A stretch of DNA of 64,000 nt. Source: Roseivivax marinus (GTDB lineage Bacteria > Pseudomonadota > Alphaproteobacteria > Rhodobacterales > Rhodobacteraceae). Both the position numbers and the translations under genes were made by a program. The notes below the pieces were generated by a model. It did not search any database, was not told the DNA's origin, and saw only the letters and a list, made by a program, of their open reading frames with translations. The number at the start of each line of letters is the position of its first letter. The first letter of the stretch is position 1. Below are positions 1-64,000 of this stretch, one piece after another. Location: NCBI RefSeq assembly GCF_900109705.1, contig NZ_FOAI01000012.1:1-64000 (forward strand). The letters are read 5' to 3'.

Positions 1-14
1 TCACCCGCCGCGCC

Positions 15-461
15 ATGATGGCTTCCGCCGCGTGCTTCGCCGCGACAGTGCCGACCGCCGGTCTGTCCCAAAGCTCTCCCGCGATCCACGTCCTGCAAGA
101 TCCGAACTGCGGGTGCTGCACCGCCTGGATCGAAATCCTGAAGGAGGACGGCTTCACAGTCACCAGCGAGCGCAGCTTCGGCACACTCCTGATCCAGCAC
201 AAGCTCGAGAACGGCATTCACCAGGATATGGCCTCCTGCCACACCGGCGAGGTCGAGGGTTACATGATCGAGGGGCATGTGCCGACGGCCGACATCCGAC
301 GGCTCCTCTCCGAGCGCCCCGATGCTGTCGGTCTCGCCGTGCCCGGCATGCCCTATGGATCGCCGGGCATGGGCCCCGCGGATGAGCGCGAAGCCTATTA
401 TGTCTTCCTCATCCGGAAAGGCGGCAGCACGGAAATCTTCTCGAGCTACGAGGCTGCCTGA
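15..461 (+). CDS. DUF411 metal-binding protein (5' end may lie before the window)
   Basis: A 148-residue protein of the DUF411 family, often found with copper-resistance genes. It begins with an Ala-rich, cleavable-looking leader, so the mature protein is probably periplasmic. The CGCC cluster (residues 33-36) and a later Cys-His pair (SCHTGEVEGYMIEGHVP region) are the family's metal-binding signature. Two ATG codons sit at 15 and 18, but the frame stays open upstream (TRRA before the Met), so the true start may be outside the window. The link to copper is family knowledge; no copper gene is adjacent here. Confidence 0.82.
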   Translation: MMASAACFAATVPTAGLSQSSPAIHVLQDPNCGCCTAWIEILKEDGFTVTSERSFGTLLIQHKLENGIHQDMASCHTGEVEGYMIEGHVPTADIRRLLSERPDAVGLAVPGMPYGSPGMGPADEREAYYVFLIRKGGSTEIFSSYEAA

Positions 462-643
462 GGGCACGAGGATAGCCGTGACGCCACTGCGAGAATTCCA
501 CACCACGCAGACGCAGCTCAGGCTCGGAAAGTCCGTGCTACTGACCTTATCTCGCAAGGATACGCTGCACGCAGGTTCGAATGGCGGCTCCGGTGAAGCC
601 GAGTCGTAGCGTCGCGACATCGCTGAACGGCCGGACCTTGCCG

Positions 644-1156
644 TCAGCTGACCAAACGTTTGAGATAGGTTTCCTGCTCTTCATACGCTATCTGGGTCCA
701 CTCATCAGCGTCTCGGAACGATGGATATGCAGCATTCCTTCTGGGGCCAATTGAACGAATGAGTAGGGCCTCGAGGTCACCGATTGTGGTGCTGGTATTA
801 TCAGTCAAGTCTTCAGGTGGCTGATTCAATTCCAGAATGCCGTTTTTCTGGCTTGGTTCACCTATCGGACGAAAGCCAAACCAAGAGAAGCGGTCCCACT
901 TCCCCGCTAACTTATCATCCAGGTGGTCTTTGAGACGTTTCCCCAATCCCTGAGATCTTGTTAGGCCGACGTAAGAGGGGCCATATTCATCGTAAAGGAT
1001 GTAGATGCCCTGTTGAAATCGAAAATCGGTAATCTGAATATTTCCACGATTGGCACCTTTTCTACCGAGGGGGCGAAAGCTATCTTTGTATCCTTGGCCC
1101 GGATTCCAATCGATTTCGCTTTCTCGCCAAAACAATCCAAAACTTGTTACTTTCAT
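644..1156 (-). CDS. GIY-YIG nuclease-fold protein
   Basis: A 170-residue protein. The N-terminal third carries a GIYILYDEYGPSYVGLT stretch, which is the GIY...YVG core of the GIY-YIG fold, followed by RLKDHL with a candidate catalytic Arg. The C-terminal part (EALLIRSIGPRRNAAYPSF) resembles the Glu-containing helix of the fold. The ATG at 1156 was preferred to an upstream in-frame start because GAGGAGGT lies just before it. It stands alone between the DUF411 gene and a region with no gene. The substrate is unknown; single-domain proteins of this type occur in accessory regions and may be repair or defence nucleases. Confidence 0.7.
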   Translation of the reverse strand: MKVTSFGLFWRESEIDWNPGQGYKDSFRPLGRKGANRGNIQITDFRFQQGIYILYDEYGPSYVGLTRSQGLGKRLKDHLDDKLAGKWDRFSWFGFRPIGEPSQKNGILELNQPPEDLTDNTSTTIGDLEALLIRSIGPRRNAAYPSFRDADEWTQIAYEEQETYLKRLVS

Positions 1157-1637
1157 GTGACCTCCTCGCTCTTGGGTGAACAATATCAGCGGGAGGTAAG
1201 AGCGCAACAGTCAAACGGGGGCTTTGGGGAGGTGTCTCCTTCAGGAAAGCCGCGGTGCAGCGAGGGCATTCCGACTGAATGTCCGGTCTGGGCCGTTTCG
1301 GTCTGAGCAGTCGGTCTGTTCCGAGCGTAACATTGCTTTCATTTACAACCCGAGCCACAGCAAACATGGAATGTTTCGCCTTGGCTTAGTGCCGGCCTTG
1401 AACGGCCATTCAGAAGAGCGTGCGCGCCGGGAGCGCGAAATCACTGGACGCAAGTGAGTGAGTCTCGTCTCAACAAAGTTCGGGATGAGGTCTGGCGCAT
1501 CCATATTGAATCCCTACTATCCACGTAAAGAAGCATAAGCGCGTTGGGCTCGGGCTCGGCCGCTTTGCGGATGAAGCTGCCGTTCATTTTGACGTTCTAT
1601 CGATTGCGTCCGGCCCTTGCAGGGGCTGATTGCCCTT
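1157..1637. other. About 480 bp without a supported gene
   Basis: The stretch lies between two minus-strand genes. The open frames here are short, arginine- and proline-rich, and lack ribosome sites. I see no RNA gene or strong hairpin. It may be a relic of a rearrangement. Confidence 0.35.
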
Positions 1638-2225
1638 TCACTCGTTTCCCGCACGCTCGATCACTGCTTTCTTTACGGCATCGACCCAGTCGGCTTCTCC
1701 TGCGGCTTCTCCGAGCACCCGCGCGCCGATCATCGCGGCGAACAGAAGCAGTATCTCCTGATCCGGTTCGTCTTTCTCTGGGGTAGGCAAATCGCGCGCT
1801 TCATTTGCGGCAAAGGTCGCCAGCAGGGCGCCCGTCCCCGTTTCATACGCTCTGCGTGTCGATGAATTCCCTTCCTTGCCAGCCGCGTAGGGAGCAAAAG
1901 AAATGATCGGGCAGTGGCGTTGCGGATTGGGGCGCAGATATTGTTCGACCAGCCGTCCTCGCAGCTCACTGCTGGTCCCGTTCGCCTTGCCCAGAACCTT
2001 GCTCCATAGCTTCACCGAGTCCTCAAAGGCGAAGGCGGCTGCTTCAACCGCCAACGCCTCCTTCGAAGCGAAATGCTTGTAGAACCCACCGACCGTCATG
2101 CCGGCGGCTGCCATGATATCAGACACCGAAACCGCGTCGATGCCACGCTCGCGGAAGAGGCGACTTGCGACTTCCACAATCCTGGTGCGGTTCTGTCGCG
2201 CCTGCTCCGCCGAAGACCGTCCCAT
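1638..2225 (-). CDS. TetR/AcrR-family transcriptional repressor
   Basis: A 195-residue regulator. Residues about 5-60 form the TetR DNA-binding domain (RTRIVEVASRLFRERGIDAVSVSDIMAAAGMTVGGFYKHF), with the typical GGFYKHF recognition-helix end. The C-terminal helices match the ligand-binding domain common in AcrR/NemR-like members. The ATG at 2225 follows AGGAAGGGA and lies 2 bp past the stop of the MaoC gene, so the two are co-transcribed. A divergent MFS exporter and a palindrome in the shared promoter suggest it represses both itself and the exporter. The inducer is unknown. Confidence 0.88.
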   Translation of the reverse strand: MGRSSAEQARQNRTRIVEVASRLFRERGIDAVSVSDIMAAAGMTVGGFYKHFASKEALAVEAAAFAFEDSVKLWSKVLGKANGTSSELRGRLVEQYLRPNPQRHCPIISFAPYAAGKEGNSSTRRAYETGTGALLATFAANEARDLPTPEKDEPDQEILLLFAAMIGARVLGEAAGEADWVDAVKKAVIERAGNE

Positions 2226-2227
2226 AG

Positions 2228-2686
2228 CTATCCCTTCCTGAACGCCAGGAGCTTGGTCCTCAACTCCTGCACTACCTCGTCCCGCTGGTTCATCGTCACG
2301 CAATGGACCAGCACCATGCCCCGATCCGGACGTGAGCGGGACGGCTTGATCTCCTCGATGCGGCTTCGCACGCGCAGGACATCGTCCGGCCTCGTAGCGC
2401 GCGGCCAGGAGATGTCTCCACCCGCGCCGATAATGCCCCGTGCAAAGGGCACACTTTCGACCACCAGCCGCATGGTGATCGCCATCGTGTGCCAGCCGCT
2501 GGCGGCAAGACTTCGAAAGAAGGTCTCTTTCGCCGCTTCGGGGTCCAGATGGAACGGCTGCGGGTCGAACTTCTTGGCAAAATCCATGATCTGACCGGCA
2601 TCCAGCGCATGCGTGTCACTCAGGAATTCCTGGCCGACACTTAGGTCGTCCAACCACAGACAAGGTGCGCGTTCATCTTCTGTCAT
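2228..2686 (-). CDS. MaoC-like hot-dog dehydratase
   Basis: A 152-residue MaoC-like protein (R-specific enoyl-CoA hydratase family). The DAGQIMDFAKKFDPQPFHLD block holds the Asp and His of the hydratase motif, and GAGGDISWPRATRPDD matches the second conserved block. The start at 2686 has GAGGGA upstream. It is the first gene of a two-gene operon with the TetR regulator and is divergent from an MFS transporter. The acyl-CoA substrate cannot be read from sequence. Confidence 0.85.
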   Translation of the reverse strand: MTEDERAPCLWLDDLSVGQEFLSDTHALDAGQIMDFAKKFDPQPFHLDPEAAKETFFRSLAASGWHTMAITMRLVVESVPFARGIIGAGGDISWPRATRPDDVLRVRSRIEEIKPSRSRPDRGMVLVHCVTMNQRDEVVQELRTKLLAFRKG

Positions 2687-2739
2687 GTCGTTCCCTCGGT
2701 ATCGGAAGCGTCCGCTTCGCGCAGTGGGTCTGGTCAATA

Positions 2740-2759
2740 TAGATTATACTTGTTATCTA
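2740..2759. promoter_or_regulatory. Candidate TetR operator between maoC and the MFS gene
   Basis: The sequence TAGATTATACTTGTTATCTA is an inverted repeat with arms TAGATTA and TTATCTA (one mismatch). It lies in an AT-rich patch in the 119-bp gap between the divergent MaoC-TetR operon and the MFS gene. Size and position fit a TetR-family operator. This is inference from symmetry and context. Confidence 0.55.
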
Positions 2760-2805
2760 ATTTGGCAAGCCTCCATCCAGGCGATTCCCCGAGAACAGGA
2801 AGTCG

Positions 2806-4020
2806 ATGTCCCAAGCTGCCATACCGCCCCGCAATCCTTGGACCGTGCTCATCTGCGCGGCGATGCTGGTCACGATCGCCATGGGCATCCGGCAATCCTT
2901 CGGCCTGTTCCTGAGCCCGATCGAACTGGAGATCGGTGTCGGGCGCGAGGCGTTCGGGCTGGCCATCGCCGTGCAGAATCTGATCTTCGGGCTGGCCCAG
3001 CCGTTTGTCGGCACCCTGGCTGACAGGCATGGAGCGGGCCGCGTGGCGGCAGCAGGAGCCGCGCTCTATGCGCTTGGTCTCGCCCTTGCCGCCGGGGTTT
3101 CGGGGGCGTTTGGGCTCAACCTCACGCTCGGCTTCTTGGTGGGCTTTGCGATGACGGGGGTCACTTTCGTCGTGGCCATCGGCGCGGCGGTCCGCGCCGT
3201 CCCGTCGGAGAAGCGCGGGCTGGCGGCAGGGATCGTGACCGCGGGCGGCTCTGTAGGTCAGTTCCTTCTCGTGCCGGTCGCGCAGTGGCTGATCGGCGGC
3301 TTCGGCTGGCGGGAAACGTTTCTGATCTTCGCCGCTCTCGCCGCGACGATGGTCCTGCTTGCGGTCGGCGTCTCGGGACGCTCGACGCAGACCGAGGCTG
3401 CCGGGCTTCCCTCACAGACTATTCAGGAGGCCCTGCGGGAAGCCGCGGGCCATACCGGCTTCTGGTTGCTGAACGCGGGCTTCTTCGTGTGCGGCTTCCA
3501 CGTCGCCTTTGTCAGCACCCACCTGCCGGCGTTCATCGAGGACAAAGGGCTCGATCCCGCGATCGGGGCCAGGGCGCTCGCTCTGGTCGGCCTGTTCAAC
3601 ATACTCGGGTCTTATGTCTTCGGCATGTCGGCGGACCGCTGGCGCAAGAAGCATGTTCTGGCGGGGATCTACCTCGCTCGCGCGGCGGTCATGGCTGTGT
3701 TTCTCGCCTTCCCGATTTCGCCGCTGTCAGCGACCCTCTTCGCGTGTGCCTTGGGCTTTCTGTGGCTCGGCACAGTGCCCCTGACGAGCGCCTTGGTCGG
3801 ACAGATATTTGGCGTCCGATACGTCTCCACGCTGTTCGGCATCGTCTTCATGTCGCACCAGGTCGGGGCGTTCTTCGGGGCCTGGGGAGCGGGCTACGCC
3901 TATCGCGTTAGCGGCTCCTACGATCTCGCCTGGCAGATCTCGATCGGCATTGCGTTGCTTGCAGTGCTGCTGCACTGGCCGATCAAGGATGCGCCGCTGG
4001 CGCGGGCTGCGTCGTCATGA
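2806..4020 (+). CDS. MFS transporter
   Basis: A 404-residue major facilitator protein with about 12 hydrophobic segments and two homologous halves. GTLADRHGAGRVA (near residue 70) and MSADRWRKKHVL match the loop 2-3 and loop 8-9 MFS motifs. It resembles the YbfB/OxlT-like family exporters or monocarboxylate carriers. The ATG at 2806 has GAACAGGAAG upstream. Its divergent pairing with a TetR repressor and MaoC hydratase suggests inducible efflux or uptake of an acid. Confidence 0.87.
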   Translation: MSQAAIPPRNPWTVLICAAMLVTIAMGIRQSFGLFLSPIELEIGVGREAFGLAIAVQNLIFGLAQPFVGTLADRHGAGRVAAAGAALYALGLALAAGVSGAFGLNLTLGFLVGFAMTGVTFVVAIGAAVRAVPSEKRGLAAGIVTAGGSVGQFLLVPVAQWLIGGFGWRETFLIFAALAATMVLLAVGVSGRSTQTEAAGLPSQTIQEALREAAGHTGFWLLNAGFFVCGFHVAFVSTHLPAFIEDKGLDPAIGARALALVGLFNILGSYVFGMSADRWRKKHVLAGIYLARAAVMAVFLAFPISPLSATLFACALGFLWLGTVPLTSALVGQIFGVRYVSTLFGIVFMSHQVGAFFGAWGAGYAYRVSGSYDLAWQISIGIALLAVLLHWPIKDAPLARAASS

Positions 4021-4087
4021 TTGATGTCTTCTACGTCCTCGCGCTGACAATGAAACGGCGATTTCGGGCTCTCTGCGGACCTTCGCA

Positions 4088-5150
4088 GTGACGGGGTCAT
4101 GGCCACCAAAGACCCCACGACAGTGTGCGTCTCATCTGGCGGCCGACGGCTCCGCAGAGCAGGCCTCGCATCTGGTCCACAACCGGGATCGGCCTCCATA
4201 CGGTCGTGGTCTCGGCTGTTGAGATGCCCGATGAAGACTTCCGCTTCCGCACTTTGCTCTCCGGGGTCCTGTGGTTCCACCGCCAGATGATCTCGTCCTG
4301 GTATCGCTGTAGGTGCTTCCGTCCGAGACGGTGATAAACGCCGATCAAAGCGCGCTGGACGACCGCGTTCACGGCCTCGACGGTGTTGATGTGCGCCCCG
4401 GTCTTCGTGTTCGCATACTGGCGCTTGTTGTGCTGGATCGTATGGTGCCTGGCAAAAGATGCCCCGATCTTTCCGTAACTTGGGTTCTTGTCGGTGATGA
4501 GCGCCGAGGTCGGATCGATCCAGCCCCCGATGATCGGCTTCATCGTGCGCCCTCGAGCATTCGGGATGAGCACGGCTCGAGCCTGACCGTTTCGCGCCGC
4601 AGCAACGAGCGCGATTGGCTTGCCTGTTCCTCGCCCCCGCTTGTTCTTGACGCCATGGCGGAACTTCGGCTTGCCGCCGACGAAGGCCTCGTCGACCTCG
4701 ACCACACCCGACAGTCGACCGGCAATGCCCTGCCGATCATCCATCATCTCGCGGATTGCATGGCCAAGCTTCCACGCTGTCTTCTGGTTCACGCCCAAAA
4801 TGCGCGACATCACGACCGAAGAAATGCCCTTGGAGGAGGTCAGCACGAGGAAGATTGCGGCGATCCAGGTCCGAAGATCCAGCTTCGTCGCGTGGAGCGG
4901 CGTCCTCGTGGTGACGGTGAACTGGCTGCGGCATTCCCTCTCGATGCACTGATACAGGCCGGGGCGCACGGATGCACCGCGCAGCGGGCGCGAACTCAAG
5001 CTGCCACAATGCGGACAGAACCGATCATCGCCCCAGATGGCGTTCTCGAGGAAGAGCCGCGCGTGACGTTCGGTCGGCATCTTCTTCCAGACATCGCGGA
5101 CGGACTTCAGTTCGGTGATCATGGAGTGGCCTCGCTTCGGGGTAACCCAG
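4088..5150 (-). mobile_element. IS1595-family (ISXO2-like) insertion sequence
   Basis: An about 1.05-kb element with one transposase gene filling nearly all its length. Outer sequences beginning GGGT occur at each end (about 4095 and, read on the other strand, about 5149). I could not align them as convincing terminal inverted repeats or find an 8-bp target duplication, so the exact ends are uncertain. A decayed copy of the same 3' end lies at about 21590-21755. Confidence 0.68.
4097..5122 (-). CDS. IS1595-family transposase
   Basis: A 341-residue ISXO2-like transposase. The N-terminal zinc ribbon (CPHCG, then CIERECRSQF, residues about 35-70) is followed by a helical region. The DDE nuclease domain starts at VVEVDEAFVGG, with the second Asp in ALITDKNPSYG and the third acid near TVEAVN. 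The ATG at 5122 is close to the element end, as is usual for the family. The frame is intact, so the copy may still be active. Confidence 0.9.
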   Translation of the reverse strand: MITELKSVRDVWKKMPTERHARLFLENAIWGDDRFCPHCGSLSSRPLRGASVRPGLYQCIERECRSQFTVTTRTPLHATKLDLRTWIAAIFLVLTSSKGISSVVMSRILGVNQKTAWKLGHAIREMMDDRQGIAGRLSGVVEVDEAFVGGKPKFRHGVKNKRGRGTGKPIALVAAARNGQARAVLIPNARGRTMKPIIGGWIDPTSALITDKNPSYGKIGASFARHHTIQHNKRQYANTKTGAHINTVEAVNAVVQRALIGVYHRLGRKHLQRYQDEIIWRWNHRTPESKVRKRKSSSGISTAETTTVWRPIPVVDQMRGLLCGAVGRQMRRTLSWGLWWP

Positions 5151-5737
5151 AAGATTGGCTGATTTCTCCAAACCGGAAGCGACTACGTTATTTCGCACTT
5201 GGAACCTTCGCGAGGCAAGCAGGCTGAGCATTTCCGAAAGCCCTGCTTTTTCTCGTGGATAATAGGGTATTGAATTGCTCGATTTACTCATCCGTGAGCT
5301 TGGTGATGCAGGTTAATGTCTTGAAGTTCTAAGGTGTCGCCAAAAAAGGTAACTGTATCAATATCTTGATTCATGGGTCGGAAGAAATCAGCATCTTGTG
5401 GGGTGCATTGGGGAGAACACCCTTTCTGAAATTTCAGACCCATGGATTCCTCTGTTCTGCGACGGGCGGGGACGACCTGCGGAAGCAGGCCAGGAAGCCT
5501 TCTCAGTCGGAGATAGGACACGTTCTTCCGGGTCCAAAAGGGAGGCGGAGCAGGGCGCGCAAGAGACGTGTCCGGGGGGCGGCCGAACCCCTTTGGGACG
5601 AGTTTCGGGGCTTAGATGACCCGAATCAGTCGAGGTCTCCGCCTGGCCGCCGCCCGGATTGGCCGGCCGTTTCGGCGGGGCGGCGCTTGACTGCGGAGCC
5701 GAACCAGAGTGGCCTCGGAGAAGCAAGGAGAGCAGCC
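5151..5737. other. About 590 bp without a supported gene
   Basis: The DNA lies between the IS right end and the Xre-like gene. The first 250 bp are AT-richer (5230-5380), then GC-rich. A frame runs open from 5366 into the next gene, but its translation is low-complexity and lacks a ribosome site, so it is read as leader DNA. Confidence 0.35.
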
Positions 5738-6196
5738 ATGCCACTGAGCTCTACGGAGTGCGAGGCCTTCAGTCGCCTCGGGATCAATTCGGCCGAGACC
5801 ATGTCGGACGAGGAGTTCTACCAGTCCGTGCCCGTTCACGCCGGCAGGATGGCGCACGCTCGTCTGGTGGCCGAAGCCCTGCCGCCGGCCGTGGCCGCGC
5901 GTCGCGTGGGCGTGAGCGTTACCCAATTGCGGCAACGGATCGTGGCCGGCTCGCTGATGGCGGTCCATCGCCCGGGCGGGCGGGACTGGCTGGTCCCGGC
6001 GTTCCAGTTCACCGAGACGGGGGAGGTCCCGCATCTGGGCTGCGTTCTCCTGGCGTCCGGGCGCCCGCTCTCCGCCTTGTCGATGGATCGGTTCTTCAGG
6101 ATACCCCGAGAGGATCTCGATGGGGCATCGCCCCGGGACTGGCTCATCGCCGGTCGTGATTCAGTGATCATCGAGAGTATCCTCGCCGGTCTCTGA
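5738..6196 (+). CDS. Xre/ParS-type DNA-binding antitoxin-like protein, no toxin partner
   Basis: A 152-residue protein with an HTH (AARRVGVSVTQLRQRIVAG) and a C-terminal block (PAFQF, then PL, FF.IPREDLDGASPRDWLIAG) like the antitoxin-binding region of MbcA/ParS/Xre proteins. A related layout occurs in the antitoxin at 25672-26340. The ATG at 5738 follows AAGGAGAG. The usual RES-domain toxin is absent: the next gene is convergent. It may be an orphan antitoxin or the survivor of a broken pair. Confidence 0.6.
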   Translation: MPLSSTECEAFSRLGINSAETMSDEEFYQSVPVHAGRMAHARLVAEALPPAVAARRVGVSVTQLRQRIVAGSLMAVHRPGGRDWLVPAFQFTETGEVPHLGCVLLASGRPLSALSMDRFFRIPREDLDGASPRDWLIAGRDSVIIESILAGL

Positions 6197-6222
6197 CCGA
6201 AGGCCAACCGGCGCGAGTCAGA

Positions 6223-7446
6223 TCAGGCTCGCCGGACGACCTTCTGGGTGGCTGGGTCGTAGCGCAGCTCGTGGAGCGTTCCATTACGGATCGCGGCAAC
6301 AGCCTGGCTGACGTGTTCGGGAAGCACGTAGAACCACTCACGAGGGTAGATGCGCTTGCCGAAGCGATCGGTGATCCAGAGATCGCGCGGCCGCGCCGCG
6401 TCGAAGAAGCGATGCAGGAGGTCTTCGACCTTGCGCCTGGAGAGATTGCGCAGCTCGTAGGTCGCCACGATGTCGACCGGGGCGAGAAGGAAGGTTGGGT
6501 CATTCCGTGCGTCGGCGACGCGGCGCTGAACGTCCTGGGTGGTGACCCCAATCTTGAGGAGGATGTCGCGGACCTCCGCGATCGCCGGCTGGTCGGAGCG
6601 GCTACGGGCAACGTAGATCGTCCCTGTGAGATCGAGCTGATCGGCCTCCCAGTCAGGGTCGAGGGGACCGAGGCCGGGTCGGTGGATGACGCGCGCCGTG
6701 GGATCGGCGGCGAGAGCCTTCCGGAAAGACGAGATAAGCGGATCGCTCTCGGTTCCGTTCGAGAAGATGACCCTGAGCCGGTGGTCCCGCTTGCCGCCGC
6801 GGGCGGTCATCTCTGCCTTCTCGGCGATGTAGGCGAGAAGGCCGTTGCGGATGAAGTAGCTGCCTTCCTGGACGTCGATCACCTCGCGCGAGGTGACGGC
6901 GGTCGCCTCTCGGCCACCGGCCTCGAGGTCGGCCTGGAGCTCTTCAAAAGCCGGCTGGAACGTTTCGAAGTCGGGGCAGGGGAAGAACTCAGCTCGGTGA
7001 TCCGGGAGATGGCGCTCTGCGACGGGTGTGACGTGCCGGATCTCGGTGAAGGCGTCGGAGACGTCATCGTCGTCCTCGTCGAAGATGTCGTCGAGGCTGT
7101 CCGGGATCTCGTCCTCGAGGGGATCGTCACGCCAATCCCGCGCGGGAGGCACGGCCTCGACAGACTTGATAGCCAGCAGTCCGTTCCGATCGACGTCCGC
7201 GAAGATGTCGGGGTCGGCACGCCCGGAGAGGCCACTCCAGATGGTTCCGAGACGCATCTCGTCGTGATCCGATGCGTCTTCGTTCGGCAGTCTCCCGTGC
7301 CGATCGTAGAAGTCATTCACCTCCCGCACGAGGCTGGCGTCACGCTCGAGCTCCGGCGGCCGGCTACCCCGTGGCTTCAGCCGGACATCGAGGAGGCCGA
7401 ATTCGTCGGGTTCGTCGAAGATGTCATCGAGTGTCGGGCGGGGCAT
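6223..7446 (-). CDS. GIY-YIG (T5orf172/MUG113-like) nuclease-domain protein
   Basis: A 407-residue protein. The N-terminal half is acidic (DEDDDDVSD near residue 130) and has no domain I recognise. Residues about 275-400 look like the T5orf172/MUG113 branch of GIY-YIG: GTIYVAR at the start, LLKIGVT about 25 residues on, then a double Arg, and KVEDLLHRFF with a Glu and His. The ATG at 7446 lies 4 bp after the stop of the upstream helicase-like fragment, so they share an operon. Proteins of this type often accompany DEAD/DEAH helicases in accessory regions, which fits. Confidence 0.68.
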   Translation of the reverse strand: MPRPTLDDIFDEPDEFGLLDVRLKPRGSRPPELERDASLVREVNDFYDRHGRLPNEDASDHDEMRLGTIWSGLSGRADPDIFADVDRNGLLAIKSVEAVPPARDWRDDPLEDEIPDSLDDIFDEDDDDVSDAFTEIRHVTPVAERHLPDHRAEFFPCPDFETFQPAFEELQADLEAGGREATAVTSREVIDVQEGSYFIRNGLLAYIAEKAEMTARGGKRDHRLRVIFSNGTESDPLISSFRKALAADPTARVIHRPGLGPLDPDWEADQLDLTGTIYVARSRSDQPAIAEVRDILLKIGVTTQDVQRRVADARNDPTFLLAPVDIVATYELRNLSRRKVEDLLHRFFDAARPRDLWITDRFGKRIYPREWFYVLPEHVSQAVAAIRNGTLHELRYDPATQKVVRRA

Positions 7447-7450
7447 GCAT

Positions 7451-8164
7451 TCACTCCGCGGCGGCGGAGCGCATCCGCTCGGCTTTCTTGGTCCGGATGA
7501 AGGCAAGGGCCTCCGCCATGCGCTTTTCCAGCGGATCGGCGGCATGAGGGTTCGGCTCGCGCGCTTCTGCCTCACGGAAGCGTTTGATGCGCGGCCAGAG
7601 TGTCCGAGCCTCGTCTTCGGTCATCTGGATGCGCTGCGCGACCATGGCGCTTTGGATCTGCTTGAGGAGGGGCGTGTCGAGCGCTTTCGAGGCGACGTCG
7701 AAGCCCTCCCGGAACGGGTTGATCCCATCGATCAGGTCGATGTCGAGCTCCCGGACGTTGATGAACTTCTTCACCATGTTGATCAGGTTCATGCCATCCG
7801 AGGCGCTCTCAAGCTCCTCGTCCTCATCGTCAGATCCGTCGTTCCCGGCTGCGAGGGGATCGTCGCCCTTTGCGGCTTCCTGTCGAGCGAGGGTGGCGAT
7901 ATTCATGCGAGCCGCCAGATCTTGGCGGATCGCTTCTGTCTCGTCTTCGGAGAGGTCCTCGTAGCTCCTCTCGATGATGTCGGTGAGGACCATCTGTGTC
8001 GCGACCTCGGGGGCGACGTCATCGGCGACCGTGCGGCGGTCCATGGCCTGGCAGGCCTTGGCGACCAGATCCTGCATGTCATTCTCGCAGATCGCCTTTG
8101 AGCGGTCCGTGGGTGGCTCCATCAGCCCCTTGATGCCGATATGGACGGTGCCGCTGTCGTCCAC
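7451..8164 (-). CDS. Probable C-terminal fragment of a helicase-like protein
   Basis: A 237-residue frame opening with GTG at 8164. Its first residues (DDSGTVHIGIKGLMEPPTDR) read like the inside of a larger protein, and the frame stays open upstream to about 8212 without a start. There it meets the 3' end of vapC. Gene pairs of a DEAD/DEAH helicase followed by a T5orf172-type GIY-YIG protein are common, so I infer that the helicase motor was lost when the vapBC segment arrived. No helicase motif is present in what remains; the region is acidic and helical. It could also be a real stand-alone gene. Confidence 0.5.
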   Translation of the reverse strand: MDDSGTVHIGIKGLMEPPTDRSKAICENDMQDLVAKACQAMDRRTVADDVAPEVATQMVLTDIIERSYEDLSEDETEAIRQDLAARMNIATLARQEAAKGDDPLAAGNDGSDDEDEELESASDGMNLINMVKKFINVRELDIDLIDGINPFREGFDVASKALDTPLLKQIQSAMVAQRIQMTEDEARTLWPRIKRFREAEAREPNPHAADPLEKRMAEALAFIRTKKAERMRSAAAE

Positions 8165-8223
8165 CTCGACTGGCTCGCTTTGGAATGAATATTGCCCGCG
8201 GCGCGGCTGGTCTCAAAAACAGC

Positions 8224-8667
8224 TCATGCTGCTGGGGCGAGGTCGAGCGCCGCCAAGTCGATTGTCCTGGCGGCATATTCGGTATCGGCGAGGCCTCGAA
8301 GAAGCTGACGATCGGCCGTGATCAGGTGACGATCCATCCGCTCCGCCAAGGCGAGATAGACGCAGTCGTATACTGACTGCTGGAGTTCGAGGGCGAGCTC
8401 CATTGCCCGGCGCTCGAGGACCTCATCTGGGTCGACAATTGTGACCGGGGCCGTCTGGAGGAAGAGGAAGAGCTCGAGGGCATGCCTGTCGGAGACGGCT
8501 TTCCTGCCGGCAATGGCGCGGAGCACGCTACCAGCTTCGATCCGGAGGAGGGCCGGTGCGACCATGTCAGCACCCCGAAGAAGGTCCGCTTTGTCGCTGT
8601 CCTCCTCTTCGATGATCCACTTGATCGCGACAGACGCGTCGATGACGAAGCCCTTTTTGCCGGTCAT
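8224..8667 (-). CDS. vapC: VapC-family PIN-domain toxin ribonuclease
   Basis: A 147-residue PIN-domain protein. The acidic active-site residues are visible: Asp10 (FVIDAS), Glu44 (LRIEAGS), Asp101 (VYDCVYLALA) and Asp119 (LITADRQL). VapC enzymes cleave tRNA or rRNA when freed from their antitoxin. Its ATG overlaps the stop of vapB by 4 bp, so the pair is translationally coupled. The operon is probably autoregulated by the VapBC complex. Confidence 0.93.
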   Translation of the reverse strand: MTGKKGFVIDASVAIKWIIEEEDSDKADLLRGADMVAPALLRIEAGSVLRAIAGRKAVSDRHALELFLFLQTAPVTIVDPDEVLERRAMELALELQQSVYDCVYLALAERMDRHLITADRQLLRGLADTEYAARTIDLAALDLAPAA

Positions 8668-8906
8668 CGTGCCTGATCTCGATTCCGGTCTTCGCGGAGG
8701 AGCTCCGTCGTAGAGGACCCACCAGGCTGAAGCTTCACGCGACGCGTGCGGGCCTCCGAGAAGAAGTCAGGGTTCTGCCCAGGGCGCAGTGCCTCCTCGA
8801 GGATCTTGCGGTGTTCTGCCTCGGCAGAACGACCAGATTTCATCGCCCGCTCCTTCAGGGCGGCCGCGATCGCATCATCGACATTCCGAACAGTAAGCTG
8901 TGCCAT
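8664..8906 (-). CDS. vapB: VapB/FitA-like antitoxin
   Basis: An 80-residue antitoxin. The N-terminal MAQLTVRNVDDAIAAALKERA is the ribbon-helix-helix DNA-binding domain typical of FitA-type plasmid stability proteins. The C-terminal part would wrap the toxin. Stop and vapC start overlap. A broken copy of its first 18 codons lies at 10824-10876, within a direct repeat. Confidence 0.92.
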   Translation of the reverse strand: MAQLTVRNVDDAIAAALKERAMKSGRSAEAEHRKILEEALRPGQNPDFFSEARTRRVKLQPGGSSTTELLREDRNRDQAR

Positions 8907-8937
8907 GGCGTTGCATCCTGACTGCGAAATGATGGCA
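8854..8937. repeat. 84-bp direct repeat, copy A (vapB 5' end and promoter)
   Basis: It matches 10824-10907 without gaps, with 6 differences by eye (about 93%). It covers the first codons of vapB and its leader. Similarity continues with small gaps into the ATCTGGCAAGCTTT tract. The two copies flank the SEC-C and prlF-yhaV genes. Confidence 0.85.
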
Positions 8938-9111
8938 CTATGATGGCAATCAGAGAATCTGGCAAGCTTTGTTCAGAATTAAGCGATATGGACCGGCGCA
9001 TTCTAAGAAAGACAGCCAGACAAACCAGAACGCCCCTTTCCTATATGCGGGTGAAACGAACAGTTCCGGCGCGGTCGATGAGACCTCGCGACATCAGATA
9101 CGGAGATTTTT

Positions 9112-9774
9112 ATGGCAGCCATCCATCCCGATATCTTCAGCCGAAAGTTCCCAAGGCGACCATTATTGGACGATCCTGCGGTTCGGGAGATTTGCAGGGA
9201 GTTGAGCCCCGATCACGAGCCGTGCCTCTTACCCATCACTCCAACGCCAGAGGCAAAGCCCCAGGAGTGCTTCTTCAATGTCGAGCAGCAGGCCTCTTCT
9301 CATGGTGGTCGAATTCTCTACGGATGGGCACTTTGGATCTGGCCTGACGTGTTCATCGAGGCGGAGCATCATGCGGTCTGGGATGATGGCAGCCGGCTTC
9401 ATGATATCACGCCCCGAGCAGATGATGAGGAGATGACGCTCTTCCTGCCTGATCCGAGCAGGACGTATGACTTCGTCGGCGAGCGCAGGATCGACAATCA
9501 GCGGCGCGCCCTCTCGGCGTCTCAAAACGTCCGCGTGCTTTTGGATACATACGCTGAGAGGGCAGCTTTCTTCGAAGCGAATAGCGTCGGCCGCACGATC
9601 AGCATGAACCCTCAGGAGCTCCAGCACATCCAAGACCGGGTAATGATGGCAAGCGCGCATGTCTTGATTGGACTGGCGTCATCGCGTGGACGGAACGACC
9701 GGTGCATCTGTGCCAGCGGGAGGAAGTTCAAGAAGTGCTGCTCTCCGCTGATTGACCTGACGGCGACTGAATGA
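9112..9774 (+). CDS. SEC-C zinc-motif protein
   Basis: A 220-residue protein ending in a SEC-C motif (GRNDRCICASGRKFKKCC, about residues 192-209), the zinc-binding tail known from SecA and many small proteins. The preceding 190 residues match no family I know. They are rich in acidic and aromatic residues and have no membrane segment. It sits between two toxin-antitoxin pairs, inside the segment flanked by the 84-bp repeat. The function is unknown. Confidence 0.75.
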   Translation: MAAIHPDIFSRKFPRRPLLDDPAVREICRELSPDHEPCLLPITPTPEAKPQECFFNVEQQASSHGGRILYGWALWIWPDVFIEAEHHAVWDDGSRLHDITPRADDEEMTLFLPDPSRTYDFVGERRIDNQRRALSASQNVRVLLDTYAERAAFFEANSVGRTISMNPQELQHIQDRVMMASAHVLIGLASSRGRNDRCICASGRKFKKCCSPLIDLTATE

Positions 9775-9844
9775 GGGCGAGCCCGAGCAACATGGTAATG
9801 CCTACGCCGAGCAGCGAGGGGACCGCCACGTTGGCCTTGCTATG

Positions 9845-9862
9845 GTAAGGAATAATCCTTAC
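9845..9862. promoter_or_regulatory. Perfect inverted repeat before prlF (candidate autoregulatory operator)
   Basis: GTAAGGA and TCCTTAC form 7-bp perfect arms around ATAA, 31 bp before the prlF start. PrlF-type AbrB antitoxins bind symmetrical sites in their own promoter, so this is a likely operator. The binding itself is inferred. Confidence 0.55.
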
Positions 9863-9893
9863 TTTAGGTCTCGACTCCAAGGAGGTGTTACAG

Positions 9894-10298
9894 ATGACGC
9901 GCCGAAACGACATGACCATGGGCTTTATGACCAGTCTGCCCGCTGATTTTCGGCCCGTTCCGGGCGTGAAGGGGCGTGGGCCATCAGGCACCCTCGACAC
10001 AGCCAAGATCACCTCAAAAGGGCAGGTGACGCTTCCGAAAACCGTTCGCACCGCGCTTGGCGTTGCTGAAGGCGATCTCGTCAGGTTCTCCATGGTGGAC
10101 GGGAGGATCGTCGTCGAAGTGGGCACATCCGATGAGGAACCCGAAGATCCGGCGGTTGCAGCGTTTCTTGATACCCTCGAGGGAAGCATTGCTTCGTCCA
10201 GCGACTTCCCCGTCGAGATGATGCAGACCATGAAGGCGCTCACCGCGGGCATCGCTGTCGATCTCGACGAGCCCATCGAGGACGACGTGGTCATCTGA
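9894..10298 (+). CDS. prlF: PrlF-family (AbrB/SpoVT fold) antitoxin
   Basis: A 134-residue protein. The swapped-hairpin AbrB domain is clear: AKITSKGQVTLPKTVRTALG (about residues 42-61), then GDLVRFS and GRIVVE. The C-terminal acidic tail would neutralise YhaV. AAGGAGGTG lies 7 bp before the ATG at 9894, which decides the start over the GTG at 9885. The yhaV start codon follows its stop by 2 bp. It would act as co-repressor of its operon. Confidence 0.9.
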   Translation: MTRRNDMTMGFMTSLPADFRPVPGVKGRGPSGTLDTAKITSKGQVTLPKTVRTALGVAEGDLVRFSMVDGRIVVEVGTSDEEPEDPAVAAFLDTLEGSIASSSDFPVEMMQTMKALTAGIAVDLDEPIEDDVVI

Positions 10299-10300
10299 AC

Positions 10301-10813
10301 GTGACGGTGGAGATCAATGGCTGGCGGGTGATGACGCACCCGGCCCTCAACGAGCAGATCCTCAAGCTCATCGAAGCAACACTGAAGGCGAAGGCGAAAG
10401 GCCAACTCCACATCGACGCGAACGCGAAGCTCTTGGCCTCTATAGCCAAGTTGATGTTTGAAGATGTTCCCGGGGACCCGGGGGCATCCAAGTATCGGCA
10501 GGGCAATACCCTGGGGAAGGGTCGCAAGCACTGGTTCAGGGCGAAGTTCGGTGGCGGCCGGTTTCGACTGTTCTATCGCTACTCGAGTGCGCGCAAGATC
10601 ATCATCTTTGCGTGGGTCAACGACAGCAAGACCTTGCGGACCTATGGCTCGAAGACGGATGCCTATGCCGTCTTCAAGGGTATGCTCGATGACGGAAATC
10701 CCCCGGACGGCTGGGATGACCTGATGAAGGAGTGCTCGGCGAGCGGGTCAGACAGCATGCCCAGCATCGCCCGAAGAATCGAGAAGGCCCTCGGAGAACA
10801 GGACCTGACCTGA
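10301..10813 (+). CDS. yhaV: YhaV-type RelE-fold mRNA interferase toxin
   Basis: A 170-residue toxin starting with GTG 2 bp after prlF. The segments KYRQGNTLGKGRKHWFRAKFGG and RFRLFYRY are the YhaV signature, and FAWVNDSKTLRTYGSKTDAY completes the RelE-like fold with basic catalytic residues. YhaV is a ribosome-dependent RNase in E. coli. Length and motifs look intact. Confidence 0.92.
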   Translation: MTVEINGWRVMTHPALNEQILKLIEATLKAKAKGQLHIDANAKLLASIAKLMFEDVPGDPGASKYRQGNTLGKGRKHWFRAKFGGGRFRLFYRYSSARKIIIFAWVNDSKTLRTYGSKTDAYAVFKGMLDDGNPPDGWDDLMKECSASGSDSMPSIARRIEKALGEQDLT

Positions 10814-10823
10814 GCGTCCGCTT

Positions 10824-10876
10824 TTCAGGGCGGCCGCGATCGTATCCTCGACATTTCGAACAGTGAGCTGTGCCAT
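10824..10876 (-). pseudogene. vapB remnant (first 18 codons)
   Basis: The minus strand from 10876 reads MAQLTVRNVEDTIAAALK, identical to vapB but for two substitutions, then leaves the vapB frame and runs into the 3' end of yhaV. No toxin follows. Confidence 0.8.
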
Positions 10877-10907
10877 GGCCTTGCATCCTGGCTGCGAAAT
10901 GATGGCA
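10824..10907. repeat. 84-bp direct repeat, copy B
   Basis: This is the partner of 8854-8937. Just beyond it, 10920-10942 forms a perfect hairpin (GGCAAGCTT, 5-base loop, AAGCTTGCC) whose second arm is missing next to copy A. Confidence 0.85.
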
Positions 10908-11228
10908 GCCATCAGATCTGGCAAGCTTTATGGAAGCTTGCCAAGATCAGGACCGAAAGGGTGGGTGGTCAGATGTCCCAGAAAGACAGACAGAAAGAGC
11001 CTCGATCTGATCAGCCGCATTTGGCTGATAAACAGGGTGCCCTGGCCCGCGTTGAGAAATTCCGCGGACGACTATCGCCAGCACAGCGCCTCTCTCGCGA
11101 AGCATGCCATGAACGCCCAACACCCGCGCCCAAGAGCAACTGATACCTCCCCGAATGTCGGGTCGATCCCGAGGTTCTAAGCGGCTTCTCGGTATGTGTG
11201 TTTGCATGATGGGGCTCTCGCCACCCCG
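10877..11228. other. About 350 bp without a supported gene
   Basis: It holds the rest of repeat copy B, the hairpin at 10920-10942, and DNA with no coding signal. It separates the yhaV 3' end from two small minus-strand genes. Confidence 0.35.
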
Positions 11229-11396
11229 TCACGACCGGCCGATACCACGATCAGCCCTCTTTCGAGCGATCATTTCCTGGGTTCGACGCTCACCTTCTTC
11301 GAGCGAGATGAACTCTCCCTCTTGCCGCTGAGCCAGGAGATCACCCAGCCGTCGCTGACGGAGTAGCTCGACGGCCTGCTGGTCAACCGAACTCAT
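11229..11396 (-). CDS. Small ParD-like antitoxin-type protein, 55 aa
   Basis: A short frame starting with ATG at 11396, 15 bp after the stop of the HTH gene and preceded by GGAAC. The translation (VELLRQRRLGDLLAQRQ, then GEFISLEEGERRTQEMIA) is charged and helical. It resembles the C-terminal part of ParD-type antitoxins. Together with the upstream HTH gene it may be an antitoxin-like operon, but no toxin is visible. The identification is tentative. Confidence 0.45.
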   Translation of the reverse strand: MSSVDQQAVELLRQRRLGDLLAQRQEGEFISLEEGERRTQEMIARKRADRGIGRS

Positions 11397-11411
11397 GCTT
11401 GCCGTTCCAGA

Positions 11412-11663
11412 TCAGGGTCTGCCGCAGGCCGCTCGATAGCGGTCGACCTCAGCCTGGGAGGGAAGGGGGCCCACCAGGGACTCGAGCCGGCGAACCTCGG
11501 CACCTTCGATGCCGGCGGCCGCTGCGAGCTCATCCTGGGTCAGGGCAGCGGCGTCCCGGAGGCGACGAAGCTCCATCGCCTGACGCCCCTTCTCAGCATT
11601 CGCCTTCTCACGCGCTGCGATCTCAGGACGTGCGGCACGGATCTGTTCGAGAAACTGGGTCAT
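11412..11663 (-). CDS. Small HTH (Xre-type) regulator
   Basis: An 83-residue protein with an Xre helix-turn-helix at residues about 38-65 (LRRLRDAAALTQDELAAAAGIEGAEVRRLE). The N-terminal helix (MTQFLEQIRAARPEIAAREKA) is basic. The ATG at 11663 was preferred to an upstream frame start. It is followed at once by a 55-aa gene. Such pairs are often antitoxin or prophage-type regulators. Confidence 0.68.
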   Translation of the reverse strand: MTQFLEQIRAARPEIAAREKANAEKGRQAMELRRLRDAAALTQDELAAAAGIEGAEVRRLESLVGPLPSQAEVDRYRAACGRP

Positions 11664-11701
11664 GGGGGTAAGGTAGCACAAATCTGGCGCCTGAGGTCAA
11701 A

Positions 11702-11881
11702 ATGACAGTTTTCGAGATGACCCTGTCCGCTGGTTCGGTGGCCGGCGCCGTTCTGGGATTGTGGTATGTCAGGTATATCGTCCGCACCAGCGGGCGGGAT
11801 CGTCCGCACGATCCGGAGGCGGTTGAGCGGCTCGTGGAGCGAGCTAAGCGATTTCCAGAATACTCTGGCATGTCGGAGTGA
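11702..11881 (+). CDS. Small single-pass membrane protein, 59 aa
   Basis: An ATG at 11702 with GAGG 8 bp upstream opens a 59-codon frame. Residues about 8-26 (LSAGSVAGAVLGLWYVRYI) form one transmembrane helix, followed by a charged cytoplasmic-type tail (DPEAVERLVERAKRFPEYSG). No family is recognised. The amphipathic tail and clean hydrophobic stretch favour a real gene over chance. Confidence 0.45.
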   Translation: MTVFEMTLSAGSVAGAVLGLWYVRYIVRTSGRDRPHDPEAVERLVERAKRFPEYSGMSE

Positions 11882-12279
11882 TCGGAAGGCTGCTGGCGTG
11901 CGGAAGCCAGTAGATGAGATGTCTCGCGACGAGTTGGAAGTAGAGATTACAGAACTATGCGCCTCGTCGGCACAGAGCGTCCCGAAGCGCCTGCGCCTCT
12001 GCCCTATCCGCTCCAACGCTCGGCCACGGCCCCCATGCGCGCGCGGGGGATATAGGAGAACGACCTCGCGGACATTCAAGCGTGGTCCGGGCAGAGCGCC
12101 TCCTTGGCACGGGCCTGGCCCGCCGGCGATATTGCCGAATGGATATGGGCGGAGTCTCGGGCGGCGCACGGTCAATAGGAGGAAGACGACGCGCCGACGT
12201 CTCGGATGAGGAGTCGGTGCCAACATGCTTTCCAAGCAGTCTGCGCCGGCTCAGTAAACCAGCCCGGCCCTCAAGTCAT
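11882..12279. other. About 400 bp without a supported gene
   Basis: Frames on both strands are open but low-complexity (Arg/Pro-rich) with no ribosome site. The fragment MSRDELEVEITELCASS (plus strand, about 11920) looks protein-like for some 20 residues and then degenerates, so it may be a relic. Confidence 0.3.
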
Positions 12280-13167
12280 TTAGAGGAACGGACGCAGTGC
12301 CACCTCGACCCTTCCGCGACACGCTTGATCGAGTGGTAGGATCGGGCGTGGTGGTGTGATGCCCCCGAAGCCGAGGCTGTCCGCGATAGCAAACATCACC
12401 CGGAAACTCCCGAACTCCCGGAACAGCGCCCAGAGGGGAGCGAAGGCGTGGTCGATGCGCTCGGCTTCGGCCGCATTCCCCGCCTGGGCCGCACGGGTCA
12501 GCGCGAGTGCGGGTTCCGGCAGGAGACCGGCCACCACGCTATACCAGCAGGCGCCACCAGCGAGCAGCGCGTCCTTCGCGCCCCAGTCACCGCTGTAGCC
12601 GATGGCAAAATCCTCCGGTGTCACGGCCCGCAGGCGCTGCACCTCGCCCGCGTAGTCGCCGTCGGCGGGTAGAGGCATCTTCACCGCGGTCACGTTCGGA
12701 AGCTCTGCCAACCGCGAGATCAGCTCCGGACTAAAGGTGAATTTCGTGGTGCCCGGGTTGTCGTAGATGCACAGGGGAAGCTCGCCGGCCGCGGCGACGG
12801 CCTCGAAATGGCGGAACACCTCCTCGTCGGTCAGCGGCTGGTAGGACACGGGCGCGAGAAGCAGGCCCTCCGCGCCGGCTTTCCGTGCATCTCGCGCGAG
12901 ATCCACGGCGACATCGGTCGTGAGGGCGCCGACGCCGACGATGAGCGGCGTCCGCCCCGCCACGCACTCCGCGGCCGTTCGCAGGGTGCGCTTGCGCTCC
13001 TCTGGTGTCAGGTAGGCGTATCCGCCGGTGCTGCCGAGCAGTCCGATGGAATCCACCCCAGCCGCCACGATCCGCTCGAGGAAGTGTTGCAGGAGCTCGG
13101 GATTCAACTCCCTGTCATCGTCGGTGGGCGTAAGGGGGAAGGCCGACAGGCCAGTGAACAGGGTCAC
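12280..13167 (-). CDS. DapA/NanA-family lyase (dihydrodipicolinate synthase-like)
   Basis: A 295-residue class I aldolase-fold protein starting with GTG at 13167 (GGAGATG upstream). GSTGG (residues 45-49), Tyr135 (YDNPG) and the Schiff-base Lys163 (AVKMP) are all present. Family members include dihydrodipicolinate synthase, N-acetylneuraminate lyase and the hydroxyproline-pathway deaminase LhpC. The neighbouring amino-acid exporters and proline-racemase family gene make an amino-acid or hydroxyproline role plausible, but the substrate is not settled. Confidence 0.82.
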   Translation of the reverse strand: MTLFTGLSAFPLTPTDDDRELNPELLQHFLERIVAAGVDSIGLLGSTGGYAYLTPEERKRTLRTAAECVAGRTPLIVGVGALTTDVAVDLARDARKAGAEGLLLAPVSYQPLTDEEVFRHFEAVAAAGELPLCIYDNPGTTKFTFSPELISRLAELPNVTAVKMPLPADGDYAGEVQRLRAVTPEDFAIGYSGDWGAKDALLAGGACWYSVVAGLLPEPALALTRAAQAGNAAEAERIDHAFAPLWALFREFGSFRVMFAIADSLGFGGITPPRPILPLDQACRGRVEVALRPFL

Positions 13168-13180
13168 GCGAGCATCTCCT

Positions 13181-13816
13181 TCAGACGCGTGACAAAAGAA
13201 GGCGAAGGCCGGCGAATCCAAAGAAGGCGGCCAAGACGCCTTCGATCCCGCGCCGGGCGCGACGGTAGAGACGGATCATCGGCGCCGTCGAGAACGCGAG
13301 CGCGTAGCCACCAAAAATCGTCACGCTCAGGATCGCGCGGCCTACCAGAATGGTGGCCACGTCATGCCACGAGGCCTCGGCGCCGAGGCCGAGCGTAACG
13401 AGGGCGATCCAGGCCAGCACGGCCTTCGGATTGGCCAGATGCATGATCAATCCATGACAATAGAGGGCCACAGAGGACGGAGCAGTCTCGGTCTGGGATG
13501 CTCCGGATGAGATCGCGGTGTCGGACCTCATCGCGCTTCGGGCCGCGCGCGCCGCGAGGTAGAGCAGGTAAAGGCCGCCGGAGATCTACAGGACGATCAG
13601 AGCCTCGGCATAGCGCGCGAGCAAGGCGGACACACCGGTGGCCGCGGAGAGTCCCCAGAACAGCGACCCAGAAATGACGCCTGTGGCCAGCGCAAGCCCA
13701 GCCCGACGGCCGTGGTTCATCGCCACGCCCATGATCCGGAGGGTGCTCGGGCCCGGGCTGCCGGCCGCGATCACATAGTCGGTGAAGACGACGAGCAGGT
13801 GGTTGATGTTGTCCAT
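13181..13816 (-). pseudogene. LysE/RhtB-family exporter interrupted by an in-frame TAG
   Basis: Two pieces in one frame form a full-length LysE-type exporter (211 codons). The N-terminal part, from ATG 13816, has the AAGSPGPSTL signature (GPS/GPN in RhtB proteins). A TAG at 13586-13588 follows EALIVL, and the frame then continues as ISGGLYLLYLAARA, the conserved third helix of the family. One base change (for example CAG to TAG) explains it. Either the gene is dead or the base is a sequencing error. Confidence 0.78.
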
Positions 13817-13827
13817 CGCGGGTCCTC

Positions 13828-14439
13828 TCAGGTTCCGGCCAGCAGCTTGAAGGCGATGATCCACATCACCAGTGCGATGAGGGTTTCGAGGATGCGCCAT
13901 GCCGTCGGCCGCTCGAACACTGGGCGCAGCTTGATGGCACCGTAGCCGAGGGCGAAGAAGAAGACGAACGACCCGAGGATCGCGCCGACGGCGAAGGACC
14001 CCTGATTGTCGGTGAACTGCGTGGAGATGGTTCCCAGAAGGACCACCGTGTCGAGATAGACATGCGGATTGAGCCAGGTGAGGGCGAGACACGCCACCAG
14101 CGTGCGGAAGAGGTCGGTTTTCGCCAGCGAGGAATCCGCGGCCAGCGCCTCGTCCGACCGCAGCGCGGACACGAGGCTCTTCACGCCATACCAGATCAGG
14201 AAGGCGGCGCCGCCGTAGCGCATGACCGGCTCGAGCCAGGGCAACCATTCGGAGACGGTTCGGAAGCTGGTCACCCCCACGGTGATCAAGATCGCATCCG
14301 AGATCGCGCAAGCGAGACAGACAGCCAGGACATGCTCGCCCCGCAGCCCCTGCCGCAGCACAAAGGCGTTCTGGGCGCCGATCGCCACGATGAGGCTGAG
14401 GCTCATCATCATACCGGTAAAGAAGACTGCGAGATCCAT
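13828..14439 (-). CDS. argO: ArgO-type (LysE family) arginine/lysine exporter
   Basis: A 203-residue inner-membrane exporter with about six helices. AIGAQNAFVLRQGLRG near residue 19 is the LysE/ArgO signature, and LTWLNPHVYLDTVVLLG is the second conserved block. The ATG at 14439 has GGAGG upstream. It is divergent from an ArgP-type regulator, the standard arrangement for ArgP-controlled export of basic amino acids. Confidence 0.9.
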   Translation of the reverse strand: MDLAVFFTGMMMSLSLIVAIGAQNAFVLRQGLRGEHVLAVCLACAISDAILITVGVTSFRTVSEWLPWLEPVMRYGGAAFLIWYGVKSLVSALRSDEALAADSSLAKTDLFRTLVACLALTWLNPHVYLDTVVLLGTISTQFTDNQGSFAVGAILGSFVFFFALGYGAIKLRPVFERPTAWRILETLIALVMWIIAFKLLAGT

Positions 14440-14533
14440 GTGCTGGCCTCCACTCCGAAAGAATGGCCTTGGACTATGCAGTTGCAGACGATTAGACAAA
14501 TTAAAGACTCTGATGCGGATGAAGGTAAGCTAA

Positions 14534-15436
14534 ATGGCGGTGGACTACGCAGCGCTCCGGGCCGTTGCCGCGGTCGTCAGGACCGGCAGCTTCGAAAGGG
14601 CCGCTGCGTCTCTCAACGTGACCCCCTCAGCCGTTTCGCAGCGCGTCAAGCATCTCGAGGAGCGTCTCGGCGCGGTGCTTATCGAGCGTGGGATACCTTG
14701 CACCGCCACCGACAAGGGCCTTTCCCTATGCCGGCACATGGACCGGGTAGGGATGCTCGAGAAGGACCTCATGGCGCAGTTGCCTGAACTCGCCGGACCT
14801 GAAGGTGCCGGACAACAGGTGACTCTCAACATAGCCACGAACGCTGACAGCCTCGGGACCTGGTTTCTCGAGGCCATCGCCTCCTTCACCAAGGCTTCCG
14901 ACTACCTCGTGAACGTTGCCATCGACGACGAGGACCATACCGCTGACTGGCTTCGCCGCGGTCGAGTGCTCGCTGCCGTCACCTCGCTGGAACGCACTGT
15001 CCAGGGATGCCGTGTCACGCCACTCGGCGCGCTCCGTTACCAGGCGACGGCAAGCCCCGACTTCGTTGCACGCTACTTCCCAGATGGCCTCACGGAGGAG
15101 GCGTTCCAGCGCGCACCGGCTCTCACCTTCAACCAGAAGGACCGGCTCCAGAAGGTCTGGGCGTGCGAGGTTTTCGGGCATGACATGTCATTCCCCACGC
15201 ATTGGCTCCCCTCGACGCAGAGCTTCCTTGAAGGCAGCCTGGCCGGCATGGGGTGGGCCCTCAATCCGGCCCAGCTCGCGCGGCCCCATCTCGAGCGTGG
15301 AGATCTCGTCGAACTCCTTCCAGGAAAAATGCTGGAGCGCCACCTGTTCTGGCAGATCAACCGGCTGGCCGCCGACCAGCTACGTGAGTTGTCCCAGTCA
15401 ATTCTCTCAGTCGCTCGACAGGAGCTTGGTTCGTGA
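14534..15436 (+). CDS. argP: ArgP/LysG-type LysR transcriptional regulator
   Basis: A 300-residue LysR-type regulator. The winged HTH occupies residues about 5-60 (AAASLNVTPSAVSQRVKHLEERLG), followed by the periplasmic-binding-like effector domain. ArgP activates argO in response to arginine or lysine, and its divergent placement 94 bp from argO supports that assignment. The 14440-14533 gap is AT-richer and should hold both promoters and the operator. Confidence 0.9.
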   Translation: MAVDYAALRAVAAVVRTGSFERAAASLNVTPSAVSQRVKHLEERLGAVLIERGIPCTATDKGLSLCRHMDRVGMLEKDLMAQLPELAGPEGAGQQVTLNIATNADSLGTWFLEAIASFTKASDYLVNVAIDDEDHTADWLRRGRVLAAVTSLERTVQGCRVTPLGALRYQATASPDFVARYFPDGLTEEAFQRAPALTFNQKDRLQKVWACEVFGHDMSFPTHWLPSTQSFLEGSLAGMGWALNPAQLARPHLERGDLVELLPGKMLERHLFWQINRLAADQLRELSQSILSVARQELGS

Positions 15437-15556
15437 GCATGACTTTCATTGGAAAGGGCATTTTTGTCCGACGGTTCTGCATCGGGGACGCAGTCGCGGC
15501 CCAAAACACTCAAGCGGCGATTCACGACGCGCTGCGGCTCTGCAAGGTGCTCTGAT

Positions 15557-16585
15557 ATGCGCTCCACTAAAACGATCCACGTGATTTCTGCCCATGCCGA
15601 AGGGGAAGTCGGCGACGTGATCGTCGGCGGCGTGCTGCCGCCGCCGGGCAACACGATCTGGGAACAGAGCCGGTGGATCGCCCGAGACCAGACGCTTCGC
15701 AATTTCGTCTTGAACGAGCCCCGCGGCGGTGTTTTTCGACATGTCAACTTGCTGGTGCCACCGAAGCATCCCGAAGCTCAGGCTGCATGGATCATCATGG
15801 AGCCCGAGGACACGCCGCCGATGTCCGGTTCGAACTCGATCTGCGTGGCGACGGTGCTTCTCGACGGAGGCCTGGTGCCCATGCAGGAGCCGGAAACGCG
15901 TCTCGTTCTCGAGGCGCCGGGCGGGCTGGTGCGGGTTCGGGCGGAGTGCCGGAACGGCAAAGCGGAGCGGATCTTCGTAGAGAACGTGCCGTCCTTCGCG
16001 GCCCGTCACGGCACCCCGCTCGACGTGGAGGGACTGGGCACGCTCGCCGTCGATACGGCCTACGGGGGGGACAGCTTCGTGATCGTCGACGCGGAAGCCC
16101 TGGGATTCTCGCTAAAGGAAGACGAGGCACACGACATCGCAACGCTGGGTGTCCGCATCACAAACGCCGCGAACGCGCAAATCGGCTTTGAGCATCCCGA
16201 AAACCCCGACTGGCGCCACATCTCTTTCTGCCTGTTCGCAGGTCCACTCATCGACGGGGAGAATGGTCTCGAGACCGGCTCCGCCGTGGCGATCCAACCG
16301 GGCAAGGTCGACCGCTCTCCGACCGGAACGGCGCTTTCGGCACGTATGGCGATGCTTCACGCCCGCGGCAGAATGAAGATTGGCGATCGCCTGACCGCGC
16401 GCTCGGTGATCGGATCGACTTTCTCGGGAAAGATCCTGGGCGAAACCAAGATAGGCGATGTTTCTGCCATTCGCCCGGAGATATCCGGGCGCGGATGGAT
16501 CACTGGAATTCATCAGCACATGCTTGATCCCTCCGACCCCTGGCCCGAAGGCTACCGCCTCTCCGACACCTGGGGCGCTCAGTGA
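15557..16585 (+). CDS. Proline-racemase superfamily enzyme, probable trans-3-hydroxyproline dehydratase
   Basis: A 342-residue enzyme. The two catalytic positions are Ser90 (MSGSNS) and Thr256 (DRSPTGTA). Racemases and 4-hydroxyproline epimerases keep Cys (or Ser) and Cys; Thr at the second site is typical of trans-3-hydroxy-L-proline dehydratases. This enzyme therefore cannot run the two-base racemase mechanism and is more likely a dehydratase. The Ser at the first site is less usual. It follows argP, near a DapA-like lyase and amino-acid exporters, consistent with amino-acid catabolism. Confidence 0.83.
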
Positions 16586-16709
16586 GGTGCTCGGGACAAA
16601 ACGCAGATTGGCAGTCATCAATATCTGCTGAGCGCGCGTCCGTAGGGAACGAAAGGCCACCCGAGTGGGTTCATTTGGGATTTTGGGCAAGAAAACCTGT
16701 GAGCAGATC

Positions 16710-17075
16710 ATGTCGAACGTGGTGATCGTCGAGGACGAGGCGATCCTCGCCCTCGACCTGATAGAAATGTGCGAAGCACTCGGCTGTCGCGTCTTGGGCG
16801 TTGCCGCCTCGGCTCCCCAGGCAAAAGAGCGGTTTGCCGGCGTTTGCCCGGAGATCCTGATCACCGACATGGACCTCGCGGACAGGTCGACGGGCGTCCA
16901 GGTTGTCGAGATGCTAAGGCGCCGGTGCCCGGACATTCGGGTCATCTTCGTCACGGCCACCACCTGCCCGAATAAGCTTGAGCTTATCCGACGGGCTGAG
17001 CCAGAATGTGTTCTGTCAAAACCGCTAAATTTCTCGCAGTTAGATGCGGCGCTGCGCTCAGTTGCGGCCGCATAG
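16710..17075 (+). CDS. Stand-alone response-regulator receiver protein
   Basis: A 121-residue single receiver domain with no output domain. Acidic Asp9/Glu10, phospho-acceptor Asp53 (LITDMDLADRSTG), the Thr in VTATT and the Lys in LSKPLN are all present. The start at 16710 was chosen over 16665 because the domain begins there. The HWE kinase at 17705-18670 is near but on the other strand with a GFA gene between them, so partnership is only possible. Confidence 0.85.
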   Translation: MSNVVIVEDEAILALDLIEMCEALGCRVLGVAASAPQAKERFAGVCPEILITDMDLADRSTGVQVVEMLRRRCPDIRVIFVTATTCPNKLELIRRAEPECVLSKPLNFSQLDAALRSVAAA

Positions 17076-17157
17076 AAGTCGTCACGCTCCACCTACATTA
17101 GATTCCTGTTGCGCTCTCTGAGCGCGGATGCCTGGCGTTTGCCCGGCTCTTATTGCG

Positions 17158-17646
17158 TCAGTCACCCACCATGTGGTGCGAAGCATGCATGATCGGCTCA
17201 AGCGGACTGCCGTCATTCTCGGTCGCATGGCGGTCGAAGGTCTTGAATCCCGCTGGTAAGATCGTTCCCGGCTGGGCCTCGGAGACAAAGATATGTTTCG
17301 AATTGTCTGGTGTAGCCGATACTGCCGAGGGTTTATCAAGCGTTCCCGCATAAATGCCGATCCGGTCGGGCCATCGCTCGAAGGTCAAGGCCAGCTTGGT
17401 GCCGCAGTCAGGGCAGAAATGAACGTTGATATCCTTGCCGCTTCCCTCAGAGGGGAGCGTATAGACAGAGGGACTGGCACCCGTGAATACGAATAGCGAG
17501 CGCTCGAAGATCGGCTCGATCATCCGATCTGACCCCGTGGCCCGCTGGCAGAAACGGCAATAGCAGATTGTAATCCAAAGCGGATCGTCACCAGTGTCGT
17601 AGCTGACCTTGCCACACAGGCAGCGGCCCTCGTGTGTAGTAGGCAT
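17158..17646 (-). CDS. GFA-family zinc protein
   Basis: A 162-residue protein of the GFA (glutathione-dependent formaldehyde-activating) fold. Zinc ligands appear as RCLCGKV, CYCRFCQR and HFCPDCGTKL. Most family members are not formaldehyde enzymes, and the substrate here is unknown. It is a single gene between a receiver protein and a histidine kinase. Confidence 0.87.
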   Translation of the reverse strand: MPTTHEGRCLCGKVSYDTGDDPLWITICYCRFCQRATGSDRMIEPIFERSLFVFTGASPSVYTLPSEGSGKDINVHFCPDCGTKLALTFERWPDRIGIYAGTLDKPSAVSATPDNSKHIFVSEAQPGTILPAGFKTFDRHATENDGSPLEPIMHASHHMVGD

Positions 17647-17704
17647 GGTCCCTCCCTTTTCTACGCACCGCCGATGGGTCGCAGTCTATCGCTATGATCT
17701 CGTC

Positions 17705-18670
17705 TCAGGCCTCGATCTGAGCCAGTTCGAGGTCGATGGTGACGGCCATGCCGGTTGCGCCGAACTTTCGAGAGATGGTGCCGCCGAGCGAGGTCCTGAC
17801 GACATCGTCGCACATCTTCGTGCCGAAGCCTGCCAGCCCTTCGGATGCTGGCTCGAGCTCGCAGCGCTCCTTCCACGTAATGGTAAATCGGCCTCCTTCG
17901 GCTCGAGCCTCCACGGCGACGGCGCCGTCGCTTTGCCGCAGAGCACCGTATTTCATGGCGTTGGTGCAGAGCTCGTAGAAAATCAGCGCCAGAGGCGTGA
18001 TGGCGGAGGGGCAGACGGCGATATCCTCAATCCGTAGCTCTTCGAACTTGTCCTTCGCGAAGGGCTCAAGGATGGCCAGGACAAGATCGCGCAGCGATGC
18101 GCTCTCGATGGACTGGGCCTGCGGGTCGGCGACAGCCATCTTGTGAGCGGTCGAAAGCGCCAGAAGGCGTTCCCGCATCAGCTTTGCCAGCTCGTTGGCA
18201 GTGTCCACCTCACGTGCTGTCATCGCCAGAAGGCCGGCTGCCACGGCAAAACAGTTCCCCACGCGGTGCCGCATCTCGGAGACAAGCATGCGTTGCTGCT
18301 CGGCAGCCGCATGGTGGGCGGTCATATCCCGTGCAATCTTGGAGGCGCCGATGATCCTTCCGGAGGTGTCGCGCACCGGCGAAACCGTCAGCGAGATGGG
18401 CACCAACGTGCCATCCTTGCGTCGCCGAATGGTTTCGAACTGCTGGATACGCTCGCCGCGGGTCAGCCTGGCGATGAAATCGACTTCCTCGTGCTGCCGG
18501 TTCTCGGGAATGAGCATGGTGATCGACTGCCCAATCGCCTCCTCGGCGGAATATCCGAAGAGGCGCTCTGCGCCCTGGTTCCAGCTCAGAATGATGCTGT
18601 CGAGATTCTTCGCGACGATGGCATCGTCGGAATTCTCGACGATGGCGGCGAGATGTTCAGTCGAGTTCAT
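17705..18670 (-). CDS. PAS-HWE sensor histidine kinase
   Basis: A 321-residue cytoplasmic kinase. An N-terminal PAS domain (residues about 5-115, NSDDAIVAKNLDSIILSWN, then RLFGYSAEE) may bind flavin or haem. The HWE phospho-acceptor His135 lies in EMRHRVGN. The ATP-binding domain has the N-box FYELCTNAMKYGAL and the WKE motif that names the HWE class. No membrane segment is seen. HWE kinases act in light, stress or general stress response circuits. Confidence 0.87.
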   Translation of the reverse strand: MNSTEHLAAIVENSDDAIVAKNLDSIILSWNQGAERLFGYSAEEAIGQSITMLIPENRQHEEVDFIARLTRGERIQQFETIRRRKDGTLVPISLTVSPVRDTSGRIIGASKIARDMTAHHAAAEQQRMLVSEMRHRVGNCFAVAAGLLAMTAREVDTANELAKLMRERLLALSTAHKMAVADPQAQSIESASLRDLVLAILEPFAKDKFEELRIEDIAVCPSAITPLALIFYELCTNAMKYGALRQSDGAVAVEARAEGGRFTITWKERCELEPASEGLAGFGTKMCDDVVRTSLGGTISRKFGATGMAVTIDLELAQIEA

Positions 18671-18803
18671 GTGTCATTATGTCTCGTGTTCGCTGTGAAG
18701 GCTATACCAGCGGGACGACACGAGAAATCCCGAGTGACGACCGGCCGTGCCCGCTTCTCCCGGAAGAAGTGAGCACGGCTTGATCGAACGCGCTCGGCCC
18801 CGG

Positions 18804-20264
18804 TCAGCTATCGGGCATCTCGATCCCGCGTTCCTGTAGCCAGGCCCGCATCGCGTCGATTTCCTGCTGCTGTTCGGCGATGATGTGGCGGGCGAGCTCC
18901 ATGTTCTCCGGGTCGGTGCCTGCGGCGAGCTGGATGCGGGCCATGTCGATGGCACCCTGGTGGTGCGGGATCATTCCAAGCACGAAGGCGACATCGGGGT
19001 CTTCGTGCTCGAGGCCCGCCATCATCTCGTCGTGCATCCCCATCATCGATTGCGCGTAGGCGTCCGCAATCGATGTATCGCCAAGGTTGGCGGGCGCGGC
19101 CTGCGGGACCTCTTCGCCATCCCGCATCGTGGCCATGATCTGCGGTCCGTGCGGGTGCTCGGCCGAGTAGGAGTGGGTGGCCATGTCGCCTTGCTCGGCG
19201 CGGATCTCGGCCATGGTCTGGGTGTCGGTGCCGTAGAAGGCGGCATGCAATCCCCAGTAGGCGGTGACAAAGATCAGGAGCGCCCCGGTCAGGCCGATCG
19301 GCACCCCGATCAGTGCGCGCCTGATCCAGGACCAGAAGTGCAGCTCCCGGGTGTGATCGACCGCGATGACGATGATGATCGCCATGATGAGCGCGTGCCC
19401 GATCAGGTCGACCCGGCCAAACGGATAGACCGCGGTGATGAAGATGACGAGCAGCGCGATCGCGGAAAGCCGCCGCACGAGCGGTGTGGCCAGGAGCCCG
19501 AAGCCCATGGTGAACTCAGCGACACCGGCCATCGGGATGAACATGTCCCGCGGGATACCGAAGGTCAGGAAGGGTTTCTCGGCGACGAGCGGGTAGAACC
19601 ACTCCGGATAGGCGAACTTCTCGAGGCTCGACCACATCAGCGCGATGGCAACGCCCCAGCGGAGCATCTCGAAGCGGTGCTTGCGCCAATCCTCACGGTT
19701 CGAGGACTCGAGCACCAGGTAGGCGGCCACTGCGACGCCGAGCGCCAGGTAGTCGAGCAGGTGGAACGGGTCGTAGTCCCGCAGTGCCAGGACCCAGAGA
19801 AAGATGATCCCCGCCGCGGAAAGCGGCATGGTCTTGCGCGAGACGATCCCAGCCGCGATCAGGAGCTGAACCCAGCTGACCCACTCGGCCGGCGTCTTGA
19901 GGTCCGGCGTCAGGTAAACACCGCCCACCGAGAAGATCGCGACGAAGAAGCCGGCGACCACGATGCGGACGAAGTCGTCGAGCCGGAGCCAGAGCGGGTT
20001 GGTCGCGCGATCCATCGCATCGAGCGTTGCCACGCCAGCGGTGGTGCGTTCGACGAGGCGCGTGGCGATGAAGAAGGCCAGCACCAGAACGATCCCCGTC
20101 CAGAACCACGGATCGGTCAGGGTTCGCGTGATCGGCGCTGGCGCGGCATCGACGATGTAGGGTGCAAACCACTTCACGTGGGCAGAGGCCGCGACAGGTG
20201 CCAGCGCGCCGGTGAGCGCCGCGGCCATGCCGAGTCCGGCATTGCGATTGAGGGCAGGTGTCAT
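18804..20264 (-). CDS. Membrane protein fused to a C-terminal DUF305 domain
   Basis: A 486-residue fusion. Residues about 1-30 look like a signal segment, and roughly ten transmembrane helices follow, up to about residue 350. They include a DoxX-like section (WGVAIALMWSSLEKFAYPEWFYPL). The C-terminal 120 residues are DUF305 (MIPHHQGAIDMA, then ARHIIAEQQQEIDAMRAWL), a His/Met-rich ferritin-like domain linked to copper handling. The start at 20264 follows GGGGATC. It heads an operon-like group with a DUF6522 gene and nsrR. Confidence 0.82.
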   Translation of the reverse strand: MTPALNRNAGLGMAAALTGALAPVAASAHVKWFAPYIVDAAPAPITRTLTDPWFWTGIVLVLAFFIATRLVERTTAGVATLDAMDRATNPLWLRLDDFVRIVVAGFFVAIFSVGGVYLTPDLKTPAEWVSWVQLLIAAGIVSRKTMPLSAAGIIFLWVLALRDYDPFHLLDYLALGVAVAAYLVLESSNREDWRKHRFEMLRWGVAIALMWSSLEKFAYPEWFYPLVAEKPFLTFGIPRDMFIPMAGVAEFTMGFGLLATPLVRRLSAIALLVIFITAVYPFGRVDLIGHALIMAIIIVIAVDHTRELHFWSWIRRALIGVPIGLTGALLIFVTAYWGLHAAFYGTDTQTMAEIRAEQGDMATHSYSAEHPHGPQIMATMRDGEEVPQAAPANLGDTSIADAYAQSMMGMHDEMMAGLEHEDPDVAFVLGMIPHHQGAIDMARIQLAAGTDPENMELARHIIAEQQQEIDAMRAWLQERGIEMPDS

Positions 20265-20296
20265 CGGAGATCCCCTTTCTTTCCAGGGATTGGTGG

Positions 20297-20596
20297 TCAA
20301 TCGTTGGCGCTCAGGCTCGCGAGGTCGATCGGACCCGTGGTCGGCGCATGAGCGGGAAAGGTGGAGCGGGACAGGATTGCCCCCGCCTTGTCGACGACCA
20401 GGCGCAGTGCCCGACCACCGGAATAGAAGGTCAGCCGCCAGCGACCGGCGTCCTCATCGACGCCGGTCTCGCAGCGGCTGGTGATCTCGCCGTTGCGCAG
20501 CATTGCCGGAACATCCGCGGGTGGAATGTCGAAAGCGGCGCCAACGATCTCCGCGTCGACCACGAAGCCGTCGGTGCTGAAGGTCACTTTGCTCAT
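20297..20596 (-). CDS. DUF6522-family small protein
   Basis: A 99-residue soluble protein (VDAEIVGAAFDIPPADVPAML at the N-terminus). I recognise it as the DUF6522 type found beside nitrosative-stress and denitrification genes in Rhodobacterales. It lies 12 bp after the nsrR-like gene and 32 bp before the DUF305 fusion gene. The function is unknown. Confidence 0.68.
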   Translation of the reverse strand: MSKVTFSTDGFVVDAEIVGAAFDIPPADVPAMLRNGEITSRCETGVDEDAGRWRLTFYSGGRALRLVVDKAGAILSRSTFPAHAPTTGPIDLASLSAND

Positions 20597-20608
20597 CAGT
20601 CTCTCCTT

Positions 20609-21028
20609 TCACGCCGCAGCTGGCGCGGGTGTCGGCAAGGCGACATCGGCGAGTGTCGAGCGGTCGAGCTCGGCCAGGAAGGCCGCCTCAGCAGCGAAAA
20701 GCTTGCCTTTAAGCCGGCAGACCGGAGTGACGCAGCAGGCCCCGTCCGGTGCAAAGCACTCAACCAGGGCCTGGTCCTGTTCAAGGAGCCGAACGAGGTC
20801 TCCCAGCCCGATCTCGGCGGCCGGGCGGGCGAGCATGGCGCCGCCGCCCGCGCCCCGGCGCGTGGCAACGAAGCCGTGCCGCGCGAGACGCTGGATGACC
20901 TTGTTGAGGTGGTTGCGCGAGATCCCGAACTCGTCGGCGATCTCAGCCGTGGAAAACGCACGATCCGGGGCGCTGGCCATGCGCATGAGTGCGCGTAGTC
21001 CGAAATCCGTGAAACTGGTCAGGCGCAT
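20609..21028 (-). CDS. nsrR: Rrf2-family NO-sensing repressor, NsrR-like
   Basis: A 139-residue Rrf2 regulator. The winged HTH (EIADEFGISRNHLNKVIQRLARHGFV) is followed by the cluster-binding cysteines Cys91, Cys98/Cys99 and Cys104, the spacing seen in NsrR [2Fe-2S] or [4Fe-4S] proteins. A divergent truncated globin and the palindrome at 21063-21075 support control of nitrosative-stress genes. It could be another Rrf2 type, but the globin favours NsrR. Confidence 0.82.
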   Translation of the reverse strand: MRLTSFTDFGLRALMRMASAPDRAFSTAEIADEFGISRNHLNKVIQRLARHGFVATRRGAGGGAMLARPAAEIGLGDLVRLLEQDQALVECFAPDGACCVTPVCRLKGKLFAAEAAFLAELDRSTLADVALPTPAPAAA

Positions 21029-21062
21029 GTGGTGGCCTCGCTATGAATAGCGCATTTACAAT

Positions 21063-21075
21063 ACCTATTATAGGT
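21063..21075. promoter_or_regulatory. Palindrome between nsrR-like and globin genes
   Basis: ACCTATTATAGGT is a perfect 6-1-6 inverted repeat in the 88-bp divergent gap, inside an AT-rich patch that could serve as a -10 region. It is a candidate NsrR-type operator, judged from symmetry and position only. Confidence 0.5.
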
Positions 21076-21116
21076 TCGATGCTGCTCCCGCAATAATCAC
21101 TCAGGCCAGTTCAGCC

Positions 21117-21572
21117 ATGCCCCAGACGCACACCTCCCTCCCGCCGATCCGCTCCGCTCGGCCCGCCATGACCCTGGAAATGATGGAGCGCACCGGTCTC
21201 AGTAACGCGGTGCTCACGGACTTGGTGCACGGCTTCTATGGAAAGATCCGTCTCGACCCGGTGCTCGGCCCGATCTTCGCAGACCGGATCAGCGACTGGG
21301 AACCGCATCTCGAGAAGATGGTCGACTTCTGGTCGTCGGTCGCTCTGATGACCGGGCGCTACCGCGGGGCACCAGTCCCGAAGCATGCGGGGTTGCCGGT
21401 GACCTGGGAGCACTTCGCGCGCTGGCTCGATCTGTTTCGCGAGACGGCGAACGAGATCTGCACGGCGGAGGGGGCGGCCCATGTCATCGAGCGGGCCGAA
21501 AGGATCGCCCGCTCTCTGCACATGGCCAGCCAAGACGCACGGCAGGACGAGGCGGTTCCGAATCTCAGCTGA
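21117..21572 (+). CDS. Group III truncated haemoglobin
   Basis: A 151-residue globin of the group III (trHbP) type. VHGFYGKIRLDPVLGPIF matches helix B/C, WEPHLEKMVDFWSSVALM the E region, and YRGAPVPKHAGLPVTWEHFARWLDLF contains the proximal His. Such globins bind O2 or NO and are linked to microaerobic and nitrosative stress. The first ATG is at 21117 and a second in-frame ATG at 21168 is also possible. It is divergent from nsrR-like. Confidence 0.9.
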   Translation: MPQTHTSLPPIRSARPAMTLEMMERTGLSNAVLTDLVHGFYGKIRLDPVLGPIFADRISDWEPHLEKMVDFWSSVALMTGRYRGAPVPKHAGLPVTWEHFARWLDLFRETANEICTAEGAAHVIERAERIARSLHMASQDARQDEAVPNLS

Positions 21573-21589
21573 GTTAGAAGGGCCTCGGA

Positions 21590-21755
21590 CGGAAACACCT
21601 CCAGCGATATCTGGAAGCCGATCCCGTGATCGACTTTCTCATCGCCGTCCGCACCCGGTCGTGAACCTGATACGGGGATTATTCTGCGCTGCTGTTGGCC
21701 GGCAGGTGCGCCGCACACCTTCATGGGGGCTATGCTGGCCGTGAGAAAAGGGCTC
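21590..21755 (+). mobile_element. Decayed 3' end of an IS1595-family element
   Basis: The translation VNLIRGLFCAAVGRQVRRTPSW mirrors the C-terminus of the intact transposase at 4097-5122, and DNA similarity runs from about 21657 to the terminal GGCC.TGA motif. A partial WKPIP block lies upstream. The rest of the transposase is missing. Confidence 0.72.
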
Positions 21756-22159
21756 TATACCTTCGAGGCCTCTGGCTGTCTCGCGCGCGACTTGCTGAAG
21801 CCATGCATTTCTTTCGCCCACTGGTAGCCGACCATCAGCCCTTTCATCCTGGGCAGCATCAACAGAGCGAGCACCGTCGCGATCGTGCAGAGCACGAGCG
21901 CCAGCATCAGCGGATCATCCCGCATGTAGCCGAAGAGGCCATGGAGGGCGAAACCCATCACGTGCCCGACGATCAGGATGGTCAGGTAGGCCGGACCGTC
22001 GTCCGCGCGATGATGATGCAACTCCTCACCGCATTCGGAGCAGGTGTCTTTCACCTTGAGATAACGCGCAAAAAGCTGACCTTCGCCACAAGCGGGGCAG
22101 CGATGGCGCAGGCCACGCAGGATGGCCGGCTTCGTCTCGCGGGTTTCGGACGTGGTCAT
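21755..22159 (-). CDS. DUF983 membrane protein
   Basis: A 134-residue protein. The N-terminal zinc-ribbon-like pairs CPACGEG and CSECGEEL are followed by two transmembrane helices (GPAYLTILIVGHVMGFALHGLF and LALVLCTIATVLALLMLP). DUF983 proteins are common in alphaproteobacteria and often sit near haem-copper oxidase or nitrogen-oxide genes. ATG 22159 has GAGGGA upstream. Confidence 0.85.
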   Translation of the reverse strand: MTTSETRETKPAILRGLRHRCPACGEGQLFARYLKVKDTCSECGEELHHHRADDGPAYLTILIVGHVMGFALHGLFGYMRDDPLMLALVLCTIATVLALLMLPRMKGLMVGYQWAKEMHGFSKSRARQPEASKV

Positions 22160-22355
22160 TTCATCCCTCTCGACTCGGATTATGACAGCGCGAATATAGG
22201 GATCATTGATCGGTTTTTGAAGGCATATGTTGCAACTTGTATCTGCGACATTATGCGCATGTATGCGGTGTTCCCGGTGTGACAATGCATACAATCATAC
22301 CTTCAATATCCTGAGGGATGACCTTATGTGTCGGGAGAGGCATGGAGTGGTGGCT

Positions 22356-23726
22356 ATGAACGACTGGTGTCCCGAAATCTCGCTAAACGGAAGCCCACGC
22401 TATGTCGCGATCGCTGACGCCATCGTGCGGGATCTGGAGAGGGGTGTGCTACGTGCGGGAGATCGTCTGCCGCCACAGAGGAGGCTCGCGGATCTCTTGG
22501 GTCTGGACTTTACGACCGTCTCCCGTGGCTATTCGGAGGCCCGGAAGCGGGGGCTGGTGGAAAGCCACGTCGGGAGGGGAACGTTCGTAACGGCGCAGCA
22601 AACCCGCGCCTCGGGGCCTGATCCGGAACGAACTCGGGACGAGGACCTCACGATGAACATGCCGCCGGAGCCGCGCGACGAGCGGTTACTGCGCCGCATG
22701 CGGGAAGGCCTCGAGTATGTTGGCGACAACATGATGCCTTTGCTTCGATACCAGTCTTCCACGGGAAGCGATCGAGACAAAAGCACAGCCATGGCCTGGC
22801 TCGGCAAGCGGGGACTGAGCCCGAGCGCTGAGTGCGTGGTGATCACGCCCGGGGCTCATGCGACCATCCTTGCGATCCTGACCATTCTGGCCGATCCCGG
22901 AGACACGATCCTGTGCGAGGCCGTCTCCTATCCCGGCTTCCGCGCCATCGCGGCGCGGCTGCGCCTGAACCTCCAGGGCCTGCCCATGGACGAAGAGGGG
23001 ATCGACCCGGGCGCGCTCGACCGCGCAATCCAAAAGCATGGGCCCAAGGCTCTTTACCTCACACCGACCCTGCACAACCCGACCACCCTGACCGTTCCGG
23101 CGCAGCGCAGAAGGCAGGTCGCGGAGGTGGTGAATGAGCACGGGCTCCACGTGATCGAGGATGATGCCTATGGGTTCGTTCCCTCCGATGCGCCTGCGGC
23201 CCTCGCCACTTATGCTCCGGACCTCACATGGTATATCGGGGGGTTGTCGAAGTGCCTTGGAGGCGGATTGCGGCTCGCCTACAGCGCCGCACCCTCCAGC
23301 CGGCGCGCTCTCAGCCTGGGGCACGCCATGCGAAGCACGGCCGTCATGGCCTCACCGATCTCCTCCGCACTGGCAACCTGCTGGATCGAGGACGGCACTG
23401 CTGATGAAATCATCGGCTACATCCGTGCCGAAAGCGCGGCACGACAAGCGATCGCATCCGAACTGCTGGCCGGGCTGGAATACCGATCGGCGCCGAATGC
23501 CTTCAACGTCTGGCTACGGCTGCCCGAGGGGGCGGGACGCGCGGACCTCATGGGCCGACTGACCGGGCGGCACATCGGCATCATGCCCTCCGATGCGTTC
23601 ACTGTCCTGGGGAGGCCCGACGAGCATGTCCGCGTCTGCCTTGGCGGCTCCATCTCGCGCGACGAACTGCGCAGAGGATTACTCCTGATGACCGACTCCC
23701 TGCAACCCGATGCTTGGGTAGGGTAA
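22356..23726 (+). CDS. MocR-type GntR regulator with aminotransferase domain
   Basis: A 456-residue PLP-dependent regulator. Residues about 8-75 are a GntR winged helix (LPPQRRLADLLGLDFTTVSRGYSEARKRGLV). The rest is a fold-type I aminotransferase domain with the PLP lysine in GGLSKCLGGGLR. An alternative ATG at 22326 has GAGGGA upstream. MocR proteins control vitamin B6, GABA or taurine genes; the target here is unclear because the next gene is a remnant. Confidence 0.88.
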   Translation: MNDWCPEISLNGSPRYVAIADAIVRDLERGVLRAGDRLPPQRRLADLLGLDFTTVSRGYSEARKRGLVESHVGRGTFVTAQQTRASGPDPERTRDEDLTMNMPPEPRDERLLRRMREGLEYVGDNMMPLLRYQSSTGSDRDKSTAMAWLGKRGLSPSAECVVITPGAHATILAILTILADPGDTILCEAVSYPGFRAIAARLRLNLQGLPMDEEGIDPGALDRAIQKHGPKALYLTPTLHNPTTLTVPAQRRRQVAEVVNEHGLHVIEDDAYGFVPSDAPAALATYAPDLTWYIGGLSKCLGGGLRLAYSAAPSSRRALSLGHAMRSTAVMASPISSALATCWIEDGTADEIIGYIRAESAARQAIASELLAGLEYRSAPNAFNVWLRLPEGAGRADLMGRLTGRHIGIMPSDAFTVLGRPDEHVRVCLGGSISRDELRRGLLLMTDSLQPDAWVG

Positions 23727-23747
23727 ACGACCACAAGAGCCACGTAA

Positions 23748-24029
23748 GAGATCGCTCAGCTGTATGAGCGGACGGGGCGACGTATCACCTATCTCGTCGA
23801 CTGGCACACCCATCCACGAGCTGTGAGCGGCCATCTCAGCTGGACGGATCGCGGTCTCTTTCGACAGATCATCGCCAGTGCTGATGCACGATGCCCCCGG
23901 CCATTGATGGCGATCCTGTCTGGCGAACCGGAGAAATGGTCCTTCGATTGCTGGGTCGCGCATAGCCAACGGCGCAGGGCCCTCTGGAATTGTCTCCATG
24001 TTGATCCTGCTGAGGTCGTATCGGGATGA
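23748..24029 (+). pseudogene. 5'-truncated JAMM/Prok-JAB metalloprotease
   Basis: In frame from 23748 the DNA reads as the C-terminal half of a JAB/MPN protease: RITYLVDWHTHPRAVSGHLSWTD holds the JAMM zinc motif (HxHP, then S-x-x-D), followed by CPRPLMAILSG. There is no start codon before the motif, and the frame opens right after a stop 22 bp past the MocR gene. The N-terminal third with the catalytic Glu is missing. The family includes bacterial ubiquitin-like deconjugases and CBASS Cap3. No E1 or E2 partner is near. Confidence 0.7.
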
Positions 24030-24038
24030 GTGCATCCG

Positions 24039-24056
24039 GGTTGGCAGCTGCCAACC
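24039..24056. repeat. Cassette-end palindrome, site A
   Basis: GGTTGGCAGCTGCCAACC is an 18-bp perfect palindrome, 4 bp after the stop of kptA (minus strand). The following CTCACTTC...ACGACGC also occurs at site C. Confidence 0.8.
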
Positions 24057-24060
24057 GAAC

Positions 24061-24600
24061 TCACTTCACGACGCCAAAACCGAGATAGCCGGCGGGAACG
24101 CTATCAGTAAGCCACACTCCGTTATCCGAGCAGGTGAAGATGTGGCCGTCCGCATGCATCTTGCCCGCGTCCACTCGCAGGACTGTCGGTTTGCCATGTC
24201 GCCGACCGACGCGCGTAGCGGTCTCCGGATCAGGCGACAGGTGAACCTGTCGCCGGCGGCCAGGATCGAGACCACTCTGAAAGATCGCGTCGAGATTTTG
24301 TGCCGCGGTCCCGTGATACAGCACTTCGGGTGGGACTTGTGGCGAGAGCCCGAGATCGACGTCGACAGAGTGCCCCTGAGCTGCCCGAATACGCCGACCG
24401 TCAGAGCTCAAGGTGAAACGTCTCTTGTCGTTGGTTTCCACGATCTCGCGAAGCTGTTCTCGGGTCAGGCTGCGCCCGACCTTCTTCACCTTGCGCAAGA
24501 GCTCGTCGATCAAGACCCAACCCTGCGGATCGAGCCGGATCTCAATCAGCTCGGGCTCATGCCTGAGCACTCTTGAAAGGAACTTGCTGTCGCGGCTCAT
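24061..24600 (-). CDS. kptA: RNA 2'-phosphotransferase (KptA/Tpt1)
   Basis: A 179-residue Tpt1 enzyme, which moves a 2'-phosphate from RNA to NAD+. The Arg/His catalytic set is visible in VLRHEP, the AAQGHSVDVD block, YHGTA and RRRQVHLSPD. Bacteria lack the eukaryotic tRNA-splicing pathway, so the role is debated; repair of 2'-phosphate RNA or NAD+-linked modification of RNA ends has been proposed. It lies inside a chain of toxin-antitoxin cassettes, closed by palindrome site A. Confidence 0.93.
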   Translation of the reverse strand: MSRDSKFLSRVLRHEPELIEIRLDPQGWVLIDELLRKVKKVGRSLTREQLREIVETNDKRRFTLSSDGRRIRAAQGHSVDVDLGLSPQVPPEVLYHGTAAQNLDAIFQSGLDPGRRRQVHLSPDPETATRVGRRHGKPTVLRVDAGKMHADGHIFTCSDNGVWLTDSVPAGYLGFGVVK

Positions 24601-24607
24601 CGAACAA

Positions 24608-24838
24608 TCACCTCATCAAGGGGCGTGAGGGTTGGCAGCTGCCAACGTTGCGCAGCCTCCTGCGGACTTCCTCCCTCGCCGACAGATCGGCTGCGGAATG
24701 GATCGAGTCACTGTTGTCATCAGGACACCATCCGGGAACGTCCACGCTTTCGCTCAGCGAACCGAAGCTGACGATCTCCGACCGAACCTGCCGGGTCAGC
24801 GCTTTGCCGGTTGTCGGGTGGATGCGGATTTCCATCAA
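24608..24838 (-). pseudogene. MqsA-like antitoxin truncated at palindrome site B
   Basis: The first 50 residues (MEIRIHPTTGKALTRQ, then VPGWCPDDNSDSIHSAADL) match the N-terminus of an MqsA-type antitoxin. These normally continue into an HTH domain. Here the frame changes character at SAREEVRRRLRNVG and its last codons are encoded by palindrome B. The HTH is missing, which suggests a deletion that ended at the palindrome. Confidence 0.6.
24631..24646. repeat. Cassette-end palindrome, site B
   Basis: GTTGGCAGCTGCCAAC (16 bp), the same core as sites A and C. Read on the other strand, CCTCAC follows it, as at site C. It lies within the truncated MqsA-like frame. Confidence 0.8.
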
Positions 24839-24870
24839 CGTCGCCTCTTTCTGAGATGGATTTCGGACTA

Positions 24871-25377
24871 TCAGGCAGAGAGGCGCAGCTGCTTCACCGC
24901 CTCGGGCGCCTTCTCGATCAGCTTGAAGTATCCGATCGCGGTGCGGTCCGGCTTCCGAGTGCCGCTCTCGTAGTTCTGAAGCGTGCGCAGATCGACACCG
25001 TAGATGACCGCGAACTCTTCCTGGGTGAGTTTCAGCCGACGCCGGAGGTTCTTCACCGAATAGGACTTTGGCGGGGTCATCATGAAGGCATCGATGCCGG
25101 CATCGCGGAGCGCGCTCGCCAGCTCGTGCTTCGATCCGACCTTGGGAAGGATTAGCGTGGCTTCGCCCTCATCGAACACGGCCTCGATGGCACGCTTGGC
25201 CTTGAGGAGCGAGATCCCGCACTCTACCAGCGCCAGCGCAGCCTTGGAGGCAGTCACCGGTGTCTCCTGGCCCGCTGCGCGCAGGACCAGGTGCTCTTTT
25301 GAGCCGGACTGGTTTTGGGACACGTCCTGGACTGGCCCCAGTCGTCCAGCGACATCCTTCAACGACGAGTTCGTCAT
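24871..25377 (-). CDS. HTH (Xre-type) antitoxin-like regulator
   Basis: A 168-residue protein whose C-terminal 60 residues hold an Xre HTH (LRRRLKLTQEEFAVIYGVDLRTLQNYESGTRKPD). The middle part (ALVECGISLLKAKRAIEAVF, then ATLILPKVGSKHELASALRDAG) resembles a small alpha-beta domain. The start at 25377 follows GGAGAGG. It is upstream of the truncated MqsA-like frame on the same strand, so the two may once have been a pair. Confidence 0.68.
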   Translation of the reverse strand: MTNSSLKDVAGRLGPVQDVSQNQSGSKEHLVLRAAGQETPVTASKAALALVECGISLLKAKRAIEAVFDEGEATLILPKVGSKHELASALRDAGIDAFMMTPPKSYSVKNLRRRLKLTQEEFAVIYGVDLRTLQNYESGTRKPDRTAIGYFKLIEKAPEAVKQLRLSA

Positions 25378-25671
25378 GGTCCATCCTCTCCAAAGAGGTC
25401 TGGGCGATCCGACGAAGGACCAGAGGTCGCAAGCCGTTCGGATCGACTCCAATTCCATCTATGCGCAGCCCGCGGGCTACGATCGTGCTCTAATTCAGCT
25501 CGCTCCCAGGCGGATCAGTCAAAACTTATACGCCGTTGAGTTAGTGGTATCAATATCGTCATGAGTCGTTGCTCTGACTCGCGAACATCGCAACTGTCGG
25601 CGATCTATGGTCGTGACTATGGACAAAATGGACGCTTTGGACTACATCTACAGTCAGCTCAGGAGGCATCC

Positions 25672-26340
25672 ATGACTGCCGGCAAAAGAGATACGTTCAC
25701 CGTCGACCGGGACGCCCTGACCCAGGCGCTGATATCAAAGGATGTCAGGGTCGACCGGGATACCCTGGCGAGCGTCGCTGACGCTATGGCCGAAACCGCT
25801 CGTGCTGTTCTGAAAGCTCAGGGAATCGATGTCCGGGTCAAGCGAAGCCGCGGTCCACGCAACGTGCCAGGCGCACGGGCAATGCAGAAGCGAAGCGGCG
25901 CGCTCTCGGACGGGACGTCAATCCTGGCCGGGCAGGGATTACCCACACCGATCAGCTCGGAAGAGGGTCTGAAGCGGCTGCGGGAGCAGGCCGTGCAGAT
26001 GCCGATCGAGCAGTGGGCTGGCGAGGTGTTCGGGCCAAAAAAAGCTGCCGACGCGCTCGGCATTCGACGCTCGACCCTCGACAACTGGAGAACCAGGGGC
26101 GAGATCGTCGCTCTACCGAAGGGGAAGTCCGCGCACGTGATCCCCATGGCGCAGTTCGTCGAGAGCCGCCCGCTTCCAGGCATCGGACGCGTGCTCGAGA
26201 TCGCCCACGGTTCTGCGAGCCTCGCATGGAGCTGGTTGATGACGCCGCATGTAGATTTCGACGCCGAGCCGCCGCTCCGCGCTCTGTCTGCTGGAGAAGA
26301 AGAGGCTGTCTGCGCGGCTGCCGTGCGGAGCATTGGCTGA
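25672..26340 (+). CDS. Xre/MbcA/ParS-type antitoxin of a RES toxin
   Basis: A 222-residue protein. The C-terminal half has an HTH (KKAADALGIRRSTLDNWRTRG) and the PLPGIGRVLEIA...WLMTPHVDFDAEPPLRAL block seen in antitoxins of RES toxins. The N-terminal 110 residues are an extension. GGAGG before the ATG at 25672 decides the start. The toxin gene follows with no gap. The complex would neutralise the toxin and repress the operon. Confidence 0.78.
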   Translation: MTAGKRDTFTVDRDALTQALISKDVRVDRDTLASVADAMAETARAVLKAQGIDVRVKRSRGPRNVPGARAMQKRSGALSDGTSILAGQGLPTPISSEEGLKRLREQAVQMPIEQWAGEVFGPKKAADALGIRRSTLDNWRTRGEIVALPKGKSAHVIPMAQFVESRPLPGIGRVLEIAHGSASLAWSWLMTPHVDFDAEPPLRALSAGEEEAVCAAAVRSIG

Positions 26341-26937
26341 GTGCATCTCGATCCGGCCGTCATCTCGGACCTTACGAGGTCTGTTCGTCCTGAGCGTTGG
26401 GTCCGGGTTATGCCGGCGCGCCACAAGACTACGCAGCTCGGCGCTGGCTTCGGCTCATCGCGCTGGTCGTCCCCGACGGATGCCTTCAAGGTGATCTACA
26501 TCGGCCAGGAAATCGACGCATCGATTTCCGAGACGGTGATCCGGGATCGGTTCGAGGCTTTGCCGCCGACCGATCGGAAACTGAACCTCTCGGAAATCAC
26601 GTCCTGGGCCATCACGGAAATCCGATGCCAGGAAACCCTCAAGATCCTCGATCTGACTGGCTCAGGAGCGTTTCGTCTTGGACTGAACACCGACGCCGTC
26701 GGAGCGAGGGCGCATGAGGCAGGTCAGGCGTTCTCGGAAGTTCTGCACGCCGATTTCCCGGACCTGGACGGCATCATGTATCCCTCTCGCCTGACGCGCG
26801 GCCGATGCATCGCGGTCTATGACCGGAGTATCAAAAGATGCCTCGAAGCCGATCCGGCGATCGGTCTGGAGCGGGTGCCCAGCCTCGGCATGATCCTGAG
26901 TGATCTCAGCATCACGCTGATTGACGATCTGTCGTAG
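26341..26937 (+). CDS. RES-domain toxin (NAD+-consuming)
   Basis: A 198-residue RES-family protein starting with GTG directly after the antitoxin stop. SSRWSSPTDAFKVIYIGQEIDASISETVIRDRFE contains the Arg and Tyr of the RES signature (R, Y, S are catalytic in MbcT/Res toxins, which hydrolyse NAD+). The end of the gene abuts palindrome site C. A later ATG at 26410 is possible. Confidence 0.82.
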   Translation: MHLDPAVISDLTRSVRPERWVRVMPARHKTTQLGAGFGSSRWSSPTDAFKVIYIGQEIDASISETVIRDRFEALPPTDRKLNLSEITSWAITEIRCQETLKILDLTGSGAFRLGLNTDAVGARAHEAGQAFSEVLHADFPDLDGIMYPSRLTRGRCIAVYDRSIKRCLEADPAIGLERVPSLGMILSDLSITLIDDLS

Positions 26938-26952
26938 TTGGCAGCTGCCAAC
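26937..26952. repeat. Cassette-end palindrome, site C
   Basis: GTTGGCAGCTGCCAAC (16 bp), lying between the RES stop and the 54-aa gene stop. CCTCACTTCTTGACGACGC on its right resembles the right flank of site A. Confidence 0.8.
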
Positions 26953-26954
26953 CC

Positions 26955-27119
26955 TCACTTCTTGACGACGCTGCCACCGCTCGGCGGTTTTCCCGCGGGC
27001 GGACCGCTGGTGGTCGGCTGATAACCGTTGTGCGGTTTAGCCGGCTGATGCCCCCGATTGATCGGCACGGAGGATGGATTCGTGCGTGGGGACGGTGGCG
27101 GCGTTGGCTTCTTCTCCAT
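26955..27119 (-). CDS. Small proline-rich protein, 54 aa
   Basis: A 54-residue frame with AAGGAG before its ATG at 27119. The sequence is almost wholly Pro/Lys/Ser (MEKKPTPPPSPRTNP at the start), so it is likely unstructured. It overlaps the 3' end of the DUF6338 gene by 83 bp in another frame. I recall similar short proteins beside DUF6338 genes, which suggests a functional pair. The role is unknown. Confidence 0.55.
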   Translation of the reverse strand: MEKKPTPPPSPRTNPSSVPINRGHQPAKPHNGYQPTTSGPPAGKPPSGGSVVKK

Positions 27120-27732
27120 GAGAGTCTCCTTCTGGTTCAGTGTTGGGAGGGATGAATTCGACGAACCGGATCTCGGCCGCCTTGACCAGCATGCTGCGAG
27201 GACCCGGGTCCTGCCAGGTTCCGTCCTCGGCAAGGTCGTAGACCTTCTCGATGTAGACGTCTCGCTCAGCCGGGTCCGACGATGCGAACGAAGCCTCACC
27301 GCAGTAGCCGCAGATGGTCTTACCATCGGTCAGCGTCACGATCACGTAGCTGCCGGCGGTGTCTCCGAACTTCCAGTCCCATGCCGCTGGCACCGGATGC
27401 ACCGGATTGAGGCCGATCCACCGCAGAAGGCGGCGACCATAGTTCTTCCGAGCGTTTACGCCGAGACCGACGCCGAACACAGCGGGGCCTGCAAAGACCA
27501 GTAGGGCCCACGCAAAGCGGGCTGCGATGTCGTTGCGCTGCGCGGCCCATCCGAAGACAGGCAAAGTCACCGTCAGGTAGATCGCCGAGACCGTGAAGTA
27601 GGAGAGCATCGCATCCGCGTGTCTCCCAGTGCGCCCGGTCAGAAACTGCCCCCGCATGAACAGGATGATCAGCCCGGGCACGACGAGTGTGAGGGCAGTC
27701 TGGATGTTCTCGGGAGACTTCAGATCGACCAT
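27037..27732 (-). CDS. DUF6338-like membrane protein
   Basis: A 231-residue protein with three to four transmembrane helices (residues about 10-95) and a soluble C-terminal domain (KFGDTAGSYVIVTLTDGKTICGYCG). This is the DUF6338 layout. It starts 1 bp after the parA remnant ends on the same strand and overlaps the Pro-rich gene. Proteins of this type occur in accessory islands, and their function is unknown. Confidence 0.7.
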   Translation of the reverse strand: MVDLKSPENIQTALTLVVPGLIILFMRGQFLTGRTGRHADAMLSYFTVSAIYLTVTLPVFGWAAQRNDIAARFAWALLVFAGPAVFGVGLGVNARKNYGRRLLRWIGLNPVHPVPAAWDWKFGDTAGSYVIVTLTDGKTICGYCGEASFASSDPAERDVYIEKVYDLAEDGTWQDPGPRSMLVKAAEIRFVEFIPPNTEPEGDSHGEEANAATVPTHESILRADQSGASAG

Positions 27733-27733
27733 C

Positions 27734-28303
27734 TTAGCGGAGCGCAGCCTTCACCTGCTGGAACAACTCCCTGATCTCGCCGACGGCCTTCGAGCTCGGC
27801 CGCTCGAACTCGGTTATTGCCTGGCCGGAGATCAGCGCCTGCATGAAAGCCTTGCGGTGCCCCAGGCGCGCCTTCGCCACCGGCACGCCAGGATGAAGCT
27901 CGGCAAGCACAGCCTCGGTATCGTCTCCCTCCGACCCTGATGCGGAAACCTGGCTCAGCACGAAGAGACCCGGGGTGCGGGTCTCTCGCATGATCTCGAT
28001 CGTGCCGGCCGCGGCATCTATGTCGAAGGGGCCCGGGCGAATAGGGATCACGACCAGGTCGGCCGCGCGGATCGCCGCGTCGATGGTGGCTCCGGCATGG
28101 GGAGGGGTGTCGATCACCACGTAGTCGGCACGATCCTCCCGGGCATGATCGAGGTAGGTCTCGAGGTTGCCGGGCATGGCGGAGAGAACGATCGGATCGT
28201 CGATCTCCCGGCGCGCGGCCCATCCCGCGATCGAGCCCTGGGGGTCGAGATCGAGAAGCACCACTTGGGCGTTCTCATTGGCAACATCTGAGAGACCCAT
28301 CAT
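27734..28303 (-). pseudogene. ParA-family ATPase remnant lacking its P-loop
   Basis: A 189-residue frame that starts at MMGLSDVANENAQVVLLDLDPQGSIAGW, which is the middle of the ParA fold. Switch II (YVVIDTPPHAG) and the rest are intact. The N-terminal KGGVGKT deviant Walker A segment that should come just before is absent: 12 codons upstream the frame hits a stop. The frame meets the recombinase gene exactly here. Without the P-loop it cannot be an active partition ATPase. Confidence 0.78.
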
Positions 28304-29445
28304 TTCGCGATCTGGGTGCCGGAGACATCGCTTCCATATTCATGAGCAAGATATCGAGCTCGTCTCGATCGCCCTGCTGACTGCCTGCGCATGACTGCCG
28401 TTCTCGCAAGAGTGTCCAATTGATACTTCTTCTCTATCTCTCGCCCCCTCTGATGACACGAGATCATAGAGTATTGCGTGCCCTCACTACCATGCTCGAT
28501 TGCCTCGTTCGTGTGCAGCATGGTCCGGGTCGTGGTGAAGCTATTTTCAGTCAAAGTTTTGAAAATGCGGGGGATATAACTTTCGGCTACAGGTGCTCCA
28601 TTCGGTAGCACAAAGAGAGGTCTCCTGACGGACATGGCTTGAGCGCGTCGTTCGGCAAGCATAGTTTCAGGCCCGTCCCCCACCAGAATTGCATCAATGA
28701 ACTTTCCATGGTCGAATGCAAGGGGCAGCACAAGATGATGGGGATTGCGCGACTGGGTCTTCTGTATCTTCATATCGATCACCCACTCATCGTGAACCCA
28801 GAACAGATTCTTTCCCAGAACAAGGTAGGCAGAGGCGTTGCGAAGGGGGGCGATCGGATAGACGCCGAGTATGCAGGCCGCATTCCTTATGCGATGTCGT
28901 TTCAATGGGCAATCCACCGCGACCAGGCCATCGAGAAGCCCATCGGCCATGTCCAAAACCCGGTTGGTGGTATTTCCGGTCCGCGCAAGTTCGAAATGCT
29001 TGAGCGCCTTCTGGCAGCGCTCCCGGCTTTCGAGGATTGCACGACGGCCCGCGAGGAATTGGACCAAGGATTGGTCGAGCTCGAGAAACCGTGCGAACCG
29101 ATGTAGTTCCTCAATCGTAGCCCGGACCGTGGCCCATCGCAGACCATTCTTCCCGAGCCGGCTGCGCTCGCTGACAGCTGCCTGGAATCGATCAACGCTA
29201 TGCTCCGAGAGAGTGATCGGCAGACCCGCTTCTCTGCATGACCATGCCAGCTGACAGAGCTTTTCCCGTGTGCGCTTCAAGATCTTCGGCGTAATCACGA
29301 TACCGCCTCCAGGCAGCCCGCGAGAGGCTCGCACAAGCCCCTCCTGCCACGCCACCGGCAATTCATCGGGATAAATCGATACCTTTCGCCGCCCCGAATA
29401 GCGTTTCGGGGGGGCGGGCGAGCGGGTCCCAGTCTTCCGTGGCAT
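28300..29445 (-). CDS. Recombinase-type protein, third gene of the integration module
   Basis: A 381-residue protein. The middle section (NAACILGVYPIAPLRNASAYLVLGKNL) resembles the first catalytic block of tyrosine recombinases. The last 90 residues do not show the expected HxxR...Y segment and read as unrelated sequence running into the parA remnant, so the gene may be truncated and fused to foreign DNA. Its start overlaps the 144-aa gene. The three-gene layout recalls Tn554-type TnpA/B/C systems. Confidence 0.62.
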   Translation of the reverse strand: MPRKTGTRSPAPPKRYSGRRKVSIYPDELPVAWQEGLVRASRGLPGGGIVITPKILKRTREKLCQLAWSCREAGLPITLSEHSVDRFQAAVSERSRLGKNGLRWATVRATIEELHRFARFLELDQSLVQFLAGRRAILESRERCQKALKHFELARTGNTTNRVLDMADGLLDGLVAVDCPLKRHRIRNAACILGVYPIAPLRNASAYLVLGKNLFWVHDEWVIDMKIQKTQSRNPHHLVLPLAFDHGKFIDAILVGDGPETMLAERRAQAMSVRRPLFVLPNGAPVAESYIPRIFKTLTENSFTTTRTMLHTNEAIEHGSEGTQYSMISCHQRGREIEKKYQLDTLARTAVMRRQSAGRSRRARYLAHEYGSDVSGTQIAK

Positions 29446-29797
29446 GATGATCCTGTTGGATCGTCGTCGGCGCTGCCGGCGCCCTTTTCAGCACCTGCGA
29501 GGTCGCCGCTTTCTTCTTGAGGCGAAATGTCCTTGCAGCACTTTCGGCCGCTCCTGCAAAGGCCGGCACGCAGACCCGGAAGGCGTCAGTCAGGTGCTCC
29601 ACCGCAGCCGCCGGCTCATCTTCCGCAGACGCCCACGCAACCACGTCGTCGGATTGCGGATCGGCAAGCCCATGGGCTGCAACGTGCTCGAGAAACGAAT
29701 CCATGCATGCGAGGGCTACGAGCGGGAGCGCCGCAAGCCCCGTCACATGCTCGAAATGCCGCCAATGAGGTTTGGCCAGAAGTTTCGCCCGATTCAT
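29363..29797 (-). CDS. Small middle gene of the recombinase operon
   Basis: A 144-residue helical protein (MNRAKLLAKPHWRHFEHVTGLAALPLVALACMDSF). It overlaps the upstream recombinase by 4 bp and the downstream one by 83 bp, showing tight coupling. No family is recognised. By position it could be an accessory DNA-binding subunit comparable to a TnpC-like factor. Confidence 0.6.
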   Translation of the reverse strand: MNRAKLLAKPHWRHFEHVTGLAALPLVALACMDSFLEHVAAHGLADPQSDDVVAWASAEDEPAAAVEHLTDAFRVCVPAFAGAAESAARTFRLKKKAATSQVLKRAPAAPTTIQQDHHATEDWDPLARPPETLFGAAKGIDLSR

Positions 29798-31710
29798 GCC
29801 GCAATCCCTTTGGTATAAGCGTTCTGGACGCGGTAGCCGGCCCGCCGGTTCGAGCGCCGTTCCTGATGACGCCGAAGGACGGCGATCTTGTCGACGAAGG
29901 CATAGTATTTCGCGATTGTGCCCGGGCGATCACCGAGCACGACAGACAGATCCTCGATGCAGTTCGGATCTTCCTTAATCTCGATCGAACAATAGCCGTG
30001 CCTGAAATTGTGGGACGTCAGCGGCAACCCGATCGCCTCCGACGCCGTCAGGAGCCAATTGTCGAATGTCTTGTCGACCATCTTGAGACCTGCCGCCTCC
30101 AGCGAAGGAAAGAGATATGTGGACTTGGCCGATCTCGGGAACAGCGGTCGGATCTTTTCGAGGTAGAAAGTGAGAACTTCCTCTCCGTAAAGGCCGGCTG
30201 CATCGCCGCAGATCTGGATAGGCGGTATGGATTGGTTGCGCCGGGTCAGAGCCTCGCCGTTTTTCAAGTCCTCGTTGGGGATCATGATCGTGAACCCCTC
30301 TTGCCGTTTACGATTGTCGAAGAAGGTCTGCCGCGCCCCGTTTCGTGTCAGCCCGAGAATATTCTTTTTCCGGAAAGGTGCGCCTTCGAGCGCAATCGCG
30401 GCGTAGGCCGCGCAGACACCAAACACGCGGGCGTTCCGCAAGAGCGCCTTCGCGGCTGACCTTTTTTTCCTCGGGAGCGCTTTCATGCTGTCGGCATCGG
30501 CCAACTCGACGAGATCGAATCCCGCGACCTCAGCTGCCGCCAGCGCTTCCTTGGCAATGCGCATGTATGAAACGTGCTGAGTCTCAAAGATCGCTATTTT
30601 CTTAGGATCACCGATCAGCTCGCGGCACCAGGCCTCGGTCTCGGCCGCCATGAATTCGTTCGCCTTCCGGCCTTCGATGAGGATCGGATAGGTGGTGCAG
30701 CTGGTGGCGATCTTTGTCGATGGCGCGGGGAGACCATTCCGCCCGAGCATCAGCTTCAGGCAGTCGGCGTAGCGATAGATGGTTCGGGGCGACAGCGCGG
30801 ATGGCTTCCCAGCCTTGTGCGCCGCAATCCAGTCCACCAGAACATGTTCGATGTCGTCGTCGGAGAACAGGCCGCGGATGGTATTCAGGCTCGTGATGAC
30901 CTTCCGCTGCCCGAGCGTCGAGAGATAGGCACTCATTGCCGCGGCGAACACCCCAATCGCTCCCTTGGAGTGCCGTTTCGCCAAGACCGCCTGACCGTCT
31001 GGCGTGTTGACGTCGGGCGGAATCGACGTCGTGGCGACGCGCACCCATTCGGTGACCTCCGCGACCAGGGCTTCGGGCACGTCGTTCACCCCCCGCAACT
31101 CCAGCGATGCGAGGGCAAGGGGCTGCACCGGAAGGTGGTGCACGAGGGTGTCCATCGATAATAGCCGGTCGAGCGCCTCTGCCCCGTTGACGACCTGGGT
31201 CCAGTGCTGGCGCGGGATTTGTCCGTGCCAGCCGATCAGGGTGTCGCGTGAGATGTCGGGGAGGTCGAGCTCCCGCTCGCGACAGATGTCGGCAAGCCGG
31301 CGAAGAAGCTTCATGCTTGACGAACGCACCAGACCGGCATCCGCCAGTTTCTGCGCATCGGACAGAAGGGCGTGCCACCCGTCCTGCCGTGCACGGCGTT
31401 CCTGGCGGGCTCGCAAGGCTCCAGTGACATGTTCAATACCGCGTCGACCGTCTTCAGCGTATTGCTTGTATGTCTTTAGGGCCCACCCCTCCCGCGCGAT
31501 CCGCTCGAGCGTCGGCGCGGATCGCGGGTCGAACTTTGGCACCCAATACCTGTAGGTCTCAAGGCACGCATCGTCTTGGCGGAGATCGTGACGTCTCTGC
31601 CGCGCGACCATGTCGCAGATGTGCTCGAGGTGTCTCCCATACTGGCGAACGGTCTTCTTGTCGCTGCCGCGACAGGCCTCGATGACGTCCAGGATACTTG
31701 GGACCGACAT
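29794..31710 (-). CDS. Large tyrosine recombinase (integrase)
   Basis: A 638-residue integrase. The C-terminal catalytic domain has HNFRHGYCSIEI (box II HxxR), LGDRPGTIAKYYAFVD with the nucleophile Tyr, and a candidate first Arg in FRKKNILGLTRNG. The long N-terminal part would hold core-binding and extra domains. It is the first gene of a three-gene operon and probably drives integration of the element. Confidence 0.8.
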   Translation of the reverse strand: MSVPSILDVIEACRGSDKKTVRQYGRHLEHICDMVARQRRHDLRQDDACLETYRYWVPKFDPRSAPTLERIAREGWALKTYKQYAEDGRRGIEHVTGALRARQERRARQDGWHALLSDAQKLADAGLVRSSSMKLLRRLADICRERELDLPDISRDTLIGWHGQIPRQHWTQVVNGAEALDRLLSMDTLVHHLPVQPLALASLELRGVNDVPEALVAEVTEWVRVATTSIPPDVNTPDGQAVLAKRHSKGAIGVFAAAMSAYLSTLGQRKVITSLNTIRGLFSDDDIEHVLVDWIAAHKAGKPSALSPRTIYRYADCLKLMLGRNGLPAPSTKIATSCTTYPILIEGRKANEFMAAETEAWCRELIGDPKKIAIFETQHVSYMRIAKEALAAAEVAGFDLVELADADSMKALPRKKRSAAKALLRNARVFGVCAAYAAIALEGAPFRKKNILGLTRNGARQTFFDNRKRQEGFTIMIPNEDLKNGEALTRRNQSIPPIQICGDAAGLYGEEVLTFYLEKIRPLFPRSAKSTYLFPSLEAAGLKMVDKTFDNWLLTASEAIGLPLTSHNFRHGYCSIEIKEDPNCIEDLSVVLGDRPGTIAKYYAFVDKIAVLRRHQERRSNRRAGYRVQNAYTKGIAA

Positions 31711-31778
31711 GGGCGATCTCCTCTTGATTATTTAGCGTTATTGCGAAGATTGGCCGTTTCTGTGCAGCCGATAATGAA

Positions 31779-31815
31779 AGGTCGTTCGTTTTCCGGTGCC
31801 GAAAGCGAACGACCT
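31779..31815. repeat. 15-bp inverted repeat before the recombinase operon
   Basis: AGGTCGTTCGTTTTC and GAAAGCGAACGACCT pair over 15 bp with one mismatch around a 7-base spacer. It lies 69 bp before the integrase start and is a candidate recombinase-binding or control site. Confidence 0.6.
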
Positions 31816-31828
31816 GTCGTTATTCCGG

Positions 31829-32386
31829 TCATTGCGGTGCGACCTGATTGTTGCTGCACGCGATCCGTGCGAAAACGTTATTCGGAACCGCGGAACCGTC
31901 GGAGTCTTCGCACATCCCCGCCGGCGCCTCCGTGGTTTCACTTGTGACCTGTTCGAATGCGGGCGGCTCCATGCCCTCGGCAAGCGCATCTATGATGCAA
32001 GGTATCCAGCGGCGCGATCGCGGCTCCACGCCGTTGTGGGACGGCTCCGAGAGCTGGACCCCGAGCGGATAGCCGAACGTGCCATCTCGAACCTTGGCCC
32101 GAATGGTGCTGGCTGGCACCGCTGTCCTGCGCGACAGCCATCCGACGCCCTCCAGCGGGCGCCGGAGGCGAGCCCTGTCCTGCTCGTCGCGAGGGTCGAT
32201 CCCGAGGATCTTGCTATAGACCTCGGCTTCGGGGAAGCGTCGATCGATGGCGCGCAGGCCGAACCTCTCCGCAATATCGACCACCGAGTTGCGGCTCACT
32301 GCGAGCCAGGTTCCGAGCTCGGCCGCGGTAAAGAACCCCGGGCGGCGCAGCTGGAAGTTCTCGCGGTTCGTCTTTCGTTTCGGCAT
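31829..32386 (-). CDS. HTH protein of the integration module
   Basis: A 185-residue protein with an HTH (FFTAAELGTWLAVSRNSVVDIAERFG) and a second, weaker one (GWLSRRTAVPASTIRAKVRDG). AAGGAG sits 6 bp before the ATG at 32386, which decides the start. Position between recombinase genes suggests an excisionase or regulator. Family not recognised. Confidence 0.6.
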   Translation of the reverse strand: MPKRKTNRENFQLRRPGFFTAAELGTWLAVSRNSVVDIAERFGLRAIDRRFPEAEVYSKILGIDPRDEQDRARLRRPLEGVGWLSRRTAVPASTIRAKVRDGTFGYPLGVQLSEPSHNGVEPRSRRWIPCIIDALAEGMEPPAFEQVTSETTEAPAGMCEDSDGSAVPNNVFARIACSNNQVAPQ

Positions 32387-32522
32387 CTGCATCTCCTTTG
32401 CCAGGAGATGGGTCCGCCCGGTGATCGGGAAAAATGCGCCGAGCCGGCGGCGTGCATCCAGAGCGGTCGCCCCCCAAGGTCGGCCTGCATTCGTTGGACC
32501 GCCCGGGGCTCTACCGAGGATG

Positions 32523-33917
32523 TCAGTCCTGCCGGCGTTGCCTGCGGACACCGGTCCCATGGACCGGCAGCACGTCGACGGATCGGCCGAAGGCTGCGGA
32601 GAGTTCATCGATCACGTAGCACCCGGACTGGAAGGCCCTGCGCTTCTCTGCCGGCAGGCCGGCGATTCTGGTCGAGAACCAGTCCGGCGTCAGATCGCGA
32701 GGCGTCAGGCCTTCCAGTTTCGCTGGGGTGGAGATCGCGGCAATATTCGCCACCCGGCCCGGACTGAATGTCCCGTGCTTCTTCGCGAGCGCGCGGAGCG
32801 CGATCCACTGCTGCTCCACCGGGCAAACATCCCCGGGCAGACCTCCGCCTCCGAGCGAAATACAGAACTGCCCCAGCCTCTGGAGGTAGATGGAGTATGT
32901 ATTCTGCGAGGGCCTTTTGATGCCAAACGCTTCGGTGCGAAGCGCCATCAGCGCGCGCGCCCGATCCTCGGACATGAGCTCGAAAAAACTGGGATCGTCT
33001 TCGAGGCTGAAAACCCTTCCCAGAATGGCCATGCGCCATGCGAAAACGAGCGCCGGTTTGACCGCTGCGGGCATCTCCTCCCAAACCCGTGCGAGCCGTG
33101 GCGCGAGGGGATATCTCGTGCGATGATCGCTTGGCTTGGGTAGCGATCCGACCTTGTGCTCCGGAAGAAGTCCGGTCCGCTTTGCAAGGCTCTCATCGTG
33201 CAGCGCATCCAGGGCGCCGAGGCCTTGTCGGAAGCTGGCTCTGTCTTGCCCGGAGAGGTCTGCGTCAAGTTCAATTGCGCACTGCCTATCAAGCGCAATA
33301 GGTAAAGTATCGGTCGGAACGCGGGAGCTCACATGATAGAGTCGGCTGGAGAAATCGGCACCGCGACAGATGCGGGCAACTCGAATGATCGTATCCCAAG
33401 GTTCGCAGTCCACAAGACCGGGCTCCGCGATCACCTGAGCATCAAGGATGAGGCGGCGCCAGCTTTGGTAAAAAGCGAGGTCGCCGCGGAAATGCTTGGC
33501 GGAGTTCTCGGGCATTCTGGACTTCGGGAAACGACTGGAGAAGTCCGTGCCTTCGAACGGTAAGACCAATAGTGGCACACCCTCGATGCGGCAGAGAATC
33601 GAAAACGCTGTCAGGTATGGCAATGGGTCCCGCTCCGGCAGCGAAGAGGGGGCGATCTGTCGATCTTTCAGCTTGGAATGGATCGTAGCGAAGAGCATGA
33701 TTGGAATCTTGGTCTCTTCGCCGGGTTCGGAAGAAATTTTCTTCGGAAAAGTCTTCCGTGCGTGCTCTGTGTCCGGGGCCAGCTCACCCGCGGTGTCGAA
33801 GCCGCGCCGCGCGTGCCGGGAAACTGCGACGTTTGACCGGGTTTCTGCGTCGCTTCCCCGGGGTTCTGCGTCTATGTGCCGGGTTATTGCGTCCATGTGC
33901 CGGGTTTCTGCGTCCAA
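32523..33917 (-). CDS. Protein of unknown family at the head of the mobile element
   Basis: A frame of up to 464 residues. The first about 40 codons are made of a 21-bp tandem repeat (MDAETRH-like units), so true initiation may be later, for example at ATG 33698. The C-terminal part (GLTPRDLTPDWFSTRIAGLPAEKRRAFQSGCYVIDEL) looks like an integrase core-binding segment, but no catalytic residues are visible. Iteron-like repeats beside an AT-rich stretch also raise the option of a replication initiator. The family is not recognised. Confidence 0.5.
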   Translation of the reverse strand: MDAETRHMDAITRHIDAEPRGSDAETRSNVAVSRHARRGFDTAGELAPDTEHARKTFPKKISSEPGEETKIPIMLFATIHSKLKDRQIAPSSLPERDPLPYLTAFSILCRIEGVPLLVLPFEGTDFSSRFPKSRMPENSAKHFRGDLAFYQSWRRLILDAQVIAEPGLVDCEPWDTIIRVARICRGADFSSRLYHVSSRVPTDTLPIALDRQCAIELDADLSGQDRASFRQGLGALDALHDESLAKRTGLLPEHKVGSLPKPSDHRTRYPLAPRLARVWEEMPAAVKPALVFAWRMAILGRVFSLEDDPSFFELMSEDRARALMALRTEAFGIKRPSQNTYSIYLQRLGQFCISLGGGGLPGDVCPVEQQWIALRALAKKHGTFSPGRVANIAAISTPAKLEGLTPRDLTPDWFSTRIAGLPAEKRRAFQSGCYVIDELSAAFGRSVDVLPVHGTGVRRQRRQD

Positions 33918-33920
33918 AGC
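33816..33920. repeat. Five 21-bp direct repeats (iteron-like)
   Basis: CCGGG starts at 33816, 33837, 33858, 33879 and 33900, an exact 21-bp period. The consensus is CCGGGTTTCTGCGTC plus six variable bases. An AT-rich stretch (33930-33990) follows. The layout fits iterons of a replication origin or arm-type recombinase sites. Confidence 0.75.
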
Positions 33921-34347
33921 GCTCGCAAGTCACTGATTTTAATGTAAAAGTAGCGACCTGAATCAAGAGAATTAAGGAATCAATAGGAATCTGTCGCGGT
34001 GAGCGCGACGGGAGGTGGGAAATCGCCGCATGCATGCCTGCACTGTGATGGCCCTTACCACCCAAGTCGCCCGCTGCTCACCGCGTCGCACGTTTTTTCC
34101 CTCTTATCTCCGCACCTATATTCTCCGTAGAACCAGCGATGGCAGCGCGCAGCACCACATGTATTGATCCACCTGAAACCGATGAGACGCCTACCTGATG
34201 GAGTATGAAACCTTCGAGGAGTTCGCCGCCGGTGTTCCGCACTTCATCGAAGCCTATAACAGAAGGGGCAACCCCATGCTCGTCCGGGTTACTGGCATGC
34301 CGATACCGTCGGCGAGCGTTCATATTATGGGGGCCTTGTGAATGGTT
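33921..34347. other. About 430 bp: AT-rich tract and IS remnant
   Basis: The first 70 bp are AT-rich. The rest has no intact gene but holds a short IS3-type transposase relic. Confidence 0.45.
34160..34270 (+). mobile_element. IS3-type transposase C-terminal relic
   Basis: The plus strand reads MEYETFEEFAAGVPHFIEAYNRR, the conserved end of many IS3-family transposases. The upstream coding is in another frame and nothing else of the element is present. Confidence 0.6.
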
Positions 34348-37300
34348 CTAATGAACTCTTGGTCGGAGCGACACAAAAGCAACCGATATGCGCCTTGAGA
34401 TCGCATCAGGTGACGGTTCTTCGATCCGGCGCGCCTCGGTGATGGCATCCATCATGATCGCGCGGATGCGGCCGCAATTTTCGGGGTCCAACTGAAGCGC
34501 GTCGGTCATATCGGCGATCGAGATGTAACTCTGCGCGGCCTTCTGCGCGAAGTTCTCACGCACCTGTTGCTTGGCCCTGACCCAATACGGGTCGAGCAGA
34601 CGAGCCCAGGTTTCGCTGAGGTATTCCACGCCGCGCAGAGAGAGCTCGCCGTATAGCTGCTCTTCGAGATCGACGCCTGCTGTAAAAGCGAGTCCGCCAT
34701 CGCCTGAAAGAAAGACAGCCAGAGATTGCAGCAGCGAGTCGGTGCGCTCGGGGGCGAGTTGCCATTCCCGGATCGTGCTCACCCGGGCGCCGAGCTCCTC
34801 GAGCGCCTGGTAAAGCCTTGCCCGGTCCGGTGGCGCGGAGGCGATGCCCCGCGCCTTCATTTCTTCGTAGGCGGCCTTCAGGCGTTGCGCGCAGGTCACC
34901 TGGTTGCGGATGAGGGTTCCGTCTTCCTCGACGAGGAGGAGACGGGGCGGCGCGAATTGTTCGCGGCGCGCGCTCTCGCCCCGCAGGTGCAGGAGCGTGT
35001 AGGCTTGGGAGCCCTCGAGAACGGCGATCTCGGCGCCCCAGAGCCCGTCGATCTCGGTGCGGGCGATGCGGTCGTAACGCTCTGGCGCAAGTAGCGCCCG
35101 CGTGCTGGAAAGAAGGTCATGATAATTCCGCGACCGCAGGGTGCGCGGCTCCCGAAGGTAGGCCGCAACGCTGTCCAGAATGACCTGTGTGTCGCCCCCG
35201 GCGTCTTCGGCGCGCTCGATACGCTCCCGTCCCGAAAGCGCCCGGTAATTCGCGAGGCGCCGGCTCACCTTCTCGTCGGAGGCGATCGCCGCAACAGGCA
35301 CATCGAGGAGGTAGTAATGCGTGCGGGCATGTAGGGAGTCGATCCGGTCGATCCGTCCCATCCCCTGGAGCAGATCCTTGAGGTTCGAGGTCACGCCGAG
35401 CAGCACGAGCGCATCGGCGCTCTGGAGGTTGATGCCCTCGGCCATCTGGTAGGTGAGAAACACTGAGGCGCTGCGTTCATCGTTGCGCTTCCCGCCGGGG
35501 CGGAAGAATTCCTCGATCAGGTGACCCTGCCGGATGGCCGCGAAGCCGGGCGTTTCTCCGCCGACGATATCCTCGCGCGCACGGCGCCGGCTTTCACCAG
35601 CGGGGACCGCGTCGCTCGTCGCGACATACTGGACATGCTCGTCGCCAGGCTCGCGCCGTGCCGCGAGTTCGGCAGCGAAGATCTCAAGCGTGTCGATCCG
35701 TTCCGCGACGAAAACGACGCGCCTGTGGCGCGCCTGGATGCGCAGCGCCTCGGAATAGCGTCGCTCGTCGAAACGCTGGATGTCCGGCCGGGAGAGCAGG
35801 GTGATCAGCTGGTCGCAGCTTGGTGTCTGGGCGTCCGTCCTGGATGTGTCCGGAAGGTCCCCGAAGAGATCGAGCTGTGCCGCATTGGCCGCGGCGCGGG
35901 CGGCGGCCTTCTTGCGCTCGTCGACCTCGAAGCGGCGCAGAGCCTTGCCGATGGCCCCGTGCTCCATTTCCCAGAGAGCCTGCGCGGAGTTCGCGCGCAG
36001 AACGTTGAGAAGATTGCGTGCATAGAGGCTGTTCTGGTTGTGGCGCCGCTCTGCGCGGTTTCCGAAGCGGCTGGTGGTGACGGATGTCAGTCGCCGGCCC
36101 GGCGCGAGATCCGTCGCGAGCCGGGTGATCTCGTCCATGACGCGCCTCTGCCGTTCGGAGAGCGACAGAGAGCTCGGGCGCGGGTGGATTTTGAATGGCG
36201 GGTAACTCGCCGCGCCGGCGCGGCCGCGCAAGGCGCTCTCGCCGATGCAGGCCCGTTGCCGCACCGCCATGAACGGCGCCAGCATGTCCGAAAGGGCGGC
36301 GCGTGCCGTTTCCGAGAGCGCCTCGGCGTCGGTGGCTCCGCTCATCATCTCGTCGATGCTCGCTTCGCGCCTGAACAGGGAATTCATCTCGGCGAGATAG
36401 CCGGGGGACATGAAAATCGAGGCACGCTTCTCGTGGAGATGCGCGAGCCAGTCGACATCGCGATTCCCGAGTAGCGTGGCGGACAGGCAGACATTCCAGG
36501 AGGGAGGTGCGAACTCGATTGCCTCTGCCTTCCGGGATGTCTCGTCGAAGCCCGGGGAGACCGTGTGGCTCTCGTCTATGATCAGCGTGCCATATTGCGT
36601 GAGATCGGCTTCGCCCCGAGTATTTTCAGCGGGGGCACCGTCATATGCGGAGGGTTCCCGTAGCAGGTCATCCTCTGGAGCCGGGATTTCCATATCGCGC
36701 CGCGAGATGAGCCGGCTGTTGCGGACAACGTCCAGAACGCGGGGCTTGCGCGCGGCCCAGCCCGGGTAGACCCGCGGCGGCACGATCGCGAGTGCGCCCC
36801 CTCGGGGAAGGTGGCCCGTGTGATCCTGTCCAAAGATGCGCTCGAAACTCGTTCCGAGGGTATGCCCGAGATGCTTCCCGATATCGGTCTTGCCGGAGCC
36901 CGTGGGGGCCTCGACGAAGGCGAAGCCATGCTCGTAGGTGATCGACGAGGCCTCGTATATGAGCTCTGCCTGGTGGGGCAGCGGCAGCCGCCCGGCGGCG
37001 TCACTCTGCCGGTCAACGCACCAGGGCGCGAAGCTCTTCTGCTCGTGGATGGTGCGCGCCACGGCGTCGGCCGTCGTGACCGGGCGTAGAAGCGCCTCGA
37101 GGATCTCCAGGGCTTCGGTGTTCCAGTCCGTGCTGGCATTCCAGATCTCTTCCGCCGCTGCCTGTCTGTCTTTCGCCACTGCGGCGGTGGTGGGATCGTC
37201 GACATTTGCGCTGGCCATGTCGACGTATTCGATGTTCTGATACAGTCCGGCCCGGGAAAAGTTTGCGCTCCCGGCGAGCGCCCCGAGGGGGCTGGCGACA

Positions 37301-37821
37301 ATCTTGGCGTGAAGGCGCCGGTCGCCGGATATTCCGAGTGCCGCGCCGGCTCTTGCCGGATCAAAAATTCGCAAGTCGATGCGCCCCGTGCGGATCGCTT
37401 CGATGGCCAGCACCGCGCTCAGATCGGCCGCGTCCTCGATCGAGAGGCCGTGGCGACCAAGAAAATGCATCTTGGCTTCCTCGGAGATCGAACGACCGCG
37501 GCCCGGAAGATGAGCCGCGTTGCCGGTGTTCACGCCGAAGGCAATCCTCAAAGCGACTTCGTCGTCGTATGAGATCTCCGGAACCTCGCGCATGACGATC
37601 GCGAGGGATGAAAAGAAGTCTTGGTAGCCGGTCACAATCGTGCATCCGGGCGTTCGCAGGTGCGGGCGGACAAGCTCGATGACCGCGCCACGGATGTTCG
37701 TAGCGGCAAGAAACCCGTGCTTTCCGGTAACACCCGGCTTGCCCGTATCAGTTCGCAAATCCTGGTTGCCCGGCGTCAATTTCCGGGATTTCGGGGAAAG
37801 CCAGTCAGGTAGCTTGATCAT
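34348..37821 (-). CDS. PLD-nuclease domain fused to an SNF2-type helicase
   Basis: An 1157-residue protein. Residues about 40-230 form a phospholipase D-like nuclease with one HKD motif (His171, Lys173, then GSANFS). The helicase follows: Walker A APTGSGKT (305-312), DESH (416-419), SATLLG, a large insert, and motif VI QGMGRIDR. One HKD motif means it must dimerise to cut. PLD-SNF2 fusions are known from defence loci. It lies 246 bp after the AddA-like gene on the same strand. The ATG at 37821 has no strong ribosome site. Confidence 0.82.
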   Translation of the reverse strand: MIKLPDWLSPKSRKLTPGNQDLRTDTGKPGVTGKHGFLAATNIRGAVIELVRPHLRTPGCTIVTGYQDFFSSLAIVMREVPEISYDDEVALRIAFGVNTGNAAHLPGRGRSISEEAKMHFLGRHGLSIEDAADLSAVLAIEAIRTGRIDLRIFDPARAGAALGISGDRRLHAKIVASPLGALAGSANFSRAGLYQNIEYVDMASANVDDPTTAAVAKDRQAAAEEIWNASTDWNTEALEILEALLRPVTTADAVARTIHEQKSFAPWCVDRQSDAAGRLPLPHQAELIYEASSITYEHGFAFVEAPTGSGKTDIGKHLGHTLGTSFERIFGQDHTGHLPRGGALAIVPPRVYPGWAARKPRVLDVVRNSRLISRRDMEIPAPEDDLLREPSAYDGAPAENTRGEADLTQYGTLIIDESHTVSPGFDETSRKAEAIEFAPPSWNVCLSATLLGNRDVDWLAHLHEKRASIFMSPGYLAEMNSLFRREASIDEMMSGATDAEALSETARAALSDMLAPFMAVRQRACIGESALRGRAGAASYPPFKIHPRPSSLSLSERQRRVMDEITRLATDLAPGRRLTSVTTSRFGNRAERRHNQNSLYARNLLNVLRANSAQALWEMEHGAIGKALRRFEVDERKKAAARAAANAAQLDLFGDLPDTSRTDAQTPSCDQLITLLSRPDIQRFDERRYSEALRIQARHRRVVFVAERIDTLEIFAAELAARREPGDEHVQYVATSDAVPAGESRRRAREDIVGGETPGFAAIRQGHLIEEFFRPGGKRNDERSASVFLTYQMAEGINLQSADALVLLGVTSNLKDLLQGMGRIDRIDSLHARTHYYLLDVPVAAIASDEKVSRRLANYRALSGRERIERAEDAGGDTQVILDSVAAYLREPRTLRSRNYHDLLSSTRALLAPERYDRIARTEIDGLWGAEIAVLEGSQAYTLLHLRGESARREQFAPPRLLLVEEDGTLIRNQVTCAQRLKAAYEEMKARGIASAPPDRARLYQALEELGARVSTIREWQLAPERTDSLLQSLAVFLSGDGGLAFTAGVDLEEQLYGELSLRGVEYLSETWARLLDPYWVRAKQQVRENFAQKAAQSYISIADMTDALQLDPENCGRIRAIMMDAITEARRIEEPSPDAISRRISVAFVSLRPRVH

Positions 37822-38067
37822 CGGGCACCGATCTTCGCGAAGCAAAGGGCATGATCCTGAGTAACGGATGCCTTTTCAATCGCTACGGTTTTTCTCAAGA
37901 GAAAGCAGCCGGTTCGTCGTTCTTCGACCGCTCATGTTGCGGAGCCATCAACCTTACTTGATACAACCAGCGTTCCATCTGGAATTCATAATGCTTGTTG
38001 TGCCAGCTGGAGGCCAACCCGAACCTGAAGACTTGCGTCGTCCGCGGATTAGCGGCCGGTTACGACA

Positions 38068-41000
38068 TCAGCCGGGCGTCCCCCAGATAAGCGTGCCTGA
38101 GCCGAGAAAATGGATGCCCGCGCGTTCGATGCGCAGATTCGGCCAGACGACTGTCGCGGCGCGGATGTAAGTGCCGAGCTGGGCGAGGTAGGGGCGCGCG
38201 GCCTCGAGCGGGCTTTTGGGCGCAGGTGACTTGAAGTCGATTATCGCGGCCCGGGTGCCGTCCCTGCTGCACGCCAGAAGGTCCGTTGTGCCCCTGACGC
38301 AGGTGCCGTTCGGGAGCACGGCTTCAAAGGGCAGCTCGGAATACAGGTCTGTAAGGCCACGCTCTGACAAGCGGTCGCCCAGCGCGTTGGCCTGTTCAAG
38401 GAGCGACACCAAGGTATCTTCGCCGAGCCCTGTAGCGGGGCCGAGGTCGAGCGTGCGGTGCGGACGCGTTAGCAGGACACGCATGGCGAGGTGGAGAGCG
38501 GTGCCCCGCTCGCCGGCATCGCCATACGCATCCCCCGATAGAGCGGTGCCGAGGGGGTGGGTCTCAACCGACCAGAGCGCAGCTTCCTCGCCGCCGTCGG
38601 ATGGACGCAGGAAGATCGGCTCGCCGCGGGGGCCCGGAACCTCGCGTCGTCCGGGGCGCCTGAGAGGTTCGGCGGCTGCGGTTTTGGGTGAGGTGGTGAA
38701 ACCCTCGGGGAAGATCTCTCCGTGGGAGGTGATCCGCGCTGGATGCACGGTCTTGCCTATGCTGATAGCGCCCCCGTCGAGGGTCAAATTGCCCTCCTCC
38801 ATCAAGAGGCGTGACACGGTGTCCGCATCTGGCTTGCAAAAGTCAGGCCATTCGAGAACCAGCAGATCGCGGGCGCGGGTGAAGGCAACATATGAAAGAC
38901 AGCGCTCTGTTACTGCGGCGGGCTCGCGGCGGGCCGCGGCAAAGTATGCCGCGACTTCCTTGCTGGCGACAACGGGATGGTAATGGATCGTTGCACGGTC
39001 CAGAAGCATCCCGGGCTCGTCCCAGTCGTCGAATTCGATCCGAAGGGTGTTGGGGCGCTCCTCAATCGTCCAGTCCAGTCCGGTCACGCAGACCACCGGC
39101 CATTCGAGACCCTTTGCTGCATGCCATGTAGAGACCTTCACGCCGCGTGCGGCAGCGGCGCCTGCGTCGGGCCGGGCATTGTCACCCGCTTCGGTGCGGA
39201 TAGCGAGCCAAGCGAGGAAGGACCGAATGTCCCAGCCGAAGACGCCGGAGGCGGCACGGGTGACTGGATCGGCTTCCTCGAAGGATGCAGCCTCCGCGTC
39301 GAGCCGGGCGAGGTCGGCGTGCGCGCGAGAAGGGTCATCCAGTCCTGCTGCCCAGTCGTCCAAACCGCCTTCGGTCCGCAAAACTGCGAGCACTCGACCG
39401 ACCGTCCAGCCTGGGGCTTGCTTGTGGAGGGCCATCAGTGGCTCGAGGTTCGCGTGTTCTGTCAGCTCCTCGTCGAGCACGGCTGTCAGTGCGTTTTCCA
39501 GCGGGAGGGCAGCAGGACCATGGGTGAGATAGAGCAAGGCGGCGAAGCTGTCCGCGGGATCGGCGATTACAGCGAGAGCTGAGCGGGCGACGGTAACGGC
39601 CGCGGAAGAGAACCAGCCATCTTCATCGAGGTCGACGGGGATACCGAGGTGCGCAAGGCAATCGGCGTGCCCCCTCGCCTTGCCATGGGTGCGGCACAGG
39701 ATGGCAACGTCTGAGGGGCGCAGGGGGCGAGCAGCCCCGGTTCGACGATCCGCGATATCGCGTTTCTCCGACAGAAGATTGCGAATCCGCTCCGCGATGT
39801 GATGGCAGCCTTTTGCCAGCGGCTCTCCCTTTTTCGTCGAGGCCTTGTTGGACATTCGCAGCACTTCGATCGGCGTGCCGTTGGCGTTGCCTCGATGCGG
39901 TTTCAAGGGTGCGTAGTCCTTGAAGAGCCCCGCGCCAAGATCGTTCACAAGGTTCATGATGCCGGGCACGGAACGGCGATTGGTGTCCATTGTATAGGCT
40001 GCGTCAGGGTGCTGGCGCGCGAGAGCCGCGGCGAGACGCGCATCGGCGCCCTGAAATCCCATAATCGCCTGTTTTCCGTCTCCGACCAGCACCACGCGCG
40101 GGGCTGCCTCGATGAGATGCGCGAGCAGGGCGAATTGCACAGGGTTCGTGTCCTGGAATTCGTCCACGATCACGCAGTCGATTCCGTCCATCATTGCCGA
40201 GACTGCTTCGGGGCGCTCGCGCAGCAGGGTCTCGGCACGGGCGATCATGTCGCCGAAGTCCACAACGCCAAGTCGGGCTTTTGCCTTTGAATAGAGCCGC
40301 CGCACGTCCTGTGCGCCGGCCAGCATTCTCTCCAGCCGTCCGGAAGCCTCACGTTTCGGACCGGGGTGGCGGGGCAGGGCACGCGCCGCCTCCATCACCA
40401 CCTCGGCGAGTTCATCGTAGCCTTCAGGGGTGGACTGTCGGCGGTTCGTCACGCGTAGGCTCTGAAGCCTTTGCCACCATTCCCAGTCCGTGTAGGCCGA
40501 GTCTGACAGCCCTTTTCGCAGATCGCGGATGTTCGACGTGAAGTCCTTCGTAGCGGCGGCGCTCGTTGACCACTCGACGATCCCATCCGGGAACGTCTCC
40601 AGCATGGCCTCGATCGCGGCGCGCAACGTCATCTCCAACCGTGCACCGTCCTCTTCCGTCTCGGGCCAGTCTGCCTCCAGCGCAGCGGCGGCGCGGCCAG
40701 GGAGGTCAGGGTCGTCGCCTCGCTCGCCCAGTTCGTTCAGGCGCCCGATGGCCGCGCGCAGGTCACGGCGGAATGCATCGGTGGCGCTGCCGCCCGAGAA
40801 GTTCCAGGCGTAGCCGTGCGCTTCGAGATTCTCCGTGAAGCCCTCGAGAGCCTCAGTTTCGGCTATTGCGCGCCGCAGGAGCAGTTCGGCTTCGGCATCC
40901 TCAATCAGACGCAGCGATGGGGAGAGACCGGCGTCGAAGGCGTGCTCCGTCAGGATGCGACGCCCCAGGGCATGGATGGTTGAAATGTAGGCGCGCTCGA

Positions 41001-41205
41001 TAGTCGCGGCGTCCTCAATGCGGCCGACTGAGAGAAGAGCGCCCCTGATGCGCCCCTTGAGCTCCGAAGCCGCGGCCTCTGTGAAGGTCACGGCGAGAAT
41101 CCGTTCGGGACGGATTTCGCCCTTCGTCACCCATGCCCTGAGTGTCTCTTGGATGTGCCAAGTTTTGCCCGAGCCGGCTCCTGCGCCAACAATCTGGAAG
41201 GTCAT
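38068..41205 (-). CDS. AddA-like UvrD/Rep helicase with RecB-type nuclease
   Basis: A 1045-residue SF1A helicase. Walker A GAGSGKT (9-15), motif II VDEFQDTNP, motif III VGDGKQAIMGFQGAD, motif V WHAAKGLEWP and motif VI YVAFTRARDLL are intact. The C-terminal RecB nuclease has a His (GTALHLAM), Asp (GTTDLLA) and DFKS. It overlaps the AddB-like gene by 4 bp, so they form one enzyme, like AddAB or RecBCD. The genome must also hold a housekeeping copy elsewhere for this to be a defence duplicate; that is not testable here. Confidence 0.87.
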   Translation of the reverse strand: MTFQIVGAGAGSGKTWHIQETLRAWVTKGEIRPERILAVTFTEAAASELKGRIRGALLSVGRIEDAATIERAYISTIHALGRRILTEHAFDAGLSPSLRLIEDAEAELLLRRAIAETEALEGFTENLEAHGYAWNFSGGSATDAFRRDLRAAIGRLNELGERGDDPDLPGRAAAALEADWPETEEDGARLEMTLRAAIEAMLETFPDGIVEWSTSAAATKDFTSNIRDLRKGLSDSAYTDWEWWQRLQSLRVTNRRQSTPEGYDELAEVVMEAARALPRHPGPKREASGRLERMLAGAQDVRRLYSKAKARLGVVDFGDMIARAETLLRERPEAVSAMMDGIDCVIVDEFQDTNPVQFALLAHLIEAAPRVVLVGDGKQAIMGFQGADARLAAALARQHPDAAYTMDTNRRSVPGIMNLVNDLGAGLFKDYAPLKPHRGNANGTPIEVLRMSNKASTKKGEPLAKGCHHIAERIRNLLSEKRDIADRRTGAARPLRPSDVAILCRTHGKARGHADCLAHLGIPVDLDEDGWFSSAAVTVARSALAVIADPADSFAALLYLTHGPAALPLENALTAVLDEELTEHANLEPLMALHKQAPGWTVGRVLAVLRTEGGLDDWAAGLDDPSRAHADLARLDAEAASFEEADPVTRAASGVFGWDIRSFLAWLAIRTEAGDNARPDAGAAAARGVKVSTWHAAKGLEWPVVCVTGLDWTIEERPNTLRIEFDDWDEPGMLLDRATIHYHPVVASKEVAAYFAAARREPAAVTERCLSYVAFTRARDLLVLEWPDFCKPDADTVSRLLMEEGNLTLDGGAISIGKTVHPARITSHGEIFPEGFTTSPKTAAAEPLRRPGRREVPGPRGEPIFLRPSDGGEEAALWSVETHPLGTALSGDAYGDAGERGTALHLAMRVLLTRPHRTLDLGPATGLGEDTLVSLLEQANALGDRLSERGLTDLYSELPFEAVLPNGTCVRGTTDLLACSRDGTRAAIIDFKSPAPKSPLEAARPYLAQLGTYIRAATVVWPNLRIERAGIHFLGSGTLIWGTPG

Positions 41206-43625
41206 TCTTCGTCCTCCCACAGAAACGCGGCCACGAGGGGATTGTCGAGCGCGTAGGCGTCAATCCCCAGCTTGTCGAACTCCGCGGCGTCCTTCGTGGT
41301 GTTGAGCACTACCCGTCCCTCGCGCAGCTCCGCGACCGTCGTTGACAGCTTCGCATTTGCTTCGGCATGGGTGTCTGTGTCGACGGGACCGAAGGGCTCT
41401 CCGACAAGGGTGCCGCGGGTGACAGCCACCATGTCCGTGAGGTTGAGGTAGCCGACGGAGATTGCCGTGCCGCCCTCGGCCAGTTCGGTGCCGGCGATCA
41501 TGTCGCCATAGAGTTGGGCCTGCACATCCCAGCCACCCTGCATCCGCTTGACGCGTTTCTTGGATGTCCCGCTCTTGTAGTCGATGACGAGTAGCCTTCC
41601 GTGAGGCAGCTTCAACACCGTGTCGGCCTTGCCGTTCAGGCCCATCCCGAAGGCCTCTCCAGTCAGGTATTCCTCGGTCGTGTGAATTGTTGCGTCCGCC
41701 TCGCGGAGCATCTCGGCCCAGCGGGTCGCGATCCGCGTCAAGTCAGAGGTGAGATGTCGGCGCTCGACCGCCCAGGCGGAGGCCGCAAGGAAACGCAGGT
41801 CGGTCTCCGCTTCGATTGCGGCGTCGATTGCGGCGGGGACAGCAGCCCCAACGGTCGCGGGATCGGGTGGTGGTCCTGGCGGGAAGAGAGCTTCGAGCAC
41901 CTTGTGCATGAGTGATCCACGCACCATGGCACCAAGTTCGTCCGGTCCCCAGCTCCTGTCCTCAATCCCGAGTTCGCTAAGCAGCCACGCGAGCGGAGAT
42001 ACCAAGAGCTTCTCGAGACGGGAGGGCGATTGCGGGCACGGTGCTCCATTCTTCAGACGCAGACCGGTCAGATCGCGACCGAGGTCGAGAATTCGGGTTT
42101 CCGGCGCACTGCGTCCGGGCGAGGGCGCGGCGAGATGGCTGTCGCAGGGCCAGTAGGCGGCATCGTCGGAGAGCGGTTGGATCAATGTCTCCGCCGTCAA
42201 TCCGACGCGGTGCGCCAACATGTCGAGCGCAGCTGCGGGTGCAAGGCGGTCGCCGGCGCGGTCGCGGATCGGCACGGTGATCTCGATGGCGTCGGAGACC
42301 GCCGCCAGCTGCCGGTCCAGCCGAGCGCTGGCAAGTTCGAGTGACGCACGACGACCGGGCAGGGCGATGCCGCAGGTCCGCTCAATAAGGTCGATCTCGT
42401 GTTCCAGCCAAAACGGACCGGAGCCGGTGACGCTGGGATAGTGATCCCCCGCGAAACCGAGGGCAAGGAGACGGCGCACTTCGCACCACGGGTTCCGCCC
42501 TTCAGTGAAGACGGCGATGGCTCCTCGCGAAGCCGTAACCGGCGCTTCAGATGTGGGGGCGGGGCGAGTGATGGCGATCAGTCCGTGCCAGTCGACGGGC
42601 GCAGCTTCGGCGCCGCATGGGAGGCCGCGTAGGGCGGCCGCAATGTCAGCGGGCAAATGGTTTGCGATGGCTCGAAGTGTCTGGCCCAGATCGCCTCCGG
42701 TGATTGGGTGTCTGTTCAACAGGCTCCTAAGCGCGCTGTCCCGTGTGCCGACACCGAGTGCCTCGAGAGCGACTGCCGCCATGCCAGGGGCGGGCTTATT
42801 CAGCACGGCGAGGATCAGGTGGACGGCCTCTGCTGCGCGGTTGCGGGCGGGTGCTCCAGGTAGACCACCGAGACGCAGTCCTACAGCGGCGAAGACGGCT
42901 TCGGCGTCGATGAGCCAGGCCGGATCGTCCGGTAGCAGCAGGCCGATTTCGTCGGCGCTCTCGACTGCCGCCTCGTCGAGAAGCCGCTGCGCGCGTGCGG
43001 CTGCGAAGCGCAGTTCGTCCAGCGGGTCTCGCAGTGAGGTGATCGAGAGCGTAGTGCCCTCGCTGGTATCACCGGCTTGAAAGGCGCGCAGGGTCCCGCT
43101 TCCAGCCGGCCGGAGCCCGGGGAAGGCATCTTCCTGCCAAGTGCCGCCATGATGGCGCTCGAGCATGTCCGCAAGCGCGAGATCGGCTGAGGTGGCCCCT
43201 ATCCGGCTTCCGCTGCGCAAGAGGGGGAGTGGGTCGAGCGCATGGCCGGCCCCGCCTGCCAAGGCATGGGCGAGCGGTGCAAGATCCGCAGGCAAGTTTC
43301 CGAGATCGCGCCAGATGTCACAAAGTGCGGTCAGGTGGAAGCGTGCTCGGCCCTCGGGGAGCCGCCCCACCTCGACGGATGTGGGATCGAGTGCCGGAGC
43401 GGCGTGGATGAGTTCGCGAAGTGCCTTCGAGGCGGCAGCGACGGTGGACTCAGGCGCAACCTCAAGGCTGTTGGCCCAAGGTGCGGTCTTCGCCTCAAGA
43501 ATTGCGGCGGAGTCCTCGAATGGGGCGGGGCGGGGGCAGAGATAAGTTTCGGCCAGGAGCGACGGCGTCACTGGCCGTATTGCACCGGTCACCGGATGAA
43601 CGGTGGAAATCGGGTCGAGTGGCAA
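41202..43625 (-). CDS. AddB-like PD-(D/E)XK nuclease subunit
   Basis: An 807-residue protein. The C-terminal domain is a RecB-type nuclease: RGSLMHKVLE (His), GLNGKADTVLKLP (Asp), LLVIDYKSG (Asp and Lys). The long N-terminal part resembles a degenerate helicase-like scaffold as in AddB. The CxxC-type iron-sulphur cysteines of classical AddB are not obvious. Its stop overlaps the start of the AddA-like gene, indicating a two-subunit complex. Confidence 0.8.
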   Translation of the reverse strand: MPLDPISTVHPVTGAIRPVTPSLLAETYLCPRPAPFEDSAAILEAKTAPWANSLEVAPESTVAAASKALRELIHAAPALDPTSVEVGRLPEGRARFHLTALCDIWRDLGNLPADLAPLAHALAGGAGHALDPLPLLRSGSRIGATSADLALADMLERHHGGTWQEDAFPGLRPAGSGTLRAFQAGDTSEGTTLSITSLRDPLDELRFAAARAQRLLDEAAVESADEIGLLLPDDPAWLIDAEAVFAAVGLRLGGLPGAPARNRAAEAVHLILAVLNKPAPGMAAVALEALGVGTRDSALRSLLNRHPITGGDLGQTLRAIANHLPADIAAALRGLPCGAEAAPVDWHGLIAITRPAPTSEAPVTASRGAIAVFTEGRNPWCEVRRLLALGFAGDHYPSVTGSGPFWLEHEIDLIERTCGIALPGRRASLELASARLDRQLAAVSDAIEITVPIRDRAGDRLAPAAALDMLAHRVGLTAETLIQPLSDDAAYWPCDSHLAAPSPGRSAPETRILDLGRDLTGLRLKNGAPCPQSPSRLEKLLVSPLAWLLSELGIEDRSWGPDELGAMVRGSLMHKVLEALFPPGPPPDPATVGAAVPAAIDAAIEAETDLRFLAASAWAVERRHLTSDLTRIATRWAEMLREADATIHTTEEYLTGEAFGMGLNGKADTVLKLPHGRLLVIDYKSGTSKKRVKRMQGGWDVQAQLYGDMIAGTELAEGGTAISVGYLNLTDMVAVTRGTLVGEPFGPVDTDTHAEANAKLSTTVAELREGRVVLNTTKDAAEFDKLGIDAYALDNPLVAAFLWEDEE

Positions 43626-44033
43626 GAATTGGCTCCAAGGGATTTCGAGATATTTAACTTGGGATATTAGCGAAGCAATACGGGGAATAAAGCGAAAAAA
43701 GCATGTGTGCGATAGATTTGGCGTGTCCGTTCATAAGAATATGTAGCCGTATTGCATTTCGGGAATGGGTGAGAAAGCGTTTCGATTTCAGCTGACAGGA
43801 GAATGCAACGATACTCGCGAAAATCCTGGACAGTAGAAATTTCGCTTCTTCGTTGGTTCGGGAATTAGCGACGTGGCGTAAGAAGACAAAGCGCGGCGGG
43901 CTGCGCCTGCCTCCGTTTAAGGACTCGTTAGCCTGGCTACACAACCGTCGGCGACGCTGATGGTTGCGCTGCTCCGGCAATGAGAGCGACGTCGCGGGCC
44001 GGGTGGCCGGTCGCCGGCTCGGCCCGCTCCGGA
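43626..44033. other. About 400 bp without a supported gene
   Basis: This is the promoter-proximal leader of the AddB-like operon. Positions 43650-43870 are AT-richer than the surroundings and probably contain the promoter. No RNA or repeat is seen. Confidence 0.35.
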
Positions 44034-45392
44034 TCACTCGTCTCCGGGAAGCGCGCCGGTGCTCTCGAGATCTGCTTGTGTCAGTTCGCCGGGATCGGGC
44101 TCACTCCGGGCCTTGACCGGCTTGGGAGGTGGGGCCTGCCAGGCCTTCAGGTTGACACCGACGAGGTCGTAGAAGCTCGGAACGATGCGCTCGATGTCCT
44201 CGATGAAAGTCCGCCGCCCGGAAAATCGCTTGCCGAGGTTCTCGACGAGCAGCACCTCGAAGGAATGCGGGGTGGTCTCCGGGTTGTCGTTCTGGATGGC
44301 GGTCGGATCGTCGCGCAGCGTCTTGAGATCCTTTGTTGTCGGAGCCCCTCGTCCTGGCCAGTGCGCGCGGACGAGGAGCCGGTCGTCGTCATCGGGCAGC
44401 ATCCGCAGCAGCCAGTTGATCCGGGCCTTTGTGGACTTCTTGTCGCCGGGCGCCTTGAGTGCCATCGACACGGCGACCGTCCGCCGGGCGAGGTCGACGC
44501 AGACATCCATCTCGGAGGCACAGTTCGGCACGCGGATCACCGAGGACAGGGTCTGGCGCGACACGAGGGTCTCGATCAGGTTCTTCAGCCGCGCCGCGGG
44601 ATCGTCGGTGAATTTCCGTTCGACCCGGGTCGAGACCGCCTGGCCCACATGGCTCGACATGTGCAGGCAGAGATCGCGCTCTTCCTGGACCCAGCTCGCG
44701 GCCACGGCCTCGACCTCGGGCGCGGTCTTCTTCAGTGCGCCGTCGTTCAGCACCGCTTGCGTGACATCCTTCCAGCTGGGGGTCATCTGTGTGAAGCGCT
44801 CGACGCCGGTGGCCGGATGCGCAAGGAAGTGGTTGAGTTGCCGAAGCAGGTAGACCTGCTCGGTGTCCGTGACGGTCTTCTGATATTCGAGGATCTCGCA
44901 GGCGGTCGCGAGATAGGACCACGACCAGTGGAAGTGGCCGACCTTCCGCAGCAGGGTTTTCGAGATCGACACCGGGGAATGATCGGCGCGCGAAACGAAC
45001 TGGTTCGAGATCGTGATGACCGCATCGATGCCGTTGGCCTTTGCCAGTTCGGCGTATTTGGAGACCTGCTCGGCGGTGAGCTCGTTGCGGCCGATCTTGG
45101 CCTCGATCAGGGCCGACCATTGCGTGCGGCCGGTATCGACGATCAGCAGCCCGTCGGGGCGGCAGCCGTCGACGACTTTTTCCTTTAGCACCACCTCGGT
45201 GAAGGCCCGGACGCGGGTGCGTTTTCCGACCCGCACTCCGACTCTCCCGAGAATTTCCTCGGCCATGGCGGGGATCTGGGTCATCACGGCCAGGAAAATC
45301 GAGGCCACACGCTTTTCCTTGCTGGTTTCTGCAAGGATCGGAAACAATCTCGCCTCGTCTCCGCTGACGATAAAATCCGGAAAATCTGTCAT
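44034..45392 (-). CDS. PD-(D/E)XK nuclease-family protein
   Basis: A 452-residue protein. CRPDGLLIVDTGRTQWSALIEAKIG contains PD...EAK, the PD-(D/E)XK active site, followed by QVSKYAELAK. The rest is helical, with no helicase motif. The ATG at 45392 has GGAGGT upstream, and a 12-bp hairpin at 45476-45509 separates it from the helicase giant. It resembles stand-alone restriction-like nucleases in defence islands; the partner is unknown. Confidence 0.7.
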   Translation of the reverse strand: MTDFPDFIVSGDEARLFPILAETSKEKRVASIFLAVMTQIPAMAEEILGRVGVRVGKRTRVRAFTEVVLKEKVVDGCRPDGLLIVDTGRTQWSALIEAKIGRNELTAEQVSKYAELAKANGIDAVITISNQFVSRADHSPVSISKTLLRKVGHFHWSWSYLATACEILEYQKTVTDTEQVYLLRQLNHFLAHPATGVERFTQMTPSWKDVTQAVLNDGALKKTAPEVEAVAASWVQEERDLCLHMSSHVGQAVSTRVERKFTDDPAARLKNLIETLVSRQTLSSVIRVPNCASEMDVCVDLARRTVAVSMALKAPGDKKSTKARINWLLRMLPDDDDRLLVRAHWPGRGAPTTKDLKTLRDDPTAIQNDNPETTPHSFEVLLVENLGKRFSGRRTFIEDIERIVPSFYDLVGVNLKAWQAPPPKPVKARSEPDPGELTQADLESTGALPGDE

Positions 45393-45475
45393 GTAACCTC
45401 CCACGAAAACTCGAAAATCGTAGTATTGAGAATGTATCGAGACAACAGTCGGCCCGATACGTCAATTCGGTGTGG

Positions 45476-45509
45476 GCGGGAAGCGCGACAAATGTGACGC
45501 GCTTCCCGC
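45476..45509. terminator. 12-bp stem hairpin after the helicase giant
   Basis: GCGGGAAGCGCG and CGCGCTTCCCGC pair perfectly around a 10-base loop, 78 bp downstream of the minus-strand helicase stop. There is no T-tract, so termination is plausible but not proven. Confidence 0.55.
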
Positions 45510-45586
45510 GGGGATTTATTCTGCGGCCGGCGGGAATGGCGGTGATATTATCGCCATGCGTCTTTCAGCCGGCCGGAGAAATCGGA

Positions 45587-48500
45587 TCAGTCGTGGCCCC
45601 GGGAAAGAGCCTGCGCCAGGGCGTGTTCGGCGACGAACCGCATCGGGTGCCCGTCGTCGATCTTCTTGCGGGCGGCCTCGATCTTCGTGCCGTAATGTGT
45701 CGCGGTCCAGTGCAGCGACGCGGTGTTCGAGACCACCACGAAGTCCGTCTTGTCGGTCACGCTGCCCTTGAGCGCCGCGCCGCGGCGGGCAAGCTCCTGC
45801 CCGATGAGGGAGCGCGGCCCCATGCTCATTTTCCCGGTCAGCACGAAGGTCTTGCCCTCGAGGTCGACCTCTGCGGGGTCGGTGATCGGGTCGGTCGGCG
45901 CCACGACGCCGCCGATATTGGCGACCCCGGTATCGGCATGGCCGTCCGTCACCAGCGCGGCGAGCCATTCGCGGATCTCCTCGGCCTCGTCGTCGTCGAG
46001 CACGGCGTCGGCCAGCGCGCCGTCGACCGCCCAGCGCAGCTGCGCGAACATCGGCGCCTCCGCGAGACGGGAATCGGCGTGGAAACGGGCGTGGATTTTT
46101 CGCGCCTCCTCGGAGGTGATCCGGCCGTCACAGACGATGCCGGCGCAGAAACCGAGGAAGGTGTTCACGGCATCCTTGTCCGAGGCGAGGTCCGGATCGT
46201 CGAGATCGTCCCTGACCGCTTCGGCGTGGAATTCGATCGCGGCCATGACATCCCCGCCCGAGAGCTCGAGCGCGTAGCCAAGTCCGTCCGAGATCGAGAC
46301 CTCTGCGTCGGCGCCGAAGAAGGCGTCCATTTCGCGGGCCTCGTTGACGAGTGCCTCGGCCTCTCCGTCCTCGATGGCGTTCGAGGCGGCGACCCCCTCG
46401 AGGAAGCCCAGCCAGTAGAAGCCGCGCTTGCGGGTGGTCGTGGTCCGATTGAAGGCGTCGTAAGCCCGATCCTCGTCCCACTCCTCGATCCGGGCCGATG
46501 CGAGGTCCGACAGCGACGGCTTTTTGCCGCCGATCTCGTGGGAAGACGGTCGTTCCGATGCGTTGCTATCCGCGTCGGTTTCGAACCGGTGCTCCTGGGG
46601 ATCTTCCTCCTCGAAGAGCAGGCCCTGGGTCTCGCCCCGGGCTTCGCCATGGTCGCTGGTTTTGGCCTTGATCATCTGCACGAGCGGGCTGGCCTCGTTG
46701 GTCATTGCCACAGCCTCGGCCTCGGCGGCTGCCGCGCGCTCGATGGCCTCCTCGGTGGCCTGCCGCGCGCGTTCCGCGGCGCGGGCGCGCTCCTCCTGCC
46801 GTCGGGCCTCGTCTTCCTTGGCGCGAACCAGCGCGGCGTCGAGCGCCTGGCGCAGCCTTTCGATCTGACTGCGCGAATTGCGGAACCAGTCGGTCGACCA
46901 GATCCGGTGGAAGCGCCAGCCGAGGCCCTCGAGAACCTGCTGGCGCAGTCGGTCGCGGTCGCGGCTCGAGCGCGACGAGTGGTAGGGCGCGCCGTCGCAT
47001 TCGACTCCGAGAATGAATCCGTAGGGCCAGCTGGGATGCCGGACACCGATGTCGATGCGGTAGCCGGCCTCGCCGACTTGCGGCACAGCCTCGTAGCCCG
47101 CAGCCTCGATCTGGGCGATGACGAAGTCCTCGAACGGACTGTCGGTCTCCGGCCGTTCGGTCTGGATCTCGGTGATCCGGCCCGTGCGGGAAAACTCGAG
47201 CCAGGAGCGGAGCATGGCAACGCCGTAGGCCTTGTTCTCGGCCTGGATGTCAGTGGGCTTCATCGAGCTGTAGGTCACGATCTTCTCCTTGGCGCGGGAG
47301 AAGAGCACGTTGAGGCGGCGATGGCCATGGACGCTGTTCACCGGTCCGAAGCGCTGGTAGACCTTGCCGCTCTCGGCGTCCGGGCCGTAGAGCGTCGAGA
47401 TCATGATCACGTCGCGCTCGTCGCCCTGGATCGTCTCGAGGTTCTTGACGAAGAATTCCTCGAGCCCGTCGTCCTTCTCGGTCCAGCGCTCGATATAAGC
47501 CTCGACATGCGGATGCCGGGCGCGTTCGCGCTCGAACTCGGCCAGGATCAGCTCGGTCTGGTCCTTGTTCATCGTTGCGAGACCCAGCGAGCGCTCGGGA
47601 TGGTCGCGCATGTGCTGGATGGCGCCGGCGACGATGGCGTGCGCCTCGGGGATGTTGCGGCCCTTGCGGTATTCGCCCTCGACCTCGAAGAGCTCGACGC
47701 CGAGATCCGGATCGCCATCGCGCGCGGCCGGGAAGATCGTCAGCTGGTTCTCGTAGACCATCTTGTTGGAGACCGCGATCAGGGCAGGGTGGCGCGAGCG
47801 GTAGTGCCAGCGCAGCTGGCGCACCGGGGTGAAGGTGGTGTTCGCCATGTCGAGGATGGACTCGGCATCGGTGCGGGAGTCCTCATCGTCGTCGTGATCG
47901 TCGAGCACCTTGGAGAAGAAGTTGGTGGGCGGAAGCTGCTTGGTGTCCCCGACAACCACCACCTGCTTGGCGCGCATGATCGCGCCCAGCGCATTTTCGG
48001 GCGTCATCTGCGAGGCCTCGTCGATGACCAGCAGGTCGAAGGCGAACCGACCGTGCAGATACTGCGCCACTGCGAGCGGAGACATCATCCAGCACGGCTT
48101 GAGGTTGATCAGGGCGGACCCCGCACGGCTCGTCAGGTCGCGCACGCCGATGCGGTTGCGCACCTTGTTCGTCTCGTGGTGGATCAGGCTCATGTTGGTG
48201 TAGGTGCCGACCTTGCCGGTGCCGTTGCCTTGCGGGGGATTGCTGTTCTCGATCAGCTCCTCGCGGATGGCCGCCCGGGCGAGATCGGTGAGCTCCAGGT
48301 CGGCCTTGGCGATGTCGCTGCGCAACCGGTCGAGATCGCTGCCGTCATAGGCGTCGAGCGTGCGCCCGAACCGGTCCTGGATGTGGTCGGTGAGAGAGCG
48401 GTCATAGATCGCCGAAACGATGTCCGGAAGCGCCGCGCGGTGCTCCCGGCCGTCCCCGGTCTGGACCCAGGCGGTCAGCTCGCCGAGGCCGCGGGCCTCG

Positions 48501-48793
48501 AGGGCGGCGATGGCGCGCAACAGGCGGGCCCGGTCGACGAGACCGTCGGGCCGGGTGGCGGCGTCCCGCACGTCCTCGATCCGGCCGGCGATGTGATGCA
48601 GGGCGCTTGTCGCATCATCGGGGTCGGTCCCGGCCAGGGCGATCTCGGCAGCAACCTCCGCCGCCTCGACGCCGATCTTTCCAAGCGCACTGAAGATGCG
48701 ATCTGCTTCCTCCACGATCGACTGGGCATGTCCGCGCCGCAGAAGGTCGATGCCAGCCTGCGGATCGGGAAGCTCGGCGATATGGTCCGCCAT
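45587..48793 (-). pseudogene. 3' part of a giant SF1 helicase with Vsr-type nuclease and BRCT domains
   Basis: A 1068-residue frame. Helicase motifs: DEASQM (258-263), VGDTKQLPPTNFF, LRWHYRSRHP, IQGDERDVIMIST, and LNVLFSRAKEKI. Next is a Vsr/DUF559-like nuclease (YRIDIGVRHP, VECDGAPYH, then LGWRFHRIWSTDW). A coiled Ala/Glu region, a TerB-like helical domain (CDGRITSEEARKIH) and a C-terminal BRCT (FVLTGKMSMGPRSLIG) complete it. It continues in frame from 48863-50386 except for one TAG. Walker A belongs to the missing N-terminus, so the motor cannot be active as it stands. Confidence 0.8.
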
Positions 48794-48862
48794 CTGGATC
48801 GCGATCTTGATGTCCCCGGTCGCCGAGGGGGACAGTAGATCGGCAGCGCGCGACTGCTCTTC

Positions 48863-50386
48863 CTACACGATCGCATCGTTGAGATCCGCGTCGGCGGTCG
48901 TTGCACGCTCGATCATGTCCCGGTCGATCTCCTCGCGGTTCCTGAAAGACAGACAGGCGGCGATGGCGGCGTCCCGATCCTGTCGCGCGGCTGTTATGGC
49001 GGTCTCCGCCTCTTCGAGGGCCCGGACAACCCCGGACAGCGTCAGCGGCGGTGTTTCGGTATCCGTCGCGAAGTCGCGGAGCGGCTCGAGTGGCCCGGCT
49101 TCGAGCGCATAGCGAAGGCGCTCGTCGCCCTGCGTGATCCGGTCGGTCGCCTCGTGGAACTCCGCGAGTGCGTCGAGCAGTTGGGGATCGCTTTTCACAC
49201 CCTTGAAGACAGACCCGAGGGGTGTCGAGAAACGTGTATCGTAGGCGAAGACATATCGCTTTTTCGACCAACTGGCGTAGGTGCGCAGTGCGGCGGCCGC
49301 GGCAGGGCGCGTCGCCTTGGCATCGCCACCGAGATCGTCGCGATAGAGGGACCACGCGCTCTTAAAAGCGCCGGAAAGGGCTCGAAAGAGCCCCGCGCTC
49401 TCGATCCTGTCCGCCGCCGCATTCAGAGTTTCGGCGTCGTGCTCACTCGCCCGTGGCAGGGTCTTGCGGATTTCCGTGAGCTCTGTGGCCAGTTGGCGTT
49501 GCGTCGCCGCCGCCTCGCGGGCCAGCCCCGGGATCGCGCGGCTGCTGTCGGGCTGCCGCCTGTCGAGGATCGCATCCGGGGTGCGCAGGAGCATCTCGAT
49601 GTCGAGGCGCAGGTCCGCCAGTGTCGTGCCGTTCTGCTCCGCGGTTTCAGCCCAGCGCGCGGGTAGTGCAATTGCCAGGTCTCGCTGGCGGGCGAGAGCT
49701 GTGCGCCGCGTTTCGAGCGTCTCGATATTCTCGGAGAGAGCCGCCGGGTCGACGACACCGTTGTAAGTCCTGGCGATATCCGCGGCGGCCTCGATGACCT
49801 CGTCGAGATCTGACGCGTCGGGATCGGAAAGGAGCTCCTTCAGGACGTCCCTGGCTGCCTTGGCACGCTCCCGTGCATTACACACCTCGTGGGCGGACTG
49901 GCGCATCTCCGGGTCGAGAAGCGCGGAAGCCAGGTCTGCATCGCAGGCGGGGTTGGCAGCGACGTAGTCCAGGGCGGCCCTGATGGGAGCTGCCTGCGCG
50001 TGCACGGGATCTTCCGGAAGGAAGGGACGAAGCGGGCTGTCCGCAGCCCCGGCGCGGAACGCCTCGATGGCGCGGGCGAGTGCGGACAGATCGTTCGCGA
50101 TGTCCTCGGCCTCGTCGGCGCGCAGCGGCGCCTTGCCGGCGTCGTGCCAGAGCCGCGCGATCTGGTCTGCCGTCGCCAGCCGGTCGAGCACCATGCGCGC
50201 GTCGCCGTCGATTTCCGACCGGGTCTCGGGATCGATCAGTTCGGGTCCGGCGAAGCGCAGCCGGCGGATCTCCCGCGGCAGGCCGTCGAGATCGGCGGCG
50301 GAGGCGATGGCCCGTCCGAAGGCCTCGTGAACGGTCAAGCCGGAGACACCAAGGCGGGTGCCGAGGACATCGAGGTAGGCCCGCAT
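48863..50386 (-). pseudogene. 5' part of the same helicase, ending at an in-frame TAG
   Basis: A 507-residue frame, mostly coiled helix (ETRRTALARQRDLAIALPARWA and similar). It ends at TAG 48863-48865, and the same frame stays open through 23 further codons to the Met at 48793. GVSGLTVHEAFGRAIA near the start corresponds to the segment after the SELHS block in this helicase family, so everything before it, including the Walker A, is absent. Upstream in this frame a stop lies about 20 codons before the Met at 50386. Confidence 0.75.
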
Positions 50387-50616
50387 TTCGTTGCGGTGGC
50401 AGGCGCTTGCGGGAGCCGCTCGTTTCGACGTCCGGGCCAGGCCTGCGCGTCATCTTCGATCACGAGAGCTTCCGGGATTGCAGCCCAATTGGGGGCAGGG
50501 CACTCGGCGAAGAAGGTCCGCCAGCCCGGCATGACCTGTCCGTCGGCGCCCATTTGCTCTTCCGAGAGGTCCGCCTGCCAGTTTGCGTAACGCTCTTGCA
50601 TACGCTCTCGCAGCAT
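50335..50616 (-). CDS. Small protein of unknown family, overlapping the helicase 5' end
   Basis: A 93-residue frame from ATG 50616 (MLRERMQERYANWQADLSEE). The first 60 residues look protein-like (VMPGWRTFFAECPAPNWAAIP). The last 25 overlap the helicase frame and are low complexity. It may be a real small gene cut by the deletion that removed the helicase N-terminus. Confidence 0.4.
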   Translation of the reverse strand: MLRERMQERYANWQADLSEEQMGADGQVMPGWRTFFAECPAPNWAAIPEALVIEDDAQAWPGRRNERLPQAPATATKCGPTSMSSAPALVSPA

Positions 50617-50657
50617 CACCATGATGTCTCTACCCCGCTCTTCTCACGTCCCCAATT

Positions 50658-50687
50658 CGTATCCGATAACCCGTGTTATTCGATACG
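50658..50687. promoter_or_regulatory. Inverted repeat before the helicase block
   Basis: CGTATCCGATAAC and GTTATTCGATACG are arms of 13 bp with two mismatches and a 4-base spacer, 42 bp before ATG 50616 on the minus strand. It could be an operator, judged from symmetry only. Confidence 0.45.
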
Positions 50688-50692
50688 ACAAA

Positions 50693-50717
50693 GGGCCCGG
50701 GGCTCCGCCCCGGGCCC
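50693..50717 (-). terminator. Rho-independent terminator after the 133-aa gene
   Basis: GGGCCCGGGGC and GCCCCGGGCCC form an 11-bp GC stem with a 3-base loop, 10 bp after the stop at 50727. Read on the minus strand it is followed by TTTGT. Confidence 0.75.
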
Positions 50718-50726
50718 CTGACTGCG

Positions 50727-51128
50727 TCAGGCCGCGAGGGCGCGGTTCAGCGTCGCGACAATATCCTCGAGTCGGGCGCCGGACCAGCGCACATGCCGAT
50801 CGAACGTATCCGGCCCAGGCAGACCCCAGGCCGTCTCCAGCCGGCAGCAGGTTGGAATCTCGCGCAGCGTCTCGAGCAGTGCCGCGAGAGTGTCCCTGGC
50901 TTCCTCCAGCACTTCTCTCAGTTCATGGGGCATAGCGTCCCCGTCCAGATGTAGTTGGTCCATCATGTCGAGGATGCGGCAGGCACCTCTCCGCCCGGCC
51001 TGGGTGAGCACGCGACCCAGAGTCTCGCGTTCGGTGTCGAGCCACGCGCCGAGGCGGTGCAGCGCCACGTCGAGCGCGCCCGCGCTGGCGCTCGGCACGG
51101 CGAAATGAGTGAAGACGATCGAGTTCAT
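50727..51128 (-). CDS. Hypothetical helical protein, 133 aa
   Basis: A 133-residue protein of helices with many acidic and Arg residues (LREVLEEARDTLAALLETLREIP). No membrane segment and no recognised family. ATG 51128 is used. It is followed by a strong terminator, so it is transcribed apart from the helicase block. It lies 110 bp after another small gene on the same strand. Confidence 0.6.
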   Translation of the reverse strand: MNSIVFTHFAVPSASAGALDVALHRLGAWLDTERETLGRVLTQAGRRGACRILDMMDQLHLDGDAMPHELREVLEEARDTLAALLETLREIPTCCRLETAWGLPGPDTFDRHVRWSGARLEDIVATLNRALAA

Positions 51129-51238
51129 TGCGAACCTCTATGATGATTGAAGTCCGGGGCGATCCGCCCAAAGGCCGCATCGGTTGGGACGGCGATGTCG
51201 CCGCCGCGGCCGTCAAGGAAGGGGTTCGGCCCTGCCGA

Positions 51239-51577
51239 TCAGCTGCCGGGGTCACAGGCCGCGAGGAGATCCCGGAGCATCCGCAGCCGCTCGTGGGAGG
51301 AGGCGGGTCGGATTGGCACGAGGTCGTAGACATCGCGCCCAGGTTCGATTTCCACCGCGTAGCCGAGACGTCGCAGCAGATCGTTGGCCTCGGTGCGGAG
51401 CTGACGGCGCCGAACTTGATCGCGCGCGACACCGGAAACGACGACGAAGGCGAGGCAGTGGGACGGGCCGTAATGCGCCAGCCCGAAGAGTGCCAAGTTG
51501 GGCAGATCAGGGTTCCCGGCACGTAGCGCCGTTTCTATCCAGCCGAGATGTTCAGACCGTCTGTCTACCTTTTGCAT
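51239..51577 (-). CDS. Hypothetical protein, 112 aa
   Basis: A 112-residue protein starting at ATG 51577 (GGAGGAACT upstream). The sequence (LALFGLAHYGPSHCLAFVVVSG, then RTEANDLLRRLGYAVEIEPGRDVYDLVPI) suggests a small alpha-beta fold. No family is recognised. It is the first gene of the minus-strand island. Confidence 0.6.
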   Translation of the reverse strand: MQKVDRRSEHLGWIETALRAGNPDLPNLALFGLAHYGPSHCLAFVVVSGVARDQVRRRQLRTEANDLLRRLGYAVEIEPGRDVYDLVPIRPASSHERLRMLRDLLAACDPGS

Positions 51578-52236
51578 GCCATAGTTCCTCCTTCGTTCGA
51601 AGGAAAGTTTGGCCATTTATGTAATCGACGAAGAAAAAAGTTGTTCTGAATCTGCTCGCTCACGGGCCCCGTGCCGCTTGATGGCGGCCGAACCAAGCGC
51701 GAGAGCCCTCGATTTCCTAAAAACCCGCCGCACCAGCAACGTTAGCCACGCCTGGCGCACATCTGAGATTTTGGCAGTGGGGGCATTGACACCATATACT
51801 TTTGTTCGGCATATTATTGTCTAATATCAATTACTTAGCATGGCATCCTACCACCCCAGCCATCTTTTCCCGCACAGTCAGGAAAACAAGGCCTCCACGG
51901 CCGACCGCCAGGCGCGTCCCATCATCGGCCACCGCGTGGTGGTGCTGATCTGGTCCAGCTCGACCATCCCCATAGACCCTTCTGTTCGTCCTGGGGCAGA
52001 GTAGAGCGCGATCGGATCACTGATCGGGCGCCTGTCGGTGGGGAAAAGCGTTTGACGAGCTTCCATCGGGCGCAGTTCCGCTAGATCGCCATGCAGGCTC
52101 CGGCCTCGGCGCAAGCCGGGTGCGCTGGACACTCCCCGTTCGGCGCAAGAGACTGCACGCGCGGGAAAACTCCAGCGGGGGCAACATCTTGGTCTTCGGA
52201 TCACCGGAAAGACGCAACCAGACAGGTGGTCTGTTC
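51578..52236. other. About 660 bp intergenic region
   Basis: It is AT-richer than average at 51600-51840. It includes TTGACA at 51786-51791 and a small inverted repeat ATATTA/TAATAT at 51811-51827 that could be promoter or operator parts for the membrane protein gene downstream. No gene or RNA is supported. Confidence 0.4.
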
Positions 52237-53595
52237 ATGATCGCCACCCTGCTCGTCACCATACTCTACGAGTTCACGGGGCTGCCGGCCCTCGCCTACA
52301 TCGCCGGTGGTCTCGCGCTGTCCGGACTTGCGGCTTTCGCACCGCAGGTGGGAAACTCGCGCAAGGCCTTCCTGCTCATCGGGCTTCTGCTCAGCGTCCT
52401 GGCTGTCGCCTTTCTGCCCGAGTGGGACATGGAGATCCTCGATGCGCTCGCGAGGGCGAGCTTCATCGCTGCACTCTTCTGCGCTCTGACCGCGATCCGG
52501 ACGGCGGCGGCAAGTTCTCCTTCCATCATCGAATGCGGGCGCTTTCTGGCCAACCAGGCACCGGGAAGGCGATACATCGCGCTGACCATCGGAGGCCATC
52601 TCTTCGGGCTGATCCTCCTCTATGGGTCGATTTCGCTTCTCGGCAGTCTCGCCACCGAAAGCGCACGCGAGGCCCCGAGCGACTACGTCCGCAAGCACCG
52701 TGTCCGGCGCATGCTCGTCGCAATTCAGCGCGGGTTTGCCTCTACCTTGATGTGGTCTCCGCTCAGCTTCTCACTGGCCATCACGCTCTCTGTTGTCCCC
52801 GGATCGAGCTGGGTCGCCACGCTTCCCCTCGCTCTGATGGGCGTTTCACTGCTCATCTTCTCGGGCTGGGCTCTCGACACGATCTTCAAGCCACGACCTT
52901 CCGGGCAGCAACCGGCAGCGCAAGACGTCTCGGGCGGTGCGTGGATGCACCATCTGCGGCCGCTGATGACCCTGCTTGCCCTCGTCCTCGTGTCGGCGGG
53001 CGTCATCCACTTCGCCGTCGGCGTCCGCGTATTCGGTGCTGTCATGGCCTTGGTGCCGCTCATCGCCGTGGGCTGGGTTGCTCTTCAGGCGTCCCCCGAG
53101 CACAGGGCCGAGACGGTGCGCGACAAGGCATCGGACTTTGTTCTGCGCGAGATCCCGGGGCTGAATGGTGAACTCGTCCTGCTTGCCATGGCGGGCTTCA
53201 TCGGGACCTTGGGATCGTCCCTTGCAACCCCGTTGGTCGAGGGTGCCGGGGTGGACCTGAGTGCGATCCCGCCCGGGCTGCTGCTCGTCGGAGTGTTCTG
53301 GCTCATTCCGATCACGGGACAGATCGGGATGAATCCCATCCTCGCAGTCTCCCTGATCGGTCCACTTCTCCCCACGCCGGAGATGCTGAATATCGCCCCG
53401 GTTACCATGGTGTTCGCAATCACAGCCGGGTGGGCTCTGAGTGGTGTGACGTCGCCATTCACCGCCTCCGTGCTTCTTGTCGCGTCCTACGGTGGGGTCA
53501 CTCCGGCCCGCGTGGCATGGCGCTGGAATGCGGCCTACGTTTTGGTCGTGGGTGCCACCGTCTCGCTTCTGATCTACGCGCTCGCGCTTATCTGA
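52237..53595 (+). CDS. Integral membrane protein, transporter-like
   Basis: A 452-residue protein with 11-12 hydrophobic segments. The C-terminal half has GLNGELVLLAMAGFIGTLGSSLATPLVEG and PITGQIGMNPILAVSLIGPLLP, repeats reminiscent of ion-transporter-type permeases (ArsB/DASS-like). AGGTGG lies 8 bp before ATG 52237. It is a single gene with no partner to hint at a substrate. Confidence 0.7.
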   Translation: MIATLLVTILYEFTGLPALAYIAGGLALSGLAAFAPQVGNSRKAFLLIGLLLSVLAVAFLPEWDMEILDALARASFIAALFCALTAIRTAAASSPSIIECGRFLANQAPGRRYIALTIGGHLFGLILLYGSISLLGSLATESAREAPSDYVRKHRVRRMLVAIQRGFASTLMWSPLSFSLAITLSVVPGSSWVATLPLALMGVSLLIFSGWALDTIFKPRPSGQQPAAQDVSGGAWMHHLRPLMTLLALVLVSAGVIHFAVGVRVFGAVMALVPLIAVGWVALQASPEHRAETVRDKASDFVLREIPGLNGELVLLAMAGFIGTLGSSLATPLVEGAGVDLSAIPPGLLLVGVFWLIPITGQIGMNPILAVSLIGPLLPTPEMLNIAPVTMVFAITAGWALSGVTSPFTASVLLVASYGGVTPARVAWRWNAAYVLVVGATVSLLIYALALI

Positions 53596-53769
53596 GGTTG
53601 AGGCGGTGCGACTGTGCGCCGTGTTCCCGTCACTCTCCGATCTGAATGGCGGGCAGAGCCGACCTCGCCCGCCTCAACGCGAAGTGCTTCACGATTGCGG
53701 AGCGACCACAACCGGGACGGTCCGGTGGTCCAAGGAGACGACGGATGAACGGCGGCTATGAACTGACGG

Positions 53770-54723
53770 TCAAGCTGTCTCGGCGTTCGTGAGGCCGTAA
53801 ATCGGCGCTCCGGCAATGTCATGCCGGGGGCTGAAGCGCGCCTTGAGGATGGTGCCGCTGTCTGACTCGGTGATGTAGAGCGTCCGGCCGCCGGGACCTC
53901 CGAACGCGCAGTTGGTGGTTCCCAGTCCAAGCGGGGACCGGATCACTGCGGCGGGCCGTCCGAGGGCGTCGTGGACCCAGACAAGGCCCATGCCCGTCTG
54001 GCACACGACCACGCCTCCGGCCGCGGTCAGGGCAAGGCCGTCCGGACCCGCGCGGCCACCGCTGAATTGCAGGAAAAGGCCGGCCTTCTTCACGCGACCA
54101 CCCGTTGTCAGAGGCAGGCGCCACACCGCGTTGGCGCGCGTGACGGCGAGGAAGAGCACTTTCTCGGCCAGGTCGAGGACGAGGCCATTCGGGCTTGGCG
54201 CCGTATCGATCAGGCAGTGCAGATCGTCGCTCACCGGGTCCCAGCGATAGACGCGGCCGCTGGGGTCGTGCAGGCCCGTCTGCCCCTGGTCGGTGAAGTA
54301 GATCGCTCCGTCCTGCCCGAAGTGGAGGTCGTTGCAGCCCTTGAAACCCTCCGAGTCCACCTGCGTCAGCGCGGGTTCGACCTCTCCCTTGGTGGGGTCC
54401 AGCCGCATGATGCCGTTCTGGTAGTCGGCGATGTAGATTGTGCCGTCCCGGTGAAACTTCAGGCCGTTGGGCTGGCCGTCGTACTCAGCGACCTCGGTGA
54501 TCGCGCCGGCCGGATCGGCGCGCAGGATCCGGCCGTGGGGGATGTCCACGAACCAGAGATTGCCCTCTCGATCGAAGGACGGTCCTTCGAGGAAGCTGTC
54601 CACCGGTTCGCCGCCGCGGTTCGCGTTCGCCCATCGCGAGGGACGATTGCGGCGCAGCGAAGCCGGAAGCTCGGCGAACACCTCGGCCTCGAGCACGAGC
54701 GGTTCGGGAAATGGGTAGGTCAT
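53770..54723 (-). CDS. SMP-30/gluconolactonase-family lactonase
   Basis: A 317-residue six-bladed propeller of the SMP-30 family. EGPSFDREGNLWFVDIPHGRI holds the metal-binding Glu, KGCNDLHFGQDG the Asn/Asp, and GRAGPDGLALT the last ligand Asp. It would hydrolyse a sugar or hydroxyacid lactone in the cytoplasm. It is the last gene of the minus-strand transport operon, 4 bp after dctM. Confidence 0.88.
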   Translation of the reverse strand: MTYPFPEPLVLEAEVFAELPASLRRNRPSRWANANRGGEPVDSFLEGPSFDREGNLWFVDIPHGRILRADPAGAITEVAEYDGQPNGLKFHRDGTIYIADYQNGIMRLDPTKGEVEPALTQVDSEGFKGCNDLHFGQDGAIYFTDQGQTGLHDPSGRVYRWDPVSDDLHCLIDTAPSPNGLVLDLAEKVLFLAVTRANAVWRLPLTTGGRVKKAGLFLQFSGGRAGPDGLALTAAGGVVVCQTGMGLVWVHDALGRPAAVIRSPLGLGTTNCAFGGPGGRTLYITESDSGTILKARFSPRHDIAGAPIYGLTNAETA

Positions 54724-54727
54724 CTCG

Positions 54728-56023
54728 TCACCCGTCGAACAGGAAGGAGGGGAACCATAGCGCGATCTGCGGAAACGCTATCAGGATCAGGATGAAGCCC
54801 AGGATCAGCAGGAAGAAGGGCAACACTCCCTTTATGACCGTCTCGACCTTCAGATCGCTGGTGGCGCTGGCGACCACGAAAAGGATCACGCCCAGCGGCG
54901 GGGTGATCTGACCCAGTTCCACGAGGATGACCACGAAGACGCCGAACCAGACCGGATCGACCTCGAGCGCGATGAGCGCGGGCAGCAGGATCGGCACGAT
55001 GATCGCGATCATGCCCAGACCTTCCATGAAGCACCCGAGGATCGCGAAGACCACCATGATCGCCAGCAGGAACGTGGTGCGCGACAGGTTCGCGTCTTCC
55101 AGCACGCCGACGAGGGCCTCGCCCGCGCCCGAAAGCGCCGTGGCGTAGGCGAAGATCAGCGAGGCGAACACCACGAACAGGATGTTGCCGCTCATCGACA
55201 GGCACCGCGACAACGAGTCGGTCAGGAGCGACAGCGTCAGCTTGCCGTAGAGCGCGGCGATCAGGGTCGCGCCCACGACGCCCACGGCGCCCGCCTCGGT
55301 CGGCGTGGCGAGGCCGCCGTAGATGCTGCCAAGCACGACGATCACCAGCAGCAGGAACGGCACGATGTCCAGAAGGGCCCGTCCGAGATCGCCCCAGGTG
55401 GCCCGCTCGGTCACCGTGGGCGTCATCGCCGGGTTCATCAGAGCCCGGACGATGATGTACCCGCTGTAGATCAGCGCGAGCATGATGCCGGGGAAGAGGC
55501 CCGCCGCAAAGAGACGCGCGATCGAGGTCTCGGTGAAGGTGGCGTAGATGATCATGGTGATCGACGGCGGGATCAGGATCCCGAGCGTGCCCCCCGCGGC
55601 CAGCGATCCGGCGACGAGGCTGCGGTCGTAGCCGCGCTTCGCGAGTTCCGGCACGGCGACCGTGGACATGGCGGCGGCGGTCGGTGCGCTGCCGCCCGAG
55701 ATCGCGGCGAAGATGCCGCTGCCGGCGATATTGGTGTGCAGCAGGCCGCCGGGCAGGCGCCGGACGAAGGGCGCCACTCCGTTGTAGAGCCGTCCGCTCA
55801 GGCCGGAGCCGAGCAGGATCTCGGCCATCAGCACGAAGAGCGGGATCGCGGCGAGGGTGAAGCTGTTGGCCGAGCCCCAGCTGACGAGACCGAGTGCCCG
55901 GAAGCCGCCGAAGCCGTTCAGCAGGTAGATGTAGACGAGACCCGAGATCGCCACGGCGAACTGGATCCAGAGGCCGCCGAGGATGAGGCCGATCAGCAGG
56001 CCGAAGGCGAGAAGGCTTTCCAT
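54728..56023 (-). CDS. dctM: TRAP transporter large membrane subunit (DctM)
   Basis: A 431-residue inner-membrane protein with about 12 helices. AISGGSAPTAAAMSTVAVPEL and GTLGILIPPSITMIIYA are the DctM signatures. ATG 56023 overlaps the dctQ stop as ATGA. With DctQ it imports a substrate delivered by the periplasmic DctP, driven by sodium. Confidence 0.94.
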   Translation of the reverse strand: MESLLAFGLLIGLILGGLWIQFAVAISGLVYIYLLNGFGGFRALGLVSWGSANSFTLAAIPLFVLMAEILLGSGLSGRLYNGVAPFVRRLPGGLLHTNIAGSGIFAAISGGSAPTAAAMSTVAVPELAKRGYDRSLVAGSLAAGGTLGILIPPSITMIIYATFTETSIARLFAAGLFPGIMLALIYSGYIIVRALMNPAMTPTVTERATWGDLGRALLDIVPFLLLVIVVLGSIYGGLATPTEAGAVGVVGATLIAALYGKLTLSLLTDSLSRCLSMSGNILFVVFASLIFAYATALSGAGEALVGVLEDANLSRTTFLLAIMVVFAILGCFMEGLGMIAIIVPILLPALIALEVDPVWFGVFVVILVELGQITPPLGVILFVVASATSDLKVETVIKGVLPFFLLILGFILILIAFPQIALWFPSFLFDG

Positions 56024-56541
56024 CAGGACGTCTCTTTCGGCCCGCGGGCCAGGATCAGGAGTTTCTCGACGAGGAAGACCACCAGAAGCGCGAAGCCGAT
56101 CGGAAGGATCAGCTGCGGAATCCAGAGCGGGGTTTCCAGCACTGTCGGCGCGAACTTTCCGCGGGAAAACGAGCTTTGCACCGTGCCGAAGCACTTCCAT
56201 GCCAGGATCGCGCACGCGACGATGGACGCGCAGACGAATAATGCAGTGAGCGTGCGAAGGACCTTTCGGGGCAGAGTGTTGGCCAGGAACTCCACGCGGA
56301 AGAGCGCGTCGCGGCGCAGGGCGAGCGACGCGCCGAAGAAGGTCAGCAGCACGACGCCGTATCCCGCGAGCTCTTCGACCACGTCGAGAGAGTCGTTGAG
56401 CACCGCGCGCATGAAGACCTCGGCGCAGACCAGCAGAACGAGGCCGGCGAGAGTCGCGCCGCCGATCACCGCCACGGTGCGGGCGAGCCAGGTGAAGAGG
56501 GGGCCGCCGCTGGCGGCCCCGGATCCGGTGTCGTGTGCCAT
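56023..56541 (-). CDS. dctQ: TRAP transporter small membrane subunit (DctQ)
   Basis: A 172-residue protein with four helices, the usual DctQ topology (LAGYGVVLLTFFGASLALRRD in the middle). The ATG at 56541 follows the dctP stop by 4 bp. The subunit completes the TRAP system with dctM and dctP. Confidence 0.9.
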   Translation of the reverse strand: MAHDTGSGAASGGPLFTWLARTVAVIGGATLAGLVLLVCAEVFMRAVLNDSLDVVEELAGYGVVLLTFFGASLALRRDALFRVEFLANTLPRKVLRTLTALFVCASIVACAILAWKCFGTVQSSFSRGKFAPTVLETPLWIPQLILPIGFALLVVFLVEKLLILARGPKETS

Positions 56542-56545
56542 GGGT

Positions 56546-57523
56546 TTACTTGCCGAGCGCGTCGCGAACGGCCTGCAGGGCATCGACATATTGCGGGCCC
56601 TTGTCTTCGGCCCATTCGGTCCAGTAGCCCTGCATCTGCTCGAGCGCCGCGTCGCTGTCGCCTTCGGCTTCCTCGACGATGGTCATTCCGGCCGATTGCT
56701 GCTTGTCCATCTGGACCTGCTCGTCTTCCATGAACGCCTCGGTGATGGCCGGGCCTTCCTCGGAAACGATGTTGCGGAGCGCCTCCTGCTGCTCTTCCGG
56801 CAGCGCCTCGAACGCATCGGCGTTGGCGATGATGACCGAGTTGCCGTAGTTCACCGCGAACCGGTAGTTGTAGGGCAGGAACTCACCCCAGTTCTTCGCG
56901 CCGCCGGCGCTTGCGGTCAGCACGCCCTCGATCACGCCGCGCTCGAGCGAGGTGGGCACTTCGCTGCCCGAAAGCGTGATCGCACCACCGCCAAAGGATT
57001 CGATGAACTGGCCCTGCTCGGGCGAAGTCACGCGGATCTTGTGGCCTTCGAGATCGGACAGATCGTCGATCTCGAACGTGGTGAAGATCGTCTGCTGGGG
57101 GTAGCGATAACCGCCGAGGTAGACGACGCCCTGCTCTTCGAAGCCTTCGCGCAGGTAGGGCTCCATGGCGTCGTAGGCGGTGGCCCATTCCTCTTCGCTG
57201 TTGATCAGCATCGGCAGGTTCAGCACCCGCGCGATCGGCACGCTGCCCGAGAAGAAGTAGTCGGCTGCGAAGTCCACGATACCGTCGCCCACGGCCTGCG
57301 TGATGTCCGACGAGGCGATCTGCAGCGTCTTGCCGAGGTGCAGCGTGATGTCGAGTTCGCCGTCGGTGGTCTCGGCGACCTCTTCGGTGATCCGCTCCAT
57401 GCCTTGTACGGCGGCGGTGGTGGAGACCGAGGAATACGTATAGCCGGTCCAGTCGGCCGCCTGGGCGGCACCGGCTGTGGCGAGGATCGTGCTGGCGGTG
57501 AGAATGGCGGAAAGTCTGGTCAT
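56546..57523 (-). CDS. dctP: TRAP transporter substrate-binding protein (DctP)
   Basis: A 325-residue periplasmic protein with an Ala-rich signal peptide (cleavage after about residue 22, AQAA). The DctP fold is clear (ASSDITQAVGDGIVDFAADY; LEGHKIRVTSPEQGQFIESFGG). The conserved Arg (KIRV) would pair with a carboxylate, so the ligand is probably an organic or sugar acid. Confidence 0.9.
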   Translation of the reverse strand: MTRLSAILTASTILATAGAAQAADWTGYTYSSVSTTAAVQGMERITEEVAETTDGELDITLHLGKTLQIASSDITQAVGDGIVDFAADYFFSGSVPIARVLNLPMLINSEEEWATAYDAMEPYLREGFEEQGVVYLGGYRYPQQTIFTTFEIDDLSDLEGHKIRVTSPEQGQFIESFGGGAITLSGSEVPTSLERGVIEGVLTASAGGAKNWGEFLPYNYRFAVNYGNSVIIANADAFEALPEEQQEALRNIVSEEGPAITEAFMEDEQVQMDKQQSAGMTIVEEAEGDSDAALEQMQGYWTEWAEDKGPQYVDALQAVRDALGK

Positions 57524-57609
57524 GAAGTGTCCTGTCTTGCTTGGCTCTGTCTGAAGGTGCTGGGCGAATTGGCAAGCCGCCCCGGTCGGACGGACCGAGG
57601 TGCTGTGGC

Positions 57610-58557
57610 TCATTTCCATGGAGTTTCTTCCCAGATGCGGGCGGCGATCTCGGCCTGTTCTTCGGCCAGCGCGCGGTAGTCGTCGCCCAGAACGATGTTC
57701 ACGGGGCTGCCCTGCTCGCGCAGTTCGGTCAGAAGAGCCTTGTCCTCGCTCAGCGCGGTGAGCGCGTCGCCCAGCGAGGTGCGCACGTCCTCGGGAAGGT
57801 CCGCCGGAGCCACGAGGCCGCGGAACGACCCCATCTGCACGTCGTAACCAAGCTCCTGCGCGGTGGGCACGTCCGGGGCGACCTCGGAGCGTTCGTCGTC
57901 GAGCACGGCAAGCACTTTGAGGTTCTCCTCGAACCCGACGGTCTGCCCAAGGGTCATCGTCCCGACTGCGACGTGCCCGCCCATCAGCGCGCTGCGCGCC
58001 ATCGAGGCGCCCTTGAAGGGAACCATCGTGAACTCGACGTCGGCCGCCTCCTGCATGAGGATGGCGCTGAAGTGGTCGTTGCCTCCGAGGGACGACAGCG
58101 CCATCGGAAGCGCGCCGGGGGCCTCGCGGGCCGCGTCCAGCAGGTCGTCCAGGCTCTCGTATCCGGCGTCGCGCGGAACCACGATGGTGTTCGGATCCTG
58201 CACGAAATTGGCAAGGTAGGTGTAGCTGTCGGCGTCGTAGCTGGCGTCGCGGTCGAGCGTCAGCGCGAGCGCCGCGGGCAGGTTGAACGTGCCCAACGTA
58301 CTGCCGTCGGCCTGTGCCTGAGCCACTTCGGTAAAGCCGATCTGGCCTCCGGCGCCGGGCATGTTCTTGACCACGACCGAAAGCCCGTCGCCGAGTTCCT
58401 CCTCGAGATGGTTGGCGACGGTGCGGGCCATCACGTCGGTGCCGCCGCCGGCGGAATACCCCACGATGACCTCGATCGGTCCGTCGGGCATCTCGGCCGC
58501 GGCCGCCGTGGTCATCAGCGCGGCGACGGCCCCCGTCATCAGCGTGTGTCTTGGCAT
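57610..58557 (-). CDS. TTT-family (Bug) substrate-binding protein
   Basis: A 315-residue periplasmic protein with a signal peptide (to about residue 21, AAAAEM). GPIEVIVGYSAGGGTDVMART and NMPGAGGQIG are Bug/TctC signatures. No TctA or TctB membrane gene is nearby, so it is an orphan binding protein. Another starts at 63890. It overlaps the amidohydrolase gene by 19 bp. Confidence 0.9.
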   Translation of the reverse strand: MPRHTLMTGAVAALMTTAAAAEMPDGPIEVIVGYSAGGGTDVMARTVANHLEEELGDGLSVVVKNMPGAGGQIGFTEVAQAQADGSTLGTFNLPAALALTLDRDASYDADSYTYLANFVQDPNTIVVPRDAGYESLDDLLDAAREAPGALPMALSSLGGNDHFSAILMQEAADVEFTMVPFKGASMARSALMGGHVAVGTMTLGQTVGFEENLKVLAVLDDERSEVAPDVPTAQELGYDVQMGSFRGLVAPADLPEDVRTSLGDALTALSEDKALLTELREQGSPVNIVLGDDYRALAEEQAEIAARIWEETPWK

Positions 58558-59732
58558 ACGTCATCCTCCTCAATGGTGTGTGCCGGGAAATCGACGGCGT
58601 AGGTCCGCGCGGCCGTCCGCCAGAAGAGCGCATCGCGCTCGTCTGGCCCGAGTGGCGCGGAGAGCCGTTTGAAGGCGTTCCAGAGCGCCACGTACGAGAA
58701 CATCCCCTTGTCCACGGGGAAGTTGCTCTCGAACATCGCGCGGTCGGGACCGAAGTGCGCGAGGCACGTGTCGACCCAGGGTCGCCAGTCCTGTGCAAGC
58801 GTCTCCGAATGGGGCGGAGCATCGCGCAGGTGATAAGCGTGCCCGAAGACGCGCAGACCGAACCCGCCGATCTTGATCTTCACGTTGGGCAGGCGGCCCA
58901 GCCGGGCGATGCCCTGCCGCCAGTCATCGAACTGCGCCTCGGTGTGAGCGGCGAATGGGCCGAGGCCGAGCGGTCCGCCGCAATGATCGACGACGATCGC
59001 AAGCTCGGGCAGATCCTCGGCCAGCTCGGCGACCTCACCGAGCTGGGTATGATAGGCCCAGACATCCAGAACGAGACCCGCGCGCGCCACTTCGGCGGCC
59101 CCGGCCCGGAACGCGTCCGAGCGCAAGAGGCCTTCCGGCGCAGGACGCGGGTTGGAGCGCACCGCCGGATCCGGGTGATAGGCGGTCGTGTTCCGGATGC
59201 CGCGAAGCCGGCCCGGCGCGGCCGCGCAGAGCGCCTCGACCACCGGGCGGACATCGTGGCCGAGCTGCAGATCGGCGAAAGCGACGATCGCGGACGGATG
59301 GCGCGGCGCGTCCGCGCTCCAGGCTCTAATGGTCTCGACCTCGCCAAGTGGACGCATGGAGACCGGCCCGGTCTCGCGGTAGCCGGTGCGGCACTGCACG
59401 TAGATGCTGGCGCGCACGTCGTGACCCGACGCAACATCGGCCAGAAATTCCCCGGTGCGGTAACGCGACTCCGGTCGATCCCAGAGGTGATGGTGAGCGT
59501 CCAGAATGGGGATTCCGGGATCGAGCGCCTCTTCGGGCGTGCGCCGCAGCCAATCCTCGCGGATCGGGGCATGGACCTGCGCGGCTGCCGGGGTCACCGG
59601 AGCAGCCCTGCGCGCAGCCCGCGTTTCGCGTGGCGGAGTGCGTGTGTCACGTTTGTCCTCCCGTGTCGCAACCGGGCCGAGGCGCGGATGCGACTTGTCT
59701 GGCAGCGGTGAGCGATCCCGTCGGGGATTCAC
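58539..59732 (-). CDS. Amidohydrolase-family lactonase (COG3618)
   Basis: A 397-residue TIM-barrel amidohydrolase. ILDAHHHLWD is the HxH metal motif of the COG3618 lactonase group, and VVDHCGGP and MFESNFPVDKG are conserved further on. Members hydrolyse L-rhamnono- or fucono-lactones and 2-pyrone-dicarboxylate. GTG 59732 has GAGAGGAGAGG upstream, though the first 50 residues are unusually Arg/Pro-rich and a later GTG at 59597 is possible. Confidence 0.83.
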   Translation of the reverse strand: MNPRRDRSPLPDKSHPRLGPVATREDKRDTRTPPRETRAARRAAPVTPAAAQVHAPIREDWLRRTPEEALDPGIPILDAHHHLWDRPESRYRTGEFLADVASGHDVRASIYVQCRTGYRETGPVSMRPLGEVETIRAWSADAPRHPSAIVAFADLQLGHDVRPVVEALCAAAPGRLRGIRNTTAYHPDPAVRSNPRPAPEGLLRSDAFRAGAAEVARAGLVLDVWAYHTQLGEVAELAEDLPELAIVVDHCGGPLGLGPFAAHTEAQFDDWRQGIARLGRLPNVKIKIGGFGLRVFGHAYHLRDAPPHSETLAQDWRPWVDTCLAHFGPDRAMFESNFPVDKGMFSYVALWNAFKRLSAPLGPDERDALFWRTAARTYAVDFPAHTIEEDDVCQDTR

Positions 59733-59879
59733 CGTGCCTCTCCTCTCCGGGCAGCAAATATTACAGCTATGCTGATTTGAAGTTCATAATTCTCTCGAAA
59801 AAAATTAGATAAACTGAAACTATCACGCTGGGCGGCTCTGGCCTCATAGGATTCTCGAGTACGGCGAAAGCGGTGCGCC

Positions 59880-60764
59880 TCAGGCGAGGGGGACGCCGAA
59901 CGGGCCGGCCTTCACGGCCAGCAGGTTGTGCAGATCGCGCATCAGCTCGGACTTGGCCGAACTGGCGCGCTGCACGATGCCGATCTGGCGGAAAATCTGC
60001 GGCGTGCCAAACGGCTGCGTCACGATCTCCGGGCCATCCTTCGGCACGGCGATGTCCGGCACGATGCTTGCTCCGAGGCCGGCCACCACGCATTCGACCA
60101 GCGCCGCGACGGTATCGATCTCGGCGATGTCTTCCGTGACGATGTTCAGGCGGGCAAGCTCGGTGTCGATGAGGTTGGCCAGAGGCACGTTGCTGCGGAA
60201 CCGCAGGTAGGGCAGGTCGGTCAGCATCTCGCGAGCCGTCATTCCCCGCGCATGGGAAGGCGCCGCGACGACGAGCGGCTCGCGCAGGAACGGGGCCCAG
60301 GTCAGGGTCTGCGGTACGCCGACATGCTCGGCGACGATGGCCAGATCGAGCCGCCCCGCGAGAACGTCGCTGATCAGGGTGCTCGACAGTCCGACGTGCA
60401 ACTTGAAGCGAACCTCGGGATATTCCTCGCGCAGGCCGACGATCGCACGGGGCAGGAGGCCGATGGCGCTGGTCCGCACCGCGCCGATATTCAGCGTGCC
60501 GGTGGTCCGCTTACCCTCGATGGCACCTTTCACCTCGTCCACCAGCCCGAGGATCTGCTTGGCCGTCTCGAGCAATTGCAGCCCTTGCAGGTTCAGCGTC
60601 GGCGGCCGTTTTTCCCGGTTGAAGAGCGGGACGCCGACCTCCTGTTCGAGCGCGTGGATTTGCTGGCTGACCGCCGACGGCGTGAGCAGGACGCGTTCGG
60701 CCGCGCGCGAGAACGTGCCGTGTTCGGCGATGGCGACGAGGGTCTTGAGTTGACGCGTATCCAT
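59880..60764 (-). CDS. LysR-family regulator of the catabolic locus
   Basis: A 294-residue LysR protein. The HTH is at residues 1-60 (AERVLLTPSAVSQQIHALEQEVG), with the effector-binding domain behind. It is divergent, across a 117-bp gap, from the hydroxyacid dehydrogenase operon, so it probably controls that operon and perhaps the minus-strand transport genes. Confidence 0.9.
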   Translation of the reverse strand: MDTRQLKTLVAIAEHGTFSRAAERVLLTPSAVSQQIHALEQEVGVPLFNREKRPPTLNLQGLQLLETAKQILGLVDEVKGAIEGKRTTGTLNIGAVRTSAIGLLPRAIVGLREEYPEVRFKLHVGLSSTLISDVLAGRLDLAIVAEHVGVPQTLTWAPFLREPLVVAAPSHARGMTAREMLTDLPYLRFRSNVPLANLIDTELARLNIVTEDIAEIDTVAALVECVVAGLGASIVPDIAVPKDGPEIVTQPFGTPQIFRQIGIVQRASSAKSELMRDLHNLLAVKAGPFGVPLA

Positions 60765-60881
60765 TAGTTTCAGCCCTGCTTCATTTAACGGATAGAATTA
60801 TTCGCTGTTGTGAACTTTGTCTATCTGTAACCTCTGCCGTGGAGGAGAGCGGCCCCCGCCGCACGACACGAGGACCCTGAC

Positions 60882-61886
60882 GTGACATCCCAAAAGACAA
60901 TCCTGGTCACCGGGCCGTATCTGGATTCCGATGCGGTCGCGCTGGCAGCCGAGCACGGCTTTGCCGTCGTGCATACCCCCGCCTATCCGTCGACAGATAC
61001 GCTTCGCGCCCATCTCGCCGAACATGCGCCGTTCGGCGTCGTCTCGCGCATGGGACGCTTCGAGGGCGCGGCGATGGATGCCGGCCCCGGCCTGCGCGTC
61101 ATCGCCAAGCACGGCGCGGGCGTCGACAACATAGACGTCGCCGCCGCGACCGAACGCAGGATCCTCGTGACCCGCGCGGCAGGCGGCAACGCGGTCTCGG
61201 TCGCGGAGCACGCGGTCGCCATGATCATGGCCGCGGTCAAGCGCGTGGTCCCGATGGACAAGCGCCTACGCGACGGCCACTGGGACAAGCCGACCCATGT
61301 GGGGCGCGAGCTTCGCGGTATGCGCGTCGGGCTCGTGGGCAGCGGCGCGATCGGAACCGAGACCGTCAAGCTCTGCCAGGCGATCGGCATGAGCGTCGGC
61401 ATCTACGATCCCTACGCGCCGGCCGATGCCTTCGTCGATCTCGGCGTCACCCGGTTCGACTCGCTCGAGGACTGCCTCGGCGGTTCTGACGTGGTGTCGC
61501 TGCACTGCCCGCTTACCTCCGAGACGCGGCATCTGCTCAACGCGCGCACCATCGGCCTCATGCCGAAGGGCAGCTACCTGGTGAATACTGCACGCGGGGG
61601 CCTCATCGACGAGGCCGCGCTGAAAGACGCGCTGGACAGAGGCCATCTCGCGGGCGCCGCGCTCGACACGTTCGAGACCGAACCGCCCAAGGAACACCTT
61701 CCGCTTTTCGACTGTCCGAACGCCATCGTGACCCCGCACGTCGCCGGCGTCACCGCCGAGGCCGGGCGCCGGGTCGGCCTGATGGCGGTCGAAAGCATCA
61801 TCGCCATCGCGGACGGCGCAGGTCTTGCACCGGCCCGGATGGTGAACGCGGACGTGCTGGCCGAGCCGGCCCCGTCGCACAACTGA
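60882..61886 (+). CDS. D-isomer-specific 2-hydroxyacid dehydrogenase
   Basis: A 334-residue enzyme starting with GTG. NAD-binding GLVGSGAIGTETV (Rossmann GxGxxG) and the catalytic trio of the family are visible: Arg in VNTARGGLIDE, Glu in FETEPPKEH, His in IVTPHVAG. It would oxidise or reduce a 2-hydroxy acid. The rraA-like gene follows by 12 bp. Confidence 0.92.
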   Translation: MTSQKTILVTGPYLDSDAVALAAEHGFAVVHTPAYPSTDTLRAHLAEHAPFGVVSRMGRFEGAAMDAGPGLRVIAKHGAGVDNIDVAAATERRILVTRAAGGNAVSVAEHAVAMIMAAVKRVVPMDKRLRDGHWDKPTHVGRELRGMRVGLVGSGAIGTETVKLCQAIGMSVGIYDPYAPADAFVDLGVTRFDSLEDCLGGSDVVSLHCPLTSETRHLLNARTIGLMPKGSYLVNTARGGLIDEAALKDALDRGHLAGAALDTFETEPPKEHLPLFDCPNAIVTPHVAGVTAEAGRRVGLMAVESIIAIADGAGLAPARMVNADVLAEPAPSHN

Positions 61887-61898
61887 GAGGACCAAGAC

Positions 61899-62579
61899 GT
61901 GACAATCGGAAATCAGATCCGCCCGCGCGACCGCAAGGTCGATGCCGAGACCATCGCCAAGTTCGCGGAGCTGCCCGTCGCGAATGTCAGCGACAGCATG
62001 TCCCGGGTCTTCGCAGCCGGGCCGACCCTGCGCCCCATGCACGCCAAGGGCAGCATGGCGGGGGCGGCGATCACCGTGCGTTCGCGCCCCGGCGACAACC
62101 TGATGCTGCACAAGGCGATCGACATGGCCGAACCCGGCGACGTGATCGTCGTGGATGCCGGCGGCGACCTGACCAATGCGCTGATGGGCGAGCTGATGCT
62201 GGCCTACGCGGTCAAGCGCGGCGTGGCGGGCTTTGTCCTGAACGGCGCGATCCGCGACGTGGACGCCTTCGTCGAGACAAACCTGCCAACTTTCGCGGCC
62301 GGCGTGACCCATCGCGGCCCCTACAAGGACGGTCCCGGCGAGATCAACGTGACCATCTCGCTCGACGGAATGACCATCGCGCCCGGCGATCTGGTGATCG
62401 GCGACGCGGACGGCGTGCTGGCCGTGCCGTATGACGACCTCGAAACCGTATACGAGGCGACGATGGCCAAGCAGGCCGCCGAAGAAAAGCAGATGAAGGC
62501 CATTGCCGAGGGCACCAACGACCGGTCCTGGGTCGACAAGGCGCTTGCGGCGGCTGGTTGCCAAGATTTAAGGGGTTGA
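61899..62579 (+). CDS. RraA/HMG aldolase-family protein
   Basis: A 226-residue protein starting with GTG. PGDVIVVDAGGDLTNALMGELMLAYA and GVAGFVLNGAIRDVDAF are the RraA/HMG aldolase motifs, with the Arg-Asp metal/substrate pair RD. In catabolic loci this fold is the 4-hydroxy-4-methyl-2-oxoglutarate aldolase, splitting oxo-acids. Its MFS neighbour overlaps its end by 22 bp. Confidence 0.86.
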   Translation: MTIGNQIRPRDRKVDAETIAKFAELPVANVSDSMSRVFAAGPTLRPMHAKGSMAGAAITVRSRPGDNLMLHKAIDMAEPGDVIVVDAGGDLTNALMGELMLAYAVKRGVAGFVLNGAIRDVDAFVETNLPTFAAGVTHRGPYKDGPGEINVTISLDGMTIAPGDLVIGDADGVLAVPYDDLETVYEATMAKQAAEEKQMKAIAEGTNDRSWVDKALAAAGCQDLRG

Positions 62580-63772
62580 AGGTCGACCATCTCGTCGCCG
62601 CACTGCGGAACCCGTCCTTCGCGCTGTATCTGACCGGCAACGCGGTTTCCATCGTCGGCACCTGGGCGCAGCGCGTGGTGCTGTTCTGGCTCGCGTGGGA
62701 GGCGACCGAGTCCACCGCCATCATCGGCTTGATGGCGGCGGCGGACCTGCTGCCCTCGGTTCTCGTCGCGCCGTTTGCGGGATCGCTGGCCGACCGGGCC
62801 GACCGGCTCGCCTTGGCGCGGCGTCTCCAGCTTCTGTCCGTGGGGCCGCCCCTCATTCTGCTGGGGCTTCTCTGGGCGGGGCAGATCACAACGCCCGCGT
62901 TGCAGGCGATGTCGCTGGCGACCGGCATCGTCAACGGCTTCGACCATCCCACGCGCATGGTGCTGGTGGGCAATCTCGTCGAGCGGTCGCTGGTCCCGGG
63001 CGCCGTTGCAATCAATTCCATCGTTTTCAATCTGGCCCGCATGATCGGGCCCGCTCTCGGGGGCGCGGCGATCTCGTTCGACACGTCCGGGGCGATCTTC
63101 GTGCTGAACGTGGTGAGCTATCTCGGGTTCGCCGCGATCCTGTCGCGCCTGACGCTGGTGTCCCGCCCGGAGGCCGGACCCTCGACCTCTGTGGCGGCAG
63201 GCTGGGTCGACACGCTCTCGCATCTCGGCGCCCGCCACCGCGCCGTCCTGATCTACTTCGCGCTGCTGGCACTTTGCTTTCGACCGGTTTTCGAGCTGTT
63301 GCCCTCCTTCGCTGAGACGGTAGCGGGTCCGGCACTGGAAGCCGGGCAGGTCTTCGGTTGGATGACTTCGGCGCAAGCGCTCGGAGCGATGGTCGGCGCG
63401 CTCGCGGTCTCCATGCTGACGGCCGCCGTCGGGGTGGTGCCGCTCATACTGGTGACTGGTGCGGTCTCTACCGTCGCACTGGCACTCTTTCTGGTGTCCT
63501 CAGGTGCGGCGGCGGCGCTCGCGACCCTGACATTCCTGTCTGGTGCCATCCTCGCCAATGGTGTCTCCACACAGGTCATGCTTCAGACCGAGATAGCCGA
63601 CACCGAGCGCGGGCGGGTCCTGTCGCTCTACACGATGATATTCCGTGGCATGCCTGCGCTCGGGGCGTTCCTGATCGGTGTGGGCGGGACGGTCGTGTCC
63701 TCCAAGGTGCTGTTCTGGATGACTATTCCAGCTCTCGTCCTTGCGTCGGTCATTGCGGCGCGCCGATTGTGA
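62558..63772 (+). CDS. MFS transporter
   Basis: A 404-residue carrier with 12 hydrophobic segments (DUF894/EntS-type MFS). ADRADRLALARRLQLL is motif A. The start is TTG at 62558 inside rraA; TTG 62576 is an alternative. Overlap with rraA shows translational coupling and a likely shared substrate. Confidence 0.82.
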   Translation: MPRFKGLKVDHLVAALRNPSFALYLTGNAVSIVGTWAQRVVLFWLAWEATESTAIIGLMAAADLLPSVLVAPFAGSLADRADRLALARRLQLLSVGPPLILLGLLWAGQITTPALQAMSLATGIVNGFDHPTRMVLVGNLVERSLVPGAVAINSIVFNLARMIGPALGGAAISFDTSGAIFVLNVVSYLGFAAILSRLTLVSRPEAGPSTSVAAGWVDTLSHLGARHRAVLIYFALLALCFRPVFELLPSFAETVAGPALEAGQVFGWMTSAQALGAMVGALAVSMLTAAVGVVPLILVTGAVSTVALALFLVSSGAAAALATLTFLSGAILANGVSTQVMLQTEIADTERGRVLSLYTMIFRGMPALGAFLIGVGGTVVSSKVLFWMTIPALVLASVIAARRL

Positions 63773-63889
63773 TCATCTGTGACACTCTATTCGGTAAGCT
63801 ATTCTTAATCTGTGGATCACTTTTATTCGCTGTAAATTAGATAACCTATACGAATAGGGTGGCTGCGAGGAAACTAAGGGAGGAACCTT

Positions 63890-64000
63890 ATGAAACGCAC
63901 AGTGTTCACTGCGGCGCTCGTCGCGACCACTGCCATGGCCGGTGCCGTGGCCGCGCAGGATTACCCGTCCGAAGAAATCGAGGTCATCGTCGGCTATTCC
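63890..64000 (+). CDS. Second TTT-family (Bug) binding protein, cut by window end
   Basis: 37 codons from ATG 63890 with AAGGGAGG upstream. The signal peptide (TAALVATTAMAGAVAAQ) and YPSEEIEVIVGYS match the N-terminus of the Bug protein at 57610-58557. Strand and position suggest it starts a new operon. Confidence 0.85.
   Translation, partial: MKRTVFTAALVATTAMAGAVAAQDYPSEEIEVIVGYS

Follow-up and report, generated by a model that had tools for sequence, protein, structure and literature searches.

A second, diverged AddAB-like gene pair in Roseivivax marinus and the exchange of cassettes behind its relatives

The closest described systems

AddAB/RexAB (TIGR02784, TIGR02786) is the described enzyme closest to a gene pair in the window, by which we mean the whole 64,000-nucleotide stretch of Roseivivax marinus DNA that was analysed. 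Both have the B-A gene order, one SF1 motor, two PD-(D/E)XK sites and the AddB fold, whereas the window pair is an extra copy, lies far below both family cut-offs and has relatives that are often found in defence operons. Azaca (ZacABC) shares the logic of a PLD protein combined with an SNF2 protein, and a ZacABC cassette accompanies 16 of the 80 relatives of the pair; in contrast to Azaca, the window is without ZacA (DUF6361), and its own PLD-SNF2 protein can be aligned to ZacB and ZacC in the motifs only. DUF6361 gave no match in the host genome at E 1e-10, no Zac model was among the matches listed for the window proteins (for AddA, the best 25 of 49), and ZacA, ZacB and ZacC thus do not occur together in the window.

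The SauUSI-type Type IV restriction enzyme consists, according to the relevant passages of PMC7913695, of PLD, SF2 ATPase and TRD parts. The window PLD-SNF2 protein has the same domain order (likened by domains, not by sequence) but no C-terminal target-recognition domain matched by Pfam. UvrD-Cas4-like fusions, as parts of PMC5704561 describe them, lie near Type III R-M genes, sometimes with WYL genes; a helper role in several pathways, in part overlapping with that of RecB, has been proposed for them. By description they resemble the window pair as an SF1 helicase-nuclease proposed to assist defence, but they are a single fused gene with no AddB partner and with other neighbours. BREX auxiliary nucleases are likewise nuclease modules beside BREX core genes (parts of PMC12839542); the words AddA, AddB, RecB and UvrD are absent from the main text of that paper, and the first part of its section 35 lists no AddAB-like block. 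Passages matching AddAB together with BREX described no such pair, and a literature mostly without subscription journals yielded nothing joining Azaca with AddAB, nothing on an AddAB-like enzyme in an anti-phage role and nothing on DUF6361.

Host RecBCD is treated as a shared DNA-processing hub in passages on Druantia III with Zorya II (PMC13192584), and Gabija, in parts of PMC12407980, senses the absence of RecBCD. Gabija itself was considered for the locus and rejected, as the GajB models match the UvrD part of AddA only, which are generic UvrD matches; GajA (OLD ABC-TOPRIM), which in Gabija stands next to GajB, was not among the matches listed for the nine proteins scanned. The first-pass annotation had proposed a search of defence-system models, and in PADLOC no model matched the AddB-like protein.

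The AddB-AddA pair of the window

The long minus-strand open reading frames that the first-pass annotation had listed are present (table 1), and its AddA-like and AddB-like labels agree with Pfam: UvrD-helicase (E 1.4e-45) and PDDEXK_1 in the former, PDDEXK_1 (E 2e-22) in the latter. The 4-bp overlap that it had described is an ATGA, in which the stop of AddB meets the ATG of AddA at 41205. A promoter and terminator scan of 37300-46000 gave signals no more than in shuffles.

Table 1. Features of the island and their assignment.
Feature	Position	Strand	Motifs or models
Putative AddB-like nuclease/scaffold subunit, 807 aa	41202..43625	-	C-terminal PD-(D/E)XK
Putative AddA-like SF1 helicase-nuclease, 1045 aa	38068..41205	-	Walker A, DEFQD, C-terminal PD-(D/E)XK
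Fused HKD/PLD nuclease and SF2 (SNF2-like) helicase, 1157 aa, ATG at 37821	34348..37821	-	
Stand-alone gene, 456 aa, PD-(D/E)XK-like by eye; judged outside the system	44034..45404	-	
Truncated Hhe-like gene (relic); judged outside the system	45587..50449	-	PDC-S37 and Hhe models

The PD-(D/E)XK residues of the AddB-like protein (H574, E578, D668, D682 and K684) are invariant in 58 of 58 aligned rows; those of the AddA-like protein (H905, D975, D990 and K992) are, together with its helicase motif residues, invariant in 27 of 27. Against the canonical families the scores are low, 24.9 bits for AddB against TIGR02786 (cut-off 486.5) and 150.7 bits for AddA against TIGR02784 (cut-off 860.75), and the AddB-like profile found no match at E 0.1 among the sequences of solved structures. 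The AlphaFold2 model of the AddB-like protein (pLDDT 86, pTM 0.58) has AddB of AddAB as its top PDB match (4cej_B; Z 21.3, rmsd 13.2, 727 aligned). The AddB chains of five PDB entries follow one another at Z 20.8-21.3 with 727-756 of the 807 residues aligned, and the first row that is not AddB comes at Z 16.0, these ranks holding among the VIA-align matches listed. Since rmsd is about 13 and TM 0.40-0.45 of the query, the domain placement is different or uncertain. For the AddA-like protein the RecB chains are the best PDB matches, with AddA also among them. The B subunit thus has, by sequence and model, helicase-like domains and a C-terminal PD-(D/E)XK, and the A subunit encoded beside it an SF1 motor and a PD-(D/E)XK. 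We therefore regard the two as a real AddB-AddA pair, AddAB by predicted fold and enzyme type and of putative activity.

The pair is not the housekeeping copy, because canonical addB and addA lie elsewhere in the same genome, on contig C11, away from the window; the host canonical AddB has 972 aa as translated, against 807. It had been proposed that identity with the only housekeeping AddAB would count against a defence reading, and this identity is ruled out by the C11 copy. As far as sequence comparison goes, the pair is a second, strongly diverged AddAB. Loss of an iron-sulphur motif was considered as a mark of the family and dropped, as the host canonical AddB is also without such a cysteine motif.

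A second copy invites the explanation that the pair protects the host, repairing or clearing chromosomal breaks made by neighbouring restriction systems as an accessory repair enzyme. AddAB is a repair enzyme, and the ancillary, partly RecB-redundant role proposed for the UvrD-Cas4 fusion in passages of PMC5704561 points the same way. However, canonical AddB is kept in all 18 further genomes searched (the 19 order-sample holders of an AddB-like or PLD-SNF2 gene, minus G071), so repair is already covered, and defence cassettes accompany the pair, on plasmids as well (7 of the 10 records holding it are called conjugative). We consider host protection improbable.

Relatives of the pair and the cassettes behind AddA

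Relatives were taken as the best 80 of 119 loci found by two peptide patterns; several come from genomes that are also in our sample of the order (292 genomes), so that neither set is independent of the other. The coupling of the two genes is conserved: AddA sequence stands behind AddB in 79 of the 80 relatives, broken in a few, as a called ORF in 74 and recovered by tblastn in the other five. The 4-bp overlap is present, as called, in 47 of the 74 loci with a called AddA. Because ORFs were called greedily by length, with the longest possible start, a gene can be hidden by an antisense ORF, and AddA is masked in this way in L095, L126 and L131. Pair genes are split, rearranged or partial in L090 (a metagenome bin labelled Oceanospirillaceae and possibly misbinned), L095, L117, L133 and L151. 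In the order sample, nine of 11 other AddB matches have AddA alongside, one does not and one is a fragment. Among 299 genomes across the phylum our own genome was the sole match, and the family is therefore rare or was missed in that sample. Phage records gave no AddA-like match at E 1e-40.

In these relatives the pair often stands with Azaca, McrBC, PvuRts1I, BREX or Hma genes. A named cassette lies behind AddA in 46 of the 80 loci, a class being counted only where its genes lie on the locus + strand, and its kinds are Azaca ZacABC, an Azaca-like X-PLD-SNF2, McrBC, PvuRts1I-like, PD-(D/E)XK, HNH-like (a 521-aa gene labelled by motif and eye, with no Pfam match) and HATPase. Labels were given by BLAST cluster with scanned representatives (ZacC, 3/4 McrBC, one PDDEXK_4, 7/8 BREX); ZacC was labelled by BLAST cluster alone, with the ZacA and ZacB models matching strongly in the scanned representative. 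X-PLD-SNF2 accounts for 19 loci and ZacABC for 16, so that separate PLD and SNF2 genes follow the pair in 35/80. The SNF2 proteins of these two kinds are related in their N-terminal helicase part (profile comparison 96.6%), their PLD proteins marginally (57%), and X and ZacA show no detectable relation by the same comparison; the models PDC-M27C, DrmD and BrxH score above ZacC on the SNF2 protein of the X cassette. BREX genes lie in front of the pair in 8/80 loci and also on one annotated plasmid. Cassettes are also seen apart from the pair: DUF6361 (ZacA) occurs in six of the 292 genomes, and in three of these the stretches examined contain no AddAB-like pair. The other 34 loci have none of the named cassettes; some of them end at a contig end, and in others the genes behind AddA are unrelated ones (an Na/H exchanger, a transposase, HipA, an aminotransferase). 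Seven of the ten plasmid loci were opened, and in three there is no same-strand nuclease cassette behind AddA.

Of the 17 loci in which X is called directly behind addA, 16 show an overlap of 1-14 bp with the addA stop, and ZacA overlaps addA in ten of 16 (six by 1 bp, four by 94 bp as called), starting 6-96 bp behind addA in the other six. Near this junction cassettes are exchanged. In L156 and L160 a stretch of 8,335 bp has 97.8% DNA identity and breaks off 142 bp short of the AddA stop; past the breakpoint one carries X-PLD-SNF2 and the other ZacABC, and homology resumes for 137 bp behind the differing cassettes. A swap of the same kind separates L149 and L153 (83.6% identity), and L098 and L105 agree at 94% over just the pair, with McrBC behind one only. 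On the AddB tree, a quick tree with long-branch warnings, the 12 rows with ZacABC need six changes, as do the 12 with X-PLD-SNF2, and all cassette labels need 21 changes against 32.3 when shuffled; the labels cluster, and the swaps are therefore only occasional. Even the nearest relative, L089, shares with the window DNA homology limited to 38071-43626, which is the pair alone; L089 carries Hma genes ahead of its pair and an HNH-like gene after it, and a search for a remnant of the latter in the window gave no significant match.

A constant core with exchanged partners is also the pattern of a sensor with its effectors. The second AddAB could be a bait for phage inhibitors of RecBCD/AddAB, whose binding would release the cassette nucleases; Gabija, OLD and retron Ec48, which respond to RecBCD inhibition in passages of PMC12407980 and PMC12904381, provide precedents. 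Yet the aligned rows show no variation at either nuclease site or in the motor, which is more than a bait needs, and the AddB-like protein is very far from canonical AddB in sequence. McrBC and PvuRts1I, moreover, have their own target recognition. All of this makes a decoy quite unlikely.

Neighbouring genes and the proposed function

In the window the gene behind AddA begins after 246 bp, without overlap. Its PLD-SNF2 label, given in the first pass, is borne out: HKD, Walker A, DESH, SAT and QxxGRxxR do not vary across the 12 aligned rows, window included, and weak Pfam matches to Helicase_C, DEAD and ResIII, all below the cut-offs, agree with an N-terminal HKD nuclease followed by the SF2 helicase and a C-terminal region. 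Its profile found no match at E 0.1 among the sequences of solved structures, and a model predicted without alignment was uninformative (pLDDT 34). Fusion of ZacB with ZacC, or of the PLD and SNF2 proteins of the X cassette, was considered as its origin and rejected, because profile probabilities of just 0.2-11% indicate that they share domain types only. Conservation of the exact trio, which the first pass had proposed to test, failed for the fused gene (0/80 AddAB loci, 0/14 PLD-SNF2 places); the arrangement seen repeatedly is AddB-AddA followed by separate PLD and SNF2 genes. Since the trio was not found elsewhere, we assign the PLD-SNF2 gene to the pair as its putative cassette by position and domain logic.

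Nor did the eight consecutive genes hold together as one unit. The 456-aa gene, with PD...E-A-K visible by eye and no Pfam match at E 0.1, occurs in 30 of the 292 order genomes, own included; in 8 neighbourhoods enlarged from the other 29, no further gene is shared over about 5 kb. To judge from these genomes, it is a stand-alone gene outside the AddAB system. The supposed giant helicase is a relic of Hhe, which is a single-protein anti-phage system with a DUF4011 part, a Walker A helicase and MTES_1575 in the complete protein. It is two ORFs in the same frame, split by an in-frame TAG at 48863-48865. In tblastn the 1849-aa Hhe-like protein of L189 matches with residues 502-1711 on 50449-46814; since its Walker A lies near residue 422, the relic is without the ATP-binding N-terminus. 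A 127-aa ORF of the island found no family in model searches, and a weak tyrosine-recombinase match (E 7e-4) beside the island is in keeping with the mobile-element module suggested there.

These observations, with PLD-SNF2 relatives that lack AddAB (in four places directly behind a PLD-ResIII-DUF3427 helicase), would suit a chance stacking, in which the pair, PLD-SNF2, the 456-aa gene and the Hhe relic are independent genes side by side; the exact trio is, after all, unique to the window. Defence islands gather nucleases anyway. For the pair, however, chance does not readily explain why short overlaps with cassettes recur and why swaps fall close to the end of addA. Overall we hold chance stacking to be rather unlikely, although it may well apply to the PLD-SNF2 gene of the window. 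What survives of the defence or DNA end-processing role first suggested concerns the AddB-AddA pair, often found with defence genes, and not the eight-gene unit.

We see about an even chance that AddB-AddA is a defence-dedicated AddAB, which would degrade DNA starting at the ends that an interchangeable restriction partner produces. The partner in the slot behind addA would recognise and cut invader DNA: here the candidate PLD-SF2 helicase, elsewhere Azaca, McrBC, or PvuRts1I-like, HNH-like or PD-(D/E)XK nucleases. The AddAB-like complex would then load onto the new double-strand ends, its AddA motor unwinding them and its two nuclease domains cutting both strands, so that the cut invader could be neither rejoined nor repaired. 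A second AddAB might also stay active once the housekeeping enzyme has been blocked by a phage.

More tentatively, the locus may represent a so far unnamed defence architecture, in which a constant AddB-AddA core for end processing, frequently accompanied by WYL, AAA and ADP-ribosylglycohydrolase genes, would be the shared engine of interchangeable restriction modules (Azaca, Azaca-like, McrBC, PvuRts1I-like, HNH-like, PD-(D/E)XK, BREX, Hma and the PLD-SF2 fusion) that recombination near the addA end replaces. If this is true, some of the Azaca and BREX loci would gain two genes, and the idea of RecBCD as a hub would become testable within one operon. It would also bear on what becomes of invader DNA once it has first been cut, and on whether defence systems bring an engine of their own because that of the host is disabled by phages.

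The window pair as a second AddAB

The host assembly (39 contigs, 4.0 Mb) carries its canonical addB and addA together on another contig, C11, where they score 891.7 and 1142.6 bits, whereas the AddB-like and AddA-like genes of the window reach 24.9 and 150.7 bits with the same models. The canonical genes on C11 rule out the window pair as the housekeeping AddAB of the host, and together with the low scores they identify the pair as a second, distant AddAB. Canonical AddB was found in all 18 further genomes searched, drawn from the 19 genomes besides the host that, within the order sample (292 genomes, host included), hold an AddB-like gene or a PLD-SNF2 gene, a fused HKD/PLD nuclease and SF2 helicase.

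The predicted AddB fold and the active-site residues mark the pair as an AddAB enzyme. For the AddB model, built from 58 sequences (pLDDT 86, pTM 0.58), the best structural matches are AddB chains from solved AddAB structures (Z 20.8-21.3, with 727-756 of the 807 residues aligned and an rmsd of about 13; Foldseek E 6.7e-18, TM 0.43 of the query). All 58 aligned AddB rows share the same catalytic nuclease residues, and all 27 AddA rows share theirs together with Walker A, EFQD and the motif VI arginines.

Coordinates of the features in the window, on C11 and at two related loci
Feature	Sequence	Position	Strand	Order of transcription
Truncated Hhe-like gene	window	50449-45587	minus	first
456-aa gene	window	45404-44034	minus	second
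AddB-like gene	window	43625-41202	minus	third
AddA-like gene	window	41205-38068	minus	fourth
Fused PLD-SF2 helicase gene (PLD-SNF2)	window	37821-34348	minus	fifth
C-terminal extension of the Hhe relic, with BRCT match	window	45587-46500	minus	
Repeats with 21-nt spacing, at the N-terminal end of a 464-aa ORF	window	33813-33914		
ORFs, including one of 638 aa with a weak tyrosine-recombinase match (E 7e-4)	window	28300-33917	minus	
Perfect 22-nt inverted repeat, 2,290 nt between arms	window	24625-26958		
Canonical addB and addA	C11	19701-25966		
AddB and AddA parts in a single reading frame	L113	10837-15528		
AddB and AddA parts in a single reading frame	L151	10001-14194		

The 456-aa gene is stand-alone and lies outside the AddAB system, as does the Hhe-like gene, which lacks its first ~500 residues including Walker A and contains an in-frame stop. 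The BRCT-bearing extension of this relic is the sole part matched by shorter open frames of other genomes. The inverted repeat encloses an MqsA-like gene and an Xre-MbcA/RES toxin-antitoxin pair, and the ORFs at 28300-33917 are probably what the first-pass annotation had called a mobile-element module.

Coupling of AddB with AddA

The 4-bp overlap of AddB with AddA reported in the first-pass annotation is present in the window. In the order sample the AddB-like gene occurs in 12 genomes, PLD-SNF2 in 10, the 456-aa gene in 30 and the C-terminal Hhe ORF in 27 (partial in some); AddB-like and PLD-SNF2 genes occur together only in the host and in one genome holding only an AddB fragment, on a different contig. 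AddA adjoins 9 of the 11 other AddB matches; it is absent in G100, and one match is a fragment. Among 299 genomes spread over the phylum, the AddB-like protein had no match beyond the host.

The nearest named AddAB relative belongs to Oceanicella (Rhodobacterales). Of 119 AddB relatives retrieved by scanning species genomes, the best 80, partly from the same genomes as the order sample, were analysed (79 from Alphaproteobacteria and one from a bin with a gammaproteobacterial label). AddA follows AddB as a called ORF in 74 of the 80 loci, with a 4-bp overlap in 47; L090, L117 and L133, counted within the 74, have split or rearranged genes. By tblastn, AddA sequence follows in five more, being concealed beneath an antisense ORF (L126, L131), fragmented into pieces (L095), joined to part of AddB within a single ORF (L113), or in the same ORF as AddB without its N-terminal third (L151); the L155 locus reaches a contig end. 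Since the AddB start of L113 is in a different frame and the middle is absent in L151, the joined frames may reflect gene decay and not functional fusion.

Cassettes behind AddA and their exchange

A cassette lies behind AddA in 46 of the 80 loci. ZacA-ZacB-ZacC (Azaca) occupies 16 (PADLOC on a representative: ZacA 4.8e-121, ZacB 8e-161; ZacC was assigned by position), and a trio of protein X, PLD and SNF2 occupies 18, plus one without a called X. Within this trio the PLD protein matches ZacB (1.3e-8); the best matches of the SNF2 protein are the PDC-M27C, DrmD and BrxH models, with ZacC lower down at 3.5e-15. The others are McrBC (4 loci; McrC 2.5e-73 in a representative), PD-(D/E)XK of the PDDEXK_4 type (3), an HNH-like gene assigned by motif (2), a PvuRts1I-SRA enzyme (1; 7e-23) and a HATPase-NOV_C protein (1). 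Additional to the 80, order-sample loci L062 and L059 carry McrBC and GmrSD behind AddA. None of the named cassettes was found in 34 of the 80 loci, several of which reach contig ends, others continuing with unrelated genes. In 16 of the 17 loci with X called directly behind, X and the addA stop share 1-14 bp; ZacA overlaps addA in 10 of 16 (1 bp in six, 94 bp as called in four) and starts 6-96 bp behind it in the remaining six.

WYL genes occur in 46 of the 80 loci, AAA genes in 25, BREX PglX-PglZ-BrxL upstream of AddB in 8, and an ADP-ribosylglycohydrolase gene near the pair in 24 (e.g. L106, L138, L144); HmaB and HmaC stand at the locus of the nearest relative. In both of the ADP-ribosylglycohydrolases that were scanned (L058 and L064) there is a DSP-PTPase phosphatase domain as well. 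Seven of ten plasmid records (7 of the ten called conjugative) were examined, and all seven annotate the pair as a PD-(D/E)XK nuclease and a UvrD-helicase protein. In three, AddB-AddA is followed by two unnamed proteins and a helicase, with BREX-1 genes preceding the set on one of them; one has a DUF262 gene farther behind the pair, and in the other three the AddA strand carries no nuclease cassette behind this gene.

Between Sinisalibacter L156 and Palleronia L160 an 8,335-bp stretch of 97.8% identity ends 142 bp before the AddA stop; beyond this point the cassettes differ, X-PLD-SNF2 in one and ZacABC in the other, and homology returns behind them (137 bp at 75%). L149 and L153 repeat the pattern at 83.6%, and the 94% identity of L098 and L105 is limited to the pair, with McrBC behind one. 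The cores of L119 and L122 are 97% identical over 5.8 kb, with X-PLD-SNF2 behind one and a Na/H exchanger behind the other, which looks like cassette gain or loss. On the AddB tree the ZacABC and X-PLD-SNF2 labels each change 6 times for 12 rows, and all cassette labels 21 times vs 32.3 when shuffled; the cassettes therefore mostly stay put, with an occasional exchange. DNA homology of the window with L089 (71% protein identity) spans 38071-43626, the pair and nothing else. Shared cores with differing cassettes, and this homology, thus indicate that AddB and AddA are passed on and relocated together as a module and that what follows them is exchangeable.

The window PLD-SNF2 gene and a possible role in defence

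The window PLD-SNF2 gene, 246 bp behind AddA in the cassette slot, retains its HKD and SF2 motifs. The AddB-AddA-PLD-SNF2 trio singled out in the first-pass annotation was not found elsewhere: this PLD-SNF2 family is in 0 of 80 AddAB loci (ORFs, E 1e-8), and AddA or AddB at 0 of 14 PLD-SNF2 places (tblastn, E 1e-8; two on contigs <8 kb). Profile comparison gave no homology of the fused protein with ZacB and ZacC beyond the motifs. In four places its relatives lie directly behind a PLD-ResIII-Helicase_C-DUF3427 protein (scanned in L033; by similarity in L031, L035 and L037), which makes a second recurring layout, with two PLD helicases in a row.

McrBC, PvuRts1I and GmrSD are modification-dependent enzymes. 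SauUSI, a Type IV enzyme, has the domain order of the window PLD-SNF2 (PMC7913695). By analogy, modification-dependent restriction may be a common theme of PLD-SNF2 and these three cassettes, a suggestive parallel rather than a proof.

RecBCD degrades phage DNA after restriction and is blocked by phages (PMC12707154), and one proposal casts the host enzyme as a hub on which two defence systems both draw (PMC13192584). The helper-engine idea is already in print, because a UvrD-Cas4 helicase-nuclease fusion was proposed in 2017 as ancillary to several defence systems (PMC5704561); no defence AddAB pair whose cassettes can be exchanged was found in the open-licence literature searched. The genes, their coupling, the cassette exchange and the conserved active sites are direct observations. 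With lower probability, the second AddAB could serve as a decoy or as an accessory repair enzyme. The gene arrangement agrees best with a defence equipped with a RecBCD-like engine of its own, in which the cassette would cut invader DNA first, the AddAB-like complex would then degrade it from the ends independently of phage inhibitors, and the window PLD-SNF2 would be the partner of the pair.
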